Notes under the pieces: model-generated
Databases searched by the model: none
Told to the model about the DNA's origin: nothing
The model's input: the letters and a program-made list of their open reading frames with translations, nothing else
Program-made: the position numbers and the translations under genes
Shown here: positions 1 through 64,000 of the stretch, piece after piece
How the letters are laid out: every line of letters starts with the position of its first letter
Numbering within the stretch: position 1 is the first letter of the stretch
Origin: Sphingobacteriales bacterium
Lineage (GTDB): Bacteria > Bacteroidota > Bacteroidia > Chitinophagales > CAIOSU01
Direction: 5' to 3'
Assembly: GCA_027486795.1 (NCBI GenBank)
Contig: JAIXOI010000004.1
Location: 1 to 64,000, forward strand
DNA: 64,000 nucleotides

Positions 1-51
1 ACGGCCGCACCTATCTTTACAAATGCGTACACCAAGCATGGTACACCAAAC

Positions 52-81
52 AAAAATCCCGATCACCTAAGGCAATCGGGA
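52..81 (-). terminator. Rho-independent terminator of the tracrRNA
   Basis: The inverted arms TCCCGAT and ATCGGGA (57-81) form a stem. On the minus strand it is followed by ATTTTTG, so it ends transcription coming from the anti-repeat side. Confidence 0.8.
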
Positions 82-235
82 CTCTATTTAATCCGTCAAC
101 TTATTCTAGGACGTTACATACCTTAAAATGTATTCCGTGCAAACAAAATGGGCTCTACCGAAGCAGAGCCCTAGGTCTTAGACCTTCGGCATATAGCCTT
201 ACTGTAATAAGATGACAAAAGATGGATAAATCTTT
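52..235 (-). ncRNA. tracrRNA of the type II-C CRISPR system
   Basis: On the minus strand this begins with an anti-repeat (202-232) and runs away from cas9. The plus-strand sequence at 202-232 closely matches the reverse complement of the CRISPR repeat: both share CTGTA, then GATGACAAAA, then ATGGAT, with one single-base gap on each side. The minus-strand RNA can therefore pair with crRNA made from the minus strand of the array. After the anti-repeat come an AAGGC..GCC element, a small AGGTC/GACCT hairpin, a GGGCTC..GAGCCC hairpin (about 148-170) and a rho-independent terminator. This layout (anti-repeat, nexus-like element, hairpins, U tract) is what is known for Cas9 tracrRNAs. The exact 5' end is inferred; a weak TTG and TAATCTTA pair lies upstream. 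Confidence 0.88.
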
Positions 236-323
236 CTACTTGTAAGATTAAGAATATTTCCATAAACTTCCAACAATTTTCGTATTTTAGTTTTACACAA
301 TAATCACATCTTAGGAAATATAT

Positions 324-3300
324 ATGGCAAGAATACTGGGACTAGACCTTGGCACCAATTCAATAGGTTGGGCGCTTATAGACGATGCAGAAAAAAGGAT
401 CGTCGATATTGGTGTAAGGATTTTCCCCGAAGGGGTAAACCTTGAAAAAGGTAAGGAAGTTTCTAAAAATGCCACCCGTAGGGAAAAACGTCAGCTTCGT
501 CGGCAAAACTTCAGGCGCAAGATGCGCAAGCGCATGTTGGCGAAAAATCTTCAGCAACATGGGATGTTCCCAGCTACGGATAATATTGACTTGGCTATCA
601 CCGCAACTCGCCTAAGTCCTGAAATATCCTCTTTCTTTCAGATTAACCCATACGAGTTCCGAGCGAAAGCATATCGTGGAGAAAAGTTGACGCTCATGGA
701 GCTTGGTCGCGTACTCTATCATTTTGGGCAACGCAGAGGTTATAAAGAGAATCTGCAATCGGGCAGCGACGAAGAAGGGGTTATTTTTGAGGGAAAGGAT
801 GGCAAAATTGGCATCAACGAAACCCGGCAAAAAGTACAGGAATATGGCACTTTAGGCAATTACCTGGCTCAAGTGGATACAAGGAAGGAACGCGCTCGCA
901 ACCGCTATACTACAAGGCAAATGTATATGGATGAGTTCGAGGTAATATGGGAAAAGCAAACGCAGTATTATCCCACTGTACTTACTCGTGAATTAAAAAA
1001 ACTGATTGGAGATTCTACTGATGGTTTGTTGTTTTTTCAGAGGCCCCTGCGTTCACAAAAGCATCAAATTGGTAAGTGCCCCTTTGAAAAAAATAAGCCA
1101 CGTTGCCCAGACAGTAGCTTGGACTTCGAGAACGTGAGAATGTACCAATTCATCAACAATATACGTTACGGCGATAATGCATTGGACGAACATCAACGTT
1201 CATTGGTTGTGAAATTGTTTAACACCAAGGACAAGTTTGATTTTGGACAAATAAAGAAAGCCCTAAAGTTGCCCAATGAAAACTTCAATTATGAAGATGA
1301 ACAAAAAATAGTAGGCAATAGAAGTATTAATAACCTTCGAAAAATATTCGGTGATAAACACTGGGATGCCCTAACGCCCCAAGAGCAAGAAGATATTTGG
1401 CATGCAAAGTTTTCGGCAACGACCAAAGATTGGCTAAAGACGCATGCCATGACCAAGTGGGGATTGGATGCAGAAAAGGCCGACAAGCTATCTAAATTGC
1501 GATTATCAAACGAGTATGGCAGCCTCAGTCGTAAAGCGATAAGAAACATCCTGCCTTTTTTAGAAAAAGGACATACGTATGATAAAGCAGTATTACTTGG
1601 AGGTGTAGTAAATGCCTATGGAAATACGGCATGGAACCTCCTCCCTGATGAAGGACGAGAAGATCTGATGCGCAAAATTACTAGTATCATCGAAAAGCAG
1701 CCTTATAAGCCAATAGATACCATAAAACTGTTCCTGAAAAACGAAAATGGTTTCAATGAAAAAGCCTTAACAAAATTGTACCACCATAGCCAGGATTTAA
1801 TCGAACCCGAACTACAGGCCCTATTGCCAGACCCTCCAAACCTTCGCAACCCTTTGGTACAGCAAGCCTTGTATGAATTGCGTAAGCTCGTGAATGCGAT
1901 TATTGCAAAACATGGTGAAGATGGGATTATTGAAATAATCAGGGTAGAAATGGCGCGTGAACTAAAATTGCCGAAGAAAAAACGGGATGAGATACGATTG
2001 CAGCAGTTCAAGAACGAAACCCGTAACGACAGGATGAAAACTGTGCTTGACGAGTACGGATTGGCACATTCGCTATACAACATCCAGAAACTCATTTTGT
2101 ATTACGAAAGCTGTCGTACATGCCCTTATTCCGGTAGCCAAATAGGTATAACAGACCTCTTCAAGGAATATGAGATAGAGCACATTATTCCCTATAGCAC
2201 AAGCTTGGATGATAGTTTGGCAAATAAAACGATTTGTGTTCGCCGCATCAACCAAAGCGAAAAGAGAAATTTAACCCCTTATCAATATTACCAGCGTATC
2301 GATTCAAAGAAATGGGAGGAAGTGAAGACAAGGGTCAAAAGCCTGCTACCCTACAAAAAGTACCAGAAATTTGTTTCAGAAGACAATCCTGCTCTTGACG
2401 ATTTCATACAGCGGCAATTGAACGATACTCGCTATATCAGCCGAGAAGCTGTGAACTATCTAAAAAACATTAGCAGGAAGGTAAATGTAGCACAAGGTGG
2501 TGTCACTTCTTTACTGCGACATTACTGGGGTTTGAACAGTATTCTACTATCAAATATCCGTAATCAAGATTTGCCTGACGGTGAGTATCTTGCCGCGTTG
2601 GATGGTGAGGGTCGTTTAATCGAAATTATAGCATGGGACGAACGAACCAACAAAAAAAACCGTGAACGGCTACAGAAGCTTGGGAGGGTAGTTGAAGGCA
2701 ATATAAAGAAAAGCACATTTTATCCTTTCAAAACCCGCGACGACCATCGCCATCACGCCATCGATGCACTTACGGTAGCTTGTAGCCATGCGGGTTACTT
2801 GCAGAGAATATCTACCCTCAAGGCCAAAGAGAAATTCTACCGTGACATGGAAGAACTACAATTTCCAGAACCCTGGGATACCTTTGTCAATGATGCAAAT
2901 ATGGCTATCAATCAGCTCGTGATATCATATCGGGCTCAACGTAGGGTTATTACCCCAATCAGTAAGACAATCACTAAAACGATAAACAACAAACGTATAG
3001 AGTTTAAGGCACAAGGCCTTGCTGCACGAGGCCAACTTCACAAAGAAACTATTTATGGTAAGCATATTGCACCGGGTGAAACCGAAGCATATTACCATAT
3101 TCGTAAACCCTTGGAAAACCTACAAACAGGCAAGCACATAGAGAAAATAGTGGATGCCAAGATTAGGCAGCTTATAAAAAATCGTCTCCATGAAATGGGC
3201 GTGGATACAAGCACGTCTGACTATGCTATACCAGATGGGGCATTTTTTACTATCGAAAATGACCGCAAAGTTCCGCAGCTTTTTTTACCGAACAGAAATG

Positions 3301-3800
3301 GGCCAGACGTGCCGATATTGAAAGTACGCATGAAAGAGTCTTCGTCGGGAGCGGTACAGTTAAAAGAAGGTGTAAACCAATGGGTGGAGTCAGGCAGTAA
3401 TCATCACTTAGGTGTTTACGAAAACGAAGATGGCGAGTTGTTCGAAAAGATAGTGACGTTTTGGGTAAGCGTTGAAAAAGCCAAACAAGGCTTGCCGATT
3501 ATAGACCGTGACCCTCGAGACGGTAGTAAGATGGTAGCTAGCCTCCAAATTAATGATATGTTTTTGTTAGGGCTTAGTGAAGATGTTTTTGAAGAGAACA
3601 AGCATAATCAAGATTTATTAAGCAAGCATTTATATAGAGTACAGAAGCTTTCATCTATGTACTATGTCTTTCGTCACCACTTAGCAGCAACGCTTCAAAA
3701 CCCGCTACAAGAAAAAAGTATTCGTAGCATGAAAGGCTGGAGAGAGACAAATCCGATTAAGGTGAAGGTAGATATATTGGGACGAATTGTTCGAAGCTAA
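324..3800 (+). CDS. cas9: CRISPR-associated endonuclease Cas9, type II-C
   Basis: RNA-guided DNA nuclease of 1158 residues, in the compact II-C size range. RuvC-I is LGLDLGTNSIGWAL with catalytic D8. The arginine-rich bridge helix is about residues 51-71. RuvC-II carries E542 (RVEMAR). The HNH core is EIEHIIPYS with catalytic H620, then N634 and N643. RuvC-III is HHAIDA with H811 and D814. The residue before the HNH histidine is Glu (E619), where SpCas9 and NmeCas9 have Asp; the change is conservative and I expect an active nuclease. The C-terminal part, from about residue 900, should hold the wedge and PAM-interacting domains; the PAM cannot be read from sequence. Start chosen at the ATG that places RuvC-I at the N-terminus. 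The tracrRNA is divergent upstream and cas1 follows after 155 bp. Confidence 0.97.
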   Translation: MARILGLDLGTNSIGWALIDDAEKRIVDIGVRIFPEGVNLEKGKEVSKNATRREKRQLRRQNFRRKMRKRMLAKNLQQHGMFPATDNIDLAITATRLSPEISSFFQINPYEFRAKAYRGEKLTLMELGRVLYHFGQRRGYKENLQSGSDEEGVIFEGKDGKIGINETRQKVQEYGTLGNYLAQVDTRKERARNRYTTRQMYMDEFEVIWEKQTQYYPTVLTRELKKLIGDSTDGLLFFQRPLRSQKHQIGKCPFEKNKPRCPDSSLDFENVRMYQFINNIRYGDNALDEHQRSLVVKLFNTKDKFDFGQIKKALKLPNENFNYEDEQKIVGNRSINNLRKIFGDKHWDALTPQEQEDIWHAKFSATTKDWLKTHAMTKWGLDAEKADKLSKLRLSNEYGSLSRKAIRNILPFLEKGHTYDKAVLLGGVVNAYGNTAWNLLPDEGREDLMRKITSIIEKQPYKPIDTIKLFLKNENGFNEKALTKLYHHSQDLIEPELQALLPDPPNLRNPLVQQALYELRKLVNAIIAKHGEDGIIEIIRVEMARELKLPKKKRDEIRLQQFKNETRNDRMKTVLDEYGLAHSLYNIQKLILYYESCRTCPYSGSQIGITDLFKEYEIEHIIPYSTSLDDSLANKTICVRRINQSEKRNLTPYQYYQRIDSKKWEEVKTRVKSLLPYKKYQKFVSEDNPALDDFIQRQLNDTRYISREAVNYLKNISRKVNVAQGGVTSLLRHYWGLNSILLSNIRNQDLPDGEYLAALDGEGRLIEIIAWDERTNKKNRERLQKLGRVVEGNIKKSTFYPFKTRDDHRHHAIDALTVACSHAGYLQRISTLKAKEKFYRDMEELQFPEPWDTFVNDANMAINQLVISYRAQRRVITPISKTITKTINNKRIEFKAQGLAARGQLHKETIYGKHIAPGETEAYYHIRKPLENLQTGKHIEKIVDAKIRQLIKNRLHEMGVDTSTSDYAIPDGAFFTIENDRKVPQLFLPNRNGPDVPILKVRMKESSSGAVQLKEGVNQWVESGSNHHLGVYENEDGELFEKIVTFWVSVEKAKQGLPIIDRDPRDGSKMVASLQINDMFLLGLSEDVFEENKHNQDLLSKHLYRVQKLSSMYYVFRHHLAATLQNPLQEKSIRSMKGWRETNPIKVKVDILGRIVRS

Positions 3801-3955
3801 CTAAGTTAAGAAAATATTTTACTCTCGCAACCATCGAACGATAATCGAGGCATTTGGTAGTTACCTGTAGGTGTGATTCCTATGTTGGGCGAATCCCATT
3901 TTATTCGCTTTAAGGGTATTGACAATTGCATATTTTATTAACATCTTGTTGGTAT

Positions 3956-4846
3956 ATGCTAAAGCGTTCACTTTTCATATCCAGTCCAGGACACGTCAAC
4001 ATCAGCAAAAAACAACTGGTAGTAACATCCAAGGAAACAGGCGAAACCAAAACCGCCCCGGTTGAAGATTTGGGATGTTTGGTGCTTGAGCACCCGCAAA
4101 CCACCATTACTCTTGTAGCCTTACAAGAGCTAGCAGCCTACAACGTTGGTGTAATAATATGCGATCAAAAGCATATGCCCACTTCTATGCTGTTGCACCT
4201 AGACTCACATTATATACAAACGGAACGATTCCGAAATCAAATTGAAGCAAGTGAGCCATTACGGAAGCAATTGTGGCAACAAACGATCAAGTCCAAGCTT
4301 ATCAATCAGGCAGGCTTGTTAGATCGGGTCGGAGGCGACGGAAGCGCTTTGCGCCATATTGCCACAGGTGTGAAAAGTGGTGATACGGATAATAGAGAGG
4401 CGCAAGGGGCTAGACGTTATTGGGCAGCATTGTTCAATGAAGGATATAGGCGAGAAAGATTTGGCCCCTCTCCCAACGAAAAGCTTAACTATGGATATTC
4501 AATCATCCGTGCAGCAATGGCAAGGGCTTTGACAAGCACGGGGCTGTTACCCACTTTAGGTATTTTTCATAAAAACAAGTATAATGCGTTTTGCTTAGCA
4601 GACGATATAATGGAGCCATATCGCCCATTCGTAGATTTAGCTGTATGGGAATTAGTAGAAGAAAATGGGTTAGGTGATGAGGTCACCCAAACAGACAAGG
4701 CAAAGCTTGTGGGCTTATTAGCGAGGGATGTAAGGATCAATGGACAAACCAGTCCTATGATGGTGGCAATGGCTCACACAGCGGCAAGCTTATCAGCAGC
4801 TTTCAGTTCAGAGAAACGCAAGCTCGCTTATCCTGAATGGCTTTGA
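3956..4846 (+). CDS. cas1: Type II CRISPR-associated endonuclease Cas1
   Basis: Integrase subunit of the spacer-acquisition complex. I start at the ATG at 3956 (MLKRSLFISS), where the family usually begins, rather than 30 bp upstream; this gives 296 residues. The conserved metal-binding residues are visible: E148 in NREAQGARRYW, H205 in LGIFHKNKYN and D216/D217 in LADDIMEPYRP. It should act with Cas2 (24 bp downstream) to insert about 30-bp spacers. No csn2 or cas4 is present, which with the short cas9 places the locus in II-C. Confidence 0.96.
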   Translation: MLKRSLFISSPGHVNISKKQLVVTSKETGETKTAPVEDLGCLVLEHPQTTITLVALQELAAYNVGVIICDQKHMPTSMLLHLDSHYIQTERFRNQIEASEPLRKQLWQQTIKSKLINQAGLLDRVGGDGSALRHIATGVKSGDTDNREAQGARRYWAALFNEGYRRERFGPSPNEKLNYGYSIIRAAMARALTSTGLLPTLGIFHKNKYNAFCLADDIMEPYRPFVDLAVWELVEENGLGDEVTQTDKAKLVGLLARDVRINGQTSPMMVAMAHTAASLSAAFSSEKRKLAYPEWL

Positions 4847-4870
4847 ACCAACTAAACAAAACTGCCCAAA

Positions 4871-5215
4871 ATGGCAGACCATAATACAAGGCTAAATGCC
4901 TACCGAATTATGTGGCTATTTGTCTTTTTTGACCTACCTACGGGTACACCCAAAGAACGTAAAGCATATGCTACGTTTCGCAAGAAATTACAAAATGACG
5001 GTTTCGCCATGATGCAATACTCCGTGTATGTGCGTCATTGTGCAAGTGGCGAAAGTGCTGACGTGCATGAAAGCCGCGTAAAGGGATTTATGCCCTCGCT
5101 TGGACAGGTAAGCATACTGCGGATTACCGATAAGCAGTACAGCCTGATTTCAAACTACTGGGGAAAGAAGAGCGATCCTTTGCCTGAAGGTCCTAAGCAA
5201 CTCGAATTCTTCTGA
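4871..5215 (+). CDS. cas2: CRISPR-associated protein Cas2
   Basis: Structural partner of Cas1, 114 residues. The ferredoxin-like beta-1 strand is FVFFDLPTGTPKERK and the following region has MMQYSVYVRHC. The start keeps the LNAYRIMW segment, which I recall as conserved before the first strand in Bacteroidota II-C Cas2; an internal ATG at 4910 is the alternative. It ends 105 bp before the first repeat, so cas9-cas1-cas2 read toward the array while the crRNA is made on the opposite strand. Confidence 0.95.
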   Translation: MADHNTRLNAYRIMWLFVFFDLPTGTPKERKAYATFRKKLQNDGFAMMQYSVYVRHCASGESADVHESRVKGFMPSLGQVSILRITDKQYSLISNYWGKKSDPLPEGPKQLEFF

Positions 5216-5320
5216 TAAGAAACTGTATTACAGTTTAGTATAAGGCAAAATAAACCTCACTTTTCTCTATGCCAAACTTACGTCTAAGTAACTGATAACT
5301 AGAAGGTAATAAGGCCAACT
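5216..5320. promoter_or_regulatory. Probable CRISPR leader (integration side)
   Basis: AT-rich spacer between cas2 and the first, perfect repeat. It starts with a palindrome, AAACTGTA-T-TACAGTTT at 5220-5236. Positions 5286-5313 hold four weak 7-bp units ending in TAAC or similar. I call this the leader side because the only altered repeat is at the other end of the array. If so, the leader lies at the 3' end of the transcript, as I recall being reported for some other II-C systems. This is inference. Confidence 0.5.
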
Positions 5321-7861
5321 AATATCGTTAATCCATTTTTGTCATCAAACTACAGCGTGAACGTTTATCTGTACCCTCAGCTTCATAATATCGTTAATCC
5401 ATTTTTGTCATCAAACTACAGCTTTCTGCTCCTTCTGCCAAGCAATCATTTCAATATCGTTAATCCATTTTTGTCATCAAACTACAGCTAGCGTGGCGCA
5501 GCACAGTGTGCTGGTGAGAATATCGTTAATCCATTTTTGTCATCAAACTACAGCATCGGCAATGCTCATGGTTTCGGGCACGGTAATATCGTTAATCCAT
5601 TTTTGTCATCAAACTACAGCTATGGAAGGTTGGGCAACCAACAGGCTACCAATATCGTTAATCCATTTTTGTCATCAAACTACAGCTATACAAATCAACC
5701 CAATCACAAAAAATACAATATCGTTAATCCATTTTTGTCATCAAACTACAGCGACTGAATCAGTTAGGGCACCAAGACTTTCAATATCGTTAATCCATTT
5801 TTGTCATCAAACTACAGCCAAAGATGTGATGATAGCAGCAATGGCCGTAATATCGTTAATCCATTTTTGTCATCAAACTACAGCAGCATGGAAACAAGCA
5901 AGGCCGAAGCAAATAATATCGTTAATCCATTTTTGTCATCAAACTACAGCGTGTCATAGTATCCACCAAAGTAAGTTTCAAATATCGTTAATCCATTTTT
6001 GTCATCAAACTACAGCGCAACCCGACTCGCGAAAAGATGGTAGTGGAATATCGTTAATCCATTTTTGTCATCAAACTACAGCATTGATGGAAAGGCCAAA
6101 AATGGCAGTTTGAATATCGTTAATCCATTTTTGTCATCAAACTACAGCCTATAGTAGCTAGACTGAACGGGTAAATTAAATATCGTTAATCCATTTTTGT
6201 CATCAAACTACAGCGAAACCGTGTCTTCAACTAAAAAGTCACCAAATATCGTTAATCCATTTTTGTCATCAAACTACAGCACAAAGTGAGTGAGGGCTTA
6301 AACTCTTTAAAATATCGTTAATCCATTTTTGTCATCAAACTACAGCAACTTCAATAAGATGCTTCTCGCTTTCAAGAATATCGTTAATCCATTTTTGTCA
6401 TCAAACTACAGCCAAAGTTCAGCTATTTCATTTAGTGCGTGTAATATCGTTAATCCATTTTTGTCATCAAACTACAGCTTCCATAATGGATAGTGTTCCC
6501 GAAGGAGAAATATCGTTAATCCATTTTTGTCATCAAACTACAGCCAGCCTTGGAACGATAGCAAAAACAACATAATATCGTTAATCCATTTTTGTCATCA
6601 AACTACAGCCCGCTCCGGGTAGCATCCCATCTTTGTTGGAATATCGTTAATCCATTTTTGTCATCAAACTACAGCTACATAGTCGGTCCTAGAAAATGGC
6701 AGCAAATATCGTTAATCCATTTTTGTCATCAAACTACAGCGATATTGGATTGACAACGAAATGGTTGCGAAATATCGTTAATCCATTTTTGTCATCAAAC
6801 TACAGCAAACAATGCGGTAGCCGAAAAAACAAAGGTAATATCGTTAATCCATTTTTGTCATCAAACTACAGCATCGGGCAATAAGCGGTGGGTAGTGCCC
6901 CCAATATCGTTAATCCATTTTTGTCATCAAACTACAGCCAAGGTAAGTGTGTTCGGTACTTGTATAGAATATCGTTAATCCATTTTTGTCATCAAACTAC
7001 AGCTATGTCGCCGTGCTGCCAATCGCCGTGCTCAATATCGTTAATCCATTTTTGTCATCAAACTACAGCCAACGTAAGTGTGTTCGGTACTTGTATAGTA
7101 ATATCGTTAATCCATTTTTGTCATCAAACTACAGCAGTAGTAGTAAAGCCTTGCACAACACTACTAATATCGTTAATCCATTTTTGTCATCAAACTACAG
7201 CGCACGCGGGTAAGCGTATCAACCAACGTACAATATCGTTAATCCATTTTTGTCATCAAACTACAGCGGCAATACTGGCGGGGTGTAAAGGTCAAATAAT
7301 ATCGTTAATCCATTTTTGTCATCAAACTACAGCGAACGATATCAATACGCCCCATGCATCCGCAATATCGTTAATCCATTTTTGTCATCAAACTACAGCC
7401 CATGTCCATCTGCGCTCCAATCCATAAAGAATATCGTTAATCCATTTTTGTCATCAAACTACAGCTGGCTGCGATGAATTGGCTGGCACTAACGGAATAT
7501 CGTTAATCCATTTTTGTCATCAAACTACAGCTGTATCGCCACAATCTATAAAATCATCGGGAATATCGTTAATCCATTTTTGTCATCAAACTACAGCTGG
7601 CCCATCTGTCCATCCACCGCAACATCAAATATCGTTAATCCATTTTTGTCATCAAACTACAGCAAACCACATGGAAAAGCAAATCGAAGCCGCAATATCG
7701 TTAATCCATTTTTGTCATCAAACTACAGCTTACGGCATCAGGGGTACGCTTGAGGTGCTAATATCGTTAATCCATTTTTGTCATCAAACTACAGCTGAAT
7801 GGCAGACATACCACCCACACCACGTAATATCGTTAATCCATTTTTGTCATCAAACTACAAT
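5321..7861 (-). CRISPR. CRISPR array, 39 repeats and 38 spacers, type II-C
   Basis: The repeat is 36 bp. In crRNA sense (minus strand) it begins GCTGTAGTTTGATGAC and ends TTAACGATATT. I located all 39 copies; 35 spacers are 30 bp and three are 29 bp (spacers 19, 21 and 25, counted from 5321). The last copy (7826-7861) differs only in its final two plus-strand bases (GC to AT), a typical leader-distal repeat. The tracrRNA anti-repeat fixes the crRNA strand as minus. Spacer 25 (6939-6967) and spacer 27 (7070-7099) are near-identical. Spacer 26 contains CGCCGTGCT twice, and spacer 28 has self-complementary ends AGTAGT and ACTACT. The 66-bp unit keeps reading frames open, so open frames through the array are not genes. 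No spacer obviously matches this window. Confidence 0.98.
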
Positions 7862-7868
7862 GAGTTGC

Positions 7869-8111
7869 TTATTGAAGCGGGCGGCTACGTTCTTCAGTAA
7901 AATCAAATAGCTCCTTAACCTCAATACCAAGAGCATTAGCAATTTTGTACAATGTAAGGGAAGTTGGATTAATGCGTCCTTTTTCTATTGGAATCAAGTT
8001 AGACTTCTCGATGTCACACAAGTAGCCCAACTCCTTACTAGTCAATCCCTTTTTTTTCCGGTACTTCGTGATGTTCTTACCTACTGAAATAAGATATTCC
8101 TTCTCATCCAT
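7869..8111 (-). CDS. Small XRE-family HTH transcriptional regulator
   Basis: An 80-residue single-domain HTH_3 (Cro/CI type) protein. The helix-turn-helix covers about residues 11-66: KNITKYRKKKGLTSKELG, a recognition region around IEKSNLIPIEKGRINPTS, then LTLYKIANALGIEVKELFDF. Its stop codon is 7 bp from the terminal CRISPR repeat and it is transcribed in the crRNA sense, so read-through would produce pre-crRNA. A palindrome (8158-8177) lies 46 bp upstream and is a likely autoregulatory operator. Whether it controls the CRISPR locus is inference; similar lone XRE proteins are common in Bacteroidota. Confidence 0.85.
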   Translation of the reverse strand: MDEKEYLISVGKNITKYRKKKGLTSKELGYLCDIEKSNLIPIEKGRINPTSLTLYKIANALGIEVKELFDFTEERSRPLQ

Positions 8112-8157
8112 GGAACTCTCTGCTTTTATGCAAATTGTTCCTTTATCAAAAAAATAT

Positions 8158-8177
8158 GGGTATGTTATATTATACCC
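8158..8177. promoter_or_regulatory. Palindromic operator candidate for the XRE regulator
   Basis: Inverted arms GGGTAT and ATACCC, separated by 8 AT-only or nearly AT-only bases, lie between the divergent XRE gene and the secreted-protein gene at 8233. The position and dyad symmetry suit a dimeric HTH repressor that could act on both promoters. Confidence 0.55.
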
Positions 8178-8232
8178 TTAATAATTTCTCTAACTTTACG
8201 GAGACTTCCTAAACCTTCTAACAATAGAGAAA

Positions 8233-9207
8233 ATGATACAGCAATCAGCCCTTTGGATATTCATCATCCTTTCTAGCTTTTTTTGGTTTGGCGTGAGCGC
8301 CCAAGTATCAGTATCCACCATTGCTCGAACGGGAAATAGTTTGACTTACGAAATCACGGTGCCAATCTCTGGACAGTTAACGATCAACTATACGGCTACT
8401 GAGTTAGTCAACTTTCAAGGGCCATTCTTTAAGACCCTTTCGGCAGGTTCTGATACCGTGGAAATTTCAGGATTAATTGATAGCACAAGCTATGCCATAG
8501 GATTTCTATTTGTCTCAGGTAACGACAGTATTAATGCCACTGTTTATGACACCACGTTATCCATCTCAGGGATTAATCGACCCTCTATTGATACTATTTC
8601 CTTGTACACCTCCTCAATTTATTATGCAGGAGTTTCAGGAGGTTTTAATGCCGCAGGATCAACCGTTACCAACATTAAGGGATACATCAGCATTGGCGTA
8701 TTAACTCCAACCGATGGGTATCACTTGCATACTCAATATTACCGTATAGGTTCCGGTGCAAATGTAGCTGGATTCTGGATAGCTGGTTTAGATTCCATTC
8801 CTACAGAGGATACCATCTACTTTTACTTTACCGCTGAAAATCATATAGGGATTGATACCAGCGACGTTCTGGCCTTTAGTACAGGCGAGGGTTATATTCG
8901 GACTTATTCCATAAATGTAATCAACGGAGGACCAACTGGTATTGCAGATAGGGGAATCAATCACGAGCTATCTGTATACCCCAATCCTAGTTCAAGGAGC
9001 CCCATCTCGCTAAATGTTTCTGAGAAGGGGGAAGGAACACTTTACCTCATAGATGTAAATGGCAAAATTGTCCATCAAGAATCTCTTGAGCTGTTGGGAA
9101 ATCCTGTTACCATTAATCTTCCACAAGGGATTGCAGGTGGACTCTATCAAGTCAAACTGAAAACAGTCTTGCGGTCCTACGCTTCCAAACTTTTCATTCA
9201 GCCATAA
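8233..9207 (+). CDS. Secreted protein with type IX sorting domain, function unknown
   Basis: 324 residues. An N-terminal signal peptide (hydrophobic LWIFIILSSFFWFGVSA) is followed by beta-rich sequence with no family I recognise. The C-terminal type A T9SS domain begins at LSVYPNPSS and ends in GLYQVKLKT..SKLFIQP. The protein should be exported by Sec, then carried over the outer membrane by the type IX system with CTD removal. Its 5' end is divergent from the XRE gene and shares the palindromic spacer. The SGNH hydrolase follows 68 bp later, so the two may be co-transcribed. Confidence 0.8.
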   Translation: MIQQSALWIFIILSSFFWFGVSAQVSVSTIARTGNSLTYEITVPISGQLTINYTATELVNFQGPFFKTLSAGSDTVEISGLIDSTSYAIGFLFVSGNDSINATVYDTTLSISGINRPSIDTISLYTSSIYYAGVSGGFNAAGSTVTNIKGYISIGVLTPTDGYHLHTQYYRIGSGANVAGFWIAGLDSIPTEDTIYFYFTAENHIGIDTSDVLAFSTGEGYIRTYSINVINGGPTGIADRGINHELSVYPNPSSRSPISLNVSEKGEGTLYLIDVNGKIVHQESLELLGNPVTINLPQGIAGGLYQVKLKTVLRSYASKLFIQP

Positions 9208-9275
9208 ATTCCTACAGGAGGTATTGGCGCAAAAGCTTTCTTGACCACAGTATTGTAGAATAATGGATTCTTACT

Positions 9276-10742
9276 TTGAATAGTACACTGTACTTCGCAT
9301 CACTAATCCTGCTAGGCATGGCTCTCGTTATGGGAGTTCATCCCTTACAGGATATTTTCGAATATTACCGTAAAACACCCGCCGATCCATTTGGGCATAC
9401 GGGAATGAGTGCCGGGCTATTATATGCCATGGTCGCCCTTATTCCGCAGGTGGCAGGGGTGCTTATACTCTTGAATGCGAGGCCGTATACTTCACCTTTA
9501 CTTACTCGGGTGGTTACAATGGCCTTAGGCTTATTACTTTTCCTTGGGTTCTGTATACCTGCTTTGGTACACACCATACAAATAGGTACTATATCTTTTT
9601 TTGGCATTCTTATACTTATTTCTACCCTTGAAATCATCTCTCAGGGATATGCAGCCACACAGACCAAAAGATATACGTTTGCCCTGCTCATACTCATCAT
9701 TACGGAACTACTTTTCGTAGGTGCTGCTGAAATTGGTATTAGGGCCATGGGCACGTTCGTTACCTATCAAGAAAGCAAGCATGAAGTCCCGGTCTCGCCA
9801 TATTATGTACCTCATCGCGACCAAACTTTTCGCAATAGGGAACCGTGGACCGAGCAGCAAGTATCTCCTGAGTTCGAACAATATTTCGCCACAAACAGCG
9901 ATCGAATATTTGACGAGGAAGTACCTGAATATACACTGAGCGAATTCCGTATTCTGGTATTCGGCGATTCATTTGTCCAAGGTATCGGTGCGGTAGATGA
10001 AACGCATGTCAGCGCTACCACACCTCCAGAGTATTCATGGACGGAAATCCTTGAAAGCGAATTGCAGAATCCAACCAATAATTACTTAGATAATACTCCC
10101 TATAAACAGGTTCGTGTTATCAATGCAGGTTTTGCCGGAAGCGACATTGTATACGAATATAACCTTGCGAAAGACTTACTCCCGCGATATCAGCCCAAGC
10201 TCCTTATTGTATGCCTGAACATTTCTGATATTTCCGATATTGTTAGGCGCGGCGGGGAAGAGCGCTTTACAAAAGACGGTTCAACAATTGGTAGGAAAGC
10301 ACCATTTAATGAATGGCTTTATGGCCACTCCCACCTTTATCGGTTTTATCTCCACCGAATACTTGGATATGATCTTATGACCTTTGCCGCACCCAAAGAT
10401 AAGCGCTCAGAAGAATCTCATGCGTTGGAGATAATAACCAATAAGCTGTTCGAGTTCAAAGCATTGGCAGAAGCCAGCAATTCTAACTTACTTGTAGTAT
10501 TCCATCCTTCCCATGGGGAATTGACATATGGACACTTTGGACTTGCTCCTGTGTTTGAAGCAGTGAGTTCACAGATGAACACCATTAATGTTCTCGCCTT
10601 ATTTCACAATAAAGGCATCGGTCCTCAAGATGTCTCTCGCCTTTATTGGCCGATTGACCACCACCACACTGCGTTAGGGTATATGTTCCTTGCGGAATGC
10701 TTAGTAGAGGAAGTGATTCCGTTTGCTAAACACCATCCTTAA
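9276..10742 (+). CDS. Membrane-anchored SGNH/GDSL-type hydrolase
   Basis: About 488 residues. Four hydrophobic segments fill the first 160 residues, followed by an extracytoplasmic SGNH domain: block I is LVFGDSFVQGIG with the nucleophilic Ser, block II is INAGFAGSD, and the C-terminal Asp-His element is IDHHHTALGY. Block III is atypical (CLNISDIS in place of GxND). This fold usually removes O-acyl groups from polysaccharide or lipid; the substrate here is unknown. The first possible start after the upstream stop is a TTG at 9276; the ATG at 9318 is an alternative but would trim the first membrane segment. It is convergent with the integrase, with 14 bp between stops. Confidence 0.75.
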   Translation: MNSTLYFASLILLGMALVMGVHPLQDIFEYYRKTPADPFGHTGMSAGLLYAMVALIPQVAGVLILLNARPYTSPLLTRVVTMALGLLLFLGFCIPALVHTIQIGTISFFGILILISTLEIISQGYAATQTKRYTFALLILIITELLFVGAAEIGIRAMGTFVTYQESKHEVPVSPYYVPHRDQTFRNREPWTEQQVSPEFEQYFATNSDRIFDEEVPEYTLSEFRILVFGDSFVQGIGAVDETHVSATTPPEYSWTEILESELQNPTNNYLDNTPYKQVRVINAGFAGSDIVYEYNLAKDLLPRYQPKLLIVCLNISDISDIVRRGGEERFTKDGSTIGRKAPFNEWLYGHSHLYRFYLHRILGYDLMTFAAPKDKRSEESHALEIITNKLFEFKALAEASNSNLLVVFHPSHGELTYGHFGLAPVFEAVSSQMNTINVLALFHNKGIGPQDVSRLYWPIDHHHTALGYMFLAECLVEEVIPFAKHHP

Positions 10743-10756
10743 TAGAACCATATAAC

Positions 10757-11971
10757 CTACCCAATTATCCGCTCATGTTCCGCATCTAGCGCATCACTTT
10801 GTAAACTATCAAGATAGATTTGTGTCGTCTTAATATTTTGGTGCCCCAGCAGTTCAGATATATTCGCTACTGGAATATTCAAATTCTTCGCCTGGGTAGC
10901 AAAAGAATGCCGACTCACATAACTGGTAAGGTTTTCTTCAATACCACACATCTCCGCAATCTTTTTCAACCGCCGATTAAAACGACTTCTCGCCCACTGA
11001 ATTTCTTTGTAACGCTCTGAGGGGTCTTCTCGAGTAATAATAGGGAAAATGAAATCCTCTCTCCCTTTGCCGTGCAAATAGGTTTTCAAAAGCTCCGCCA
11101 CCTTTTCAGTTATCTTAACATTATAAGGATGGTCCGTCTTCTGCCGTTGATATAGGATACGCCCATCTACAATGTTCATCACTTGCAAGTGAGCCAGGTC
11201 AGTAAAAGACATGCCTCGCATGTAGAAACTAAACAAGAAATAGTTACGGGCATGGGATAATGGTGTGCCAGCTGGCAGCTTGAAACTCCGAATCCGCTCT
11301 ATGGCATCCATGCTAATTGCCCGCTTCTGGGTTTGGGTGGATTTAATCTGATAATGTTCGAAAGGGTAGAGTTCCTTATCCACTGCTCCACTCTTGATCG
11401 CTTTGTTGTAAATTGCACGAATCGTGCGCATGTAAACTGACAAACCATTGTAACTATTGCCTTTTGCCAAATGAGCCTTCTCAAACTTATTGAGAAACGC
11501 ATAGTTCAATTCGAGAAAACCCAAATCCTTTCCATGGCAAAAAGTAGAAAGCACCGCAACAACCTGCTTATACGCCCTGGCATTGCCAATACGCTTCGCC
11601 TCAATCATTTCATCAATCAACCCATCAGTAAAGGTAAAAAACGATGACTTCTTTGACCTTCCTTCAATAAGCTCTTTTATCTCTTTTGCCGAACAATTTG
11701 CAAGCTTATGTTGCTCATGCAGCTTGGTAATAACATCGAGCGCTTCAGAGCGCTTTTTGGCAAACATGTTATTAAGCCGTTGCACCGATTCCGTACCGCG
11801 GTAAGACGTATTTACCTTCTTGGCCCTATCATCCCAGTCTTTTTCACGGAACGAATATCCAGTGGTAATCTGGGCGGTTTCCCTATCCTTAATGATTCGG
11901 AGGAGAAGCGGGTAGGTATCATCGGGCTTTTTACGCCGCTTATCCAAAGAGAGAATTACGTTCGCTTTCAT
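10757..11971 (-). CDS. Tyrosine recombinase/integrase of a Bacteroidota genomic island
   Basis: Site-specific integrase, about 405 residues from the ATG at 11971 (MKANVILSLDKRRKKPDD), the usual start of this family; an upstream extension is possible. The order is an N-terminal arm-binding domain, a SAM-like core-binding domain (from FFTFTDGLIDEMIEAK), then the catalytic domain. The Arg I motif is in FYMRGMSFTDLAHL, and Arg II with His in YVSRHSFATQAK. LLGHQ and the nucleophilic Tyr in TTQIYLDSL follow. It sits 140 bp from a tRNA-Arg 3' fragment, so it most likely inserted the element at that tRNA. Confidence 0.93.
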   Translation of the reverse strand: MKANVILSLDKRRKKPDDTYPLLLRIIKDRETAQITTGYSFREKDWDDRAKKVNTSYRGTESVQRLNNMFAKKRSEALDVITKLHEQHKLANCSAKEIKELIEGRSKKSSFFTFTDGLIDEMIEAKRIGNARAYKQVVAVLSTFCHGKDLGFLELNYAFLNKFEKAHLAKGNSYNGLSVYMRTIRAIYNKAIKSGAVDKELYPFEHYQIKSTQTQKRAISMDAIERIRSFKLPAGTPLSHARNYFLFSFYMRGMSFTDLAHLQVMNIVDGRILYQRQKTDHPYNVKITEKVAELLKTYLHGKGREDFIFPIITREDPSERYKEIQWARSRFNRRLKKIAEMCGIEENLTSYVSRHSFATQAKNLNIPVANISELLGHQNIKTTQIYLDSLQSDALDAEHERIIG

Positions 11972-12111
11972 GGGTGTATTTCTATAACTGCACAAACATT
12001 GCACAAACAAATTGTCAATTCGCATGGAACCATACTGAACCGCACGATTCACAAAGCATTGAAAATCAACAATTACAAAGATACGAAAGAGTGTTTAAAA
12101 GGGCAATACCC

Positions 12112-12157
12112 CTGCCTTCTAAGCAGACGGTCATGGGTTCGAATCCCGTCGCGATCA
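12112..12157 (+). other. tRNA-Arg(UCU) 3' fragment, probable attR of the island
   Basis: The sequence contains the anticodon loop CTTCTAA (anticodon TCT), the 3' anticodon strand GCAGA, a T arm with TTCGAAT closed by ATGGG/CCCGT, the 3' acceptor strand CGCGATC and a discriminator A. No matching 5' acceptor strand (GATCGCG) or D arm lies upstream, and pairing fails at position 27, so homology stops inside the anticodon stem. A tRNA 3' half next to a tyrosine integrase is the expected end of an integrated element. Because the fragment reads left to right, the intact tRNA and the other end should lie to the left, outside the window. Confidence 0.75.
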
Positions 12158-12343
12158 CAGCTTTAGTTTTCAGTTGAGTGATTTTAGGTATCTCAATTGG
12201 CAATTTATTTTGTATTATTTTAACTACCGCACCATACAACCTAAGGTCTGTATTCGGTTAGAATGGCCTAGCCTTCGCGCAACTAACCTACCGCGTTAGG
12301 TTACATTTACCCACCATTCCCATTTATCCAATATCTTTATAGT

Positions 12344-13495
12344 GTGTTGGTGCTCGCAATCCTCCTTTTTACCCTCCTAGTAGTGGCCGTTTACATGGGC
12401 CTCATGCAGTTTTATAGCTGGGGTTGGATATTGACGCCATTATTTGAACCAAAGAGTACTTATCTGCCACAAAGTAAAGTAACGGTGCTGGTGCCGGCGC
12501 GCAACGAAGCCAGCAATATAGCGCAAGTGCTGCTAAGTTTAAAGGCACAAAATTACCCTGAAGCATTGTATGAAATACTGGTTATTGACGACCATAGCGA
12601 TGATAGTACAGCGGCAATAGCCTTGGGCTTGAATGTAAAAACCATTACTTTACCCGAAGGGCTGCAAGGTAAAAAAGCAGCTATTACTTATGGTGTGGCT
12701 CTATCATCGGGCAACCTTATTATAACCACCGATGCCGATTGCCAGATGGGCACCAATTGGTTAAGCACCATAGTACAGTATTATGAGCAGCACAACCATA
12801 GGGTTATTACTGGGCCGGTATCTTTCAATCGTATAGCATCACCTAGCAACAATTCCCTTTTGCATTACTTCCAAAGTCTTGATCTGATGGGGTTAATGTT
12901 TATTACAGCAGGTAGTCTTCGTTTCAAGTTTCCGCATATGGCCAATGGCGCCAACTTTGCGTTCGAGAAAAAGCTGTTTACTGCATTAAACGGGTATTCG
13001 GGTATCGATAATACCCCAACTGGCGATGACATTCTCTTTTTGTTGAAAGCACACAGTCATTACCCTGGCTGCGCTGGCTTTGTTAAAGCCAAAGAGGCTA
13101 TAGTAAATACCGCTAGTGCCAATAGTTGGGCGGCATTTTGGCAGCAACGCAGGCGTTGGGTAAGCAAATCGGATGGTTTTGGCGATGTTCGGCTTACGGC
13201 TATATTGGTGTTCTATTATTTTTATGCCTTGTTAACGGTTTTGTTTGGCATAACCATGTTTTTTAAGCCACTGTTCTTTCTGCCATTTGGTATCTTATTT
13301 TTCGGAAAACTTGTTTCGGAGGTGGTTATAATGGCGCATGCAGCAGCTTTTTTCGGCAAAATGAGAGAATTGCTGTGGTTTATTCCAGCTCAAATAGTGC
13401 ACATTTATTATGTATTGCGTATAGGTATTGAGGCCAAAATGTTTAAATATAACTGGAAAGGCCGCAGCTACACCCAAAAACACGAGACAAAATAG
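12344..13495 (+). CDS. Family 2 glycosyltransferase, membrane-bound
   Basis: About 383 residues from a GTG start. A first membrane helix is followed by a GT-A domain: VTVLVPARNEASNIAQV, VIDDHSDDST, the TTDADC (DxD) metal site, TGDDILFL and the QQRRRW acceptor-binding motif. Two to three membrane helices close the protein. The architecture suits processive or lipid-linked transfer of an NDP-sugar at the inner membrane; the acceptor cannot be told. This is the first gene right of the island boundary and has no operon partner. Exact start uncertain, as GTG codons occur at 12344 and 12350. Confidence 0.85.
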   Translation: MLVLAILLFTLLVVAVYMGLMQFYSWGWILTPLFEPKSTYLPQSKVTVLVPARNEASNIAQVLLSLKAQNYPEALYEILVIDDHSDDSTAAIALGLNVKTITLPEGLQGKKAAITYGVALSSGNLIITTDADCQMGTNWLSTIVQYYEQHNHRVITGPVSFNRIASPSNNSLLHYFQSLDLMGLMFITAGSLRFKFPHMANGANFAFEKKLFTALNGYSGIDNTPTGDDILFLLKAHSHYPGCAGFVKAKEAIVNTASANSWAAFWQQRRRWVSKSDGFGDVRLTAILVFYYFYALLTVLFGITMFFKPLFFLPFGILFFGKLVSEVVIMAHAAAFFGKMRELLWFIPAQIVHIYYVLRIGIEAKMFKYNWKGRSYTQKHETK

Positions 13496-13575
13496 TAGCC
13501 TTTTCCCTATTTTTACCCTTGCTTACACTCCGCAATTCTTTATTTTAGTTACTTTCACATTTGTTGGCGCACAGT

Positions 13576-14805
13576 ATGAAAGAAAAGCAGGGACAGTCGC
13601 CCAGTGCAAGGGCTTTTAACAGATTTATTCGCAACCGCTCGGCCATGGTAGGCATGGGCATTACCCTGTTGTCAGTTATTGTAGCACTATTAGGTTATCT
13701 AATTACCCCCGATTCTACTCCTTTTGCAAACGAACAAATACTGCCTATAAATTATAAGTCTCCTGGCTTTGAAATACAAATGCTGAAGGTTCGAAAGAAC
13801 AGAGAAGTACCCGAAACTGGCTTTTTTAGCCAAATGCTTTATGGTGCGCCCAATGCTTATACCTTGGTACCGCTTAACAGCTACCAAATAATAGGAGATA
13901 CACTTTACGCTGAGACCTTTGCTGGCGATAGTAATCGATCGAAACCTGAGAAATACCATTTGGTTGATTTGGTCTTTGCTATCGATGAAACGAATCCTAA
14001 TGTCCAGCACGAAGGCGAAACTATTTATTACAATGATTTGGCAGGCCAGCAACAATCAGTTTTGGCAAAGGAGCTAACCGTTAGGGTGGAGAAGGAAAAC
14101 TTTGCAACACACACCTATTATCTAGGAACTGATAAATACGGGCGCGATATTTTGAGCCAGTTGATGATAGGCACGCGCGTATCATTAATGGTGGGCTTAA
14201 TGGCCATGATTATTTCGGTGCTGCTGGGAGTTATACTAGGGGCCTTGGCAGGTTATTTTGGGGGCTGGTTGGATGATGTTATCATGTATCTAGTAAACGT
14301 TATTTGGGCCATACCTACCATACTTTTGGTTTTCGCAATTGCTATCGCTTTTGAGGACCGTGGTTTGTGGCAGGTGTTTTTTGCCATTGGGGTAACTATG
14401 TGGGTTGAGGTCGCTCGTATTGTGCGCGGACAGGTCATAAGCATGCGCGAAATGCAGTTTGTTGAGGCGGCCAAAAGTTTAGGATATAGCGAAGGCAGAA
14501 CCATTTTTAAGCACATATTACCAAACATAACAGGACCAATTATCGTACAAGCAGCTGCAAACTTTGCTTCGGCTATTTTGATAGAGGCAGGCCTAAGCTA
14601 TTTGGGCCTTGGCGCAAAAACCGAGGTGCCAACTTGGGGCCGCATGCTCAGCGACAATTACGGTTACATTATCAGCGGTAACAATTCGTTTCTGGCGCTA
14701 TCGCCGGGCATTGCCATTATGTTGCTAGTATTGGCATTTAATCTGCTAGGAAACGGTTTGAGAGATGCATTTGACGTAAAAACAAGCTTGCAAAGTAATC
14801 GGTAA
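13576..14805 (+). CDS. ABC transporter permease, DppC/OppC type
   Basis: Inner-membrane permease, about 410 residues from the ATG at 13576 (MKEKQGQS). After TM1 comes a long non-membrane insertion of about 150 residues, then the BPD_transp_1 domain: TDKYGRDILSQLMIGTRVSL, five further helices, and the EAA loop EAAKSLGYSEGRTIFKHILP, which contacts the ATPase. This form belongs to dipeptide/oligopeptide transporters, but no ATPase, binding protein or second permease lies nearby. The extra domain after TM1 is larger than in enterobacterial OppC. Substrate unknown. Confidence 0.88.
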   Translation: MKEKQGQSPSARAFNRFIRNRSAMVGMGITLLSVIVALLGYLITPDSTPFANEQILPINYKSPGFEIQMLKVRKNREVPETGFFSQMLYGAPNAYTLVPLNSYQIIGDTLYAETFAGDSNRSKPEKYHLVDLVFAIDETNPNVQHEGETIYYNDLAGQQQSVLAKELTVRVEKENFATHTYYLGTDKYGRDILSQLMIGTRVSLMVGLMAMIISVLLGVILGALAGYFGGWLDDVIMYLVNVIWAIPTILLVFAIAIAFEDRGLWQVFFAIGVTMWVEVARIVRGQVISMREMQFVEAAKSLGYSEGRTIFKHILPNITGPIIVQAAANFASAILIEAGLSYLGLGAKTEVPTWGRMLSDNYGYIISGNNSFLALSPGIAIMLLVLAFNLLGNGLRDAFDVKTSLQSNR

Positions 14806-14840
14806 AAAGTAGTATATTTAGACTTAGGGCTAAGCAATTG

Positions 14841-16088
14841 ATGAAGGAAACACATCCGGAAACTATCGTAGACGATAAAGTAGCACACTTGGAAAGGTTG
14901 CTAACTGTCAAGCAATTGCAGATCAATTCGTTATTAGAAGTATCCCAAGCTATTAATAATAATTTCTCTACTTCGGCGCTTTTTCGCATCTACGAGTTTA
15001 TCCTTCGCGCCCAAATGGGTATACAGCGGTTGTTGGTTTTTATCAAAAACGATAAGTGGGATTGTGTTTGTAACTCGGGCGTAAGTGATTCGTTTCGCGA
15101 AATCAATGTCGATGTCGATTTATCTTCATTTCGGAACATTGCTACCATTAACGTTTCTCGAAACGAGAAACTAAAGGAGTTTGACGTAATAATACCAGTA
15201 CTGCACAAGGACACGCCTTTGGCTTACGTACTTATTGGCGACTTGAAAACGGATGATAACGATTCGTTGGAAGAGAAACTGAAGTTCATACAAACCATTA
15301 CCAATATTGTTATTGTGGCCGTGGAGAACAAAAAGCTCTTCAATAATCAGATTCAGCAGGAAGTAATGCGCAAAGAGCTTGAGTTTGCAGCAAAAATGCA
15401 ATCGATGCTTATACCAAGCGACTTGCCCAATAACAGTGTGATAGAGATGGCCTCGGTATATTTGCCACACCACGATATTGGCGGCGATTATTACGATTGC
15501 TTAGAGATTTCGGAAACGGAACTGCTCTTTTGCATTGGCGATATATCAGGTAAAGGTATTGCAGCGGCTTTGTTGATGGCCAACTTTCAGGCCAACCTTC
15601 GTGGGGAGGTGAGTAAACTCGATAACTTAGGAGAGTTTGTTCAGTACCTGAACGTAAAGGTTAACCAGATAACCAAAGGGGAAAAGTTTATTACCCTATT
15701 TATTGGAGTATACAATAGCGAAACGCGCATTTTGAGGTATGTAAACGCTGGTCACAACCCACCCTTGTTGTTAAAAGACGGAGCCATAACCGAACTAGAT
15801 AAGGGCTGCACGTTGTTGGGCATGTTCGAAGCGCTGCCAGTGATGCGCATTGGTAAGGAAAGAATACCTGAAGGTGCCGTGCTGATAAACTATACTGATG
15901 GGTTGATTGATTTTGAAAACGGCAAAGGCGAGTACTTCTCTCAAGAGCGTTTAGAAACTTTCTTGGTAAGCAATGGCGAGCTACAAATGGAGGATTTCAA
16001 TAAAAACCTCTTGAAATACGTATCCGACTTTAAAGGAGAAGGCTTGTTTATTGACGACATTACTATCTTAAGCTGCCGCTTTTTCTAG
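14841..16088 (+). CDS. SpoIIE-type PP2C phosphatase with GAF-like sensor
   Basis: About 415 residues from the ATG at 14841; the preceding TTG is less likely. The N-terminal half, after a short coiled coil, looks like a GAF-type domain. The C-terminal half is an RsbU/SpoIIE phosphatase: FAAKMQSMLIPSDLPN, then the metal-binding HHDIGGDYYDC, FCIGDISGKGIAAALLMA, YVNAGHNPPLLL and NYTDGLIDFEN. Such enzymes dephosphorylate anti-anti-sigma (STAS) proteins in partner-switching pathways. No STAS or RsbW gene is adjacent, so the partner must be elsewhere. Confidence 0.88.
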   Translation: MKETHPETIVDDKVAHLERLLTVKQLQINSLLEVSQAINNNFSTSALFRIYEFILRAQMGIQRLLVFIKNDKWDCVCNSGVSDSFREINVDVDLSSFRNIATINVSRNEKLKEFDVIIPVLHKDTPLAYVLIGDLKTDDNDSLEEKLKFIQTITNIVIVAVENKKLFNNQIQQEVMRKELEFAAKMQSMLIPSDLPNNSVIEMASVYLPHHDIGGDYYDCLEISETELLFCIGDISGKGIAAALLMANFQANLRGEVSKLDNLGEFVQYLNVKVNQITKGEKFITLFIGVYNSETRILRYVNAGHNPPLLLKDGAITELDKGCTLLGMFEALPVMRIGKERIPEGAVLINYTDGLIDFENGKGEYFSQERLETFLVSNGELQMEDFNKNLLKYVSDFKGEGLFIDDITILSCRFF

Positions 16089-16144
16089 GATACCGTCCTA
16101 ATTATTTTCAATCTTAAATCTATAATTTTAAATGGCGCAGTAGA

Positions 16145-16657
16145 TTATGGCTTCTGCATTACGGTGCCACAGTTTTTACAAGTGCTCAGTTCTTCGCTGT
16201 TGTAAAAAGTCTGCATTACCTTGGGCAGTTGGGTTACAATGTCGGTAAGGGCAAAATATTCTTCATATAGTTTGTGGTTGCAGTTTTCGCAGTACCAAAG
16301 AAAGCCATCTTGTTCTCCCTCTTTGCGATAGCGCTCAATTACCAAACCTACTGAGTTGGCAGGCCGCTGTGGCGAATGTGGTACGCGCTGCGGCAACAAA
16401 AAGATGTCTCCTTCATTAATATGGATATCAATAGGTTTACCATCTTCAATTATCTTTACTACAATGTTACCCTCTAGTTGATAAAATAGTTCCTCACCCT
16501 CTTCCCAATGATAATCTTTACGGTTGTTTGGGCCACCCACCACCATTACAATAAAGTCGTCGTTGCCTTTATACACCTGCTGGTTGCCAACAGGCGGTTT
16601 AAGCAAGTGGCGGTTATCGTCAATCCACTTTTTGATGTTAAAGGGGCGAGTTATCAT
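16145..16657 (-). CDS. nbaC: 3-hydroxyanthranilate 3,4-dioxygenase
   Basis: Cupin dioxygenase of the kynurenine pathway, opening 3-hydroxyanthranilate to 2-amino-3-carboxymuconate semialdehyde (a route to quinolinate and NAD, or to degradation). It has 170 residues, the bacterial length. Fe(II) ligands appear as His and Glu in DYHWEEGEELFYQ and His in RVPHSPQRP. The C-terminal rubredoxin-like metal site has CENC and CKNC pairs. No other kynurenine gene is adjacent; an aldehyde dehydrogenase of plausible matching subfamily is at 34564 on the other strand. Confidence 0.93.
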   Translation of the reverse strand: MITRPFNIKKWIDDNRHLLKPPVGNQQVYKGNDDFIVMVVGGPNNRKDYHWEEGEELFYQLEGNIVVKIIEDGKPIDIHINEGDIFLLPQRVPHSPQRPANSVGLVIERYRKEGEQDGFLWYCENCNHKLYEEYFALTDIVTQLPKVMQTFYNSEELSTCKNCGTVMQKP

Positions 16658-16999
16658 ATTGGTTTCGAATTACAGGTTGCGAGTTACAGAAATATCTGCA
16701 GCTCTTTAAAGTTAGCAAAACTTGGTTAGGTAGTAAAAGATAAGAATTTTTAGAAGTACCAAGTACGATTTACGATTGAGTTTTGTAATGCGCCGTTTCA
16801 AGCTCCTTCCCCTTTTTCAGGCATGTCATTTTGAGCGGAGCCGAAAGAGGGAGGTTAGGAGGGGGTTGTTTGGGTAAGCAATGGATTTTAAATTATGACT
16901 GGTGATCATGTAGGCAGATTATTACAACCCAATTACCTAAAACCCCCTGCACTTTTATTAGTTTCACATCTCTCCTTTCATATTTCGTATTTTGACGCC
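16658..16999. repeat. Intergenic region with heptameric and dispersed repeat fragments
   Basis: No gene is seen. Positions 16754-16781 hold degenerate 7-bp units (AAGTACC, AAGTACG, ATTTACG). Positions 16961-16995 hold pyrimidine-rich 7-bp units (GTTTCAC to ATTTCGT). Positions 16824-16848 match the GTCATTnTGAGCGGAGnCGAA dispersed repeat I associate with Bacteroidota genomes. Both flanking genes, nbaC and the SDR, start away from this region, so their promoters must be here. Confidence 0.6.
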
Positions 17000-17794
17000 A
17001 TGAATTTAGATCTTACCGGAAAGTATGCCCTAGTAGGTGGTGCCAGCAAAGGCATCGGCCGTGCCGTGGCCGAAGAGTTGGCACTGTTGGGTGTCAACGT
17101 GATTGTAATGGCCCGCTCGCAAGATTTGTTGCAGCAAGCAGTAGCGGCATTGCCCAATAACGGTACCCAGAAGCACCACTATATTGTGGCCGATAACAGC
17201 CAACCACAAGCCTTACGCGAGGCGGTGGTGACATTTATGCAAGAGCACAATTTGTTTACGATACACATATTGGTAAACAACACCGGAGGCCCCGCTGGAG
17301 GTACTGCTATTGACGCCAAGCCTGAGGAGTTTGTGAGCGCTTTTACCAACCACTTACTTTGCAACCAACACCTTGCCCAAATATTAGTGCCAGGCATGAA
17401 GGCTGCGGGTTTTGGGCGCATTATCAACATTATTAGCACAAGCGTAAAGCAGCCTATACCAGGTCTTGGCGTGAGCAATAGCATCCGAGGGGCGGTGGCA
17501 AACTGGTCTAAAACCCTGTCGTTGGAGCTAGGGCAATATGGCATTACTGTAAACAATGTTTTACCAGGCTTTACCGAAACCGAACGATTGGAGAGTATCA
17601 TTGCAAACAAAGCCTCCAAAACAGGAAATGATGAAGCTGCAATTATTGAACAAATGAAACAGGAAACCCCTGTCCGCCGCTTTGCCACAGCCAACGAAGT
17701 GGCCGCAGCCGCAGCATTTTTGGCCAGCCCAGCCGCTGCTTATGTTAATGGCATTAATTTGCCGGTAGATGGTGGAAGAACGGCAAGTCTTTGA
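17000..17794 (+). CDS. Short-chain dehydrogenase/reductase, atypical catalytic motif
   Basis: About 264 residues from the ATG at 17000 (MNLDLTGKYALVGG), where SDR proteins normally begin. The nucleotide site GGASKGIGRAVAEELA and VNNTGGP (NAG-like) are present, as is the C-terminal NGINLPVDGG. The active-site Ser region is NIISTSVKQPIPGLG, but the usual YxxxK is replaced by VSNSIRGAVANWSK, so the catalytic Tyr is missing. I recall a subfamily with an SN..R version of this site annotated as FabG-like. Its reaction is unknown. It is divergent from nbaC. Confidence 0.82.
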   Translation: MNLDLTGKYALVGGASKGIGRAVAEELALLGVNVIVMARSQDLLQQAVAALPNNGTQKHHYIVADNSQPQALREAVVTFMQEHNLFTIHILVNNTGGPAGGTAIDAKPEEFVSAFTNHLLCNQHLAQILVPGMKAAGFGRIINIISTSVKQPIPGLGVSNSIRGAVANWSKTLSLELGQYGITVNNVLPGFTETERLESIIANKASKTGNDEAAIIEQMKQETPVRRFATANEVAAAAAFLASPAAAYVNGINLPVDGGRTASL

Positions 17795-17796
17795 TT

Positions 17797-17942
17797 GGAT
17801 GACAAAAAATTTGATGACAGAAAATAGATAACAAATGAAAGAGGGTTTAAACTTTTAGACTTTCTGCACTTTTTGTTTCAAATTTATCATCTGCCATCTT
17901 TCGATTTTTTATCTGTCATTTATCATCTTTTATCTTTCTCAT
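17797..17942. repeat. Paired degenerate heptamer arrays before the GHMP kinase gene
   Basis: The right arm (17883-17942) is about eight 7-bp units of ATCTTTC/ATTTATC type and runs directly into the TTG start of the next gene. The left arm (about 17797-17850) has the complementary character (TGACAAA, TGACAGA at 14-bp spacing). Together they make an imperfect inverted pair able to fold in RNA. Confidence 0.6.
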
Positions 17943-18878
17943 TTGGAAACGCCTCCTTTTCGATATTACGCTCACGGTAAATTGCTGCTTAGCGGCGAGT
18001 ATGCGGTATTGGATGGTGCATTGGCTTGGGCCGTACCTACCAAATATGGACAGTGGTTGGAGATTTTTCCTGATTCGCCGGGTATGATCGTTTGGCAGGC
18101 ATTGGATAATGAAGGAATTCCTTGGTTTGAGGCTACTATAAAGTTATCCGACCTTACTGTAATTCAATACAACGACGATGGCTTTGCCACCCGTTTGGCC
18201 GAAATATTGCAAGCCGTTCGAAAGCAAAACCCTAATTTCCTTAAAAACACTAAAGGCATTAAGGCCGTAACTAGGCTTGAGTTTCCGCAAGAATGGGGCT
18301 TGGGCAGCAGTTCCACACTTATCAGTTTAATAGCCCAATGGGCCGAAGTGGATGCTTATAAATTGCTTGCCGATACCTTTGGCGGTTCGGGCTACGATGT
18401 TGCCTGCGCTCAAAGCGGAACGCCCATTTTATTTAACCTGGTACAAGGCAATCCCGTTTGGGAAGCCGTAAGCCATGTGCCACCGTTTAAAGACCATATT
18501 TACTTCGTTTACTTAGGTAAAAAGCAAAATAGCCGCGAAGGCATTGCCCGCTATAGAAAGTTGGACATTGATTATCCTAAGTTGGCATCAGAAATAACCC
18601 TTTGCACCATAACGATGCAAGCTGCGCAACGATTAGACACCTTGCAACAAAGTATGGAGTGGCACGAGAATTTGATTAGCAGCGCACTAGAGCTGGAAAA
18701 AGTAAAGGATAGATTGTTCCCTGATTTCGAAGGTTCCGTTAAATCGCTAGGCGCTTGGGGTGGCGATTTTGTAATGGCAGTAAGCCCAAATGCCACTGCC
18801 GAGGTAATGGCTTATTTTGAAGCTAAAGGCTACCACACCATACTTACGTGGGATGAATTGGTATTGGATGGTAATTGA
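17943..18878 (+). CDS. GHMP-family kinase, probable phosphomevalonate kinase
   Basis: About 311 residues. An N-terminal GHMP signature (HGKLLLSGEYAVLDGALAWAV), the ATP loop EWGLGSSSTLISLIAQW and a C-terminal GAWGGDF element are present. Mevalonate kinase and diphosphomevalonate decarboxylase follow, so this is most likely the missing phosphomevalonate kinase step; homology alone cannot settle that. The start appears to be the TTG at 17943, since no ATG precedes the GHMP domain. That codon abuts a heptamer repeat array, so expression may be modulated there. Confidence 0.82.
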   Translation: METPPFRYYAHGKLLLSGEYAVLDGALAWAVPTKYGQWLEIFPDSPGMIVWQALDNEGIPWFEATIKLSDLTVIQYNDDGFATRLAEILQAVRKQNPNFLKNTKGIKAVTRLEFPQEWGLGSSSTLISLIAQWAEVDAYKLLADTFGGSGYDVACAQSGTPILFNLVQGNPVWEAVSHVPPFKDHIYFVYLGKKQNSREGIARYRKLDIDYPKLASEITLCTITMQAAQRLDTLQQSMEWHENLISSALELEKVKDRLFPDFEGSVKSLGAWGGDFVMAVSPNATAEVMAYFEAKGYHTILTWDELVLDGN

Positions 18879-18967
18879 ATTTCACCCAATCTGAGTTAAA
18901 ACTCCTTAAACTAAAAACCTTTTCATCGGTTATCCAGCCAATGGTGTTATTTTTGTACTAGATTACC

Positions 18968-20050
18968 ATGAATCAACCCAGCATGCAAACCACCAATACC
19001 CCAACTGCCGCGGGCAATACCGCTTGGCGTTGCCCATCAAATATTGCCTTAGTAAAATATTGGGGTAAGAAGGGAAAGCAGATACCGAGCAACCCCAGCA
19101 TCAGCTTCACGCTGAACGATGCACATACCGATATGCACATAGCTTGGCAGTCTAAAAGCACAAGGGGTATAGCATTAGAGTTTCTTTTTGAGGGGAATGT
19201 TAAAGAGGCCTTCGGTAATAAAATCGTTAAGTTTTTAGAGAGTATTTTGGTTGATATGCCATTTTTGGAGCAGTATAGCTTGCGCATATCATCAACTAAT
19301 TCATTCCCACACTCTACTGGTATTGCTTCTTCGGCCAGCAGCATGAGCGCATTGGCCATGTGCCTATGCAGCATGGAGGCCGAGCTAAAAGGTTTGCCGC
19401 AAGATGTTGCCTTTTATCAGCGAGCTTCACACTTTGCTCGCTTGGCCAGTGGTAGCGCATGCCGCTCGGTATACGGGGGCTTGGTTCAGTGGGGCGCAAC
19501 TGCCGCAATGGCAGGTAGCAGCGACTTGTATGGCACGCCCCTGAAAGACAGCGAAATACACCCCGAATTTAAGCACTACAAAGATGCTGTATTGATTGTA
19601 AGCCGCAAGGAGAAAGCCGTGAGCAGTCGCACGGGCCATGCCCTTATGGACGGCCACCCCTACGCTGAGGCCCGATATGCGGATGCCGATAAAAACTTGG
19701 CACAATTGTTAGCAACTATACACGAGGGCGATGTGGACACCTTTATCCGCTTAGTGGAGCACGAGGCGCTTTCTTTGCATGCGTTAATGATGGTCTCAAA
19801 CCCTTCGGTAGTCTTATTTAAGCCCAATACTTGGGAAATTATTAACCGATTGAGAACATTTAGGCAAGAAACGGGTTGTAATGTGTGTTTCACGCTCGAT
19901 GCGGGGCCCAATGTGCATATATTGTACCCCGAAAGCGCAAGCGAGGTGGTGGAAACATTTATAAAAGAAGAACTTGTTGTATATTGCGAGGGCAATTACT
20001 GGATTGCTGACCGTGTTGGCAGCGGCCCTTTAAAATTGGGACATGACTAA
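18968..20050 (+). CDS. mvaD: Diphosphomevalonate decarboxylase
   Basis: ATP-dependent decarboxylation of mevalonate diphosphate to isopentenyl diphosphate. 360 residues. The typical N-terminus CPSNIALVKYWGKKGKQIPS, the substrate/ATP loop STGIASSASSMSALA, SGSACRSVYGG and the catalytic Asp in FTLDAGPNVHILYP are all visible. It overlaps mevalonate kinase by 8 bp, implying translational coupling. A perfect TAnnTTTG box (18948-18955) precedes the start, but it would leave almost no leader. Confidence 0.95.
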   Translation: MNQPSMQTTNTPTAAGNTAWRCPSNIALVKYWGKKGKQIPSNPSISFTLNDAHTDMHIAWQSKSTRGIALEFLFEGNVKEAFGNKIVKFLESILVDMPFLEQYSLRISSTNSFPHSTGIASSASSMSALAMCLCSMEAELKGLPQDVAFYQRASHFARLASGSACRSVYGGLVQWGATAAMAGSSDLYGTPLKDSEIHPEFKHYKDAVLIVSRKEKAVSSRTGHALMDGHPYAEARYADADKNLAQLLATIHEGDVDTFIRLVEHEALSLHALMMVSNPSVVLFKPNTWEIINRLRTFRQETGCNVCFTLDAGPNVHILYPESASEVVETFIKEELVVYCEGNYWIADRVGSGPLKLGHD

Positions 20051-21002
20051 GGTAAAACGTGAGCGCGAAGGCTCCTTTAATTCTAAGATACTGTTGTTTG
20101 GCGAATATGGTATCATCCAAAACTCCATGGGATTATCTATCCCCTACGATAGTTTTAAAGGCAACTTAGCTTTTAAAAAGGAAGGACAGCCATCGCCTGA
20201 TAGCATCACCGAGAGCAATGCATCCCTGCTGCGCTTTGCAACTTACTTAAAGACATTACAAGACAGTGGTGAGCTACATGCTCAAATGGACATGGAGCGC
20301 CTGTTTGCCGATATTGAGCGTGGCATTTATTTCGAATCCAGCATACCACAGGGCTTCGGCGTTGGTAGCTCGGGTGCGCTGGTAGCCGCCTTGTACGATG
20401 AATACGCCATCAATAAAGTAGAGGCGAACGATATCAACAAAAAAGGCTTGAAAGAGCTTAAAAAGGTATTCTCTCAAATGGAGTCTTATTTCCATGGCAC
20501 TAGCTCTGGTATGGACCCATTGATTTGCTATATCGATTTGCCAGTGCTCATTAAGAGCAAAACCAATTTGGATACCGTGGTATTACCTGAAGAAAAGGCC
20601 GGCCAAGGTGCTATCTTCTTGATTGATACTGGTCGCCCGGGCCGCACACAGCCCTTGGTGCAGTATTTTTTAGAGAAATGCCAAGAAAAGGACTTTGTAG
20701 ACATGTGCCGCGAGAAGTTTATTCCTTACAACGACCAGTGCATTAAAGATTTCTTGAAAGGCGAGACCAAATCGCTTTTTGCCAACCTGTACCACCTCTC
20801 TTACTTTTTGCTAGAGAACTTAGAACCCATGGTGCCGAAGCTTTTCCGCGGCGTATGGAAACGTGGTTTGGACAGCGGTGCTTATTACCTCAAGCTTTGC
20901 GGCTCCGGTGGCGGTGGCTTCATCCTTGGCTTCACCGAAGACCTTGAAAAAGCTAAAGAACAACTTGGCGAACACCAGATTAAGGTGATTAAGCGGTTTT
21001 GA
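20043..21002 (+). CDS. mvk: Mevalonate kinase
   Basis: Phosphorylates mevalonate, the first kinase step to isopentenyl diphosphate. 319 residues, GHMP family: FNSKILLFGEYGIIQNSMGLS, ATP loop PQGFGVGSSGALVAALYDEY, HGTSSGMDPLICY with the catalytic Asp, and the C-terminal LCGSGGGGFILGF. It starts inside the end of mvaD. With the upstream GHMP kinase this gives all three mevalonate-to-IPP steps in one operon; HMG-CoA synthase and reductase are not in the window. Confidence 0.93.
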   Translation: MTKVKREREGSFNSKILLFGEYGIIQNSMGLSIPYDSFKGNLAFKKEGQPSPDSITESNASLLRFATYLKTLQDSGELHAQMDMERLFADIERGIYFESSIPQGFGVGSSGALVAALYDEYAINKVEANDINKKGLKELKKVFSQMESYFHGTSSGMDPLICYIDLPVLIKSKTNLDTVVLPEEKAGQGAIFLIDTGRPGRTQPLVQYFLEKCQEKDFVDMCREKFIPYNDQCIKDFLKGETKSLFANLYHLSYFLLENLEPMVPKLFRGVWKRGLDSGAYYLKLCGSGGGGFILGFTEDLEKAKEQLGEHQIKVIKRF

Positions 21003-21056
21003 GGTTGGTTACGAGTTAATTTGTATTTTATACTTGTGCAGGAAGTAATTTAGTAA

Positions 21057-21929
21057 TCACTTACTTTTGTTGTAGTACTTTTGCTTTAGAAGCTCTATGG
21101 ACGTATTGATTTTAAAGCGCTCTTCTTTGTTTAATTCAGCTCTTTTTACTGTGTCATCAATTTTGTCTAATATCCAGTTATATGTTTCCATGTCATCTGG
21201 AAATGTCACTCCTTGAACTAAGGATATAAAATCTTTTATAGTATTTTATTTATCTTTTATGTAATATTCGTTAGTTAGGCTGTAATCAAATACCGCAACA
21301 AACCAGGTTAATGCAGTAAAATAGTCACCAGAATTATTAAATTCAATATACTTCGCGTTGCTGAGATTTAAATCCGTCTCTATTATCTTGTTTTTTATTC
21401 TCTTCATTTCCTCATTCAATATGGTGAGATTTTCATTTGCCAACTGTATTTTGGAGTCTAAAACGGTACTAAATTTTTTTTCAAGTTCAGGAAATTCTCT
21501 ATTCAAATAGTCTTGAGTTGCAAATATCAATTTTTCTAAATCCTCTTTTTGAATGTTAAGCTTCTCATTTGTAGTCAAAGAGAAGGTTGTTAAAGTAGTA
21601 TTTAGATTTTTTATTGCTTGCTTGTTTAATTCATCTGCGCTAGTGATTTTTGATGTCATTTTTTCTTGTAAATATTTATAAATCCAAGCCCAGTAAACTA
21701 GACCTAGGATTGTCAGTATCACAGTAAGTGTAACAACAAACCATGTCATTTGAGTAGATATAATATCACTAAAATAGGATTGGTGAATTTTTTGCTCCAT
21801 CAAAACAGCTTCAAAAGTTTTTAGCTGTGTTAGGATGCTGTCATTGTTAGCTGTTACAACTGCAATTTTATTGTTCAAAGAGTCAATTACCAATTGGTTT
21901 TTTGCCATTAAACTATCTATGTTAGACAT
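21057..21929 (-). pseudogene. Membrane coiled-coil protein gene interrupted by an in-frame stop
   Basis: The open part (21246-21929, 227 residues) has a short N-terminal coiled coil, one membrane helix (about 60-82, TWFVVTLTVILTILGLVYWAW) and a long C-terminal coiled coil. It stops at a TAA at 21246-21248. The same frame then continues for 62 sense codons to a TGA at 21057, with plausible coding sequence (VQGVTFPDDMETYNW, NKEERFKINTSIELL). Around the stop, ATAAAAGAT occurs twice 21 bp apart, suggesting a small in-frame duplication. I do not recognise the family. The AT-rich composition differs from the mevalonate genes next to it. Confidence 0.65.
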
Positions 21930-22058
21930 ATAGGTACGTATTTGTGCGTAGCAAAATTAATTTATTTTGTTCTATTTGTTTTTCAATCCTAGCCCATGAC
22001 TTAAAAGTCATTTCTATTGATATGTTTGTTACGTTTGGCTGCTAAACACCAATAATGT

Positions 22059-22245
22059 CTTTGCGTCATTTGCGGCTTTTCCCTTTGCGCACGTTGCGGT
22101 TAAGAACATAGCACGGGCTTTGTGTACGTTGTGTTTCTCTTTGTGAACTTTGTGGTTAAACACACACCACCAACCAATCAACAAATAACCAATAACAAAT
22201 TCACCCATAATTTATCCGTCGACTGTCGTCCGTGGACAGTGGACT
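22059..22245. repeat. Nonamer and heptamer repeat cluster before the aldehyde dehydrogenase
   Basis: Positions 22059-22156 contain 9-bp units in two versions, CTTTGCGnn and CTTTGTGnn, each ending in a GGTTAA element. Positions 22163-22203 contain 7-bp units (AACCAAT/AACAAAT). Positions 22217-22244 contain four 7-bp units (CGTCGAC, TGTCGTC, CGTGGAC, AGTGGAC). The remaining spacer (21930-22058 and 22246-22290) shows nothing I can name. Confidence 0.65.
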
Positions 22246-22290
22246 AATCAAAAAACTCCCTAATTTAGCGGCTTAAATCCCCGTTTTTAA

Positions 22291-23655
22291 ATGGACATTC
22301 TTAATCCAGCAACTGGCGCTTTAATTGCCACTTTGCCTGATACCACTACCGAACAAGCTCAACAAAAATATGATACTGCCCGCGCAGCACAACCCGCTTG
22401 GGCTGCCAAGCCAATAAGCGAGCGATTGCAAGCTATTGATAAGTTCTATCACTTGTTGGCCGACCATGCCGATAAGCTAGCGGAAGTAACTACCAGCGAA
22501 GTAGGCAAGCCATTAGGCCAAAGTAAAGGTGAGATTAATGGTGCCCGCAAACGCATCAAGTTTTTCTTGGACCAAAGCGCCCGCTACCTAGCCGACGAAG
22601 TAGCTTATGAAGAAGAAGGATTGAAAGAAATCATCCGCTACGAGCCACTGGGTGTTATCGGTAATATATCTGCCTGGAACTACCCCTACCTAGTGGGCGT
22701 AAACGTGTTTGTGCCGGCTTTGATAGCAGGCAATGCCGTGCTTTACAAGCCATCGGAACATGCTACCCTTACGGGCCTTAAAATACGCGATTTGCTATAT
22801 GAAGCCGGCGTGCCACAAGAGGTATTTCAAGTAGTAGTTGGTGCACGCGAAGCTGGCGAGGCTTTGTTGAACTTGCCATTGGATGGATATTACTTTACCG
22901 GTTCATTCCGCACAGGGCAATACATTTACGAGCGCGTTGCCCCTAAAATGGTGCCTTGCCAACTAGAGTTGGGCGGCAAAGACCCATTGTATGTGCCTAA
23001 CGATGTAAAAGATGTAAACAACGTAGCCGTAAACGCTGCTGAAGGTGCTTTTTACAACAATGGCCAGAGCTGCTGCGCTGTGGAGCGCATTTATGTGCAT
23101 GAAGGCATTTACGATGAGTTTGTAGAAGCCTTTGTGAAAGAAACCCAAAGCTACAAGCTGGGCCAGCCAACCGAAGAGGGTGTTTTCCTGGGAGCATTAA
23201 CCCGTAAGGACCAATTAGCTGTATTGGAAAGCCAAGTGAAGGATGCCGAGGCAAAGGGTGCCAAACTATTGTTGGGCGGCCACCGCATCGATAATGGTGG
23301 TTACTTTTTTGAGCCTACCGTGCTCACCAACGTAAACCACACCATGAAGGTAATGACCGAAGAGTCTTTCGGCCCCATTATCGGCATACAGAAGGTAGCT
23401 AACGACGAAGAAGCCATTGCCTTAATGCAGGATACCGAGTACGGCCTTACCGCATCGGTGTACAGCGATAGCCAAGAGCGTGGCGAAGGTATTTTGAAGC
23501 AGATAAACACTGGCACGGCATACTGGAACTGCTGCGACCGTGTGAGCCCATACCTACCTTGGAGCGGCCGCAAACACTCTGGCATTGGCGCTACCTTGTC
23601 GCACATCGGCATCAGGGCCTTTACTAAGCCAAAAGGGTATCACTTGAGGGGCTGA
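22291..23655 (+). CDS. NAD(P)-dependent aldehyde dehydrogenase
   Basis: 454 residues, complete ALDH fold: SAWNYPYLVGVNVFVPALIAGNAV and YKPSEHA for cofactor binding, FTGSFRTGQYI, the general base Glu in LELGGKDP, the nucleophilic Cys in NNGQSCCAVERIYVHE, and ESFGPIIG. It most resembles the short succinate-semialdehyde dehydrogenase-like group; substrate uncertain. It is monocistronic and flanked on both sides by heptamer arrays; the downstream pair fills the whole space to the convergent acetyltransferase gene. Confidence 0.9.
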   Translation: MDILNPATGALIATLPDTTTEQAQQKYDTARAAQPAWAAKPISERLQAIDKFYHLLADHADKLAEVTTSEVGKPLGQSKGEINGARKRIKFFLDQSARYLADEVAYEEEGLKEIIRYEPLGVIGNISAWNYPYLVGVNVFVPALIAGNAVLYKPSEHATLTGLKIRDLLYEAGVPQEVFQVVVGAREAGEALLNLPLDGYYFTGSFRTGQYIYERVAPKMVPCQLELGGKDPLYVPNDVKDVNNVAVNAAEGAFYNNGQSCCAVERIYVHEGIYDEFVEAFVKETQSYKLGQPTEEGVFLGALTRKDQLAVLESQVKDAEAKGAKLLLGGHRIDNGGYFFEPTVLTNVNHTMKVMTEESFGPIIGIQKVANDEEAIALMQDTEYGLTASVYSDSQERGEGILKQINTGTAYWNCCDRVSPYLPWSGRKHSGIGATLSHIGIRAFTKPKGYHLRG

Positions 23656-23658
23656 TTT

Positions 23659-23730
23659 GGTCCATTGTCCATGGTCGATAGTCCATGGAAAGCCTTTTTG
23701 CTGTGGACCGTGGTCCATCGACCGCTGACT
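23659..23730. repeat. Inverted pair of heptamer arrays between two convergent stops
   Basis: The left arm (23659-23686) has units GGTCCAT, TGTCCAT, GGTCGAT and AGTCCAT. The right arm (23703-23730) has GTGGACC, GTGGTCC, ATCGACC and GCTGACT. The arms are roughly complementary, so the region can fold and may act as a two-way terminator. It exactly fills the space between the ALDH and GNAT stop codons. Confidence 0.75.
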
Positions 23731-24162
23731 TCAAAGAAACTTCAAATAATGATACCCTCTGGCTATAAAGCCTTCGCGGTAGTAAAAGCGGTGGGCTTTG
23801 AAGTTTTCTACATAAGCATCCAGCATCATTATTTTGCAATCATTGGCGCGGGCTTCGTTTTCCAGCCAATCAACCATCTGTTTGCCAATCCCGGCATTAC
23901 GGTAGTTGCCTTCCACCACAAAGTTGTCAATCTCAAGGTACTTGCCACTATATAGCTTGGTGGCCATCCAGTAGCCCGAAATGCCCGCACAGGTTTCCCC
24001 ATGGTAAGCCACTACTTGGTAGTAGTTGTGTGGCACCATTTCGGTAAGGTACTGTTCGTAGTTTTCTTGGGTTAGAGTAGCCGTCAATTGCGTAATCAAT
24101 TGCCAGTAAGGCAGCATTTGCTCAACGGCAGTCAGTTTTTTGAACGTAAGGGTAGGGTGCAT
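23731..24162 (-). CDS. GNAT family N-acetyltransferase
   Basis: 143 residues. The acetyl-CoA-binding motif A is EIDNFVVEGNYRNAGIGKQM (R/Q-x-x-G-x-G/A form), followed by IMMLDAYVENFKAHRFYYREGF, the usual motif B with Tyr. The substrate (amino acid, aminoglycoside, protein N-terminus or other) cannot be told. It lies downstream of folA on the same strand, separated by about 120 bp that contain a heptamer array. Confidence 0.87.
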   Translation of the reverse strand: MHPTLTFKKLTAVEQMLPYWQLITQLTATLTQENYEQYLTEMVPHNYYQVVAYHGETCAGISGYWMATKLYSGKYLEIDNFVVEGNYRNAGIGKQMVDWLENEARANDCKIMMLDAYVENFKAHRFYYREGFIARGYHYLKFL

Positions 24163-24253
24163 GGTGATGCAAAGGTAGGGAGCAAAAACTATTTTGTATC
24201 AGGTCGATTAAGGTCCCTATAGCCGAATATTTTCACTATTAACTATGCTTCTT

Positions 24254-24281
24254 ATCCATGGACCATGGACCATCGACCATC
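24254..24281. repeat. Heptamer array between folA and the GNAT gene
   Basis: Four 7-bp units: ATCCATG, GACCATG, GACCATC and GACCATC. They end two bases from the folA stop codon and lie upstream of the GNAT gene. The unit is the reverse complement of that in the 23659 array. Confidence 0.75.
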
Positions 24282-24283
24282 AA

Positions 24284-24787
24284 CTAAATCTCCACCCTAT
24301 CCCACACCTCAAACGTAAAGGCATATTTATGCCGTTCATCGGTGTCGTGCAGGGCGGTGCTTACCAAAGTCCATTCATCAGGGCTTAGCACCGGAAAATG
24401 CGCATCCGCATCTGGGAAAGTGGCATGCACGCGCGTAAGGTATACGCGGTTGGTTAGGGGCAAGGCTTGGCGGTATATTTCCGCTCCGCCTATTACCATT
24501 ATCTCATCGGTGCCTGTATCGCGGGCCATGATTAGGGCACTATCAATATCGCCAACTACCTCGGCATCTGGTGCTTCAAAATCAGTTTGGCGGGTAATGA
24601 CAATATTCAGGCGCTTCGGCAAGGCTTTGCCCAGTGCCTGAAACGTTTTGCGGCCCATTACTATGGGGTGGCCAATGGTGGTATCCTTAAAAAACTTGAA
24701 GTCGTCGGGCAAGTGCCACAGCAGGTCGTTGTGTTTGCCTATGGCATTGTCTTCGGCGGCGGCCACTACCATGCTTACCTTGGTCAT
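24284..24787 (-). CDS. folA: Dihydrofolate reductase
   Basis: Reduces dihydrofolate to tetrahydrofolate with NADPH, regenerating the cofactor used by ThyA. 167 residues, normal length. [23 protein letters not shown] carries the substrate loop with the catalytic acidic residue; [25 protein letters not shown] and [13 protein letters not shown] bind NADPH. The start ATGA overlaps the thyA stop by 4 bp, so the genes are translationally coupled. Confidence 0.96.
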
Positions 24788-25587
24788 ACGCTTACGGCCG
24801 CTTTTATGTGAGGGTGCGGGTCGTAGCCCACCAACTCAAAGTCTTCGTATGTAAACCCGAAAATGTCTTTAATCTCGGGGTTCAGTTTCATTACCGGGAA
24901 AGGCTTCGGCTCGCGGGTAAGCTGCAAGCGCGCCTGCTCAAGGTGGTTGCTGTACAAGTGCGCATCGCCAAAGGTATGCACAAACTCGCCCGGCTGCAGG
25001 CCAGTAACTTGTGCCACCATCAGCGTAAGCAATGCATAGCTGGCAATGTTGAAGGGCACGCCCAAAAATACGTCGGCACTGCGTTGGTATAGCTGACAGC
25101 TCAATTTGCCATCGGCCACATAAAACTGGAACAAGCAATGGCACGGCGGCAAAGCCATGTTCTCAATATCGGCCACGTTCCAGGCGCTCACAATGTGTCG
25201 GCGGCTGTCGGGCTTGTTTTTTATCTGCTCTATTAGTTGGGTTATCTGGTCAATGTGCCGTCCATCGGCGGTAGGCCAACTGCGCCATTGGTAGCCGTAA
25301 ACGGGGCCTAAGTTGCCGTTCTCGTCGGCCCATTCGTCCCAAATTGCTACCTTGTTATCCTGTAGGTATTTAATGTTGGTATCGCCCGTAAGAAACCACA
25401 ACAGCTCATGCACAATAGAGCGCAGGTGAAGTTTTTTGGTAGTCAGTACAGGGAACCCTTCCGATAAATCGAAGCGGATTTGGTGACCGAAAATGCTGTA
25501 CGTGCCCGTACCGGTGCGGTCTTCCTTTTTGGCGCCCTTGTCCAGTATTTGGGTAAGTAAATCGAGGTATTGTTGTTCGGCGTGCAT
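24784..25587 (-). CDS. thyA: Thymidylate synthase
   Basis: Converts dUMP to dTMP with methylene-tetrahydrofolate, yielding the dihydrofolate recycled by FolA. 267 residues from the ATG at 25587 ([11 protein letters not shown]); longer versions would translate the heptamer repeat. Visible motifs: [19 protein letters not shown], the catalytic Cys in [32 protein letters not shown], and a C-terminus ending in AAVSV. A tandem heptamer array lies 19-53 bp upstream of the start. Confidence 0.96.
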
Positions 25588-25605
25588 TGGGGTAAAGTTA
25601 CTAAA

Positions 25606-25640
25606 CAGTATCAAGTATTGAGTATCAAGTATCAAGTATT
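25606..25640. repeat. Heptamer array in the thyA 5' region
   Basis: Five 7-bp units (CAGTATC, AAGTATT, GAGTATC, AAGTATC, AAGTATT) 19 bp upstream of the thyA start codon. The same AAGTATC family is seen upstream of the metallo-hydrolase gene at 48474. Confidence 0.8.
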
Positions 25641-25839
25641 TTGGGGTGGAGTGGCTTTTTAGCCAAAGCAACCCTGCATGGCAACTAAGGTCGTAAAAGT
25701 GGGGTTTTGTCGTGTACTTTTATATGGTTTGGTGCGGGTTTCGGGGGTAAGCTGAATGGGTTTAGGAACGACGGGTAGTGCGTAAAAAATAACTAAAGTT
25801 GAAATAGTTTTAAAAATAAATAGCCCCACGGCTTGTAAA

Positions 25840-25998
25840 AAATGGAATGGGGTGATGGGGTACCATGCATGTAGTTTAATACGCAGGTTGTAGTAGCCTG
25901 CTCATGCGACTATTCCGTTAAGGCGGAAAGGTAGGCCTGAAGTAACCTACGTGGAAAGGGGGCGCCAAACAAAGGTACTACAAAGCCACTTGTCACCG
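25840..25998 (+). ncRNA. Candidate structured RNA, family not recognised
   Basis: The 476-bp stretch between thyA and the gene at 26064 has no open frame but holds nested complementary segments. GGTGA (about 25851) can pair with TCACC (about 25992), and GTAGT with ACTAC inside that. A GCATG/CATGC stem encloses GCAGG/CCTGC. Next come TTCCG/CGGAA and GTAGG/CCTAC hairpins. A strong terminator-like hairpin follows at once on the plus strand. This looks like a free-standing small RNA. I considered SRP and 6S RNA but the SRP domain IV core is not matched. On the other strand it could be part of the thyA leader. Upstream sequence 25672-25839 shows nothing else. Confidence 0.35.
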
Positions 25999-26043
25999 CA
26001 AAGCAAGAGAGGCAGCCACATTGGGGCTGCCTCTCTTGCTTTG
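25999..26043. terminator. Perfect 19-bp hairpin, probably a bidirectional terminator
   Basis: The arms 25999-26017 and 26025-26043 are perfect reverse complements (CAAAGCAAGAGAGGCAGCC and its complement) around a 7-base loop. It lies 20 bp past the stop of the minus-strand gene at 26064 and just after the candidate RNA. Confidence 0.75.
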
Positions 26044-26063
26044 TATTGCCGAATGATTACAAT

Positions 26064-27824
26064 TTACTCAGCTTTATATACTTTGCGTGTGTAGGTTCCC
26101 TCGGCAGTGGTTACTTTTACCAGATAGATTCCTGCCGCAACATCAGGGAAAACAATGGTTGCCTGTGGTACATTCAATTGGCTGGACACTAATAATTGCT
26201 CACCCACTAGGTTCAATACTTCTACCTGTTCCAATACTTGGCCACCTGCTGAAACATTTAAGCTGCCTGTTACAGGTACTGGCCATAAGTTCAAGCTAAT
26301 GTCGGCATTAGGCGAAGCAATTCCGGTAGGGTTGCTTACATCAACTGCGTCACCATTGTTATAGTCTACCATATACATACGCTGGTTGCCGCTTCCGCCC
26401 ACGTCCACTGTAACCAAGTAGCGGCCAATGGTAAACCCACTTGCGGTATAAGCATCAATCAGGAAGGGGTCAAGGCCTGTAAAACCTGCATTTGGGGTAT
26501 AAGTAATAATATCGTACACGGTCGTATTGGTGCCGTTGTATGGCACATTGGTTATGGTATTGTTAAAGCTAACGATACCATTAAGTGGTGCATAGTTTAC
26601 GGTGGCAAAAACTTGGGTACCAGTGTTGAAAGCAATATCAACTGGTGTATTCTCTGGTGTTGATACAAACACGTTCATCTGCTGCGTGTTGTATAAATAG
26701 CCAATTTTTATTGATCCGGTCGCACAACTTCCACCATTGCACACTACATAGTCAAAGTAGTCATATCCATAGTATTGGAAAGAGCTATCGGGGGTGTAAG
26801 TAACGGTATTGCCATTTATGCTTACTGAACCATAGAAAGGCTGGCCTACGCTGCTTAGGAAAAGGCCTGTGCCAACATCGTTCAAAAGGGGCTCAATGTC
26901 AAAGGAGCCAGTACCGAAGTTGATTTGCACATAGTCTTCAACGGGATAAATAAGGCTGCCCGCCGGCACTACATCAATAATGGTGCGATGTATGTAGGAA
27001 CTCGAAGGATCGGAAAAGTCTATCGAATCGAGGCCCAAGAAACCATTGTTCGGTGTATATACATAGGTAAAGCTCAGGCTGTCAAATACCACAGTACCGT
27101 TTACCGGGGGCGTAACGATGGGGTAGCCCATATAATATGCGGCATAAACAGTTACCGGGGTATTTTCTTCCGTGCTAAAGTACTGGCGATAGGTAAGTGC
27201 TCCAGGTTCCAAAATATTGATGAGCACATTGGCCGACGAGGTATTGCCGGCCGAATCGGTAATGGTATAGCTTAAGTTGTCATATCCAATAAAGTTGGCT
27301 GGTGCAGCATAAACTATAGTGCCATTTGCGCCTAGGGTCGCTGTGCCATAGCTACCTTGCGATAGTGCAGTAATGGCTATTTGCGTGCCTTGGTCATTGG
27401 CTAGTAAGTTGATGGTGGCAGTGTTGCCACTTTCTACATCCCAATGGTCGTCATGAGCCAATGCAGGGTAATAATACACTACATCAATATACACCGAAAA
27501 AGTATCGCAGTAGGCGGGATCATAGCAAACTCCTAGTGCGAGTGAATCGCTACCAACGAAGTTGTTATCAGGGGTATACACAAAACCGAAGTAGTTTACA
27601 CTGTCAAATACCACCGTGCCATGTAGGGGCTGGCTTACAACTCCACCTGTGGTTGCGCCAGGTATACCTGGGCCACCGTGGAGCCAATAATAGCCACCTA
27701 TAAATACAGGCTGGTTTACCAATGTGGTAAAATATTGGCCGTTATTAGTTACTTGGCCTTGGCTGGCCATAGGTGCCAAACAGGCCATTAACAGCAATAC
27801 GAAGGGTATAAAGGTCTTCAACAT
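26064..27824 (-). CDS. Secreted cadherin-like repeat protein with type IX sorting domain
   Basis: About 586 residues from the ATG at 27824 (MLKTFIPFVLLLMACLAP, a signal peptide). The body is a series of Ig-fold repeats of the bacterial cadherin type: GTVVFDSVNYFGFVYTPDN, then ANFIGYDNLSYTITDSAGN, and similar PxxGxxGxDxxxY segments. The C-terminal type A CTD begins SLNLWPVPVTGSLNVS and ends in GIYLVKVTTAEGTYTRKVYK; WPVP replaces the usual YPNP. Probably a surface or secreted adhesin or structural protein. Confidence 0.85.
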   Translation of the reverse strand: MLKTFIPFVLLLMACLAPMASQGQVTNNGQYFTTLVNQPVFIGGYYWLHGGPGIPGATTGGVVSQPLHGTVVFDSVNYFGFVYTPDNNFVGSDSLALGVCYDPAYCDTFSVYIDVVYYYPALAHDDHWDVESGNTATINLLANDQGTQIAITALSQGSYGTATLGANGTIVYAAPANFIGYDNLSYTITDSAGNTSSANVLINILEPGALTYRQYFSTEENTPVTVYAAYYMGYPIVTPPVNGTVVFDSLSFTYVYTPNNGFLGLDSIDFSDPSSSYIHRTIIDVVPAGSLIYPVEDYVQINFGTGSFDIEPLLNDVGTGLFLSSVGQPFYGSVSINGNTVTYTPDSSFQYYGYDYFDYVVCNGGSCATGSIKIGYLYNTQQMNVFVSTPENTPVDIAFNTGTQVFATVNYAPLNGIVSFNNTITNVPYNGTNTTVYDIITYTPNAGFTGLDPFLIDAYTASGFTIGRYLVTVDVGGSGNQRMYMVDYNNGDAVDVSNPTGIASPNADISLNLWPVPVTGSLNVSAGGQVLEQVEVLNLVGEQLLVSSQLNVPQATIVFPDVAAGIYLVKVTTAEGTYTRKVYKAE

Positions 27825-28155
27825 AGGGGTTGTTTTTTGACAAAGCCGTGCAAGCAATACCGTTATGAAGTTAAAAAATAAACAATAACTAACCAACTGT
27901 TTACATACCTAGCTACAACAATAACGCCTGACAATAGCCAATGGTTGCCAGTGGCTTATAATAAAATATAAGATTATTGAAAACGTAGTATTTACTTAGC
28001 ATTCCAGCTATACTTAATGCTCATACATCAGGGTATGCTTTGCCTGTTGTGCCTCTGTGCGTATTGCGTGATGGTGTTGCGTGAAATGAGGCACAGCCTC
28101 TTGACAATAGTGCTGCGCAGGCGGAGCCTACGCAGAGTGACGGGATAAATGATAA
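27825..28155. other. Intergenic region, little recognisable
   Basis: This is upstream of the cadherin-like gene and downstream of the 28156 gene. A hairpin-forming CTGCG..AGGC / GCCT..CGCAG sequence lies at about 28109-28133. No gene or named repeat is seen. Confidence 0.4.
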
Positions 28156-28620
28156 TTACTCAAAAAAACCTTGCTGTTTTAATTTTTCAAACTCTTCTTG
28201 GTCCTGCATTATAGAAATCAAAATATCTTCAGCGGTAACATTGGTATTTGGTTGACCCATATCTCTTCTAATTGATATTGCTAGCTCAGCAAAAATTCTA
28301 ATGTTTTTTGAGCCTTTAGTTAGTGACAATAAAAAATCGTTAAAGCTTTTGTAAACGTCATCAGAAGCATAAATAATCAGTTCCTTTTTTATATCAATCA
28401 ACTGGAGGCCCACTTTATTATAATCAACTGGTTTGTTTGTTTTAACCGACTTAAATAAGACAAAGTAGAGGTCCATTAACTTAATATATGCATCGTACTT
28501 TTTTTGAGATAATTGTTTTTCAACTTCGCGTCGCCTTTCTTTTTCGTGGCGATAAAGCCAACCGACCCCTCCAATTATTACTACTAGTATAGGGGTAAGT
28601 ATTTGAAAAGCTACGAGCAT
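28156..28620 (-). CDS. Hypothetical single-helix membrane protein
   Basis: 154 residues, family not recognised. One N-terminal membrane helix (about residues 2-23, FQILTPILVVIIGGVGWLY) is followed by a charged KERRREVEKQLSQKK segment and a helical cytoplasmic domain. The gene is AT-rich and starts 18 bp after the stop of the 28639 gene on the same strand, so the two form a pair. N-terminal anchors of this kind occur in many unrelated proteins; no function assigned. Confidence 0.7.
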   Translation of the reverse strand: MLVAFQILTPILVVIIGGVGWLYRHEKERRREVEKQLSQKKYDAYIKLMDLYFVLFKSVKTNKPVDYNKVGLQLIDIKKELIIYASDDVYKSFNDFLLSLTKGSKNIRIFAELAISIRRDMGQPNTNVTAEDILISIMQDQEEFEKLKQQGFFE

Positions 28621-28638
28621 AATTATTCCTCTAGAAGA

Positions 28639-29424
28639 TTATTTAGAAAATTCTAATTTCCATTTTTCCCAAACTGTACAATTTGATTCAGCCCTATGCA
28701 TATCGTCTTTTATATTTTCAAGCAGAATCGCATCCCAGTCTTCCTTATTAAGATATGAAGTTGTTCCATAAATATCTCCATCAGAAGGGCCATTAAAAGG
28801 GCTGTTCCCAGCAGGATAGTTGATAAATACATCAAAATATTTATCGGTACCAAAAGTTTCAATATAAATCTCTTTAACGGCTTTGTTCATCAATTTAAAA
28901 GGAGCTCTTCTTTTATACTTTTTACCTTCGTTATATTGACCTTGCATATCGTAATCCCTTACAACGATTTCTTGATAGCGCAACAATATTTTATGCGCAT
29001 AAAACAACATTCGCTGATGCACCTTAGGCAAAACGTCTCGTTTAATATAATTTCTATCCACATCGACATCAATATATATGCTAGCTAAGAAAAATGCGGC
29101 ATATCTTTCCATTTCGTATTTTTTAATTTCACTTAGAAATACAAAAAGCCACTCGGGTAAGGTAACTGCAAAATACTTAGTATCGTCGCGAAGCTTTCCA
29201 AGTTTACCAAACGAACCTCTGACTAATCTCCAAGTGGCATAATTAAGGCTAAGTTCATATTCACTTGCTGGAGAAAAGGTAAATAGTTTTGCCGATTGAT
29301 TTTCTCTAAGTGCAGATACACATTCCGTTTTCTCTAAAAAGAGCTGCTTATCAAATAGTCCATCTTCATGAATACTAACATTAAAGATAGTTTTTGTAAC
29401 TAAAGGGTTAAAAATGGTTTCCAT
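28639..29424 (-). CDS. Hypothetical protein, first gene of an AT-rich pair
   Basis: 261 residues with no signal peptide or membrane segment. I recognise no motif; the middle is rich in aromatic and basic residues (MLFYAHKILLRYQEIVVRDYD, KKYKRRAPFKLMNKAVKEIY). Its composition is more AT-rich than the flanking metabolic genes, and it sits beside a decayed groEL fragment, so the pair may have arrived by transfer into this spot. Co-transcription with the 28156 membrane protein suggests they act together. Confidence 0.65.
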   Translation of the reverse strand: METIFNPLVTKTIFNVSIHEDGLFDKQLFLEKTECVSALRENQSAKLFTFSPASEYELSLNYATWRLVRGSFGKLGKLRDDTKYFAVTLPEWLFVFLSEIKKYEMERYAAFFLASIYIDVDVDRNYIKRDVLPKVHQRMLFYAHKILLRYQEIVVRDYDMQGQYNEGKKYKRRAPFKLMNKAVKEIYIETFGTDKYFDVFINYPAGNSPFNGPSDGDIYGTTSYLNKEDWDAILLENIKDDMHRAESNCTVWEKWKLEFSK

Positions 29425-29524
29425 GACTAGGATGTTTTATAAATAAAGATAGCAGAACTCGATTAAAATATATATTCTCACCTGTAAAACATTTCAACAG
29501 TGGTGTGAATAACCATGATAAAAA

Positions 29525-29553
29525 AGCGCCCCACTCTTCCAAGCGGGGCGTTC
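29525..29553 (-). terminator. Terminator belonging to the decayed groEL
   Basis: On the minus strand a GCCCC..GGGGC stem with an 8-base loop region is followed by GCTTTTTT. It lies 27 bp past the groEL-fragment stop, where the terminator of the former gene would be. Confidence 0.7.
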
Positions 29554-29579
29554 TAAAAATATACAGCAAAAGGAGCAGA

Positions 29580-29757
29580 TTACATCATGCCGCCCATGCC
29601 ACCCATGCCCGCCAGGCATACCACCAGGGGCAGCGCCTTCTTTGGCTGGTTTGTCTACTATTACGCGCTAGGTGGTAAGGAACATACAGGCAATTGATGC
29701 CGCATTTTCCAGGGCCACACGGCTTACTTTGGTAGGGTCTACAACCCTGCCAATCGT
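29580..29757 (-). pseudogene. groEL: groEL 3'-end pseudogene fragment
   Basis: The minus strand encodes the C-terminal end of the 60-kDa chaperonin: GRVVDPTKVSRVALENAASI, MFLTT, then VIVDKPAKEGAAPGGMPGG. The reading is broken by a TAG where the family has a codon for Glu (after MFLTT). One extra G shifts the frame in the GGM repeats, which would otherwise end MGGMM-stop. Nothing upstream encodes the rest of GroEL. It is a remnant, probably left by recombination with the real groEL locus or a deletion. Positions 29758-29839 hold no gene, only a CCCGCC/GGCGGG hairpin at about 29805-29820. Confidence 0.88.
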
Positions 29758-29839
29758 CCTTCTTCTTTTGACGAGGATGAAACTGACAACACGTCTCCAG
29801 TTTGTCCCGCCTCGGGCGGGGACGCTCGGATAATGCTAC

Positions 29840-31231
29840 TCAAAAATAAAACCTAAACACCCCCGTCGCGGCTTGAAAGTAGTTGCGATCTACCATAAAG
29901 TAACTGAGCAAGTCGGCAGTGCCGAAGCCCAGTTCGTAGCCGCGTTTTTTGCCCATCATGATGTTTAAGTAAGTGGGCATGGTTACGCGCACTTCGCTGT
30001 ATGATATGCCTGTGCGCAGGTATAGGCGGTTCCAAGCGTTTACTTCGGCACCCACACCAATAATAGGCCCGGTAAGGTTTTTAGGCGATTGGTTGAGGGG
30101 TATCAATGCATCCATATACGTGATTATCCGTGGGTGTACTTTGTACGAAAAACCTAAAACAACCTTTGCCGGCAGCCACTCAATATTGCGCTGGCTGCCG
30201 CTGTAGTAAAATATGCCGTCTTTTATGAGGTCGTTAAAGGCCGTTTCCAATCCATTTTCTAAATCAATATTATCGCTCAAGCCTTGCTTAATGGAGATGG
30301 GGTTTACGGGCCATTTTATCAAACCAAAATCGGTAAGGGTAATTGCTAGCTTCATTTTGTCTCTATAGAGCCATGTGGCCCCAATGGCACTGTTAAAGCC
30401 ATGCCCGCTGCGGCTGCGGTTGCCTATGTCGTTGGGTAGGTTTATGGCTCCGAGGTCTTGCCGCAGGTAAGGTATACGGCTCACATAGCCCCTTATGTCG
30501 CCCTCGTTAAAACGAATTGCCATATCAGCTTGGCCATATACATACCCAAAGCGCACGCCGCCCAATAGGGTATGGGTTTTGTTGACATATAGTTGGCGCG
30601 AATAGGCCAGGTTTACTTCGTGGGTAATGTTTATTTTAAGATAGCTATCGTCCAGCAGTTCAAAAACCTTCTTTTCGTTTAACTTACCGTTTTCTAGATT
30701 GGCCAAAATGATACTAACTACCGTATCAATGTAGTTGGCAAATCCATCGCCCTGAAACAGCACTTCGTTGGCGAAATCGTTAAAATCCGTTTCGAAGGAA
30801 ACATTGCTCTTTACATTGATGCCAAAGCTGCCCGCTTTTTTGGTCTGAAATGAAAAGCCCACATGGGTTATTTCAGTATTTATGCTCAATTGCTGCGCCA
30901 TAATATTGCGCATATCTAGTGCCTGATATTTGGGGTAGCTCAATTCGCCGCTCGGGGATAGATAGTTGGTGCGCCTATGAAACAGGTTGCGTTTTATCTC
31001 TTCGTTGTAAACGATACTCTCCGTTTGGAAGAGCCCGAGGCTATACCTTTGCCCATTGACGTTTTGCAGCGATAGGTTAGATGGGTGTAAATTTAAGGCT
31101 TGGTAGCCGGCTTTGTTTGCTGAGTTGGCGTACTCTCGGTGGGCGTTCAAGGGGTTAATTTGCCCTTGCGCTGCGCTTGCCAACAGGAGCGTTAGCAATG
31201 CCACCATGATATGTAGGTAGTACGAATTCAA
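29840..31231 (-). CDS. Outer-membrane beta-barrel protein (DUF5723-like)
   Basis: 463 residues with a signal peptide (YLHIMVALLTLLLASAAQGQ). The rest alternates amphipathic strands and ends in FRFYF, with the terminal aromatic residue typical of outer-membrane barrels. Features such as FGINVKSNVSFETDF, GGVRFGYVYGQADMAIRF and GPIIGVGAEVNAWNRLYLRTG fit the PorV/DUF5723 family of Bacteroidota barrels. Function unknown; possibly a transport or T9SS-associated barrel. It stands alone. Confidence 0.72.
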   Translation of the reverse strand: MNSYYLHIMVALLTLLLASAAQGQINPLNAHREYANSANKAGYQALNLHPSNLSLQNVNGQRYSLGLFQTESIVYNEEIKRNLFHRRTNYLSPSGELSYPKYQALDMRNIMAQQLSINTEITHVGFSFQTKKAGSFGINVKSNVSFETDFNDFANEVLFQGDGFANYIDTVVSIILANLENGKLNEKKVFELLDDSYLKINITHEVNLAYSRQLYVNKTHTLLGGVRFGYVYGQADMAIRFNEGDIRGYVSRIPYLRQDLGAINLPNDIGNRSRSGHGFNSAIGATWLYRDKMKLAITLTDFGLIKWPVNPISIKQGLSDNIDLENGLETAFNDLIKDGIFYYSGSQRNIEWLPAKVVLGFSYKVHPRIITYMDALIPLNQSPKNLTGPIIGVGAEVNAWNRLYLRTGISYSEVRVTMPTYLNIMMGKKRGYELGFGTADLLSYFMVDRNYFQAATGVFRFYF

Positions 31232-31552
31232 TTTGCCTTGAAACGATTATATTACGGGTAAAAACGTATCGGTAAGTGGAGTTGTATATGATGATACGTT
31301 GAAATCGATGCACATGTTTTACCTATTGAAAATATTGTGCCAACCTTGGAACGCAGATTAAATTGGATTACGCTGATGTCGCAGATTGTAGCGCGGATTT
31401 TAAATTTGATTTCGTTGAAGACGCAGCGAAGATAGGGCGTTGCCCTATCCTGTTATTATTTATCCCCATTGGGGAACTTGTACTATGCAAACAAGACTCC
31501 TTAATTGTCTTGTGTCTTGTGTCTTGTGTCTTGTGTCTTGTGTCTTGTGTTA
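31232..31552. repeat. Intergenic dispersed repeats and a GTCTTGT heptamer array
   Basis: Positions 31504-31552 carry seven 7-bp units (mainly TGTGTCT) that end on the rsgA stop codon. About 31350-31410 has repeated CGCAGATT/GCGGATT-like elements that I associate with Bacteroidota spacers. A perfect ATAGGGC/GCCCTAT hairpin is at 31433-31449. No gene is seen. Confidence 0.75.
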
Positions 31553-32491
31553 ATACTTCGGTCTTTCCTTGGTATTTTCTACAATGTTATCGTAGTTTTT
31601 GTAGCGCTCATAGGCCAGTTTGCCATCCATTACGGCTTGTTTTACGGCACAGCCTGGCTCTTCTTGGTGCAGGCAATTGTTGTATTTGCAGCCCGAAAGA
31701 ATGGCCCTTATCTCCGGGTAAAAGTGCCCTACTTCTTGTGGTTGCAGGTCGAGGATGCCAAACTCTTTAATACCGGGCGTATCAATCAAATAGCCGCCAT
31801 TGGGCAACACAAACATCTCTGAAAAGGTAGTAGTGTGCACGCCTTTGTTGTGCTTTTGCGAAATCTCCTTGGTGCGCAAATGCATGGTCGGGAAAATGGA
31901 ATTGATAAGTGTTGATTTGCCCACACCGGAATGCCCCGATAGCAACGAAACCTTGTTGTGCAACATGTCGCCCAGCTCTTTTACGCCTTCACCCGTTACG
32001 CTCGAGGTAAGCAATACCGTATAGCCAGCGGTGCGGTACATGGTTGCCCATTCCTTTTGGCGCTCTAAGTCTTTGGGTTTGGTAAGTAAATCTTGCTTAT
32101 TGAAAACCACAACTGCTGGTATATGGTAGGCCTCGGCGGTAAGCAAAAACCGATCGATAAAACCCGATGAGGTGCGTGGGTTGGCAACGGTCGCTATAAT
32201 AAAAGCTTGGTCGAGGTTGGCGGCAATAATGTGCCGGCCATATTGGTGGCGTGGCGCTTCGCGAGAGATGTAATTGGCCCGGTCTTTTATATCCGTAATC
32301 ATGGCGTTGCCGCTTTCGTCCAATTCCTCAAACGAGATGGTCACATTGTCGCCTACGGCAATAGGGTTGGTTTGGCCAGTATCCTCCAAACGAAATTTAC
32401 CCTTCAGGCGAGCATTTATCTGCCTGCCATCCTCTAGCCTTACTATATACCAGCTCCCGGTGGAGCGCAACACTTTTCCTTCGCTCGCCAT
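31550..32491 (-). CDS. rsgA: Ribosome small-subunit-dependent GTPase A
   Basis: Circularly permuted GTPase that helps mature the 30S subunit. 313 residues. An N-terminal OB-fold (GSWYIVRLEDGRQINARLKG) is followed by G motifs in the permuted order: G4 NKQDL, G1 GHSGVGKSTLIN, G3 DTPGIKEFG. The C-terminal zinc finger has CKYNNCLHQEEPGCAVK. The start ATG overlaps the stop of the GGGPS gene by one base, so the two are coupled. Confidence 0.96.
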   Translation of the reverse strand: MASEGKVLRSTGSWYIVRLEDGRQINARLKGKFRLEDTGQTNPIAVGDNVTISFEELDESGNAMITDIKDRANYISREAPRHQYGRHIIAANLDQAFIIATVANPRTSSGFIDRFLLTAEAYHIPAVVVFNKQDLLTKPKDLERQKEWATMYRTAGYTVLLTSSVTGEGVKELGDMLHNKVSLLSGHSGVGKSTLINSIFPTMHLRTKEISQKHNKGVHTTTFSEMFVLPNGGYLIDTPGIKEFGILDLQPQEVGHFYPEIRAILSGCKYNNCLHQEEPGCAVKQAVMDGKLAYERYKNYDNIVENTKERPKY

Positions 32492-33246
32492 TAGGTTGTT
32501 TTGTGTCCTGCTTTTACGGCTCCTGCCATTTCGGGCAGCAGGTTGGGTTCTTCTTCAAAGGCAGTGCCTATTACAATTACATCGGCCCCTGCTTTGCACG
32601 CTTCATAAGCAGCCTCAGCGTTGCGTATACCGCCGCCTATAATCAAAGGCAGCGTAGTTTGGCGCCTAACGGCAGCAATGGTTTTTAAGCTGACGGGTTG
32701 TTTGGCGCCGCTACCAGCCTCAAGGTATATGAGTTTTAAGCCCAATTGCTCGCCGGCCAAGGCGGTGAGGGCTGCAATTTCCGGTTTGTTGGCGGGTATG
32801 GGCAAGGTGTTGCTTATGTACGATACGGTGGTAGGTGCTCCGCCGTCAATCAATATATACCCAGTAGGCAACAGCTCTAAGCCACTTAGTTTTAAAGCGG
32901 CTGCTGCTTGTACTTGCTGCCCTATAAGCAAATCGGCATTGCGGCCCGATATGAGCGAAAGCAAAAGCATGCCATCGGCAAGTGGGGTAATCTGCGCCGG
33001 GCTGCCAGGGAATAGGATAACCGGTATATTGCTATGCTGTTTCAGGGTGTTTATACAAGCATCCAACTGTTGGTGTACCATTAAACTACCCCCCACCAAA
33101 AGGAAATCGACTTGGTTGGCGCTTGCCAATAGCGCAAGGGTTGTCCAAGTATCGGTGTTTCCCTTGTCAGGGTCAATCAATACTGCCAGTAGCTTTTGGC
33201 TATCGGCTTTGGCATTTAGTAGGGTGCTGTATAAATTTGGTTTCAC
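32491..33246 (-). CDS. Geranylgeranylglyceryl/heptaprenylglyceryl phosphate synthase (PcrB family)
   Basis: TIM-barrel prenyltransferase that attaches a polyprenyl chain to glycerol-1-phosphate, an archaeal-type ether-lipid step also found in Bacteroidota and some Firmicutes. 251 residues. LAVLIDPDKGN begins the barrel, VDFLLVGGSLMVH, then LIYLEAGSGA and the phosphate-binding LIIGGGIRNAEAA and GADVIVIGTAFEE. Chain-length preference and physiological product cannot be told. It precedes and is coupled to rsgA. Confidence 0.92.
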   Translation of the reverse strand: MKPNLYSTLLNAKADSQKLLAVLIDPDKGNTDTWTTLALLASANQVDFLLVGGSLMVHQQLDACINTLKQHSNIPVILFPGSPAQITPLADGMLLLSLISGRNADLLIGQQVQAAAALKLSGLELLPTGYILIDGGAPTTVSYISNTLPIPANKPEIAALTALAGEQLGLKLIYLEAGSGAKQPVSLKTIAAVRRQTTLPLIIGGGIRNAEAAYEACKAGADVIVIGTAFEEEPNLLPEMAGAVKAGHKTT

Positions 33247-33528
33247 GTTTTAAAATTACAAATAATCGGCGGTCTGAGATTTTTTTTCAAAAAGTAATGA
33301 TATGAGAAAACTTTGTTGAGCGACGTGCGTATAAAAGCGTAAATCTTTGTCATGATTACACTTGCATACATACTATCTATGGGCATCGTTGCCATTTTAT
33401 CCAGCTGTAAATCAGCGGTTTACGCTCATTTGGCTCATATTGCTGCGTCACGCGTAACTTTAAATGCAACCCAGCGTAGAAACAGGTAAGAAATTAACCT
33501 TTCTATTACCCGAAACAAACTATCTATC
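33247..33528. other. Intergenic region, no gene seen
   Basis: Divergent spacer between the GGGPS gene and the propeller protein. An AATCTTTG sequence near 33341-33348 resembles the Bacteroidota -7 box (TAnnTTTG), but the -33 match is poorly spaced. Nothing else is recognised. Confidence 0.4.
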
Positions 33529-34458
33529 ATGAAACGTACAAATAAGTTAGCTGGATTTGCCCTTCTTGGAATGTTCTTTATGGGAAGCGCCACCGTTAGC
33601 AACCTACGAATTAATGCACCTGAAACACCAGTTTCGACAGTGCGTTCTTTTGAGTTTCAGTTTTCGAACCAAGTAGAGGTTGGCGCCGAAATGATGCCAC
33701 TTGTTGGTCAGCTCAGCAAAGATGGAAAGAGTATGTACCTTACCGGCCAAAACCACCAAGGTAAAAAGCAACTATACAAAATGAGCCGTACCAAAGCAGG
33801 TGCCGATTTTGGCAAACCTGAACGTTTGGCAGGAGTAATAAATGATGGCAAATATGATATTATCATGCCTTCGGTGAGCAATGACGAACAAACCATGGTG
33901 TTTGTGCACAGTGCCAATGGCATGCAAAACGGTAACGACCTATACGTAGCTACTAAAGATGCCAACGGCGAGTTTACGGCCATTCAAGCTATTGAAGCTG
34001 CCAACGACCCAAACATTAGCGATAGCTACCCTTGGTTGTCGGCTGATGGAAACCGCTTGTATTTTACCAAACAACAAGGCAGCAATATTACCTTTTATGT
34101 AACAGAGCGCACCGGCGCCGAAGGTTTTGGCAAACCAACCGAATTGGGTATTAAATTGCCAAAATCGAACAACAACATGAGTTGCCACTTGAGCAGCGAT
34201 GAAAAGGAATTGTTTGTTTTATCGGGCGAAGTAATTTACTACTCGGCTCGCAAAAGCACCACCGAAAAGTTTGCACTGCCCGTTGAGATTGCAAACACTA
34301 GCAACAGTGGCTACCTAAGCGGAATAACCTTTACCGACGATGCCAGCGAAATGTTCGTATACAACTCAGTTGGTTTCCGTAACACACAAATTTTGAAATT
34401 CAACAATAAGAGCAACGATTCGAAACCAGTGTTGACTACACCTGGGCATGAGAAATAA
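33529..34458 (+). CDS. Secreted TolB/PD40-like beta-propeller protein
   Basis: 309 residues. A signal peptide (GFALLGMFFMGSATVS) is followed by propeller blades of the PD40 kind: MMPLVGQLSKDGKSMYLTG, IIMPSVSNDEQTMVFVHS, SDSYPWLSADGNRLYFTKQ, MSCHLSSDEKELFVLSG and GYLSGITFTDDASEMFVYN. Similar repeats occur in OmpA-linked PD40 proteins of Bacteroidota, but no OmpA or CTD domain is present. Probably periplasmic, ligand unknown. A terminator follows. Confidence 0.78.
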   Translation: MKRTNKLAGFALLGMFFMGSATVSNLRINAPETPVSTVRSFEFQFSNQVEVGAEMMPLVGQLSKDGKSMYLTGQNHQGKKQLYKMSRTKAGADFGKPERLAGVINDGKYDIIMPSVSNDEQTMVFVHSANGMQNGNDLYVATKDANGEFTAIQAIEAANDPNISDSYPWLSADGNRLYFTKQQGSNITFYVTERTGAEGFGKPTELGIKLPKSNNNMSCHLSSDEKELFVLSGEVIYYSARKSTTEKFALPVEIANTSNSGYLSGITFTDDASEMFVYNSVGFRNTQILKFNNKSNDSKPVLTTPGHEK

Positions 34459-34488
34459 TGATAGATGGTTAGTTATTTGTTAGGATAG

Positions 34489-34527
34489 CAAAGGAGCACT
34501 CTTGATTGGGGGCTCCTTTGTTGTTTT
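34489..34527 (+). terminator. Rho-independent terminator after the propeller gene
   Basis: The arms CAAAGGAGC (34489-34497) and GCTCCTTTG (34512-34520) form a 9-bp stem, followed by TTGTTTTTGG. Confidence 0.8.
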
Positions 34528-34563
34528 TGGTTTTGAGCGGAATGCCCGATATTGCAGGGTACT

Positions 34564-36000
34564 ATGAAACTGCTAAACTACATCAATGGCGAGTTGAATG
34601 AGCCTATAAACGGACAGTGGCTCGATAATATTGAACCTGCTACAGGGCTAGTATATAGCCAAATACCCGATAGCTCTGCCAATGATTTGCAACATGCCGT
34701 GGATGCAGCTAGCGCCGCTTATCCAGCTTGGGCTGCTACCGATGCAGCTGAGCGCAGCCGCATCATGTTGCGCATTGCTCAACTGATTGATGACAACCAA
34801 GAGCTACTAGCGCAAGCCGAAAGCCAAGACAATGGCAAGCCGGTAAGTTTGGCTCGAGTAATGGATATACCCCGCGCTGCAGCCAATATGAGCTTTTTTG
34901 CCACCGCCATATTGCACCAAAGCACCGAAACACATTACAACCAGGGGCACTCGCTAAATTATACCTTACGCCAACCAATAGGTGTGGTAGGTTGTATTTC
35001 GCCATGGAATTTGCCCCTATACCTCTTTACCTGGAAAATAGCCCCTGCCTTAGCGGTGGGCAATACCGTTATTGCCAAGCCATCCGAAATTACACCGCTT
35101 ACAGCATTCTTGTTTTCACAGCTATGTATTGAGGCCGGGCTACCAGCTGGGGTACTCAACATTGTGCATGGGCGTGGTGGGCATATAGGGCAAGCTTTAA
35201 TTGAGCATCCTAAGGTAAAGGCTATTTCGTTTACGGGTGGCACGGCCACAGGCAAAGTGATTGCTACTGCTGCAGCACCCATGTTCAAAAAACTATCGTT
35301 AGAGCTGGGTGGCAAAAACCCCAACATTATATTTGCTGATTGCGATTGGGAGGATATGCTCAATACTACTATCCGCTCATCGTTTGCCAACCAAGGACAA
35401 ATTTGCCTTTGTGGCTCGCGGATAATTATTGAGCGCAGTGTTTACGAACGTTTCAAAACCGATTTTTTGGCCCGTGTGAAGCAACTCCGCATTGGCGACC
35501 CAAATGAAGATGTAAATATTGGTGCCGTAGTAAGCGAGCCCCACATGACCAAAATATTGGGTTACATTGAGTCGGCACGCCAGCAGGGCGCACAAATACT
35601 TACTGGTGGCAATAGGGTGCTGGTACGTGGCCGGTGTGCCAATGGCTATTTTCTAGAGCCTACCGTGATTGATGGACTGGGCACCGACTGCAACCTCAAC
35701 CAAGAAGAGATATTTGGCCCAGTGGTTACCATTATCCCTTTCGATACCGTTGAAGAGGCACTGGACATAGCTAACGGAACGCCTTATGGCCTTGCCGCTA
35801 CGCTCTGGACACAAAACCTTACCCGTGCGCACCAAATGGCCGAAAAGCTGGATAATGGCATTGTATGGGTAAACTGCTGGTTGGTGCGCGACCTGCGCAC
35901 GCCATTCGGTGGGGTAAAGCAGAGTGGGGTAGGCCGCGAAGGAGGCTGGGAAGCACTGAAATTTTTTACCGAAGCCAAAAATATATGCATCAAATTATAG
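34564..36000 (+). CDS. Aldehyde dehydrogenase, 2-aminomuconate semialdehyde type likely
   Basis: About 478 residues from the ATG at 34564 (MKLLNYINGELNEP). SPWNLPLYLFTWKIAPALAVGN and KPSEITPLTA bind cofactor, FTGGTATGKVI follows, the general base is in LELGGKNPNIIF, the nucleophile in ANQGQICLCGSRIIIE, and EEIFGPVV. The INGE..P start and QICLCGSRI form are those I associate with 2-aminomuconic/2-hydroxymuconic semialdehyde dehydrogenases, which would suit the nbaC gene 18 kb away. That link is inference; only the ALDH assignment is firm. Confidence 0.88.
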   Translation: MKLLNYINGELNEPINGQWLDNIEPATGLVYSQIPDSSANDLQHAVDAASAAYPAWAATDAAERSRIMLRIAQLIDDNQELLAQAESQDNGKPVSLARVMDIPRAAANMSFFATAILHQSTETHYNQGHSLNYTLRQPIGVVGCISPWNLPLYLFTWKIAPALAVGNTVIAKPSEITPLTAFLFSQLCIEAGLPAGVLNIVHGRGGHIGQALIEHPKVKAISFTGGTATGKVIATAAAPMFKKLSLELGGKNPNIIFADCDWEDMLNTTIRSSFANQGQICLCGSRIIIERSVYERFKTDFLARVKQLRIGDPNEDVNIGAVVSEPHMTKILGYIESARQQGAQILTGGNRVLVRGRCANGYFLEPTVIDGLGTDCNLNQEEIFGPVVTIIPFDTVEEALDIANGTPYGLAATLWTQNLTRAHQMAEKLDNGIVWVNCWLVRDLRTPFGGVKQSGVGREGGWEALKFFTEAKNICIKL

Positions 36001-36073
36001 GTTGTGGCTGTGCCAAACCTTTTATTATATAGCTTGTTGGTTGCTTATCGTTCCAAGTCTTTAATCCCTCGTC

Positions 36074-37075
36074 ATGAAACCTATTTATTATTTGCCGTTT
36101 TTGTGTTTGTTGTTTTTGGTGGGCTGTTTGCAAACGTTGCCAGCCTTTAAAGCTGAAGACCAACCGCCCAAGCCTGATTACAGTAACGAGGCAAACTGGT
36201 CCGGACTGCCTTTTAGGGATGATGCTACCGATGTGATACCCAAATACGAAACATGGGTAAACGATTCGCAAAAGACTGTTGATGTGTTCTACATCTATCC
36301 TACCATCTATAAATTTGGAGAAACTTGGAATGCCGATTTGAATAACAACAAGCTGAACAGACGGATTGATAAGTTACCCGTGAAGTTTCAAGCTACAGTG
36401 TTTAACGAAATGGGAAGGGTTTATGCTCCACGTTATCGCCAAGGATGCATTGAGAGCTTTAGCGACTCGGCAAATGGACCCAAGGCACTTGCCTTTGCTT
36501 ACGAAGATGTGAAACTGGCTTTTGAATATTATATGGAGCATTACAACCGAGGAAGGCCTATCATTATTGCTTCGCATAGCCAAGGCACTTACCATGCTCG
36601 CAGATTGCTTAAAGAGTACTTTGACACTCCAGCCAAAAAACAACAATTAGTATGCGCTTACATTGTCGGTTATGCCATTTATCCTGACCAATATGAAGTG
36701 CTAACACCTTGCAAAAATGCTTCAGAAACCAATTGCTATGTTACTTGGAGCAGCTTCGATGAGAATTTTTATTACCCCGATAGTGCTAACGATTTTTTAG
36801 TAGGTAAAGTAATTGTAAACCCAATTACATGGAACATAGATACTGCCGAAGCACAAGGTAAAGGGGCTTTTTTGCTTAGCCTAAACCGTAAAAAGCTTTT
36901 CGAAACTAGCGCTTACATGCGCAATAATATGCTTTGGGTAGATACTAAGGTTCCGTTGTTTAAGCGCACCAACGTGCTTCATTTGTTAGACTATAACCTG
37001 TTTTGGCACGACATAAGAGCCAATGTAAAGCTGCGGGTAAATGCCTATCACAACTCGGCCAAGAGCACAAATTAG
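36074..37075 (+). CDS. Lipoprotein with DUF3089 alpha/beta-hydrolase fold
   Basis: 333 residues. A lipoprotein signal (PFLCLLFLVGC, lipobox LVGC) predicts a lipid-anchored protein. The core matches DUF3089: VDVFYIYPTIYKF, an oxyanion and strand region, the nucleophile elbow IIASHSQGTYHARRLLKEY (G/S-x-S-x-G form), CAYIVGYAIYP and a late HDI. An esterase or lipase-like activity is likely, substrate unknown. It follows the ALDH on the same strand after 73 bp. Confidence 0.85.
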   Translation: MKPIYYLPFLCLLFLVGCLQTLPAFKAEDQPPKPDYSNEANWSGLPFRDDATDVIPKYETWVNDSQKTVDVFYIYPTIYKFGETWNADLNNNKLNRRIDKLPVKFQATVFNEMGRVYAPRYRQGCIESFSDSANGPKALAFAYEDVKLAFEYYMEHYNRGRPIIIASHSQGTYHARRLLKEYFDTPAKKQQLVCAYIVGYAIYPDQYEVLTPCKNASETNCYVTWSSFDENFYYPDSANDFLVGKVIVNPITWNIDTAEAQGKGAFLLSLNRKKLFETSAYMRNNMLWVDTKVPLFKRTNVLHLLDYNLFWHDIRANVKLRVNAYHNSAKSTN

Positions 37076-37097
37076 ACGGAATGGTTAAAAATGAAAA

Positions 37098-37121
37098 GAG
37101 CCCGGTGGCTAATCCGGGCTC
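37098..37121 (-). terminator. Terminator between convergent genes
   Basis: GAGCCCGG and CCGGGCTC arms with an 8-base loop. On the minus strand it is followed by TTTTCATTTTT, so it mainly serves the PspC gene ending at 37201. Confidence 0.7.
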
Positions 37122-37200
37122 CTCGCTCACGCAGGTTATAATAAGGCTACTTATTACCACAAAGTAAAGAAAGACAAATGAATTAAAGATTTAAAAAACG

Positions 37201-39450
37201 TTAAGGCTTGCTATTTATAGACGAAAAACCACTGCTGTTAGACGAAACTTGTGGCGAACCTTTATAGTCAACGCTACTAGCACCTGAAGCTTCGGCATCT
37301 AGTTTGGTGGTAGCATATACTTCGGCACTACTCGCACCACTGGCATGTACTTTAACTTGGTCGGTTTTTAGTCCGAAGGCCAATATTTCAGATGCGCCGT
37401 TTACCTCAGCGTTTAATTTTTGTGCGGTTCCGGCAATGGTTAGTTCGCTAGCGCCACTTAAGTGAACGGTCAAGTTTTCGGTGTCAATGTTTAGGTTGCA
37501 ATCGCTTGCGCCTGCCAATTCCATGTATAGCGAAGCAGGCTTAAACCCTTTCATATCGCCTTCGCTGGCACCAAGAATTACTACTTTTTCAAGTTCGGGG
37601 GTATATACCCATACTGTTACATCGTTGTTCAGGCCAAATTCATTATCCTGTTTAATGGTTAGTTTGTTGCCAACGGTGTTTACGGTTAAATGCTTCATCA
37701 TGCTTTCGTCTTCAAATACCACTTGGCTGCTGCTCGAAGGTATTAAGTGAAAATTAATGGCGCCGCTTATTTCTATCGAAGTAAAGTTTGATACAACCAT
37801 AGTGTTATTGTTAGCAGCTACCGGCGATACGGGTGCATTGGTGGCACTAGGTATGGCTGGCCCAGGTTTGTCGCCGCAGTCTAAGCAAGTAAGGCCATTG
37901 GGCATCATTTTCCAAGTATGGCCTATCATATCGCCATCATAGGTATTATCAACGTTTTTAATGTCGTGTATTAGCTCCCTAATTTCGTTGCTGAAATATA
38001 CCGATTGGCCTTCTGGTAGCAGTAGTTCCAACTTAACCTCTTGCCCTCTTATATGGTCTTCGGTAGGGAAGGTATAGAAAGCAGGGAAATAAATACTGGC
38101 ACTATCTTGTGCAATACTATAAGTAATGTTTTGTACACGGTAGTTGGCTTGGTCGGCATTTTGACCGCAAGCGATTACCGTTTTTTCCAGTATAAATTCA
38201 CTCCCCGGAGCACGTTTTATGTTTAAGGTTATTTGGGCATCTTTGTCAACGTTGTATCGGCGCACATATAGGGTGTCGTTGTCTTCTAGGTATTTGCCCC
38301 AGCTACCCAATGCCCTAAACCTATCTTGATTATGCTCGTCGTCCTTAATTTCAAGGCGCAAAATGCCATCAATAGGTGCCACAAGCACAATAGTTTCGGT
38401 TTTTTTGCGGGTAATGTCCGTATGGCCTTTTAAATTGGTTACGGTATATACTACTAATACAAGACCTACTACCATTAAGCCTATGGCGCCTAAGCCTAAA
38501 CCTTTTAGATTGAGTCGTTTATTGATGATAATGGCGATTCCGGCATAAAGCATGTAAATCAACGGAATGAATATAATCAAACCAAACCCAAGGATAGCAA
38601 TTGTTATGCTCGCTGAGCCTTCAAACAAGTGGGGCAGCATGCTTAAGGCAATTCCCTCGTCGAACAACGACGGAATGGTAAAGCCCAATGAGAAACTAAT
38701 AATAAGCACAATGGCCAGTATTACAAGGAATAGCCCAACCAATTTTCCCAAAATGTTAAAGAAAACCCGGATAATAGTAGCAATGAAATCGACCAAACGG
38801 GACATAACACCTCTTGCCTTGTGACCTGTGTTGCCGCTGTTTATTCGGTTTTCTAGGTCACTCAGTTCTTCGCGTATGGTTTTTTCAATGTTATCAATGT
38901 TAATAGGCTCTCCGCGCATTTGCAGTTTCTCTGATGCAGTTTGTGCTTTCGGCACCAACACCAATAGTACCAAGTACACTAAAAAGCTGCTACCTACACC
39001 TAAAAAGAACGTAATTAAGAATACCAATCGAATCCAAATAGGATCAGCAATGCCGAAATATTCAGACAAACCAGAGGCCACGCCACCAATAACTTTGTCG
39101 TCGGGGTTGCGAAACAGCCGGCGTTGCTTTTTGTCGTCTTGAACCGTTCTTTTGCTATTGCTTTGCGCTTCCTCGTCGTCTTCCAAAGGAATCTCGAAAT
39201 CGTCGGGCTGGCCCATCGTGCTAATGGTAAGCTCCACGTCTGCCATGGTTACCACATTGCGTTTTTCGCCTAAAAATTCATAAAACATCTCGGCCAGGCG
39301 GCTCTCTATGTCCGATATAATGTCGATACCGCCTTTGGTATTGGCGTATTTAGCTTTTATCGATTCTAGATATTTCCAAAGCCGTTCGTAAGCAAGTTCA
39401 TCAATTTGAAATACTTGCCCTCCAAGGTTAATTGAAACGGTTTTATTCAT
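37201..39450 (-). CDS. PspC-domain membrane protein with C-terminal GIN/DUF2807 domain
   Basis: 749 residues. The N-terminal 110 residues are a small predicted DNA/protein-binding-like region (INLGGQVFQIDELAYERL). The PspC domain follows (FRNPDDKVIGGVASGLSEYFGIADPIWIRLVF plus a helix), then several more membrane helices (about 220-350). The C-terminal third is a beta-helix DUF2807 'putative auto-transporter adhesin head' (GAINFHLIPSSSSQVVFED, VHLSGASELTIAG, VHASGASSAEVYA). The pairing with PadR is known in Bacteroidota and suggests envelope-stress regulation. It overlaps PadR by 8 bp. Confidence 0.88.
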   Translation of the reverse strand: MNKTVSINLGGQVFQIDELAYERLWKYLESIKAKYANTKGGIDIISDIESRLAEMFYEFLGEKRNVVTMADVELTISTMGQPDDFEIPLEDDEEAQSNSKRTVQDDKKQRRLFRNPDDKVIGGVASGLSEYFGIADPIWIRLVFLITFFLGVGSSFLVYLVLLVLVPKAQTASEKLQMRGEPINIDNIEKTIREELSDLENRINSGNTGHKARGVMSRLVDFIATIIRVFFNILGKLVGLFLVILAIVLIISFSLGFTIPSLFDEGIALSMLPHLFEGSASITIAILGFGLIIFIPLIYMLYAGIAIIINKRLNLKGLGLGAIGLMVVGLVLVVYTVTNLKGHTDITRKKTETIVLVAPIDGILRLEIKDDEHNQDRFRALGSWGKYLEDNDTLYVRRYNVDKDAQITLNIKRAPGSEFILEKTVIACGQNADQANYRVQNITYSIAQDSASIYFPAFYTFPTEDHIRGQEVKLELLLPEGQSVYFSNEIRELIHDIKNVDNTYDGDMIGHTWKMMPNGLTCLDCGDKPGPAIPSATNAPVSPVAANNNTMVVSNFTSIEISGAINFHLIPSSSSQVVFEDESMMKHLTVNTVGNKLTIKQDNEFGLNNDVTVWVYTPELEKVVILGASEGDMKGFKPASLYMELAGASDCNLNIDTENLTVHLSGASELTIAGTAQKLNAEVNGASEILAFGLKTDQVKVHASGASSAEVYATTKLDAEASGASSVDYKGSPQVSSNSSGFSSINSKP

Positions 39451-39793
39451 GGCTGTTGTTGTTTTCTCGTTTAGAATTGGTAAGGTTCACGGCATACACC
39501 AAATCTTCCCAGGTTTGGTCTAGCTCTTCTAAAAATGCTTTGCCCTCGGGGGTGAGGTTAAAATACTTTCTGGGCGGTCCCGATGCGCTTTCGCGCCATT
39601 CGTAGCTTAGTAGGCCGCTGTTTTTGAGTCTTGTAAGCAATGGGTAAAGGGTGCCCTCTACTACCAGTAGCCTCGCATCCTTCAAGGTTTCCAGTATATC
39701 CGATGCATACACCTCTCCTCGGGCAATAATGGATAGGATACAGTATTCCAGTATCCCTTTCCGCATCTGCACTTTGGTGTTATCTACATTCAT
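39443..39793 (-). CDS. PadR family transcriptional regulator
   Basis: 116 residues. Winged-helix: KGILEYCILSIIARGEVYASDILETL, the recognition helix and wing VEGTLYPLLTRLKNSGLLSYEW, then YFNLTPEGKAFLEEL. PadR repressors usually control the neighbouring operon; here it is the first gene of the PadR-PspC unit and overlaps it, so autoregulation is likely. Confidence 0.92.
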   Translation of the reverse strand: MNVDNTKVQMRKGILEYCILSIIARGEVYASDILETLKDARLLVVEGTLYPLLTRLKNSGLLSYEWRESASGPPRKYFNLTPEGKAFLEELDQTWEDLVYAVNLTNSKRENNNSHE

Positions 39794-39860
39794 GTTTATG
39801 TTTTTAGCCGATAGCGCGCTGCCGGCGGTGCATTTTAATGGTCTTTTTTAAGCTAATGGG

Positions 39861-40208
39861 CTACCGTTGCACAAAGTCAATGGTCATTTGGTAGGTTTGG
39901 CCTTTTACGGGCAAACTGAGCAAGGTGCCTTCAAGCCGCTGCTTTACATACTGCCCTAGTTGTGCCTCTTTTGCTTTTACCCTTATCACTTGTATTTCGC
40001 CGTTGTTGTTTACATGAAATAGTATCTCTACCGTTCCACTTAATTCATCGATAAGCGCAAACACAGGGAAGGGTATCTGTTTTGTTACTTCATTTTTTAC
40101 TGACTCCAGAATTGCCGATTCGGTGTTGCTGCCACTTGCACAAGCATGTGGCGCGCCAAACAAAATCAAAAATCCGCCAAAGAATAAGGTAATGATGAGC
40201 TTTTTCAT
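39861..40208 (-). CDS. Small secreted protein, TonB-C-like fold
   Basis: 115 residues. The signal peptide KKLIITLFFGGFLILFGAPHACA is followed by about 90 residues with GTVEILFHVNNNGEIQVIRV and VKQRLEGTLLSLP, the strand-helix pattern of TonB C-terminal domains (energy-transfer or partner-binding). It lacks the membrane helix and proline-rich linker of real TonB. Function unknown. Confidence 0.65.
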   Translation of the reverse strand: MKKLIITLFFGGFLILFGAPHACASGSNTESAILESVKNEVTKQIPFPVFALIDELSGTVEILFHVNNNGEIQVIRVKAKEAQLGQYVKQRLEGTLLSLPVKGQTYQMTIDFVQR

Positions 40209-40434
40209 TGCTACAGTTTTTATTGGTTTAAAATATCCGCCTGCGGGTTGCAGGATTCGATACCTTTTATTGCCAATCTACGAATAGCCATTTCACAGAT
40301 AACTAACTTAAGGTACTTGTTGATACAAAGATACAACCATTAAAAGGTACTATGCAATACAAAGTACTATAAAGATTATACTTCTTGTTATAAGTAACTG
40401 ATTTTCAGCGTTATAAAATTTCTGGAAAGACTAT

Positions 40435-40442
40435 TATCTTTG
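40435..40442 (+). promoter_or_regulatory. Bacteroidota -7 box before the DUF3078 gene
   Basis: TATCTTTG is a perfect match to the TAnnTTTG consensus known for the Bacteroidota primary sigma factor, 34 bp before the ATG. The -33 TTG element is not clear at the usual distance, so support is partial. Confidence 0.45.
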
Positions 40443-40476
40443 GCGGCTGATATTTTTCCATTTAAAGTTGACTTAC

Positions 40477-41436
40477 ATGAAGAATTTTACCCTTATCGCG
40501 TGCGCTGTTGGTTTATTGTTGCCCACAGTTGGCCTTTTCGGGCAAGACGCGGCTGCCCTAAAGCCTGAATTTATTGACCCTACCAAGGCCGATACGGTTA
40601 AGTATTGGAAGTACGATGGCAATGCTGCTATTAATATTAACCAGGTAGCCCTTAAAAACTGGGCCGGTGGCGGACAAAGTTCCGTAGGTATGGGAGCCAT
40701 TTTTGGTTTAAAGGCCAGCTATGCCAAGAATAACTTTAGTTGGGATATTAAAGCAGATATGGCTTTTGGAGTACAAAAAATTGGCAAGCAAGAGTTTCGT
40801 AAATCCGATGACTTTTTTGAACTAAGCTCACAGCTCAATTATAAGTTTAAGAAGGGCTGGCGCATTGCGTTACTTACTACCTTAAGGAGCCAGTTTGCGC
40901 CAGGATATGAGTACCCAGCAGATACTTCTAAGGTGCTCATATCTAAAGGGTTTTCGCCAGCATATACCATTATTGCCCCTGGTATTGAGTACCGCGCGCC
41001 TAAGTATTTTACGGTGTTGTTTTCGCCAATTACCAACAAAAACAACGTGGTAATGGACAATGTAAACATTAATGAAACACGCTATGGCGTAGCCGAAGGA
41101 AAAAAAGTTTTTGCCCAAGCGGGTGCTTTCCTTACTACTACCTTTGCCATTGAAGTGGTAAAGAACGTTTCCTATACTACCAAGCTTGATTTATTTAGCA
41201 ACTACTTGAAAAACCCACAGAACATTGATATAAACTGGACGAATAATGTGGTAATGAAAGTGAACAGTTTCTTGAACGTAACAGTAAGCACCGAGCTGGT
41301 TTATGATGACGATGTAAACGTGCCAAAAACCCGAAAGGATGGTAGCATATATGAAGGCAAAGGCACTCAGTTTCGCCAAGGCTTAACTATAGGTATCGGG
41401 TATAAATTCAAGAGCAAGGAAGAAGCAAAAAAATAA
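40477..41436 (+). CDS. DUF3078 outer-membrane protein
   Basis: About 319 residues from the ATG at 40477 (MKNFTLIACAVGLLLP). The signal peptide ends near FGQDAAA. The family hallmark INQVALKNWAGGGQSSVGMG is followed by barrel strands (FSWDIKADMAFGVQKIG, YTTKLDLFSNYLKNPQNID, GLTIGIGYKFKSK). DUF3078 proteins are widespread in Bacteroidota and of unknown role. A terminator lies directly downstream. Confidence 0.88.
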   Translation: MKNFTLIACAVGLLLPTVGLFGQDAAALKPEFIDPTKADTVKYWKYDGNAAININQVALKNWAGGGQSSVGMGAIFGLKASYAKNNFSWDIKADMAFGVQKIGKQEFRKSDDFFELSSQLNYKFKKGWRIALLTTLRSQFAPGYEYPADTSKVLISKGFSPAYTIIAPGIEYRAPKYFTVLFSPITNKNNVVMDNVNINETRYGVAEGKKVFAQAGAFLTTTFAIEVVKNVSYTTKLDLFSNYLKNPQNIDINWTNNVVMKVNSFLNVTVSTELVYDDDVNVPKTRKDGSIYEGKGTQFRQGLTIGIGYKFKSKEEAKK

Positions 41437-41476
41437 CTTTCGGGTTGAATAAAGGATGACGATCGCAGTTATTTAG

Positions 41477-41530
41477 TCCCCTTTGGTGTACGGTGCTATT
41501 TGCTCCCATACCAAAGGGGATTTTTCTTTT
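41477..41530 (+). terminator. Rho-independent terminator after the DUF3078 gene
   Basis: Eleven-base arms TCCCCTTTGGT (41477-41487) and ACCAAAGGGGA (41510-41520) are followed by TTTTTCTTTT. The loop is long, 22 bases. Confidence 0.82.
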
Positions 41531-41589
41531 AGGCACAGTTTGTGCGCTTTGCCCCGTATATTTACTGTTGGTACATTTACCAACTTGCT

Positions 41590-42507
41590 ATGGATTGGAA
41601 GAGCAGTATTAAAGGTTTTAAGGCTTACCTTAAATTGGAGCGGTCGCTTTCGGAGAACTCCATCGATGCATACATGCGCGACATAAGCAAGCTGTTGGAA
41701 TATATAGAACAGGAGTACCCTGGGGTATCGCCAACCAAGGTAGATTTGGGCATTTTGGATGGCTTTGTTACTTGGTTGTTTGAGCGCGAACTGAATGATC
41801 GCAGCCAAGCGCGCATGATTTCGGGGGTGCGGGCTTACTATCGCTATTTGTTGATGGAGGACCTAATGGACCATGACCCGACCGAATTGCTTGAAGGCCC
41901 AAAGATTAAACGGAAACTACCTGATACGCTTAGCTACGAGGAGATAATGCGCATGATAAATGCGATTGACCTTAGTGCGCCCGAAGGTGCCCGCAACAAG
42001 GCCATGCTCGAAACGCTGTACAGCTGTGGTCTGCGGGTTTCGGAGCTGATAAACCTAAGGCTTAGCAGGCTGCATTTCCAAAACGAGTATGTGCGTATAA
42101 TAGGCAAAGGCGACAAAGAACGCCTAATACCTATTGGGCACGATGCAGTAAAGTACATTTCTATTTACATTAACGAGGTAAGGTGCCACCAAACCATACA
42201 AAAGGGCAGCGAAGACCACGTGTTTCTGAATCAGCGGGGCGGCAAAATAAGCCGCATGAGCGTGTTCAATATCATTAAAGATTTGGCACAAAAAGCGGGC
42301 ATCCATAAAAGCATAAGCCCGCATACCCTTAGGCACTCTTTTGCTACCCATATGGTAGAGCGAGGTGCCAACCTTAGGGCGGTGCAGCAAATGTTGGGTC
42401 ACGAATCGATAACCACTACCGAAATTTATACGCATTTGGACCGCGATTTCTTGCGAGATACCGTTGAGCAGTTTTTGCCGAAGCATAGTAAAAGCAAGAA
42501 GGCATAA
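41590..42507 (+). CDS. xerD: Site-specific tyrosine recombinase XerD
   Basis: About 305 residues from the ATG at 41590 (MDWKSSIKGFKAYLKLERSL). The N-terminal core-binding domain (SENSIDAYMRDISKLLEY) and the full catalytic set are present: Arg in YSCGLRVSELINLRL, Lys in IIGKGDKERLIPI, HTLRHSFATHMVERGANLRAV, LLGHxS-like MLGHESITTTEIYTH with the Tyr nucleophile. This is the chromosome-dimer resolution enzyme rather than an island integrase, judged by length and by housekeeping neighbours. Confidence 0.93.
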   Translation: MDWKSSIKGFKAYLKLERSLSENSIDAYMRDISKLLEYIEQEYPGVSPTKVDLGILDGFVTWLFERELNDRSQARMISGVRAYYRYLLMEDLMDHDPTELLEGPKIKRKLPDTLSYEEIMRMINAIDLSAPEGARNKAMLETLYSCGLRVSELINLRLSRLHFQNEYVRIIGKGDKERLIPIGHDAVKYISIYINEVRCHQTIQKGSEDHVFLNQRGGKISRMSVFNIIKDLAQKAGIHKSISPHTLRHSFATHMVERGANLRAVQQMLGHESITTTEIYTHLDRDFLRDTVEQFLPKHSKSKKA

Positions 42508-42689
42508 GTTTAGGGGAATGTATTACATGCAACGTAAAGCAGGGAAGTTGAAATGTCCTTAATCTATTCCAGTTTTATCCAGAAATAACAATTTTGCCCT
42601 CTTAAAACACCTCGCTGATTATATACATTGTAAACGGGTGCAAAGGCATAGTTGCCTCTTTCCAATATTTTCAAATCCTTATTCCATGT

Positions 42690-43079
42690 CTACTCCTCAA
42701 TAACCCTAATGGCCTGTATGTTTTTCTGTTTAAGAGATGTTGCATAAACAATCTCAAACTTCTCTTCGAGGGTAATAGGATCAACTACATAAACTGTGTC
42801 AGGACTGGGGTCAACCTCAAAAATATACGTTGCAGGGTTTATGGGATTATTTAACTTGCCCTCATAGCCAACCAGTTTACCAGACTCAAAATCATCCAGT
42901 AATGTCTCGAGCCAAGGCCTCTTTTCCGCTGTCTTAACATAGTTTTGCAACCAAGGTATGGTAGTTTTACCAGCCGCTTCAATAGTAAGGTCATATTCAA
43001 TTACCTTCTTCAAGGTGTCCTGAGCATCAACATTAAATGCCACTAACAATACAATCGCAAGGGAAAGTATAATTTTCAT
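42690..43079 (-). CDS. Small secreted hypothetical protein
   Basis: About 129 residues from the ATG at 43079 (MKIILSLAIVLLVAFNVDAQ, a clear signal peptide). A longer reading from upstream would run through the rpoD terminator and is rejected. The mature part (TIPWLQNYVKTAEKRPWLETL, PDTVYVVDPITLEEKFEIV) shows no motif I recognise. Probably periplasmic. The 182-bp spacer beyond its stop is empty. Confidence 0.65.
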   Translation of the reverse strand: MKIILSLAIVLLVAFNVDAQDTLKKVIEYDLTIEAAGKTTIPWLQNYVKTAEKRPWLETLLDDFESGKLVGYEGKLNNPINPATYIFEVDPSPDTVYVVDPITLEEKFEIVYATSLKQKNIQAIRVIEE

Positions 43080-43140
43080 AAAGTCGTTTTCAATAGAAAA
43101 CGCAAGAAAGGAAAAAAGATACAGAATTCGCAACAAAAAT

Positions 43141-43170
43141 AAAGGGAGCCAGCTTTCGCTAACTCCCTTT
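43141..43170 (-). terminator. rpoD terminator
   Basis: AAAGGGAG and CTCCCTTT arms with an inner AGC/GCT pair. On the minus strand the stem is followed by ATTTTTG. It lies 31 bp past the rpoD stop. Confidence 0.82.
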
Positions 43171-43200
43171 CGGTCGAAATACAACGCTTGGTTGTTGTTC

Positions 43201-44070
43201 TTATTGGGCCAAATAGGCCTTCAAGGCATCGCACTTGTTAGTTGCGCGAAGCTTGTTGATTGCTTTGTCCTTAATTTGGCGAACACGTTCACGGGTTAGG
43301 CCAAATTCCTCGCCAATATCTTGCAAGGTCATAGGGTGTTCTACGCCAATGCCGAAGAATAGTTTCAACACACCGCGCTCGCGCTCGGTAAGGGTAGCCA
43401 AGGTACGCTCGGTTTCTTTGCGCAACGAGTCGTGGTACTCCATGCCCATATCGGTACGGTCGGTATCGTGGTTCTCCAATACATCCAGCAAAGAGTTGCT
43501 TTCGCCATCAGTAAAAGGAGCATCCATTGATACGTGACGGGTGCTGATGTTCATGGTAGCAGCCACTTCTTCCGGAGAAATCTCCAATAAGGTAGCCAAC
43601 TCTTCTGCAGTTGGTTCACGCTCATACTGTTGCTCTAACTCGGCCAATGCCTTGTTGATTTTAGTAAGAGAGCCAACCTTGTTTAAAGGCAAACGCACTA
43701 AACGGCTTTGCTCTGCCAATGCCTGAATGATAGATTGACGAATCCACCAAACAGCATACGAGATAAATTTGAAACCCTTGGTTTCGTCAAAGCGCTGAGC
43801 AGCTTTTACCAAGCCCAAATTGCCTTCGTTAATTAAGTCGTTCAATGACAGGCTCTGGTTTTGGTATTGCTTGGCAACTGATACTACGAAACGTAAGTTA
43901 GCGCGTATTAGCTTTTCCAAGGAACGCTGGCAACCTTCACGTATGCGCTGGGCCAAGTGCACTTCTTCTTCAGCCGTTAACAGCTCCTCACGTCCAATTT
44001 CTTGCAAATACTTTTCCAGTGACTGGCTGTCACGATTGGTAATAGATTTCGAGATCTTTAGCTGCCTCAT
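43201..44070 (-). CDS. rpoD: Primary sigma factor RpoD/SigA, Bacteroidota short form
   Basis: 289 residues. It lacks the long region 1.1 and non-conserved region of E. coli sigma70, as known for Bacteroidota primary sigma factors. Region 1.2 is [20 protein letters not shown]. Region 2 has [35 protein letters not shown] and [21 protein letters not shown]. Region 3 is [15 protein letters not shown]. Region 4 has [16 protein letters not shown] and the [24 protein letters not shown]. It directs the TAnnTTTG / TTG promoters of this genome. Confidence 0.96.
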
Positions 44071-44561
44071 TACTGAACCGGTTTTTTAGGTTTTATTTTG
44101 TGTTAGGAACGATAAATTTTTTGTTTCGGAGCTTAATAACTGCAGAAATAAGCAGTAAGTTCACCACATATAAACATTCTGTATTTAAGTCATAAGATAA
44201 TAGCTATACAGCTTTCTGCCTCTTTTTACTTCAAAAGTGTGCGTAAGTTACGGATATTATATTTACCGCGCCACAAAAAAATTACAGGGCAATTCAATAA
44301 ACGGAAACGTGGCGATAATATTATCTTAAGATTGGCATAATTTTCAACGAGTTATACATTTTTCTGAGGCGAAATGGCTAGTTGTTCTTCCCGTAAAATT
44401 GTTTGTTTCTCGCTTTAAGCAACAAAATGGATTATGCAGGTTATATTACCTGCTAAGTAAATATGCGTTTCCCGTTTTTTTATGGTTCCTGAATTGATGC
44501 TTTTTTGGGGGAATGTTGTTTGGCAAAAGAGCCTTTTAAATTCCGGGGAAGCTTGCATAAC
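44071..44561. other. Intergenic region upstream of rpoD
   Basis: About 490 bp, AT-rich, with no gene I can support. It must contain the rpoD promoter; I see no perfect TAnnTTTG box on the minus strand close to the start. A short GCAGGTTATATTACCTGC palindrome lies at about 44436-44453. Confidence 0.45.
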
Positions 44562-44587
44562 CCAAAAAAGAGCACCATAAGGCGCTC
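44562..44587 (-). terminator. Terminator of the 44618 gene
   Basis: On the minus strand GAGCGCC-TTAT-GGTGCTC is followed by TTTTTTGGG. Confidence 0.8.
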
Positions 44588-44617
44588 CTTTGAAGACGTT
44601 TAAAATCTAATTTTGTT

Positions 44618-45379
44618 TTATTCTGCGCTCACTATTAGTTTGCGTTGAGCATCTACACTTAAGCTTAAAAACTCCTTGAGGGTTATTTCTTCAGTTATCA
44701 GTCCATTTTCTTGGGCTTCATAAAAGAAGGTTTGCGCTGTAATGGGTTTGCCCTTTTTCAGCTCTTCCAACAATTTTTCGTTACCACCTAGCTTCTTAGA
44801 GTCGTAATATCGGTATGTGTTGTCATCGGCAATTATAAAGAATTTGCCCTTGGCCGTACCTATCGTGTAGTTTTTGGTAGTTTGGTAGGTATAGGTGTTT
44901 TCGTTATCTATCACCGATAGCTCAATAGCGGTTAAGGTGCTCATTACCAATGGGCTGTTGGCATCCTCCTTGTTTATTTCAATATATCGTTTTTCTTTAC
45001 TAACTGAGTTGGTTGCCGAGCCAATTACTACATCGCTCAAGTACATGCCATTAAGGTTTACTACTTCAATTTGTCGGTACTCTAAGTTAGGATTTTTGTG
45101 TTTTGTAAGATCAGGGTAAAAAGGCTTATTGCCTACTTGTGCCGAAGTAGAAGAGGCGGTGTAGCTATCTTTGTTTGTGGCGCTGTTATAGTTATCTATA
45201 CTTGCGTCATCGGTAAGAGGTAGCATGTCGCCTTCATATTGGGCTGTCAAGAGCAGCCTTACAACTTCGGTGCGGGAATATCCTTCCACTGACGCTATCG
45301 CGTAGCTTAGATCCGCTTGAGCAACTGCGCTTGCGCACAGGCCTCCCACTAAAGCCATTGTTCCTAGTATTTTTTTCAT
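44618..45379 (-). CDS. Secreted hypothetical protein
   Basis: About 253 residues from the ATG at 45379 (MKKILGTMALVGGLCASAVAQ, a signal peptide). The mature protein has no motif I recognise; it contains LEYRQIEVVNLNGMYLSDVV and a C-terminal TEEITLKEFLSLSVDAQRKL. Probably periplasmic or outer membrane associated. Monocistronic with its own terminator. Confidence 0.7.
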   Translation of the reverse strand: MKKILGTMALVGGLCASAVAQADLSYAIASVEGYSRTEVVRLLLTAQYEGDMLPLTDDASIDNYNSATNKDSYTASSTSAQVGNKPFYPDLTKHKNPNLEYRQIEVVNLNGMYLSDVVIGSATNSVSKEKRYIEINKEDANSPLVMSTLTAIELSVIDNENTYTYQTTKNYTIGTAKGKFFIIADDNTYRYYDSKKLGGNEKLLEELKKGKPITAQTFFYEAQENGLITEEITLKEFLSLSVDAQRKLIVSAE

Positions 45380-45918
45380 CTCGCTCTCCACTCTCAAGTT
45401 GGGCTGCTGGTTTCGCTCCCAACTCAAGTCAATCTATTCCACAACCATTATTACGATTTTGGCTTTTAAAGGTTACATTATGACGATAAATAACATTCAG
45501 AAATTGCCAATATCTTATAATATCTATTGTGCATCAATACTTTTGGCCACTGCGTATTTTTTTGAGCAAGTCCTTTAAGCCGCACACTTTTTTTGTTTAG
45601 TCATCAATTTGAGGCACTTAATTTGGCAGGTAGGTGCTGTATTGAAGTGGGTATAAAGGGGTAGCACAAAATAACCATACACGATTTAATGATTAAAATG
45701 CGTATTTCGTAAGTAACATAATTTCAGTATTGTAAAAATATTTTTTTTCAAAATAAAATTGTTTCCTTTTTGAAGCCAAATAGTATTGCATGACATTAGG
45801 TTAAACACAAATCGGGCTTACAAGATAAAGACATGCGCTATTGGTAAGTTAGGTAGGTATTCGGGGCGCAGTTAGGTAGCATATTTTCAATTTTACAAGC
45901 ATCATAAAATTAAGCGTA
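45380..45918. other. AT-rich intergenic region, no gene seen
   Basis: About 540 bp between divergent genes. I see poly-A/T runs and no clear repeat family, RNA gene or open frame worth calling. Confidence 0.45.
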
Positions 45919-46074
45919 ATGAGAGATTTACTATGGTTGGTTGCCGTCATCCTGATAATAGGCTGGTTGGTTGGTTTTTTTGGGTTTGGCACAGCAGTAG
46001 GTGGGTTTATTCACATTCTTCTGGTATTGGCCATTATTGCCGTATTGATAAGATTGATTGGCGGACGCGGTTAG
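45919..46074 (+). CDS. Small lmo0937-family membrane protein
   Basis: 51 residues: MRDLLWLVAVILIIGWLVGF, a Gly-rich turn, then FIHILLVLAIIAVLIRLIGG and RG. Two membrane helices separated by a short GFGTAVGG loop and a basic end match the DUF5670/lmo0937 family of tiny membrane proteins, often stress-induced. It has a terminator 49 bp downstream. Confidence 0.85.
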   Translation: MRDLLWLVAVILIIGWLVGFFGFGTAVGGFIHILLVLAIIAVLIRLIGGRG

Positions 46075-46122
46075 AAAGTTGGTATTACGAACGAGTATAC
46101 TAAATTATTAAATGGTTAAATG

Positions 46123-46152
46123 GGGCTGTAGCAATATCTACGGCCCTATTTA
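46123..46152 (+). terminator. Terminator after the small membrane protein gene
   Basis: GGGCTGTAG (46123-46131) and CTACGGCCC (46138-46146) pair with one mismatch and are followed by TATTTATT. Confidence 0.75.
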
Positions 46153-46280
46153 TTACACAGGCGCGCAACTGATCATTGCCCTAACTAATTACTCCATTGT
46201 ATGCTGTTGGATGCTGCCGTTCTTTTAATATCTTTCGATATTAACCATTATGCTAAGAAAACAAAGCAGCCTTTCGCTAT

Positions 46281-47210
46281 TTACTTTGCATCTTTTTTGG
46301 GTTGCTCTGGGTGAGGCTCTTCATGTATGAAAATGCGAACGGCATTGCTGTTGGGCCTTATTTTACCCCCAAATATGTTGGCGTATACGTAAGTTACTTG
46401 TGCCCCAAAATAGAAAATAATGGAAGAGTAAAATATCCAGACCATAATTACAAGTACCGAACCGGCGGCATCGTACAACGATGCTACGTTACTTTTGCCA
46501 ACATAGTAGCCAATTAATAACTTACCTAAACTAAACAGAAGTGCCGTTATGCTGGCACCTACAAAGGCATCTTTCCATTTCATGCGTGCATCGGGAAGCA
46601 ACCTAAATATGAGCGCAAACAATATAACCGAAAGTAAAAGTGGCAGTAACAATGAGGTAATGTGCACGTACCACATTTCCAGACCTGGTATCAAGCGGCT
46701 CACCCAATCGCCAAAAAAGGATACCGTGGCGTTGAGCAACAACGAAATAAGCAAAACGAACGTAATGCTCAATACCATTGCAAAAGATATCATCCTATCA
46801 ATAGCCACTTTTAAGATACTGATTCGAGGTTTGGCCTTTACCCTGAAAATATCGTTCAATGAGCTTTGAATAGTAACGAACACGGTAGTAGACGCAAATA
46901 TGAGCGCCACTATGCTTATGCCGGTGGCCCACCATTGTTTCTGAAATACTCCAATATTGCCAATGGTGTTCATTAATTCGGCAGCACCCGTAGCGCCTAC
47001 CAGGTTACTCAGTTCATCTTGCAATTGTAATTGAAATTTTTGCTCTTCTAAAAAAAAACCGGCAATGTTGATGATAATAATAAGAATTGGTGGTAACGAG
47101 AATATGGTATAATAGGCCAGTGCGGCTGCCATATTCATAGTATTCTCATCGCTGAACTTTTGAAAAGACAGCTTTAACAGTTTCCAAACATTGATGAGGG
47201 TCTGTTTCAT
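46281..47210 (-). CDS. YihY/virulence factor BrkB family membrane protein
   Basis: About 309 residues from the ATG at 47210 (MKQTLINVWKLLKLSFQKF). Six membrane helices with the family signature MNMAAALAYYTIFSLPPILII, FVTIQSSLNDIFRVKAKPR and AAGSVLVIMVWIFYSSIIFYFGAQVTY. The family was once called ribonuclease BN; its actual role is unclear. Monocistronic. Confidence 0.9.
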   Translation of the reverse strand: MKQTLINVWKLLKLSFQKFSDENTMNMAAALAYYTIFSLPPILIIIINIAGFFLEEQKFQLQLQDELSNLVGATGAAELMNTIGNIGVFQKQWWATGISIVALIFASTTVFVTIQSSLNDIFRVKAKPRISILKVAIDRMISFAMVLSITFVLLISLLLNATVSFFGDWVSRLIPGLEMWYVHITSLLLPLLLSVILFALIFRLLPDARMKWKDAFVGASITALLFSLGKLLIGYYVGKSNVASLYDAAGSVLVIMVWIFYSSIIFYFGAQVTYVYANIFGGKIRPNSNAVRIFIHEEPHPEQPKKDAK

Positions 47211-47342
47211 ATCACTACAAAATACGATTCTTATTGCGTGCAAGATGTTATTAATACCCACTTTTGAGAAAACAAATCGATTCAGCGAGCTTAGGCGCCC
47301 TTTAAAAACAACTGCATTGTTTTGTTTGCAGGCTTCTATAAA

Positions 47343-47382
47343 CCAAACGGCCCTTGAAACTGATGTTTCAAGGGCCGTTTGG
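47343..47382 (-). terminator. Perfect 18-bp hairpin downstream of tRNA-Met
   Basis: The arms 47343-47360 and 47365-47382 are perfect complements (CCAAACGGCCCTTGAAAC and its complement) with a 4-base loop. It sits 6 bp past the tRNA 3' end, as expected of its terminator. Confidence 0.8.
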
Positions 47383-47387
47383 TGCAG

Positions 47388-47461
47388 TACCGAGAGGGAG
47401 ACTTGAACTCCCGACCTTAGGGTTATGAATCCTACGCTCTAACCACCTGAGCTACCTCGGT
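47388..47461 (-). tRNA. tRNA-Met (CAT anticodon)
   Basis: 74 bases on the minus strand. The acceptor ACCGAGG pairs with TCTCGGT (one G-U), the D stem is GCTC/GAGC, the anticodon loop TTCATAA (CAT), the T arm GGGAG-TTCAAGT-CTCCC, and the discriminator is A. The first acceptor pair is A-U, and the position 31-39 pair is A-C. Because CAT can also be read by tRNA-Ile2 after lysidine modification, the amino acid is likely but not certain to be Met. CCA is not encoded directly after the discriminator. Confidence 0.9.
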
Positions 47462-47525
47462 AAAAATTGGACTGCAAATATACACGCATTTTGCAAGCAG
47501 TGCAATTTGCAACGAAAAATTGTTC

Positions 47526-47634
47526 GGTGGTTATTGGTTATTAGTTGATTGGGTGCAGAATTGATAGGCAATCTGCTCCAAAAGCTCTCTTTTCAGCCAA
47601 TTAACTCATAACAAGTAAACCAATAACTAGTTAC
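47526..47634. repeat. Inverted pair of heptamer arrays next to the MBL gene
   Basis: The left arm (47526-47553) has units GGTGGTT, ATTGGTT and ATTAGTT. The right arm (47600-47634) has units such as CATAACA, CAATAAC and TAGTTAC and ends at the stop codon of the metallo-hydrolase gene. The arms are roughly complementary. Confidence 0.7.
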
Positions 47635-48474
47635 CTAAAGCACTGCAGCTAGGGGCATTGCCTCGGCCATGCGCACGCCCTTGTCGGTCATTTGCAGGGT
47701 GCAGCATTCAATATGCGCATCATGCTCAAAAAACAAGATGTGGTTATGTTCTTGTGCGGTTTGCAAAAAACTTTTCTTTTCGGTCATGGTTATTAACGGG
47801 CGCACATCGTAACCCATAACGTATGGCAGAGGCATGTGCCCAGGCGAGGGTAGCAGGTCGGCCATATAAACTATGGTCTTGTCTTTATAGTGTATGTGGG
47901 GTATAATTTGGGCTTCGGTATGGCCATTGGCCAATATAAAATCAACACCTGGCAGTATGGGTTGGCCTTCAGTTACAAATTGTAGTTGCCCTGACGCTTG
48001 CAAGGGCAAAAAGTTTTCAGGCAAAAACGAAGCCTTCTCCCGCTCGTTTGGCGTTACGGCCCAATCCCAATGTGCTGGGTGGCTCCAGTACACGGCATTC
48101 GGGAAGGTAGGGGCATAACTGCCATTTGCAGTCCGTTTCACGGCGCCTCCGCAGTGGTCGAAATGCAAGTGGGTTAATATTACATCGGTAACATCTTCTG
48201 GAGCAAAGCCATGTTTTTTTAGCGAGCTTATCAACGTGGCATCGCCATGGGGGTAGTAGTAGCTAAAAAACTTTTCGTTCTGCTTATCGCCCATACCAGT
48301 ATCTATCAGAGCCAAGCGGCCTTCGCTTTCAACCAACAGGCATCGCATGGCCCATGTGCAAAGGTTGTTGCTATCTGGCGTGTGTATTTTTTGCCAAATA
48401 ACTTTAGGCACTACGCCGAACATAGCCCCGCCGTCTAGCTTAAAAAATCCGGTATCAATGGTATAGAGGTTCAT
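47635..48474 (-). CDS. MBL-fold metallo-hydrolase
   Basis: 279 residues. The metal-binding motif HLHFDHCGG (HxHxDH) is preceded by LALIDTGMGDKQNE. Later ligands are His in ANGHTEAQIIPHIHY and Asp in YMADLLPSPGHMP, and a late HDAHIE. This arrangement resembles quinolone/AHL lactonase-like or general MBL hydrolases; the substrate is unknown. Heptamer arrays abut both ends of the gene. Confidence 0.88.
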   Translation of the reverse strand: MNLYTIDTGFFKLDGGAMFGVVPKVIWQKIHTPDSNNLCTWAMRCLLVESEGRLALIDTGMGDKQNEKFFSYYYPHGDATLISSLKKHGFAPEDVTDVILTHLHFDHCGGAVKRTANGSYAPTFPNAVYWSHPAHWDWAVTPNEREKASFLPENFLPLQASGQLQFVTEGQPILPGVDFILANGHTEAQIIPHIHYKDKTIVYMADLLPSPGHMPLPYVMGYDVRPLITMTEKKSFLQTAQEHNHILFFEHDAHIECCTLQMTDKGVRMAEAMPLAAVL

Positions 48475-48481
48475 TTCTTTT

Positions 48482-48530
48482 TAGTATCAAGTATCAAGTA
48501 TCAAGTATAAAGTATCAAGTACGATGTACG
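48482..48530. repeat. AAGTATC heptamer array upstream of the MBL gene
   Basis: Seven 7-bp units, mostly AAGTATC, ending in AAGTACG and ATGTACG. They lie 8-56 bp upstream of the start codon, so they are in the leader or promoter. The tail units match those at 16754-16781. Confidence 0.85.
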
Positions 48531-48623
48531 AGTAGTGTTGAATAATGAAATTACCAATATTTGGGTAAAATGCCTTTCATTTACCACCCAACTTTGCACT
48601 TGCCGTTTCGGCTACAACCCGTT

Positions 48624-49910
48624 TTATCCATTGCCATCTGGTAGTTCTCGTTTAAAAGGCCTAATTATGAGGCGGATACCCCTATCATAGTTCACGTAGT
48701 TCCATATCCAGTTTATAAGCACAATAACCCTATTGCGAAAACCCACTAGCGAAACTAAATGCACAAACATCCACACATACCAAGCAAACAAACCTTGAAA
48801 CTTAAACTTAGGCAACTCTACCACAGCTCGGTTTCGGCCTATGGTAGCCATGCTGCCCAAGTCGTTGTATTTAAATGCCTTTAATGGCTTGCCCAAGGTG
48901 GCATTGGTTAGGTTTTTGGCCAATAAGTTGCCTTGTTGTATGGCTACTTGCGCCAACATGGGGTGCCCTTTGGGTGTGCTAGGCGTGTTCATTTGAGCCA
49001 CATCGCCAAGGGCATATATGTTGGTGTGCCCTTTAACTTGGTTATATTCGTTTACTTCAATTCGGTTTGGCTTGGTAAGCGCATCATCAAGCCCATCAAT
49101 GGCAGCCCCAATCACTCCGGCAGTCCATATTATATTATCGGTTTCAAATACCTTGTCTGTATTAGTATATACCTTATTGCCTTTTACATCTTTTACTGCG
49201 GTATCTACCCAAATATTCACGTCCAGCTCTTTTAAATACTGAGCCGCTTTGGCCGACGAGACCGGATCCATGGGTGCCAAAACCCTAGGAGCTGCCTCTA
49301 TAAGATGTATCTGCATTTTGCGTAAATCTAAATCGGGGTAGTCTTTGGCCAGCACGTGTGTCTTCAATTCGCCCAGCGCGCCAGCAAGTTCAACACCTGT
49401 GGGTCCTGCACCAATTATTACAAACGACATAAGGCTGCGTTGCTTTTCCAGCTCAGAGGAGAGCAATGCGCGCTCAAAGTTTTGCAAAATAAGGCTTCGA
49501 AGGTTCAAGGCCTCCGGTATCGATTTCATTGACATGCTTTGCTCTTCCATTCCGGCGATGCCAAAATAGTTCGTTTTAGAGCCAGAGGCGATAATCAAAT
49601 GGTCGTATACCAAACTGCCAATACTTGTGTGCAAAGTGTTTTCTTCGGGCGACACGCTTTTTACTTCGGTCATCCGGAAAAAGAAATTTTGATGTTTTTT
49701 AAAAATTTTTCGAATTGGGAAAGCAATTGCATCGGGTTCGAGGCCTGCGGTGGCTACTTGATACAACAGCGGCTGAAAAGTATGGTAGTTGTGTTTATCA
49801 AGCAATACTACCTGAAATTTTGTACCGCTTAAAGCTCTTGCTACAGACAGCCCAGCGAACCCTCCACCTACAATGACTATTCTTGGTAGGCTAATGTCAG
49901 GAATATTCAT
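48624..49910 (-). CDS. ndh: Type II NADH:quinone oxidoreductase (NDH-2)
   Basis: About 428 residues from the ATG at 49910 (MNIPDISLPRIVIVGGGFAG); an ATG 15 bp upstream is possible. Two Rossmann folds: FAD site VGGGFAGLSVARAL and NAD(P)H site IIGAGPTGVELAGALGE. The quinone-site motif LPLLYQVATAG-like QPLLYQVATAGLEPD, NIYALGDVAQ and AQVAIQQG are present. A C-terminal helix region (WYVWMFVHLVSLVGFRNRV) anchors it to the membrane. It passes electrons from NADH to menaquinone without pumping protons. Confidence 0.92.
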   Translation of the reverse strand: MNIPDISLPRIVIVGGGFAGLSVARALSGTKFQVVLLDKHNYHTFQPLLYQVATAGLEPDAIAFPIRKIFKKHQNFFFRMTEVKSVSPEENTLHTSIGSLVYDHLIIASGSKTNYFGIAGMEEQSMSMKSIPEALNLRSLILQNFERALLSSELEKQRSLMSFVIIGAGPTGVELAGALGELKTHVLAKDYPDLDLRKMQIHLIEAAPRVLAPMDPVSSAKAAQYLKELDVNIWVDTAVKDVKGNKVYTNTDKVFETDNIIWTAGVIGAAIDGLDDALTKPNRIEVNEYNQVKGHTNIYALGDVAQMNTPSTPKGHPMLAQVAIQQGNLLAKNLTNATLGKPLKAFKYNDLGSMATIGRNRAVVELPKFKFQGLFAWYVWMFVHLVSLVGFRNRVIVLINWIWNYVNYDRGIRLIIRPFKRELPDGNG

Positions 49911-50096
49911 GCCCGTTAATAACATGGTTGGGATTTTAGTGTTTGTAAAGGTAACGTTGTTATTTTTTACAATGTTCTTTTGTGGTATGAAAAGTGTTAC
50001 TTAAATTAGGTTGTGATATTTATCTTTTAGTTACATGATTTTAACCATTAGTTATTTGTAAACGGCCCAACGGCTTAAATTATAAATTATTGCGAG

Positions 50097-50131
50097 AGGT
50101 AACATTTGAAATCAAATTTTAAATGTTACCT
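50097..50131. promoter_or_regulatory. 11-bp inverted repeat upstream of the SprB-like gene
   Basis: AGGTAACATTT (50097-50107) and AAATGTTACCT (50121-50131) are perfect complements with a 13-base loop, 74 bp before the adhesin start. It could be an operator or a 5' leader hairpin; no U tract follows. Confidence 0.6.
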
Positions 50132-50204
50132 TAGCGCGCTGATTGCATATTATTGTTTTGTATATAGTACTAGTTATTACAACCAACAACTAACCGCCAA
50201 CCAC

Positions 50205-53200
50205 ATGAAAAGCATTTTCCGGCTATTGCTAAGTCTATTGCTCATCACGGCATCTATTGGTATACCACAGTTTGCGGCCGCACAATGCGGTTTAACTGGT
50301 TTTACCGAACCTGGCGTGGGTGCCAATTTGAATTCGCCCTGCGGTACTTTTACTAGCGTAAACGTGGGTCCAGGTACGCAAACCTCGTTTCAGGTTCTTA
50401 ACGGAGCTAGTTACACGTTCTCAACCTGCACCAGTTCTTGGAATACTGAGTTAACTGGACGAAACGCTGCAAACACCCAGCAATTTTATAACGATGACAA
50501 CGGCCCTATATGTGCTACTACTCGTGCTTCGGCAACTTGGACAGCAACATACACCGGCACTTTATTTGCGATAGTTACTACCCCTCCTTGCGGTTTGGGT
50601 GGCACCAGTAGCGGTGTTTCGGCTATTTTGCAATACCGCCAAAACAATAACCTAGCCTTCACCTCGCCTTCAACTAATTTGTGCCCAGGCGCAACTAGGG
50701 CGCTTTTCGCTACACCTACAGGTGGGACATTTACAGGCACTGGCGTAAGCGGCACTACCTTTACGGCTCCAACTTCAGGTCCAGTAGTTATTACTTATAC
50801 CTACGGTGCTTGTAGCACTACTCAAACCATCAATATCGACTCCCCACAATCGGCTCCAACTGGTGCTACTGCTTCTCCAGCAACGCTTTGTAGCGGTAGC
50901 AGCGTGCTTACTGCCAGTGGGGGCACTTTAGGTACGAATGGTACCTATCAATGGTATGCTGGTGGTTGTGGTGCAGGTTCTGTATTGGGCACTGGCTCAA
51001 GCATTACGGTTACCCCGCTAGCAACTACCAACTATTTCGTGCGTATTACGGGCGATTGCTCTACAACAACCTGTGTGCAAACCACGGTTAACGTTAGCTC
51101 TGCATCTACCGATCCGACAGGTATTAGCACTAGCAACAACAACTTCTGCCCTGGCGGAAGTGCTACGCTTACGGTTCAAGGTGGCTCTTTGGGCACAGGT
51201 GCAACTTGGCGTTGGTATTCTGGCTCTTGCTGCGGAGGTCCAATTATTGGTTCTGGTAACTCTATCACAGTAACCCCAGTAACTACCACTTCATATTTTG
51301 TGCGTGCTGAGGGTGCCGCTTGCGGAAACTCAAACGAAGCTACCGTTACTATTAATGTAAACACAGTTTCTACTGCACCAACAGGCGTTGCTTCATCAAA
51401 TGGCACTGTTTTTTGTAACGGCCTTGGTACTACGGTGCTTAGCATTCAAGGCGGTGCATTGGGCACCGGTGCACAGTGGAATTGGTATAGCGGCACTTGC
51501 GGTGGTACTTTCATATCATCGGGCACTAGTTCAATTACCGTAAATCCTACTTCAAATACAACGTATTTTGTTCGTGCCGAAGGTACTTGTCCTCCTCCAA
51601 CAGCTTGTGCGCAAGTTACCATAAATGTAAGCTCAGGTTTAACGATTACCAGTATTGGCAAAACCGATGTTACTTGTAACGGTGCCAATGACGGTACTGC
51701 TACCGTAAACGCAACGGGCGGTCAAACTCCTTACAGCTATACTTGGAGTCCAGGCTCTGGTGGTGCTACCCGAACTAGTTTGGCACCCGGCAGCTATGAT
51801 GTAACCGTAACCGATGCCATCGGATGTACAACTACGGGTAATGTAGTAATAAACCAACCACCGTTGTTGCAAATTACGGCCGTTGCCAAAACTGATATTA
51901 GCTGTAACGGCGCTAACGATGGAACTATAACCATTACTGCCATTGGCGGTACTGGTGCATTGCAATACACAATCAATAGCTTTGGTACGACCCAAGCATC
52001 TAACCAGTTTAGTGGCTTAGGTGTAGGTGGATACACTGTTGGTGTAATTGATGCGAATGGTTGTACTGCAGTTTACAACGCAAACCCAGTTACTATTAAC
52101 CAACCAACTCCGTTGACCATAGCAGTAACAAGCACTACCGATGCTAGCTGTAGCGGTGTAAATAATGGTTCGATTACAGTAAGCGCGAGCGGCGGTACTG
52201 GCGGTTATCAATACTCTTTGAACGGTAGTCCGTTCCAAATTGGTACCGTATTTGGTAACCTTTCTGCTGGTACTTATACCCTTTTTGTGCAAGACAACGC
52301 AGGTTGTTTGGCCAGCGTAGCCGATACTTTGGACAATATTACGTTTGTAAGCCTAACCGTTGATACTGCATACGATGTAACCTGCGCGGGCAATGCTGAT
52401 GGTGGTTTTGAGGTTACCTTGTCAAATGGCGTATCTCCTTACCAATACTCTATAAACGGTATAACTTACCAAACTAGTGGTGCATTTACTGGCCTAAGCG
52501 GCGGTACTTATACTGTATTAGGCCGTGATGCTGCTGGTTGCCAAGATATTATTCAAATTACCATTTCTGAAGCCCCTGCTTTGGTAGCAGTAATTGATAG
52601 TGTTAATAATCTAACTTGTAACGGTTCAGGCTCTGGTGGAGTATTCATTAGCGTAAGCGGTGGTACCCCAGGTAGCGTACCTACTTTCAACCCATTAGCA
52701 GGTAATGTTCGCAGTGCTGCTGGTTTGAACGATGGCACTTTCTCCGCCCTTTCGAACGGTGTCCTTACTGGTCGTCCAGCGGCTAATGGTACATGCTGTA
52801 GTGCACAAGATCCACCAACAGACATTTATGAGTTTACGGTAACTACTAGTGGTTCTTATACCATAAATAACGACTATACTACCATATTTGATGGTTTCAT
52901 GTTGCTGTACACCGATCCTCTAAACTGGAACGTTAACCCTCCTGCTACTTTTGTTGCCGGTAACGATAACTGTACAAACTTCTTGAACTCGTGCGTAACG
53001 GTTAGCCTTACCGCGGGCCAGACATACTACTTGGTAACTACCCGTGCTACTGGTACCAATACTACCGAAACTTGGAATACTACCTTTACTGGCCCTGGCA
53101 GCGTATTGGAAGTAACAGGTTTTGCTGCGGGGTACTCTTATGTATGGAGTAACGGAGCAATAACCCAAGACATTGATAGTTTGGCTGCAGGTACTTACAC

Positions 53201-56200
53201 AGTAACTGTAACGGATGGCAATGGTTGTTCAACAACCGTTTCAGCCACCATTACTCAGCCGCTTCCACTAACAGTTAGCTTAGCAAATTTGGCCCAAGTT
53301 CGTTGTAATGGTGCCTCTGATGGTGAAGTTGACATTACCGTAACTGGCGGTACCCCACCTTACACCTTTGTATGGAGCAATGGTATTTTAACTGAAGACA
53401 ACACCAACTTGGTTGCAGGTACTTATGATGTAACTGTGACTGATGCAAGTGGTTGTACTGCTACTGATAGTTATACTTTGAGCGAACCAACTGCTATTGC
53501 AGTAACCGGAACTGTAGTAAATGCATCTTGCGGTGCGAGCACAACCGGTTCGGTTGACGTTTCAGTGTCTGGTGGTGTAGGTCCATACACTTACTTCTGG
53601 AGCAACGGTCAAACTACTGAAGATATTACCAGCCTGTCAGCTGGTGTATATACCATACAAGTTCAAGACAGTCGCAATTGTATCTCTTCTGCTAGCTTTA
53701 CTGTAGGCGGTGGAGCTTCGTTTGCAGTAACTGTTGACACAGTAGTTAATATTCTTTGCTACGGAGACACCACTGGTTCTATCGAAATCAGTGTTCCAGG
53801 TTCTGGTTACACTTTCATATGGTCTAATGGCGATGTTACTCAAAACTTAACCAACGTAGGTGCAGGCACTTATACCGTAACCGTTAGCGATGGAAGTGGT
53901 TGCCAAGCAGTAGCTACTGCTACAATTACTCAGCCAAGCCCATTTGTAGCTAGTGCGGTAGCAACCAATGTTACTTGCAACGGTAGCGCAAACGGCGCAA
54001 TTGATGTAACCGTAAACGGAGGATTGGCACCATATACTTACGCTTGGAGCAATGGCGCAACATCACAAGATTTGACAGGTTTGGCTGGTGGCACTTACAC
54101 TGCTACTATAACTGATGCCAACGGTTGCTCGTTGAGCGTATCGGCAACAGTAACTGAGCCGGTTGTATTGAGCGTGCAAGGTTCGGTGCTGGATGTGAAT
54201 TGCAATGGCGGAAACAATGGTATTGTGAATGTTAGCGTGTCGGGTGGTGTTCCATCTTATACTTATGCATGGAGCAACGGCGGTACCTCTTCAGCAATAT
54301 TTAACCTTACTGCGGGCACTTATGCTGTAACGGCTACCGATGCAAACGGTTGTACTGTTACCCAAAGCTTTACTGTGGTTGAACCACCAGTATTCTCTGT
54401 TACTGTAACAGGTGCCGATGTGAGTTGCAACGGTGGATCTGATGGTACTGTAACGGTTACTTTGCCTAGCAGCGGCAGTGGTCCTTATAACTATAGCTGG
54501 TCAACCGGTGATACATCGCAAAACTTGACTAACGTTGATGCTGGCACTTACACTGTGGTAGTAACCAATGCAAACGGATGTACTGCTGTAGGTACTTACA
54601 CTGTAACTGAGCCAACTACTGTTTCAGTTACCCAAACGATTACTAACGTAAGCTGCAACGGTGGTTCAAATGGTTCAATTTCTATCAGCATTGCTGGCGG
54701 AACCAGCCCTTACAATGTTTCATGGAGCAATGGCGTAACGGTACTGGCTACTACTACCTCATTGATAAGCAACCTTGCTGCCGGAACTTATACTGCAACC
54801 ATAACCGATGCAAATGGTTGTGTTAGCACGGTAAGTTACTCGGTTACCCAGCCAACTGCAGTAACTGCATTTACTACTGTAACCAATGCCGCTTGTAATG
54901 GTGCAGCTACCGGAGCCATTAACTTAACTGTTTCTGGCGGAACTATTCCATATACTTTTGCATGGAGCAATGGTGCAACTACTGAAGATTTGACTGGCTT
55001 AGCTGCTGGTACTTATACTGTAACTATTACTGATGCAAATGGTTGTACTGCCACAACAGGCGGCACCGTTGCACAGCCTACTGCTGTGGCTGTTCAAGGT
55101 AGTGTTGTTGATGCCTCTTGTAACGGAGCTAGCGATGGCGATATTTATGTAACTCCTTCTGGCGGAACTGGTGTATTCACTTATTTGTGGAGCAACAGCG
55201 CTACTAGCCAAAACTTGATAAATGTTGCCGCCGGTACTTACTCGGTAACCGTAACTGATGCAAACGGCTGTACTGCAACTGGTACTTATACTATAACAGA
55301 CCCAGCTGCAGTAACCTCTACCCTTACGGTTACTGATGTATTGTGCTTTGGTACCGCAACTGGTAGTGTTAATTTGACCCCAGCTGGTGGCGTTGCACCA
55401 TACCGTTTCTTGTGGAGCAACTTCAGTGTTTCTGAAGATTTGACCAATGTACCTGCCGGCACTTATGTAGTGGTAATTACAGATGTTAACGGTTGCACTT
55501 CGGTTGATACCGCTGTAGTAGGACAAAATTCACAGTTGGCCATTACTGGCACTGAAACGAACGTAACTTGCTTTGGTGCAAACGACGGCTCAGTGCTTGT
55601 AGTAGTAACAGGCGGCGTTGCCCCTTACACATACGCTTGGTCTAGTGGCGGAACCGCCGACCTAGAGCAAGGTCTTGCCCCAGGTACTTACACTGTAACT
55701 GCTACCGATGATGCAGGTTGTACAATCGAAGCTTCTTACACTATTACTGGTCCATCAGAATTATTGGGTAGCGGAGTGGTAACTAACGTAACTTGTAATG
55801 GCAGCGACAATGGCGCCATAAACCTAACCGTTGCTGGCGGCACTGCCCCGTACACTTATTTGTGGAGCAATAACGAAACTACAGAAGACGTAACCGGATT
55901 GGCAGCAGCTACTTACTCGGTAACTTTGACTGATGATAATGGTTGTCAGTTCTCTGATACTTTTGATATAACCCAACCAGATTCATTGCTTACTTCTATT
56001 ACAAATATTGATGCCAACTGTAATGGCGCAAGCAACGGTTCGGCTTCATTGACGGTAACAGGAGGCACTGGTCCTTATACTTACTTCTGGTCAAACTTCC
56101 GTTTCACTAAGGATGTTTTCGGATTAACTGCTGATGAGTATTTTGTATTGGTTACCGATGCAAATGGTTGCCAAGCAGTTGATAGCGTTTCTATCGGCGA

Positions 56201-57389
56201 GCCAACTTTGCTAACCGTTACTGGTTCGGCTAAAGGTGCAGGTTGCGGTAACGAAGCCCGTGGTGCGGTTGATATAACTGTAACAGGTGGCACAACTCCT
56301 TACACTTTCTTGTGGAGCACAGGTGATGTATCTGAAGACATTACTGGTTTGGGTACTGGCACCTATTGCGTTACTATAACCGATGCAAACGGTTGTGAGG
56401 CGTTCTTCTGTGCTGTTGTATCTGCTTATCCTTTGCCAGTAGCTAACTTCAGTGCTTCGCTTGCTTGCGACGACCAAGAGGTTGCCTTTACCAATGCATC
56501 TAGCATTTCTGCTGGTTCATTGAGTTATTTCTGGGAGTTTGGCGATGGCGATACTACTTCTGACCAAGACCCAATTCATATCTACACTGCTCCTGGTACT
56601 TATTCAGTATCGTTGATTGCTACTTCTAGCGAAGGTTGTACCGATACATTAGTGCAAAGCCTAGTGGTAAACCCTACACCAGATGCTACCATTACAGCAA
56701 ATGGTTTAACAGGAAGTGTATGTAGCGGTGATAGCGTATTGCTTGAAGCGCCAACTGGAGCAGGATACAGCTACCTATGGAGCAATGGAGATACTACCCA
56801 AAACATCACCGTTTATACCTCAGGCACTTATGGTGTTGTAATTACTAGCAGTGCGTTGTGTAACGGTATTGGCGAAATTGAAGTAGGCGTGTTCAGCGAA
56901 GCTGCGGTAACTATTTCTCAAGATACTACTGTAAGTTTAGGCTACAGCACTACACTTGAGGCAACCGGTGGTATTGCTTACGAATGGTCTCCTTCAACTA
57001 CCTTGGATAACCCACTAACTGGTACTCCGATAGCCACACCGTTTGAGTTGACTACTTACACTGTTACCGTTACCGTATCAGACGGATGTATAACCACCCG
57101 CGAAGTAACGGTTACTGTGAATGAAGATTTCCGAGTTGACGTTCCGAACCTATTCACACCTAACGGTGACGGAATTAACGATTTCTTGGTTATCGATAAC
57201 ATCTTTACTTACCAAGTGAATTTGATGATATTCAACCGTTGGGGCACTGAAGTGTACGCATCAAATGCATATCAAAACGATTGGAACGGTACTAACGATA
57301 GCGGTGATGACCTAACAGATGGTACTTACTACTATGTTATTACTGTTGGAAGTAAAGTCTACAAAGGCGCTATAACCATCTTACGTTAA
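50205..57389 (+). CDS. Giant SprB-repeat adhesin with type B T9SS sorting domain
   Basis: Cell-surface adhesin, about 2394 residues from the ATG at 50205 (MKSIFRLLLSLLLITASIG); a TTG 99 bp upstream would spoil the signal peptide. After the signal come an N-terminal domain, about four Ig-like Cys-containing repeats (to residue 475), then 19 SprB repeats of about 75 residues (about 478-2075) with the pattern VxCNGxxDGxxxVxxxGGxxPYTYxWSNG...GTYTVTxTDANGC. Repeat 5 carries an inserted beta domain of about 150 residues. A PKD domain (YFWEFGDGDTTSDQDP) follows, and the C-terminal gliding-associated CHU_C domain (about 2310-2394, NLFTPNGDGINDFL). SprB is the mobile adhesin of Flavobacterium gliding; motility here is not proven. 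sprF follows after 39 bp. Confidence 0.93.
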   Translation: MKSIFRLLLSLLLITASIGIPQFAAAQCGLTGFTEPGVGANLNSPCGTFTSVNVGPGTQTSFQVLNGASYTFSTCTSSWNTELTGRNAANTQQFYNDDNGPICATTRASATWTATYTGTLFAIVTTPPCGLGGTSSGVSAILQYRQNNNLAFTSPSTNLCPGATRALFATPTGGTFTGTGVSGTTFTAPTSGPVVITYTYGACSTTQTINIDSPQSAPTGATASPATLCSGSSVLTASGGTLGTNGTYQWYAGGCGAGSVLGTGSSITVTPLATTNYFVRITGDCSTTTCVQTTVNVSSASTDPTGISTSNNNFCPGGSATLTVQGGSLGTGATWRWYSGSCCGGPIIGSGNSITVTPVTTTSYFVRAEGAACGNSNEATVTINVNTVSTAPTGVASSNGTVFCNGLGTTVLSIQGGALGTGAQWNWYSGTCGGTFISSGTSSITVNPTSNTTYFVRAEGTCPPPTACAQVTINVSSGLTITSIGKTDVTCNGANDGTATVNATGGQTPYSYTWSPGSGGATRTSLAPGSYDVTVTDAIGCTTTGNVVINQPPLLQITAVAKTDISCNGANDGTITITAIGGTGALQYTINSFGTTQASNQFSGLGVGGYTVGVIDANGCTAVYNANPVTINQPTPLTIAVTSTTDASCSGVNNGSITVSASGGTGGYQYSLNGSPFQIGTVFGNLSAGTYTLFVQDNAGCLASVADTLDNITFVSLTVDTAYDVTCAGNADGGFEVTLSNGVSPYQYSINGITYQTSGAFTGLSGGTYTVLGRDAAGCQDIIQITISEAPALVAVIDSVNNLTCNGSGSGGVFISVSGGTPGSVPTFNPLAGNVRSAAGLNDGTFSALSNGVLTGRPAANGTCCSAQDPPTDIYEFTVTTSGSYTINNDYTTIFDGFMLLYTDPLNWNVNPPATFVAGNDNCTNFLNSCVTVSLTAGQTYYLVTTRATGTNTTETWNTTFTGPGSVLEVTGFAAGYSYVWSNGAITQDIDSLAAGTYTVTVTDGNGCSTTVSATITQPLPLTVSLANLAQVRCNGASDGEVDITVTGGTPPYTFVWSNGILTEDNTNLVAGTYDVTVTDASGCTATDSYTLSEPTAIAVTGTVVNASCGASTTGSVDVSVSGGVGPYTYFWSNGQTTEDITSLSAGVYTIQVQDSRNCISSASFTVGGGASFAVTVDTVVNILCYGDTTGSIEISVPGSGYTFIWSNGDVTQNLTNVGAGTYTVTVSDGSGCQAVATATITQPSPFVASAVATNVTCNGSANGAIDVTVNGGLAPYTYAWSNGATSQDLTGLAGGTYTATITDANGCSLSVSATVTEPVVLSVQGSVLDVNCNGGNNGIVNVSVSGGVPSYTYAWSNGGTSSAIFNLTAGTYAVTATDANGCTVTQSFTVVEPPVFSVTVTGADVSCNGGSDGTVTVTLPSSGSGPYNYSWSTGDTSQNLTNVDAGTYTVVVTNANGCTAVGTYTVTEPTTVSVTQTITNVSCNGGSNGSISISIAGGTSPYNVSWSNGVTVLATTTSLISNLAAGTYTATITDANGCVSTVSYSVTQPTAVTAFTTVTNAACNGAATGAINLTVSGGTIPYTFAWSNGATTEDLTGLAAGTYTVTITDANGCTATTGGTVAQPTAVAVQGSVVDASCNGASDGDIYVTPSGGTGVFTYLWSNSATSQNLINVAAGTYSVTVTDANGCTATGTYTITDPAAVTSTLTVTDVLCFGTATGSVNLTPAGGVAPYRFLWSNFSVSEDLTNVPAGTYVVVITDVNGCTSVDTAVVGQNSQLAITGTETNVTCFGANDGSVLVVVTGGVAPYTYAWSSGGTADLEQGLAPGTYTVTATDDAGCTIEASYTITGPSELLGSGVVTNVTCNGSDNGAINLTVAGGTAPYTYLWSNNETTEDVTGLAAATYSVTLTDDNGCQFSDTFDITQPDSLLTSITNIDANCNGASNGSASLTVTGGTGPYTYFWSNFRFTKDVFGLTADEYFVLVTDANGCQAVDSVSIGEPTLLTVTGSAKGAGCGNEARGAVDITVTGGTTPYTFLWSTGDVSEDITGLGTGTYCVTITDANGCEAFFCAVVSAYPLPVANFSASLACDDQEVAFTNASSISAGSLSYFWEFGDGDTTSDQDPIHIYTAPGTYSVSLIATSSEGCTDTLVQSLVVNPTPDATITANGLTGSVCSGDSVLLEAPTGAGYSYLWSNGDTTQNITVYTSGTYGVVITSSALCNGIGEIEVGVFSEAAVTISQDTTVSLGYSTTLEATGGIAYEWSPSTTLDNPLTGTPIATPFELTTYTVTVTVSDGCITTREVTVTVNEDFRVDVPNLFTPNGDGINDFLVIDNIFTYQVNLMIFNRWGTEVYASNAYQNDWNGTNDSGDDLTDGTYYYVITVGSKVYKGAITILR

Positions 57390-57428
57390 TTGAACCAAAT
57401 AGCTAACAACAACTAACCATATTCCATC

Positions 57429-58886
57429 ATGAAAAGGTTCTTTTGGTTAATACTGGTAATCTTCCTGGCTAGCCCTGCTATCGCTCAGCAAGTTCCATTG
57501 TATAGTCAATACTCGCTCAATCCGTTTCTTTACAATCCGGCTTTTACGGGTGTAAGGCAAGGATTTAATGCCAACTTGGTTTATCGTAAAATGTGGACCG
57601 ACATTAAAGGTGCGCCCGAAACCCGCGCACTTACCCTTGATGGTTCTATTTTGGATAATAAAGTAGGCTTAGGAGCTTATGTATATCAAGATTTTACCGA
57701 CATTCTAGAGCGTTTCGGTGCAAATCTTTCTTATGCTTATTACATCAAGTTTAAGAAAGACATGCGCTTGGGTATCGGTATTTCTGCTGGCATCCAACAA
57801 ACTAGAGTTGATTGGGAGCGTGCAAACACAGGTAACGATATCATTGACCCTGTTGTGATGACCAACACAGGTTCAGGTATGAACTTTGATGGTTCGGCTG
57901 GTATCAGCTTTATCTGGAAAGGTTTGAAAGCAGGCTTTGCTATACCTCAATTGGTAGAAACTAACATCCGCTACATCAATAACGATTCGCCAACTTCTTA
58001 TCAATTGGCCCGTCACTATTTGGTGAATGCTTCTTATGACATTCCAGTTATTAAGGACAAATTCTTTATCGAGCCATTGGCTATGTTCCGTGTAACGAAA
58101 GGAATGTCTTACCAGTTTGATATTGGTAGCTCTTTCCGATACAAAGATTTCCTTTGGGTATCGGCCATGTATCGTTATGATTATGCTGTTACTTTTGGCG
58201 GTGGTATCAAAGTTCACGATCGCCTTACAGTTGGTTACTCTTATGACTATAGCGTAAATAGCCTTCAAAACTACTCTGGTGGTACTCACGAAATGTTTGT
58301 TGGTATTAAGTTTGGTAAGAAAGAAGATAAAGGTATGATTGAGGCCATCCAACAGCTTCAACAGAACCAGCAGTTGCAACAAGAACAAATCAATAAAATT
58401 GATCTTAAAACTGACTCAGTAAGTCAAATAAACAATGACCTAAAGAATCAGAACAATCAATTGCAAGCTGATGTCCAAGCTCGCGATGCTAAAATAAAAG
58501 AGCTAGAGGGCCAAGTAAATACTATTTTGAACGATTTGGCTAGGAAGGATTCAATGTTGACGGGTACCAAACCAAGCTTACCTTCTGACATTGTTTACGA
58601 TGGTGGTGACGATGACTTATTGTTTATTACTGGTGAGCCATCTGGCAACTACTTTATGGTTGTGTCTTCGGTAAGAACCGAGTCGCAAGCACGCAAGTTG
58701 GCTAAAGACTACCAGAAAGAAGGACATAAAGTGGGTGTTGTGTATAACAAACGTCGTACTTGGTACTATATTTTTCTGGAGCAGCCAGGTACGCTTGAAG
58801 ATGGTTTGAAAGAACTTTATCAATTGCGTAAAAAAGATGAATTTAAGGATGCTTGGATTCACGTTTATGATAAGGATAAAAAGTAG
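57429..58886 (+). CDS. sprF: PorP/SprF family protein fused to coiled coil and SPOR-like domain
   Basis: 485 residues. After the signal peptide, the PorP/SprF barrel opens with QQVPLYSQYSLNPFLYNPAFTGVRQG and runs to about residue 300 (GGTHEMFVGIKFGKK). A Gln-rich coiled coil follows (about 302-377), then a C-terminal domain from about 402 (NYFMVVSSVRTESQARKLAK, WYYIFLEQP) that resembles SPOR, a peptidoglycan-binding fold. SprF is required for SprB secretion, and the gene follows the adhesin, so the pair should work together. Ordinary SprF proteins end after the barrel at about 300-340 residues, so the extension may tie the complex to the cell wall. Confidence 0.9.
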   Translation: MKRFFWLILVIFLASPAIAQQVPLYSQYSLNPFLYNPAFTGVRQGFNANLVYRKMWTDIKGAPETRALTLDGSILDNKVGLGAYVYQDFTDILERFGANLSYAYYIKFKKDMRLGIGISAGIQQTRVDWERANTGNDIIDPVVMTNTGSGMNFDGSAGISFIWKGLKAGFAIPQLVETNIRYINNDSPTSYQLARHYLVNASYDIPVIKDKFFIEPLAMFRVTKGMSYQFDIGSSFRYKDFLWVSAMYRYDYAVTFGGGIKVHDRLTVGYSYDYSVNSLQNYSGGTHEMFVGIKFGKKEDKGMIEAIQQLQQNQQLQQEQINKIDLKTDSVSQINNDLKNQNNQLQADVQARDAKIKELEGQVNTILNDLARKDSMLTGTKPSLPSDIVYDGGDDDLLFITGEPSGNYFMVVSSVRTESQARKLAKDYQKEGHKVGVVYNKRRTWYYIFLEQPGTLEDGLKELYQLRKKDEFKDAWIHVYDKDKK

Positions 58887-58906
58887 TAACCCGCTATTAG
58901 TAAATG

Positions 58907-58946
58907 AAAAATCCCCGTCTGGCTTAGCGCTCGACGGGGATTTTTT
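58907..58946 (+). terminator. Terminator of the sprB-sprF operon
   Basis: AAAATCCCCGTC and GACGGGGATTTTTT form a strong stem followed by T residues. It can also work for the convergent minus-strand gene. Confidence 0.85.
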
Positions 58947-58966
58947 ATACTAAATTTTTGACTTTG

Positions 58967-59287
58967 TTAAAGGGGGCTTTCAATTTTATGCACGTATATC
59001 TGCCCATCAACGTCGGTTCTGTTTAAGCAATCGGGCCGGTTTTTTAAGTCTCGGTAGGTTACCACCACTGGCAGCGAATCTACTAAATACGCATCAGGCA
59101 TATTACGGGGTTGGTACTGTATGTCGGGCGGAAAACTTACTAACCATCCGCAACCACCATCAATAAATTCTCCGGTCCAAACAACATAACCAGTGCGTAC
59201 CGAAAAGGGCTCTTTTGTGCATCCTGAAGAGACAAGAAGCATACTGGCAAATGCTAGCGATGCAAGGTTTCTGAGTGACAATGACAT
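58967..59287 (-). CDS. Small lipoprotein, function unknown
   Basis: About 106 residues from the ATG at 59287 (MSLSLRNLASLAFASMLLVS), with lipobox SSGC. The mature part has no motif I recognise (GGCGWLVSFPPDIQYQP). A longer upstream reading would overlap the neighbouring divergent promoter region and lacks a signal. Outer-membrane lipid anchoring is predicted. Confidence 0.68.
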   Translation of the reverse strand: MSLSLRNLASLAFASMLLVSSGCTKEPFSVRTGYVVWTGEFIDGGCGWLVSFPPDIQYQPRNMPDAYLVDSLPVVVTYRDLKNRPDCLNRTDVDGQIYVHKIESPL

Positions 59288-59425
59288 AGGGAGTAGGTTC
59301 AATGCCTTGAAATTAAGAAAATCTAGGCTAAAACAACTATACCCTTTACGTTTTAGTACTTTGTGGATAGTAAATCGGGGCAATTTGTTTTTATATTTGC
59401 ACAACTTCTTCAAAAAAACCCATTT

Positions 59426-60745
59426 ATGTTTCAAAAATCTACCCTTCTTGTTGCACTTACCTTGTTTTTGGTAGTGGGCATTAATACTATTGTTTTTACC
59501 TCTTCAAGCCAACCTCCGAGTGGGCATACTGGCGCACCTGGCGAAAATACTTGTGCAAAAGCGGGTTGTCACGATTCTAATACAGCTGCAGCTACGTCGC
59601 TTTTTTCGTTTGATACTGCGCCAACTGGCGGTTTTGCCAACGGCTACACACCAGGCACCTCGTATAACGTGTTTTTGAACGTAAACGCCCTGCCTAGCCC
59701 ATCGAGCACCTCACCACGCAATGGTTTCGAGATTGTAGCCTTGGATGCGAGCAATAACCAAGCAGGTACATTTACAATTACCAACACAACCCTTACTACA
59801 AAGACCACGCAAACATCAAGGGAGTATGTTGGGCATAAAAATGCTAGCAGCACCGCAGCTTGGACTTTTAAGTGGGATGCTCCTGCCGCAGGAACAGGTG
59901 CAGTTACTTTTTATGCAATTGCCAATATGTCGAACAACAATAACTCAGATGGTGGTGACAGGATTTATACCCAGTCTTTTACTATAGCTGAAGCAACGGT
60001 AAACCCTTGCGCCAATTTCAGTTCGTTTATCTCTACCCCGGGCAATGCTACTTCATTTTGTGTAGGCCAATCATTGGCGCTTTCGGCTGGATCTACAGGT
60101 GGTGGCGGCGCGGCTTCTTACGACTGGAGTACAGGCGGAACAAACCAAACTGAGACGGTAAGTGCGGCCAATACCTACACTGTAACAGTAACTGATGGTG
60201 CGTGTACCAGTACTAGTTCCATTACCATAACCAGTATTAACGCCGGAGTTGCCAATTTTACCACTTCAGTAACCAATAGCGATGTAGTTATCAATAACAG
60301 CTCTACAGGCGTTAATGGCAATTATACTTGGGATTTTGGCAATGGCCAAAGCTATGCGGATAACAGCGCTTCATTTACCTATACGTATGCGGCTCCGGGT
60401 ACTTACACCATTGGCTTAAGTTATACTGACGTGTGCGGCACGGTTCAAACCAGTTCACAATCGGTTACCATTACCACCGTTGGTGTATCTGATTTAGGTT
60501 TGGCTAACGCACTTAGCGTTTATCCTAATCCCATTAATAGCCAAGCGAGCATTAACATTACTGGTTTTAATGGAAGCGAGTATCAGTTTACGTTGCTTGA
60601 TATAGCTGGCAAAATGGTTCATAAAACACAAGGTGTTGTTGGCACGCCAATGTATATCAATCGCGACGGATTGCAAAGTGGTATATACTTCTATAATGTT
60701 ACTTTGAATGGCCAAACTGCTCAAGGCAAATTGTTGATTGACTAA
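59426..60745 (+). CDS. Secreted choice-of-anchor/PKD protein with type IX sorting domain
   Basis: About 439 residues from the ATG at 59426 (MFQKSTLLVALTLFLVV, signal). A Reeler-like 'choice-of-anchor V' domain (about 30-200) carries TGAPGENTCAKAGCHDS, where many relatives have a CxxCH haem motif; here the spacing is CxxxxCH. An Ig-like region, a PKD domain (YTWDFGNGQSYADNSASFTY) and a type A CTD follow (ALSVYPNPINSQASINITGF). Stop codons overlap with the convergent propeller gene. Confidence 0.82.
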   Translation: MFQKSTLLVALTLFLVVGINTIVFTSSSQPPSGHTGAPGENTCAKAGCHDSNTAAATSLFSFDTAPTGGFANGYTPGTSYNVFLNVNALPSPSSTSPRNGFEIVALDASNNQAGTFTITNTTLTTKTTQTSREYVGHKNASSTAAWTFKWDAPAAGTGAVTFYAIANMSNNNNSDGGDRIYTQSFTIAEATVNPCANFSSFISTPGNATSFCVGQSLALSAGSTGGGGAASYDWSTGGTNQTETVSAANTYTVTVTDGACTSTSSITITSINAGVANFTTSVTNSDVVINNSSTGVNGNYTWDFGNGQSYADNSASFTYTYAAPGTYTIGLSYTDVCGTVQTSSQSVTITTVGVSDLGLANALSVYPNPINSQASINITGFNGSEYQFTLLDIAGKMVHKTQGVVGTPMYINRDGLQSGIYFYNVTLNGQTAQGKLLID

Positions 60746-61989
60746 TACTTTGTAAGGCGCTCCGAAATCTGTTCGCTGCCTATTTGCAATGCAACTATAT
60801 AAGTACCCTTAGGCAAATGGCTTAAGGGTACTTTTGTTTTTGAGGAGGACGAGATCGTATTAAAAACCACTTGCCCAAGTAAATTGATGAATGATATGCT
60901 TGTTTCGGGGATTGGGGTTTCAATAATGCAATAATCTTGGGCTGGGTTTGGGTAAATGCTGATTGGGTTTTGATTAAAGCTTTGGTTTGAGATACTATTT
61001 AAAGTATCTAAAAACTCTATGCGCAGCAGGCCCTCGTTGGCGGCACTGGCCCATATGGCGCCCGAGGGGTCGTTTGCAAGCTGAAGTAGTTGGTCGCTGG
61101 GCAGAAAGTTTCCGCCGGCATCGGGTATGTTTAAGGTTGAGATGTTGAACCAGTTAAGTCCTCCTTCGTATACCACCAATCCCTTATCGGCCGAAGCAAA
61201 ATATAAATAGCCGTTATTGCCAATTGCAATATGATTGATACTATTTGATGGATTGTTTGAGGTAAGCGTGTTGTAGTATACCCAGCCCAAATTGCCATCA
61301 AATGCTGCGGCGCCAGATGCAGGCATGGCAAGCAAGTAGTCGCCATTATTATTGCGCTTTATATCCAAAACGGTATTGTCAGGAAGGCCGCTATTGCTGT
61401 GGCGGTAAATAGTCCATGTAGTATCTTGTTGGCGCATAAGCCCGCTATTGAGGCCGCCAAGCCATACAATATTGTCTGGACCGCAATATGACGAGGTGAT
61501 GTGCTCCACAAACCAATTAGTGTTTGTTTCGCGATAAACCTTCCAGATGCCATTGCTTATCTCAACCGCGCCACCAACGGTGCCTACCCAAGCATTGCCA
61601 TTGGGGCAAAATGAAATGGTACGCACAAAATCATCGGGCAACGTGCTGTTAGTGGTGGTATAGTTGATCCAGCTAGTATCTGTTTGCACCCAAAAGCCGT
61701 TAAGAAAAGTGCCAACCCAAGCATGCCCTGCGGTATCAAAGGCAATGGCCCGAATTTGATAGCCTTGTAAGGTGTCTACAATGTCCCAATTGCCATTTTT
61801 AAGTGCAGTTAGCCCGTTTTCGGTACCAATCCAAAGGCTAGAGTCGGGAGCAATGGCCAAAGCCCTTATATTATCATCAGGTAATGGGCTGTTGTCCGTG
61901 TTGTATACCTCTAAAACATGCGGTTGGGCTTTGGCAACTGAGCTTAGGCTAACAAATGCTATTAGAACCAAAAAGATACGGTATATCAC
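60742..61989 (-). CDS. Secreted two-component-regulator-type propeller protein with type IX sorting domain
   Basis: 415 residues. The signal peptide IFLVLIAFVSLSSVAKA is followed by blades of the Reg_prop type: IRALAIAPDSSLWIGTENGL, IRAIAFDTAGHAWVGT, VRTISFCPNGNAWVGTVGG. These blades are known from the sensor half of hybrid two-component proteins, but here no kinase follows. The C-terminal CTD begins ISIYPNPAQDYCIIETP. Secreted protein, ligand unknown. It ends 3 bp into its plus-strand neighbour and starts 3 bp inside the next minus-strand gene. Confidence 0.85.
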   Translation of the reverse strand: MIYRIFLVLIAFVSLSSVAKAQPHVLEVYNTDNSPLPDDNIRALAIAPDSSLWIGTENGLTALKNGNWDIVDTLQGYQIRAIAFDTAGHAWVGTFLNGFWVQTDTSWINYTTTNSTLPDDFVRTISFCPNGNAWVGTVGGAVEISNGIWKVYRETNTNWFVEHITSSYCGPDNIVWLGGLNSGLMRQQDTTWTIYRHSNSGLPDNTVLDIKRNNNGDYLLAMPASGAAAFDGNLGWVYYNTLTSNNPSNSINHIAIGNNGYLYFASADKGLVVYEGGLNWFNISTLNIPDAGGNFLPSDQLLQLANDPSGAIWASAANEGLLRIEFLDTLNSISNQSFNQNPISIYPNPAQDYCIIETPIPETSISFINLLGQVVFNTISSSSKTKVPLSHLPKGTYIVALQIGSEQISERLTKY

Positions 61990-63866
61990 AACTTCGATAA
62001 TTTGGCAAACTTACTTCCATTAATCCCATTCAATCTAACAAGGTAAATACCTTTCGGAAGAGAAGAAATATCTAACTGGTAGCGGAGGGAGTTGTCGGCA
62101 ATTGGTGTCTCCATTACCTGTTTGCCACTTGCATCAAATAACGCTAAGGCACTAAACTCTCCATAAGGTACAATAATGGTTACGATGCTTTGAGCCGGGT
62201 TTGGGTAAACAATTAAGCGGTTGTCGGCCAGTTCAGTTATACCTACACCTGGGTTGCGCATTACGCTTACATACACGATGGTATCGGCAGCACACCCTGC
62301 GGCAGTGGTGTAGCGGTAAGTAATGGCAACCGAATCGTTGGCGCCGGCCTGCGACGGCGAGAACCAAGTGTTGTTATTGCCATCGGTGCTTACACCACGG
62401 CCACTGAAAATACCTGTTGCGGGCGACGCTGATATTTGAACTGGAGCATCAGTATCTAAATATCCGGCGCCCAAACCCACGATGCTTGCGGGTTCCGGCA
62501 TTTCTACCACAGCCGATACGGCTACCAACTCACTGGGGCACTGAAAACTAGTGCCTCCTACAGTGGTTACACTTTGCACATATACGGTTGTGTTCTGCCT
62601 CAAAGTATCGATAATGTAAGTTGCTCCTACTTGAAGCAACGTATCGCCGTTAGCATTGTTATACCAATTATAAATTGTGCCACCGGCAGCAGCCAAAGTA
62701 GCATCGGCACCAAGGCAAGTGGTATCGCCAATAGCGATTGGCGTTAAGGGGGTTATTTGGGTAATAGTAACTGTATCTGAATAAGCAACCCCGCAAGGGC
62801 TGGTTACTTGCACAAAGTAATCGCCGGGTTGGGTTGCGGTAATACTTTGTGTGCTCAATCCGTTCGACCATTGATATGCCGAACCCGGGCTGGCAGTGAG
62901 GGTTACGCTACTATTGTTGCATAAATACGGATCGCTTGATAAGGTTAAGCTAGCAGTAGTGCCGCTTTGAGGTGTTTGTTTGGTTAAGGTAATAGGAATA
63001 GCGGTCCAGTTGTTGTTGTCATTTGTTTCCAAGAAATTATTCCTAGGGTCAACTTGGGCCACTATCCAATAATCACCATTACAGGTGCCAGGTGGTATAT
63101 CAATCCACATACCATCAAGATATTGGCTGTATATATCCACGTATCCAACCGATATGCCCTGCTCAATTGGGTTGCAGCTGTATACGCCACCGCCCATACC
63201 AAAGTTTGGGATATTGGTGCTGGTAATGATGTTGCCTTTATTGTAATGGTGGTCGTCTCGGCAATCGCCATAGGAGGCATTGCAATTGCTTAAGTCCATC
63301 AAACAAAACCCGATTTTGGCGCCTGTACCAATAATGGGCCATTGCAAGGTGTCTGGTTGGTTGGGGTCCTCCATGCGCAACGAAAAGCTAACCCAATCAT
63401 CAACATGGTTGTGCCCATGGCCTGGATGATATGTTTGGCCGCCGGCCCATCGGTCGGTGTAGGTTACTATATTGCCGTTTCGGTGATAAATGCGCTGTTT
63501 GAGTAAGTTGGTAGGTTCTGTGCCATTGGGGCAAGTAATAATCGATCGGGTAGGGTCGTAAATAGTATCGGTGCCGCAAATGAAATAATCGGTACCCAAA
63601 ACCGTGAACGAACCGAAGCCCATATTAGGTGTAGAGCCTGTTACGCGCAACCTTCCATCATCGGCGCCATTGCCGGTTTGAGAATATTCGGTAGGGGTGT
63701 CGGTAATTAAACCATACCACGATATCATAATATCGGGCAACAAATCGCAGTTGGTGGTGCCATCGGGGCAAAGGCAATTGGTGCCATTGGTAGTAGAGCA
63801 CGGCTGGCTATAACTGTAAGTGCTAAACGTAAATATTGCTACTAATATTAAGTACAGGTGTTTCAT
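61986..63866 (-). CDS. Lysyl-oxidase-like secreted protein with type IX sorting domain
   Basis: About 626 residues from the ATG at 63866 (MKHLYLILVAIFTFSTYS, signal). The first 300 residues resemble the lysyl oxidase catalytic domain: the copper-binding cluster YHPGHGHNHVDDWVSFSL (near residue 150) and, near residue 240, QGISVGYVDIYSQYLDGMW with WIDIPPG, then VAQVDPRNNFLETND. Eukaryotic LOX has matching QGIS..DTY..IDCQWIDI and NP.. segments, where the Tyr becomes the quinone cofactor. Ig-like domains (SAYQWSNGLSTQSI) and a type A CTD (LIVYPNPAQSIVTIIV) follow. Amine oxidation is plausible but untested. The remaining 134 bp to the window end show nothing. Confidence 0.8.
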   Translation of the reverse strand: MKHLYLILVAIFTFSTYSYSQPCSTTNGTNCLCPDGTTNCDLLPDIMISWYGLITDTPTEYSQTGNGADDGRLRVTGSTPNMGFGSFTVLGTDYFICGTDTIYDPTRSIITCPNGTEPTNLLKQRIYHRNGNIVTYTDRWAGGQTYHPGHGHNHVDDWVSFSLRMEDPNQPDTLQWPIIGTGAKIGFCLMDLSNCNASYGDCRDDHHYNKGNIITSTNIPNFGMGGGVYSCNPIEQGISVGYVDIYSQYLDGMWIDIPPGTCNGDYWIVAQVDPRNNFLETNDNNNWTAIPITLTKQTPQSGTTASLTLSSDPYLCNNSSVTLTASPGSAYQWSNGLSTQSITATQPGDYFVQVTSPCGVAYSDTVTITQITPLTPIAIGDTTCLGADATLAAAGGTIYNWYNNANGDTLLQVGATYIIDTLRQNTTVYVQSVTTVGGTSFQCPSELVAVSAVVEMPEPASIVGLGAGYLDTDAPVQISASPATGIFSGRGVSTDGNNNTWFSPSQAGANDSVAITYRYTTAAGCAADTIVYVSVMRNPGVGITELADNRLIVYPNPAQSIVTIIVPYGEFSALALFDASGKQVMETPIADNSLRYQLDISSLPKGIYLVRLNGINGSKFAKLSKL

Positions 63867-64000
63867 CGCTATAACTCTTAAACACAAGTTAACAATAAAT
63901 AACCAAGTTGGCAATTGCCCGCTGCACAAAGCTTTTAAAATTGATTGACCGAAAATTGGGCTCATTGGTCGAAAAACTTATGTTACAACATTGATTTGGC

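Follow-up and report, generated by a model that had tools for sequence, protein, structure and literature searches.

At the beginning of the window, by which we mean the whole stretch of 64,000 nucleotides that was analysed (contig JAIXOI010000004.1 of a Sphingobacteriales bacterium), lies a type II-C CRISPR-Cas9 locus made of a putative tracrRNA, cas9, cas1, cas2 and a CRISPR array (Table 1). The assignment to type II-C comes from a cas9 gene that encodes both HNH and RuvC domains and adjoins cas1 and cas2, and from a tracrRNA anti-repeat that is complementary to the crRNA repeat. No csn2 or cas4 ORF was found between cas9 and the array, in a contig that begins at window base 1. The locus is placed at the extreme start of this contig (C51; window 1-324), and nothing upstream of the tracrRNA falls within the sequence. 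Outside the array, no stretch resembles the repeat as well as the anti-repeat does (score 36, the maximum of the shuffles being 32), and the strand that carries the putative tracrRNA folds well beyond its shuffles (z -5.7). Parsing of the array gave repeats of 36 nt, the 38 full ones with zero substitutions, and spacers of 30 nt (35 of them) or 29 nt (3). Beyond the last repeat, a small Cro/C1-type HTH gene (7869-8111, minus strand) ends 8 nt away, so there is almost no leader space on that side.

Table 1. Features of the CRISPR-Cas9 locus in the window.
Feature	Position	Strand	Basis or remarks
Putative tracrRNA	50..232, ends approximate	-	anti-repeat, folding and sequence
Anti-repeat of the tracrRNA	202-230	-	
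Nexus-like hairpin of the tracrRNA		-	AAGGCTATATGCCG
Hairpin of the tracrRNA	~150-171	-	
Terminator-like hairpin of the tracrRNA	~57-80	-	
cas9	324..3800	+	1158 aa; Pfam RuvC_III, HNH_4, Cas9_a; TIGR01865, E 4.9e-192
cas1	3926..4846	+	PF01867, E 1.9e-26
cas2	4871..5215	+	PF09827, E 1.5e-17
Probable leader	5216..5320	+	ends in AGAAGGTAATAAGGCCAACT at the first repeat; likeness to related junctions
CRISPR array	5321..7861	- (crRNA sense)	39 repeats and 38 spacers; array parsing and anti-repeat
Spacer 25, probably the newer copy	6939..6967 (29 nt)	-	CAAGGTAAGTGTGTTCGGTACTTGTATAG; crRNA 3' end CTTACCTTG
Spacer 26	7004..7033	-	unrelated, between the twins
Spacer 27, probably the older copy	7070..7099 (30 nt)	-	CAACGTAAGTGTGTTCGGTACTTGTATAGT; crRNA 3' end CTTACGTTG
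Last repeat	7826-7861		degenerate

Two spacers of this array, 25 and 27, are nearly the same. They are identical at 28 of 29 aligned bases, the mismatch being at base 4, counting from the left repeat (G in spacer 25, C in spacer 27), and spacer 27 carries an extra T at its right, PAM-distal end. This one-base difference and the extra base are exactly as claimed in the original prediction, and the common PAM-side boundary that it gave to the two spacers is also recovered by the parsing of the array. When all 703 spacer pairs were scored in both orientations, this pair reached 27 and the runner-up 12, which excludes a chance likeness.

The position of the mismatch acquires its meaning from the direction in which the array is read. 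The orientation of the anti-repeat, with nexus-like and terminator-like hairpins lying 3' of it on the minus strand, places the crRNA on the minus strand. Guides of type II systems have their PAM-proximal end at the 3' side, next to the 5' end of the repeat, and it is thus the left edge of every spacer that faces the PAM. The difference at base 4 thus corresponds to position 4 of the seed, as had been predicted along with the crRNA sense, the seed length being assumed for the window Cas9 from that of other Cas9 proteins. Spacers 25 and 27 therefore have what one looks for in an escape-type pair, namely the same PAM-side edge and a difference within the seed of this assumed length.

The order in which the two spacers were gained depends on the position of the leader, which probably lies on the cas2 side, at the 5321 end, because of the motif found there, the degenerate repeat at the far end and the published II-C data. 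Related arrays of the same repeat type have in common a junction motif on their cas2 side (e.g., ATCAGAAGGAAACAAGCCAACT), to which AGAAGGTAATAAGGCCAACT in the window is similar, while the far end of the array has no likeness to it; in an ungapped comparison with the family matrix, the window leader is a moderate match only, at rank 68 of 63,976 plus-strand positions. Among 110 arrays with at least 5 repeats, the terminal repeat is off consensus at the crRNA-5' end in 35 and at the opposite end in 1. The window also resembles the type II-C system of R. anatipestifer, in which the tracrRNA is upstream of cas9, the leader is between cas2 and the first repeat, and new spacers, mostly of 30 bp, enter at this same cas2-side position with a requirement for Cas1 and Cas2 (PMC6008519). 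With that of F. columnare it shares 36-nt repeats, an array transcribed in the direction of the leader and spacers whose PAM end faces it, but there the PAM is established (NNNNNTAAA) and acquisition has been observed (PMC8092290). By comparison with related arrays, the window has the same arrangement, with the leader at the cas2 end and the PAM-proximal spacer edge toward it. Spacer 25 would then be newer than spacer 27, an order that had been proposed on condition of a leader at 5321 and that these data support.

We then turn to the arrays found near the cas9 genes of relatives from the same order, class and phylum, which provide 120 II-C arrays and 3,524 spacers. Near pairs were defined as non-redundant pairs with 1-3 mismatches and edges within 1 nt, and as the cut-offs were chosen while viewing the data, several are reported. 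Array L157 was dropped, being a repeat-coding region and not a CRISPR, and L146 was set aside as tandem duplicates, the figures that include it being given as well. This last array (II-C, G557:C1) contains many adjacent exact spacer duplicates together with same-length variants carrying scattered changes, and it has the look of copies made in tandem that later mutated, unlike the window pair. Without it, the survey contains 38 identical pairs and 15 near pairs. In four arrays (L069, L116, L132 and L159), there are spacer pairs equal in sequence but with a length or an edge off by 1 nt, which suggests the re-acquisition of an unmutated protospacer.

That spacers 25 and 27 are two separate acquisitions is well supported by the excess of near pairs over drift, their rare synteny and their random-like length differences. 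Internal repeats in the survey are off consensus at 69 of 139,477 bases, a rate from which about 1 near pair (with at most 3 mismatches) is expected after duplication, against the 15 observed, although this rate may be a lower bound if repeats are more constrained than spacers. Adjacency or synteny is seen in 1 of the 15 near pairs but in 19 of the 38 identical ones (Fisher p 0.004), and 4 of the 15 near pairs are of unequal length, which is near the 32% of random spacer pairs. Duplication of the unit within the array, with later mutation of one copy, had been named beforehand as what would overturn the re-acquisition reading; whether by recombination or by replication slippage, it fits poorly. 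Indeed, it would require that two units be copied, that the extra spacer 26 be lost again and that a substitution and a 1-nt indel occur, and yet the 38 full repeats are unchanged; the twins have neither equal unit length (29 vs 30 nt) nor duplicated neighbours, an unrelated spacer lying between them, and the near pairs of the survey have no block synteny. We thus consider duplication unlikely, even though L146 has just this look, with adjacent equal-length copies and scattered changes, and even though SpacerPlacer, which sorts repeated spacers into duplication, rearrangement, reacquisition and independent insertion, places 86% of its duplication candidates in the first of these classes and about 1% in each of the last two; its labels pool almost identical spacers and make no use of single-base positions (PMC11472070). 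A sequencing or assembly error is extremely improbable: the assembly containing the window is in 59 contigs, but the error would have to account for the substitution and the length difference alike, and the longest exact stretch common to units 25 and 27 is only 39 nt, barely above any repeat, which makes an assembly artefact unlikely.

The near pairs of the survey also differ at particular positions. In the 12 that have 1-2 mismatches, 15 of the 18 mismatches fall within the 12 positions nearest to the PAM edge (1-12), where 7.3 are expected, and the mean mismatch position is 8.2 (permutation p ~0.0002, and ~0.0004 without the window pair). The bias persists when any one array is omitted, when one pair per array is kept and when each pair contributes its most distal mismatch alone. 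With L146 added, positions 1-12 hold 20 of 27 mismatches (p 0.0005), or 19 of 26 if the window pair is omitted (p 0.0016); L146 by itself displays no seed bias (p 0.33). The bias fades as more mismatches are allowed, with a mean position of 12.7 at up to 4. A seed bias of near pairs fits escape, since in a Cas9 challenge experiment the target mutations of the phages were confined to the PAM and the seed (PMC10132644). As for the window pair taken alone, a difference placed at random would fall within positions 1-12 of 29 in about 41% of cases, so position 4 is mild evidence only. A partial literature search found no earlier study of how the differences between near-identical spacers of an array are placed relative to the seed.

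The target of the twin spacers was looked for in several sets of sequences. No protospacer of either variant was found in the bacterium's own genome, in 60 relatives or 398 genomes of the order at up to 3 mismatches, or in plasmids, and the phage records gave chance-level matches only. In viral contigs, three 18-mers and four reading-frame patterns recovered no protospacer; one 18-mer match (L085) was rejected as chance, as its similarity to the spacer breaks off shortly beyond the matched bases. No phage was matched when all the spacers of the array were used as a single query, nor with one spacer from each surveyed pair. The G/C change would be silent in the minus-strand frame IQVPNTLTL; no match for this frame was found, and no conclusion rests on it. 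The four genus mates in the search gave no Cas9 match, no array with the window repeat core was recovered from the genome contigs, and a search of these contigs for Cas9 relatives found none. No sister array was thus obtained from the genomes covered.

The difference between spacers 25 and 27 is best explained by seed escape, and we hold it probable that one protospacer was taken twice, a variant at seed position 4 having evaded spacer 27 before being taken again as spacer 25. Spacer 27 would first have been acquired from a phage or another mobile element; a variant of this element with a single change at seed position 4 and the same PAM would no longer have been stopped by it, and Cas1-Cas2 would then have inserted the altered protospacer next to the leader, on the 5321 side. 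What is observed in support of this sequence of events is the two spacers themselves, the crRNA strand, the seed position, the shared edge, the order relative to the probable leader and the seed bias of the survey. On the other side, the pairs of equal sequence that differ in length or edge imply that re-acquisition is not always tied to a seed change. Of the original prediction, re-acquisition against a seed-escape phage, the part concerning separate acquisitions is thus sustained, in line with the seed-biased near pairs of the 120 II-C arrays, whereas that concerning escape followed by re-uptake stays at the level of a probable history, neither a protospacer nor a sister array having been recovered from the sequences searched.

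There is a smaller but appreciable likelihood that the array sampled, in independent events, two variants of a single phage lineage that were circulating together, the seed change being due to selection by other hosts or to neutral drift. Such variants would leave an identical trace, and as no target was found, escape from the cell's own spacer 27 is indistinguishable from the sampling of two circulating variants. Mismatch-free pairs from the same protospacer also occur, and the weaker seed bias of pairs with more mismatches is as in ordinary phage divergence. However, neutral sampling should give uniform mismatch positions, which is not what the pairs with 1-2 mismatches display, although phages selected by other hosts would still be compatible with their bias. 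It is very unlikely that the twins derive from two paralogous or repeated sites of one element; these sites would have to agree in their PAM and at 28 of 29 bases, and they would give no cause for a seed bias across arrays. Going beyond escape itself, a bolder proposal, rather unlikely but less so than paralogous sites, is that type II-C arrays update a failing spacer in place, weak residual Cas9 cutting at the seed-mismatched site returning that very site to Cas1-Cas2. If this were true, the same protospacer would be taken again far above a chance choice among the many PAM sites of a phage; the 15 near pairs and several same-sequence pairs of unequal length among the 3,524 spacers are compatible with it, and also with acquisition hot spots.

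Escape followed by a new acquisition has been proposed from natural arrays for the type I-C array of Legionella pneumophila ST222 and the element LME-1, where spacer pairs are directed against the same region, the older being mismatched in the PAM or the seed and the newer fully matched (PMC5071653). The Legionella case differs by its priming, its known target and its overlapping protospacers; the window pair is type II-C and has the same edge. It is a new type II-C instance, with its precedent of escape then re-acquisition in Legionella type I-C. If seed escape is the right reading, the array holds its own record of phage escape, readable without any phage sequence, and near pairs pooled from many arrays could give an in-nature estimate of the seed location for uncharacterised Cas9 proteins. 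It would also call for caution before near-identical spacers are merged as duplicates in reconstructions of spacer history. Further along the window, a tyrosine recombinase gene (10757-12052, minus strand) with Arm, SAM-like and Phage_integrase domains adjoins a weak tRNA call (12085-12157, plus strand), and the region 10757-12157 is possibly a tRNA-integrated island.

Follow-up and report, generated by a model that had tools for sequence, protein, structure and literature searches.

Ten intergenic intervals built from tandem 7 nt units lie between 16.7 and 48.5 kb of the window, the whole 64,000 nt stretch of DNA that was analysed (Table 1). Pfam matches confirm RsgA, thymidylate synthase, dihydrofolate reductase (DHFR) and a metallo-beta-lactamase as neighbours of arrays. 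The arrays had been described as sitting tight against gene ends, which holds for the RsgA, thymidylate synthase and metallo-beta-lactamase genes, and for DHFR in addition, but not for the GHMP kinase, as the two proteins with GHMP-kinase matches (18968-20050 and 20043-21002) have no called array adjoining. Pfam gives no match at 0.001 for the ORF at 17943, which adjoins the weak array at 17883-17942. The gene caller was home-made and gene starts are therefore approximate. No period-7 segment is present in the CRISPR array at 5321-7859 (cut-off 8), in agreement with the preliminary description, and Rfam at gathering scores identifies nothing but one tRNA within 15000-50500.

Table 1. Heptad arrays of the window, with their cores and their positions relative to genes
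Interval	Strand	Core(s)	Array	Position
16754..16777	+	16754-16777	NNTACGA-type array (AAGTACCAAGTACGATTTACGATT)	96 nt from called gene start at 16657
16961..16995	-	16976-16992	weak GAAATNN-type array	right edge of spacer 16658-16999
17883..17942	-	17916-17937	degenerate array	precedes ORF at 17943
22163..22244	.	22180-22200; 22218-22244	two short arrays: GGTTATT type (22180-22200), weak GTCGAC/GTGGAC type (22218-22244)	divergent spacer
23656..23730	.	23660-23686	GTCCATG-family facing arms	entire convergent spacer, aldehyde dehydrogenase / GNAT
24254..24284	-	24256-24284	GTCCATG-family array, outward reading GTTGATGGTCGATGGTCCATGG	at DHFR gene stop
25606..25640	+	25607-25639	AGTATCA-family arm	precedes thymidylate synthase gene
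31504..31552	-	31506-31550	AGACACA-family array, 6.4 units	at rsgA stop
47526..47634	.	47528-47546	GGTTATT-family facing pair, left arm 47528-47546	right arm ends at metallo-beta-lactamase gene stop
48482..48531	+	48483-48531	composite AGTATCA/TGTACGA array	precedes metallo-beta-lactamase gene

Period and distribution of the arrays

The heptad periodicity of these intervals is real. Comparison of lag identity at lags 3-15 gives lag 7 as the best in nine of the ten, the exception being 25606-25640, where lag 14 is marginally higher (0.81 vs 0.79). Lag-7 identity runs from 0.38 at 47526-47634, a figure that takes in the interior of the pair, up to 0.90 at 31504-31552. Shuffle p values for the ten (<=0.0035) are descriptive only, because the intervals were preselected. 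A cut-off of 9 was used for counts, which leaves out the weak arrays at 16961-16995 and 17883-17942 (score 7.5).

Twenty stretches (400 kb), taken on a position grid but on contigs already known from array hits, contain 41 lag-7 runs, compared to 0-22 at other lags between 2 and 30 and 29 at the harmonic lag 14. With the window included, 46 lag-7 runs are intergenic and 1 is coding; of the 23 runs at lag 9, 21 are coding. Under a second scoring of 486 kb without the window there are 64 intergenic segments and 1 coding at lag 7, 22 intergenic and 3 coding at lag 8, and 0-3 intergenic at lags 5, 6, 10, 11 and 13. The preliminary description had called for a genome-wide check at lag 7 and would have been refuted had there been no excess; the excess is present in the sampled genome, and that objection therefore falls. 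Its 'strict' 7 bp period is too strong, since period 7 is dominant only and a minor period-8 class of 16 intergenic segments is found at a higher cut-off, several being built from AATTTGAA or GTTAATTG units near gene ends. In total there are 70 arrays in 550 kb. As in STRR and LSSR, tandem 7 nt units are present at many dispersed and mostly non-coding loci. A pattern search of genome G000 returned 84 hits, compared to 20 for a reversed-pattern control, although in some genomes the control exceeded the pattern, as in G017 (211 vs 0).

Unit families, polarity and facing pairs

The units had been called locus-specific, which is misleading. They belong to a small set of families that recur genome-wide with a preferred polarity, often as arms of about four units and often paired face to face, so that the shared families also proposed in the preliminary description are borne out. 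The arm at 25606..25640 is made up of AGTATCA, AGTATTG, AGTATCA, AGTATCA and AGTAT, and has matches of approximately 30-45 nt at 84-97% in many places in the metagenome bins G001, G002, G003 and G004. A GGGTTAA-type array is present in G004. Among 27 unselected arms, loci chosen by the exact AGTA arm being left out, unit 2 is non-consensus in 15 of 27 cases compared to 20 of 81 at the other units (p 0.004, in a test framed after the arms had been seen). GGG is found in the GTTRCGR arrays and in L034:3281, and in none of the AGTATCA, AGACACA, GGTTATT, NNTACGA, AAAATTN or GAAATNN arrays among the 70 listed.

Forty-two of the 70 arrays are <=20 nt from a called gene end (26 at a stop, 16 at a start). 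Close to gene ends, each family is mostly oriented so as to read out of the gene and towards the spacer. The outward polarity of similar gene-end arrays agrees in 108 comparisons and disagrees in 11, with 2 ties, these being pairwise comparisons that are not independent. Polarity is fixed relative to the gene and is the same for start and stop, whereas arrays >20 nt from a gene end have none (31 to 25).

In many cases an array is faced by a second one of its family within the spacer. Arrays that share a spacer match as inverted copies in 10 of 20 comparisons, compared to 163 of 2257 for arrays from different stretches (p 5e-7); they also match in direct orientation in 4 of 20 (random 8%). At 50 loci selected for the AGTA arm there are 14 facing pairs and only one back-to-back pair, in which the arms are separated by 1355 nt and a called gene. 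Inverted partners better than those in all 40 control spacers are present for only 13 of 64 arrays, and many arrays are single. The idea of gene cassettes bounded by arrays was rejected: arrays flanking one gene match in inverted orientation in 3 of 21 cases and in direct orientation in 3 of 21 (random 7% and 8%).

The interiors of the pairs do not have the homology expected of a MITE. Within 36 paired elements, the 31 interiors of at least 25 nt match only between presumed orthologous loci (six matches), with no cross-locus homology. In Mucilaginibacter SG564 the interior is 30-40 nt in 15 of 19 facing pairs examined, a near-constant length with weak sequence similarity. Folding is strong for four of five spacers (z -3.25 to -9.4). 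In the window, the spacer of 17883..17942 folds as a whole (z -3.25), the spacer at 23656..23730 has an RNA fold of -31.7 kcal/mol (z -4.2) and the GGTTATT pair folds over 47520-47634 (z -3.5); the fold of the rsgA array is not significant (z -1.7). Canonical-looking hairpins were seen by eye inside two facing pairs (L056, L057).

Change between related genomes and the origin of the arrays

Between the close species G000 and G003, in which flanks are ~95% identical, well-aligned spacers contain eight indels of at least 5 nt: four of 7 nt, two of 14 nt, and others of 8 and 44 nt. Unit number therefore changes by whole units, as in STRR, in six of the eight; four of these six are in clear arrays, one is in heptad-like sequence and one (L039) is in neither. 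The NNTACGA-type array of the window is conserved in G003, and the AGACACA array at rsgA is 14 nt shorter there.

Orthologous spacers are <65% identical in 10 of 32 cases with arrays compared to 4 of 98 without (p 1e-4), and a clear change of family was seen by eye in 6 of the 32, not counting two further spacers replaced without a clear new family. The convergent spacer at 23656..23730 corresponds to a 154 nt GTTRCGR hairpin in G003 and a 75 nt GTCCATG hairpin in G002. The array at 48482..48531 has another mix of units in G003 and G002, and in G001 an AGGAATT-family facing pair is found instead. The two weak arrays have counterparts: a clearer GAAATNN-family array in G001 at the edge matching 16961..16995, and a GAAATNN-type spacer in G003 and G002 at the site of 17883..17942. 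In retained spacers, substitutions affect 13 of 394 sites in arrays and 298 of 4110 elsewhere, which may reflect constraint, with detection favouring intact arrays. No clean insertion of an element was found in 130 orthologous spacers, nor was a preserved empty site or a target duplication. The spacer at L042:12663-12732, identical in G000 and G002 between flanks of 85% and 88%, was considered as lateral movement of an element; this reading was toned down because five other perfect tracts (96-182 nt) are shared with G002 in the same 10 kb.

One 30 nt arm of four heptads is repeated verbatim across orders, in 50 stretches among the matches listed, the hosts of which include four Pedobacter and five Mucilaginibacter genomes. 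Two other genera of this bacterial family were sampled and yielded no array segments, where 6.1 and 7.6 were expected. No viral contig searched contains the exact arm, and a 33 nt query against plasmids gave one weak hit (E 0.3). A GTTRCGR arm is present in 11 viral contigs. Literature searches brought up nothing on heptad arms in Mucilaginibacter or Pedobacter, although a published description may exist.

On balance, with a likelihood a little better than even, each array is an arm, intact or decayed, of a small palindromic repeat element of the spacers, and these elements are copied around and remodelled by 7 nt slippage. A typical arm would have about four heptads (25-32 nt), and two arms of the same family would face each other across an interior, mostly of 25-150 nt, that in this genus bears no relation to the interiors at other loci. 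Families would be dispersed in the genome and between genera as copied arms or whole hairpins. Settled arms would gain or lose single heptads through replication slippage, and whole spacer versions would be swapped between lineages, possibly by short-tract recombination. Copying by element movement and the absence of a host function are what we infer from these patterns. Against such an element stand the interiors, which in this genus have no sequence in common from one locus to another, unlike those of an ordinary MITE, as well as the many single arrays, the lack of polarity >20 nt from gene ends, the fewer differences within retained arrays and the absence of any clean insertion in the orthologous spacers.

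A Y1 transposase is a possible mover. Strong matches (>60 bits) are found in G000-G003, G017, G048 and G058, all of which have arrays, and G005, G006 and G013 have neither a strong match nor an array seen. The exceptions to this co-occurrence are G004 and G024, with arrays and without a strong match, and G051, with strong matches and no array in 20 kb. None of three Y1 loci inspected has arrays right beside the gene, and other palindromes are present; one of the three (L124) has GTTRCGR arrays at its spacer edges, and at L122 a neighbouring ORF was seen.

Less likely, but deserving consideration, is a functional role in which every family provides an array of sites for a DNA- or RNA-binding protein and thereby insulates genes. 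The bound array might, for instance, be a polar roadblock that halts transcription on its way out of a gene, whichever the end, and allows entry. The fixed polarity relative to the gene, alike at start and stop, the four-unit arms with one arm sequence conserved across orders, and the fewer substitutions within retained arrays are consistent with such sites. The replacement of families between close species and the lack of segments in the two same-family genera are not, and array-bearing spacers (convergent 9/43, tandem 33/187, divergent 10/55) reveal no clear preference.

Plain slippage microsatellites, in which heptads arise and expand locally and families reflect coincidence plus mutation, are already disfavoured and improbable. 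The 7 and 14 nt indels agree with slippage, and heptanucleotides are the commonest long repeats, with polymerase slippage proposed (Mrazek 2007, as reported in citing papers). However, slippage acting locally would not by itself yield the polarity, the facing pairs or the 30-mer that recurs exactly, its unit order fixed, in other genera. Transcription terminators with drifting stem sequence are a still weaker proposition. The strong folds would suit them, as would the nominally higher number of arrays per kb of convergent spacer (0.93, compared to 0.61 for tandem and 0.46 for divergent), but the role is disfavoured because the three kinds of spacer carry arrays at similar rates, divergent being close to convergent; the hairpins within L056 and L057 and the rsgA array also argue against it. 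Templated addition, in which a telomerase-like reverse transcriptase would extend the two ends of a broken spacer with heptads before they are joined, fits the outward polarity, the single family on both sides, the unrelated interiors and the GGGTTAA-type array of G004, but is very improbable, being largely refuted by the absence of a Pfam RVT_1 match in the array-bearing G001-G004 (78-97% complete; G000 has one match), unless the gene is in the missing parts or the enzyme is outside RVT_1, and it is at odds with the regular length of the interiors in Mucilaginibacter.

Reports of heptanucleotide repeats in bacterial spacers have accumulated, but an explanation has been lacking. The polarity rule, facing arms, exact arm shared across orders and family replacement turn these 'microsatellites' into elements with structure, and so give a concrete target to the search, either an enzyme that copies them or a protein that binds them. 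If the copying in the favoured palindromic element reading is confirmed, they would make up a class of bacterial repeats of considerable size, at the density seen here, that rewrites spacers and, as seen at one locus, a start codon.

Comparison with known repeats

REP doublets and REPINs are dispersed intergenic facing pairs of short conserved arms, the arms being themselves palindromic and linked to a Y1 transposase. The facing short arms are alike here, but are tandem heptads. The Foldback and Galileo elements of Drosophila have terminal inverted repeats of short tandem units around a variable middle; they are far larger and eukaryotic, with a known transposase relative. The elements described here would work like foldback elements or REP doublets, and membership of either is not claimed.

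In the Bacteroidota, the preliminary description knew of no function for such arrays, which stands for the literature examined; the arrays themselves had been described. According to MacGregor (2015, PMC4679880), TAACTGA repeats are found in five Bacteroidetes as well as in Beggiatoaceae and Cyanobacteria, are intergenic with a patchy distribution, and are accompanied by other heptamers in the same spacers of some Bacteroidetes; in the BOGUAY genome related heptamers are rarely repeated. The TAACTGA repeats are described mainly as direct repeats before start codons, with only one indirect repeat in the BOGUAY genome, as opposed to the facing pairs seen here, and TAACTGA builds none of the 70 listed arrays. 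In F. litoralis, 12 of 14 sets are forward before starts and one is reversed just after a stop, which in our reading would be the same outward polarity as here.

Rehm et al. (2015, PMC4692102) describe GGGAATC heptads in Xanthomonas and GGGGA(C/T)T in Anabaena/Nostoc, with wide variation between close species and no function found. Facing pairs with the same polarity are described in Xanthomonas, and both facing pairs and outward polarity at gene ends are found here, with many arrays unpaired. Those repeats are one G-rich, quadruplex-forming family per organism, whereas here there are several families, most not G-rich, and quadruplex-capable G-tracts are not a feature. Their under-representation between divergent genes has no clear parallel here, and the replacement of one family by another is seen here, unlike in those repeats as described. 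Calothrix has three heptanucleotide STRR, as cited in a later paper, and the several dispersed families per genome in cyanobacteria are like those here.

Tentatively, the heptad arrays of Bacteroidota, Xanthomonas, Nostoc and Beggiatoaceae may all be arms of one widespread palindromic class that follows a common grammar, in which an arm has about four heptads, its second unit diverges and its polarity at the edge of the spacer is outward. The class would have passed between distant genera by a mechanism not yet described; the edge position of the arms could make whole spacers exchangeable modules able to reset stop and start codons. Compared with the systems above, what is new here is the presence of several families in one genome, the replacement of families, and an arm shared across orders.

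Heptad period and position in spacers

Re-measurement in the window gave a best lag of 7 in nine of the ten intervals of the preliminary description and of 14 in the tenth. Tandem Repeats Finder, an independent method, called period 7 at seven places inside these intervals. The genome was sampled as 20 stretches of 20 kb on a position grid, on contigs chosen from those with known array hits, and contained 41 runs at lag 7; lags 2 to 30 otherwise gave 0–22, except for the harmonic 14 (29). With the window included, and intergenic and coding sequence separated by a simple gene caller, lag-7 runs were 46 intergenic and 1 coding, and lag-9 runs 2 intergenic and 21 coding. A second scoring, of 486 kb without the window, counted 64 intergenic segments and a single coding one for lag 7; lag 8 yielded 22 and 3, and none of lags 5, 6, 10, 11 and 13 exceeded 3 intergenic. 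An excess at lag 7 in the sampled genome, proposed from the window, is therefore confirmed. Lag 7 is dominant, but the period is not strict as had been claimed, since a minor class has period 8 (16 segments between genes with the cut-off raised, several of them close to gene ends). The arrays had been described as not obvious in the CRISPR island, and no period-7 segment was found within it (see table for coordinates). Contig ends of one relative, G001, enter arrays; assemblies may therefore break there, and array length is perhaps underestimated.

The units had also been thought specific to their loci, which did not hold. Many arrays belong to recurrent families, grouped by eye and read outward from the nearer gene end: AGTATCA, AGACACA, GGTTATT, GTTRCGR, NNTACGA, AAAATTN, GAAATNN and GTCCATG. 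In 550 kb, 42 of 70 arrays are no more than 20 nt from a called gene end (26 stops, 16 starts). Comparisons of outward polarity between similar arrays in this position were the same in 108 cases, opposed in 11 and tied in 2; among the remaining 28 arrays, 31 comparisons were the same and 25 opposed. Polarity near gene ends is independent of start or stop, and is therefore tied to the spacer edge, not to transcription direction. Counting from the gene, it is unit 2 that varies in the AGTA and AGAC families (non-consensus in 15/27 vs 20/81 elsewhere, p = 0.004).

Coordinates of arrays and accompanying features (G000, the window's own genome; G001–G003, array-bearing relatives; L numbers, sequence stretches examined)
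Location	Feature
window 31506–31550	6.4 perfect copies, period 7 (Tandem Repeats Finder)
window 5321–7859	CRISPR-like array, about 38 repeats, period 66
window 50106–57389	one open reading frame, 2427 aa
window 23656–23730	spacer with GTCCATG hairpin, 75 nt, in G000 and G002; GTTRCGR hairpin, 154 nt, in G003
window 16658–16999; G003 ortholog of L100:6925–7053	two array spacers with similar stretches GTCATTTTGAGCGGAGCCGAAAGAGGGAGG and GTCATCCTGAGCGTAGTCGAAGGA
L042:12663–12732	AAAATTN hairpin of G000 and G002 brings TTG start; ATG in G003 (start inferred from alignment)
L042:3500–13600	G000/G002 perfect tracts, 90–182 nt, in a background of about 90% identity, from either mosaic recombination or cross-assembly
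L041, L044, L048, L101, L036	period-8 classes with AATTTGAA, GTTAATTG units at gene ends; some are facing arms
L123, G000:C44 near 101732	Y1 transposase gene between AACCGTTAAAACGGTT-like and CCCACGGTTAAAACCGTGGG-like palindromes; REP-like system distinct from heptads
L172 (Mucilaginibacter OK283)	facing octamer pair, GTTCATTG units, in spacer also with AGTATCA arm
L200–L210	11 viral contigs, each with a GTTRCGR array
G001 C15:1–74, C10:101–173, C1:500557–500609	contig ends entering GTCTTGT arrays

Facing arms and their interiors

Two arrays sharing a spacer matched in inverted orientation in 10/20 cases, against 163/2257 between stretches (p = 5e-7), and in direct orientation in 4/20, against 185/2257. 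Arrays on either side of one gene gave an inverted match in 3/21. Pairing is not universal, as only 13 of 64 arrays have an inverted partner that beats all 40 control spacers. In a wider set of 36 paired elements from five genomes, both arms are at most 20 nt from gene ends in 14, one arm in 20 and neither in 2. Comparison of 31 interiors of at least 25 nt gave six matches, each between loci taken as orthologous from flanking alignments. Canonical-looking hairpins were seen by eye between the arms at L056 and L057, and at L124 a Y1 transposase accompanied by palindromes of its own lies between them. The predicted RNA fold is strong in four of five spacers folded (z −3.25 to −9.4); the rsgA array has no strong predicted fold (z −1.7).

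The best evidence for arms travelling in pairs is from Mucilaginibacter SG564, where four consecutive AGTANNN units matched 69 and 71 times on the two strands (control 4 and 8). Twenty places were taken, being 17 facing pairs among the matches listed and three single hits, and 19 have a facing pair with up to 8 mismatches allowed per arm. Interiors are 30–40 nt in 15 of the 19, using the inner pair where two overlap. Several start ACAGCT or AC and finish AAAAT, or the reverse complement of these, and the alignment is poor. The appearance is that of a discrete hairpin some 94 nt long.

Spacer change between close genomes and its possible causes

The metallo-beta-lactamases of G003 and G002 are 98–99% identical to that of G000, compared with 90% for G004 and 85% for G001. 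Arrays are present in 32 of 130 orthologous G000/G003 spacers, in both genomes in 17, in G000 only in 7 and in G003 only in 8. Median identity is 0.73 in these 32 and 0.95 in the 98 without; identity is below 0.65 in 10/32 vs 4/98 (p = 1e-4; p = 0.004 when limited to spacers of 100 nt or more). The family changes, as judged by eye, in 6 of the 32, one partner in two of these being of a period-8/16 class. Indels of at least 5 nt in well-aligned spacers (n = 8) measure 7, 7, 7, 7, 14, 14, 8 and 44 nt; four of the six multiples of 7 are in clear arrays, one is in heptad-like sequence and one (L039) in neither.

The L042 hairpin spacer is identical in G000 and G002, despite flanks in which G003 is nearer to G000 (96/89%) than G002 is (85/88%). 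Its interior is single-copy in both. Five further perfect tracts of 96–182 nt are common to these genomes within the same 10 kb, so an exchange of spacer versions by ordinary recombination over short tracts is enough; movement of the hairpin itself is not claimed.

The favoured reading is that small palindromic elements may spread through the genome by copying, would then be remodelled by 7-nt slippage, and may be exchanged between lineages as spacer versions. A palindromic element reads outward whichever way it is inserted, so polarity needs no transcriptional role to explain it. The leading alternative is that the arrays serve for binding or insulation. Among spacers with arrays and at least 80% identity (n = 14), the substituted fraction is lower within arrays (13/394) than outside (298/4110) or in spacers without arrays (1097/18559), in a comparison where detection favours intact arrays; this slower change inside retained arrays leaves room for such a function. 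A role as transcription terminators is disfavoured because convergent (9/43), tandem (33/187) and divergent (10/55) spacers carry arrays at like rates, although per kb convergent spacers are densest (0.93 vs 0.61 tandem and 0.46 divergent). Templated addition of heptads to ends by a reverse transcriptase is unlikely, no RVT_1 match having been found in the array-bearing genomes G001–G004.

Distribution and relation to known repeats

Four consecutive AGTANNN units occur in all five genomes of the genus (18–84 hits each), in neither searched genome of other genera of the family, and in 25/60 genomes overall. The reversed-pattern control gave 20 hits in G000, 211 in G017 (vs 0 for the pattern) and high counts in some others, as expected if other repeats are present there. 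Sampled stretches of two sister genera had no period-7 segment, vs 6.1 and 7.6 expected. In 20 kb samples, G058 of another family had 7 such segments, some of them paired face to face next to stops, while G017 and G024 had 2 each, G048 had 1, and G013 and G051 had none. Three consecutive GTTRCGR units occur in 12/395 genomes of the phylum, G000 included.

The palindromic elements may be moved by a Y1 transposase. Matches above 60 bits were found in G000–G003, G017, G048, G051 and G058, and none in G004, G005, G006, G013 or G024. They track array presence, except in G004 and G024 (arrays without a strong match) and G051 (a match, no array in 20 kb). None of three Y1 loci inspected has arrays right beside the gene.

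The exact 30-mer arm AGTATCAAGTAGTGAGTATCAAGTATCAAG is in at least 50 stretches of the named genome collection among the matches listed; holders among these are three close relatives that correspond to G001, G002 and G003, a Chitinophagales bin with matches at the same places as G004, a Bacteroidetes bin, four Pedobacter and five Mucilaginibacter, a genus of the order Sphingobacteriales. With the window genus placed in Chitinophagales, as some records suggest where others give Sphingobacteriales, and Pedobacter in its customary order, the arm would be common across orders.

Literature searches found nothing closer than two sets of repeats. The available text of Rehm et al. 2015 (PMC4692102) describes one G-rich heptad family in Xanthomonas, and heptads in Anabaena also, with no function found; that of MacGregor 2015 (PMC4679880) describes TAACTGA repeats in Beggiatoaceae, Cyanobacteria and five Bacteroidetes. 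From these texts, the architecture is common to the Xanthomonas repeats and those described here, but here many families occur at once, mostly not G-rich. What is new relative to both accounts, as available, is the presence of many families together, the replacement of one family by another, and an arm common to distant genera.
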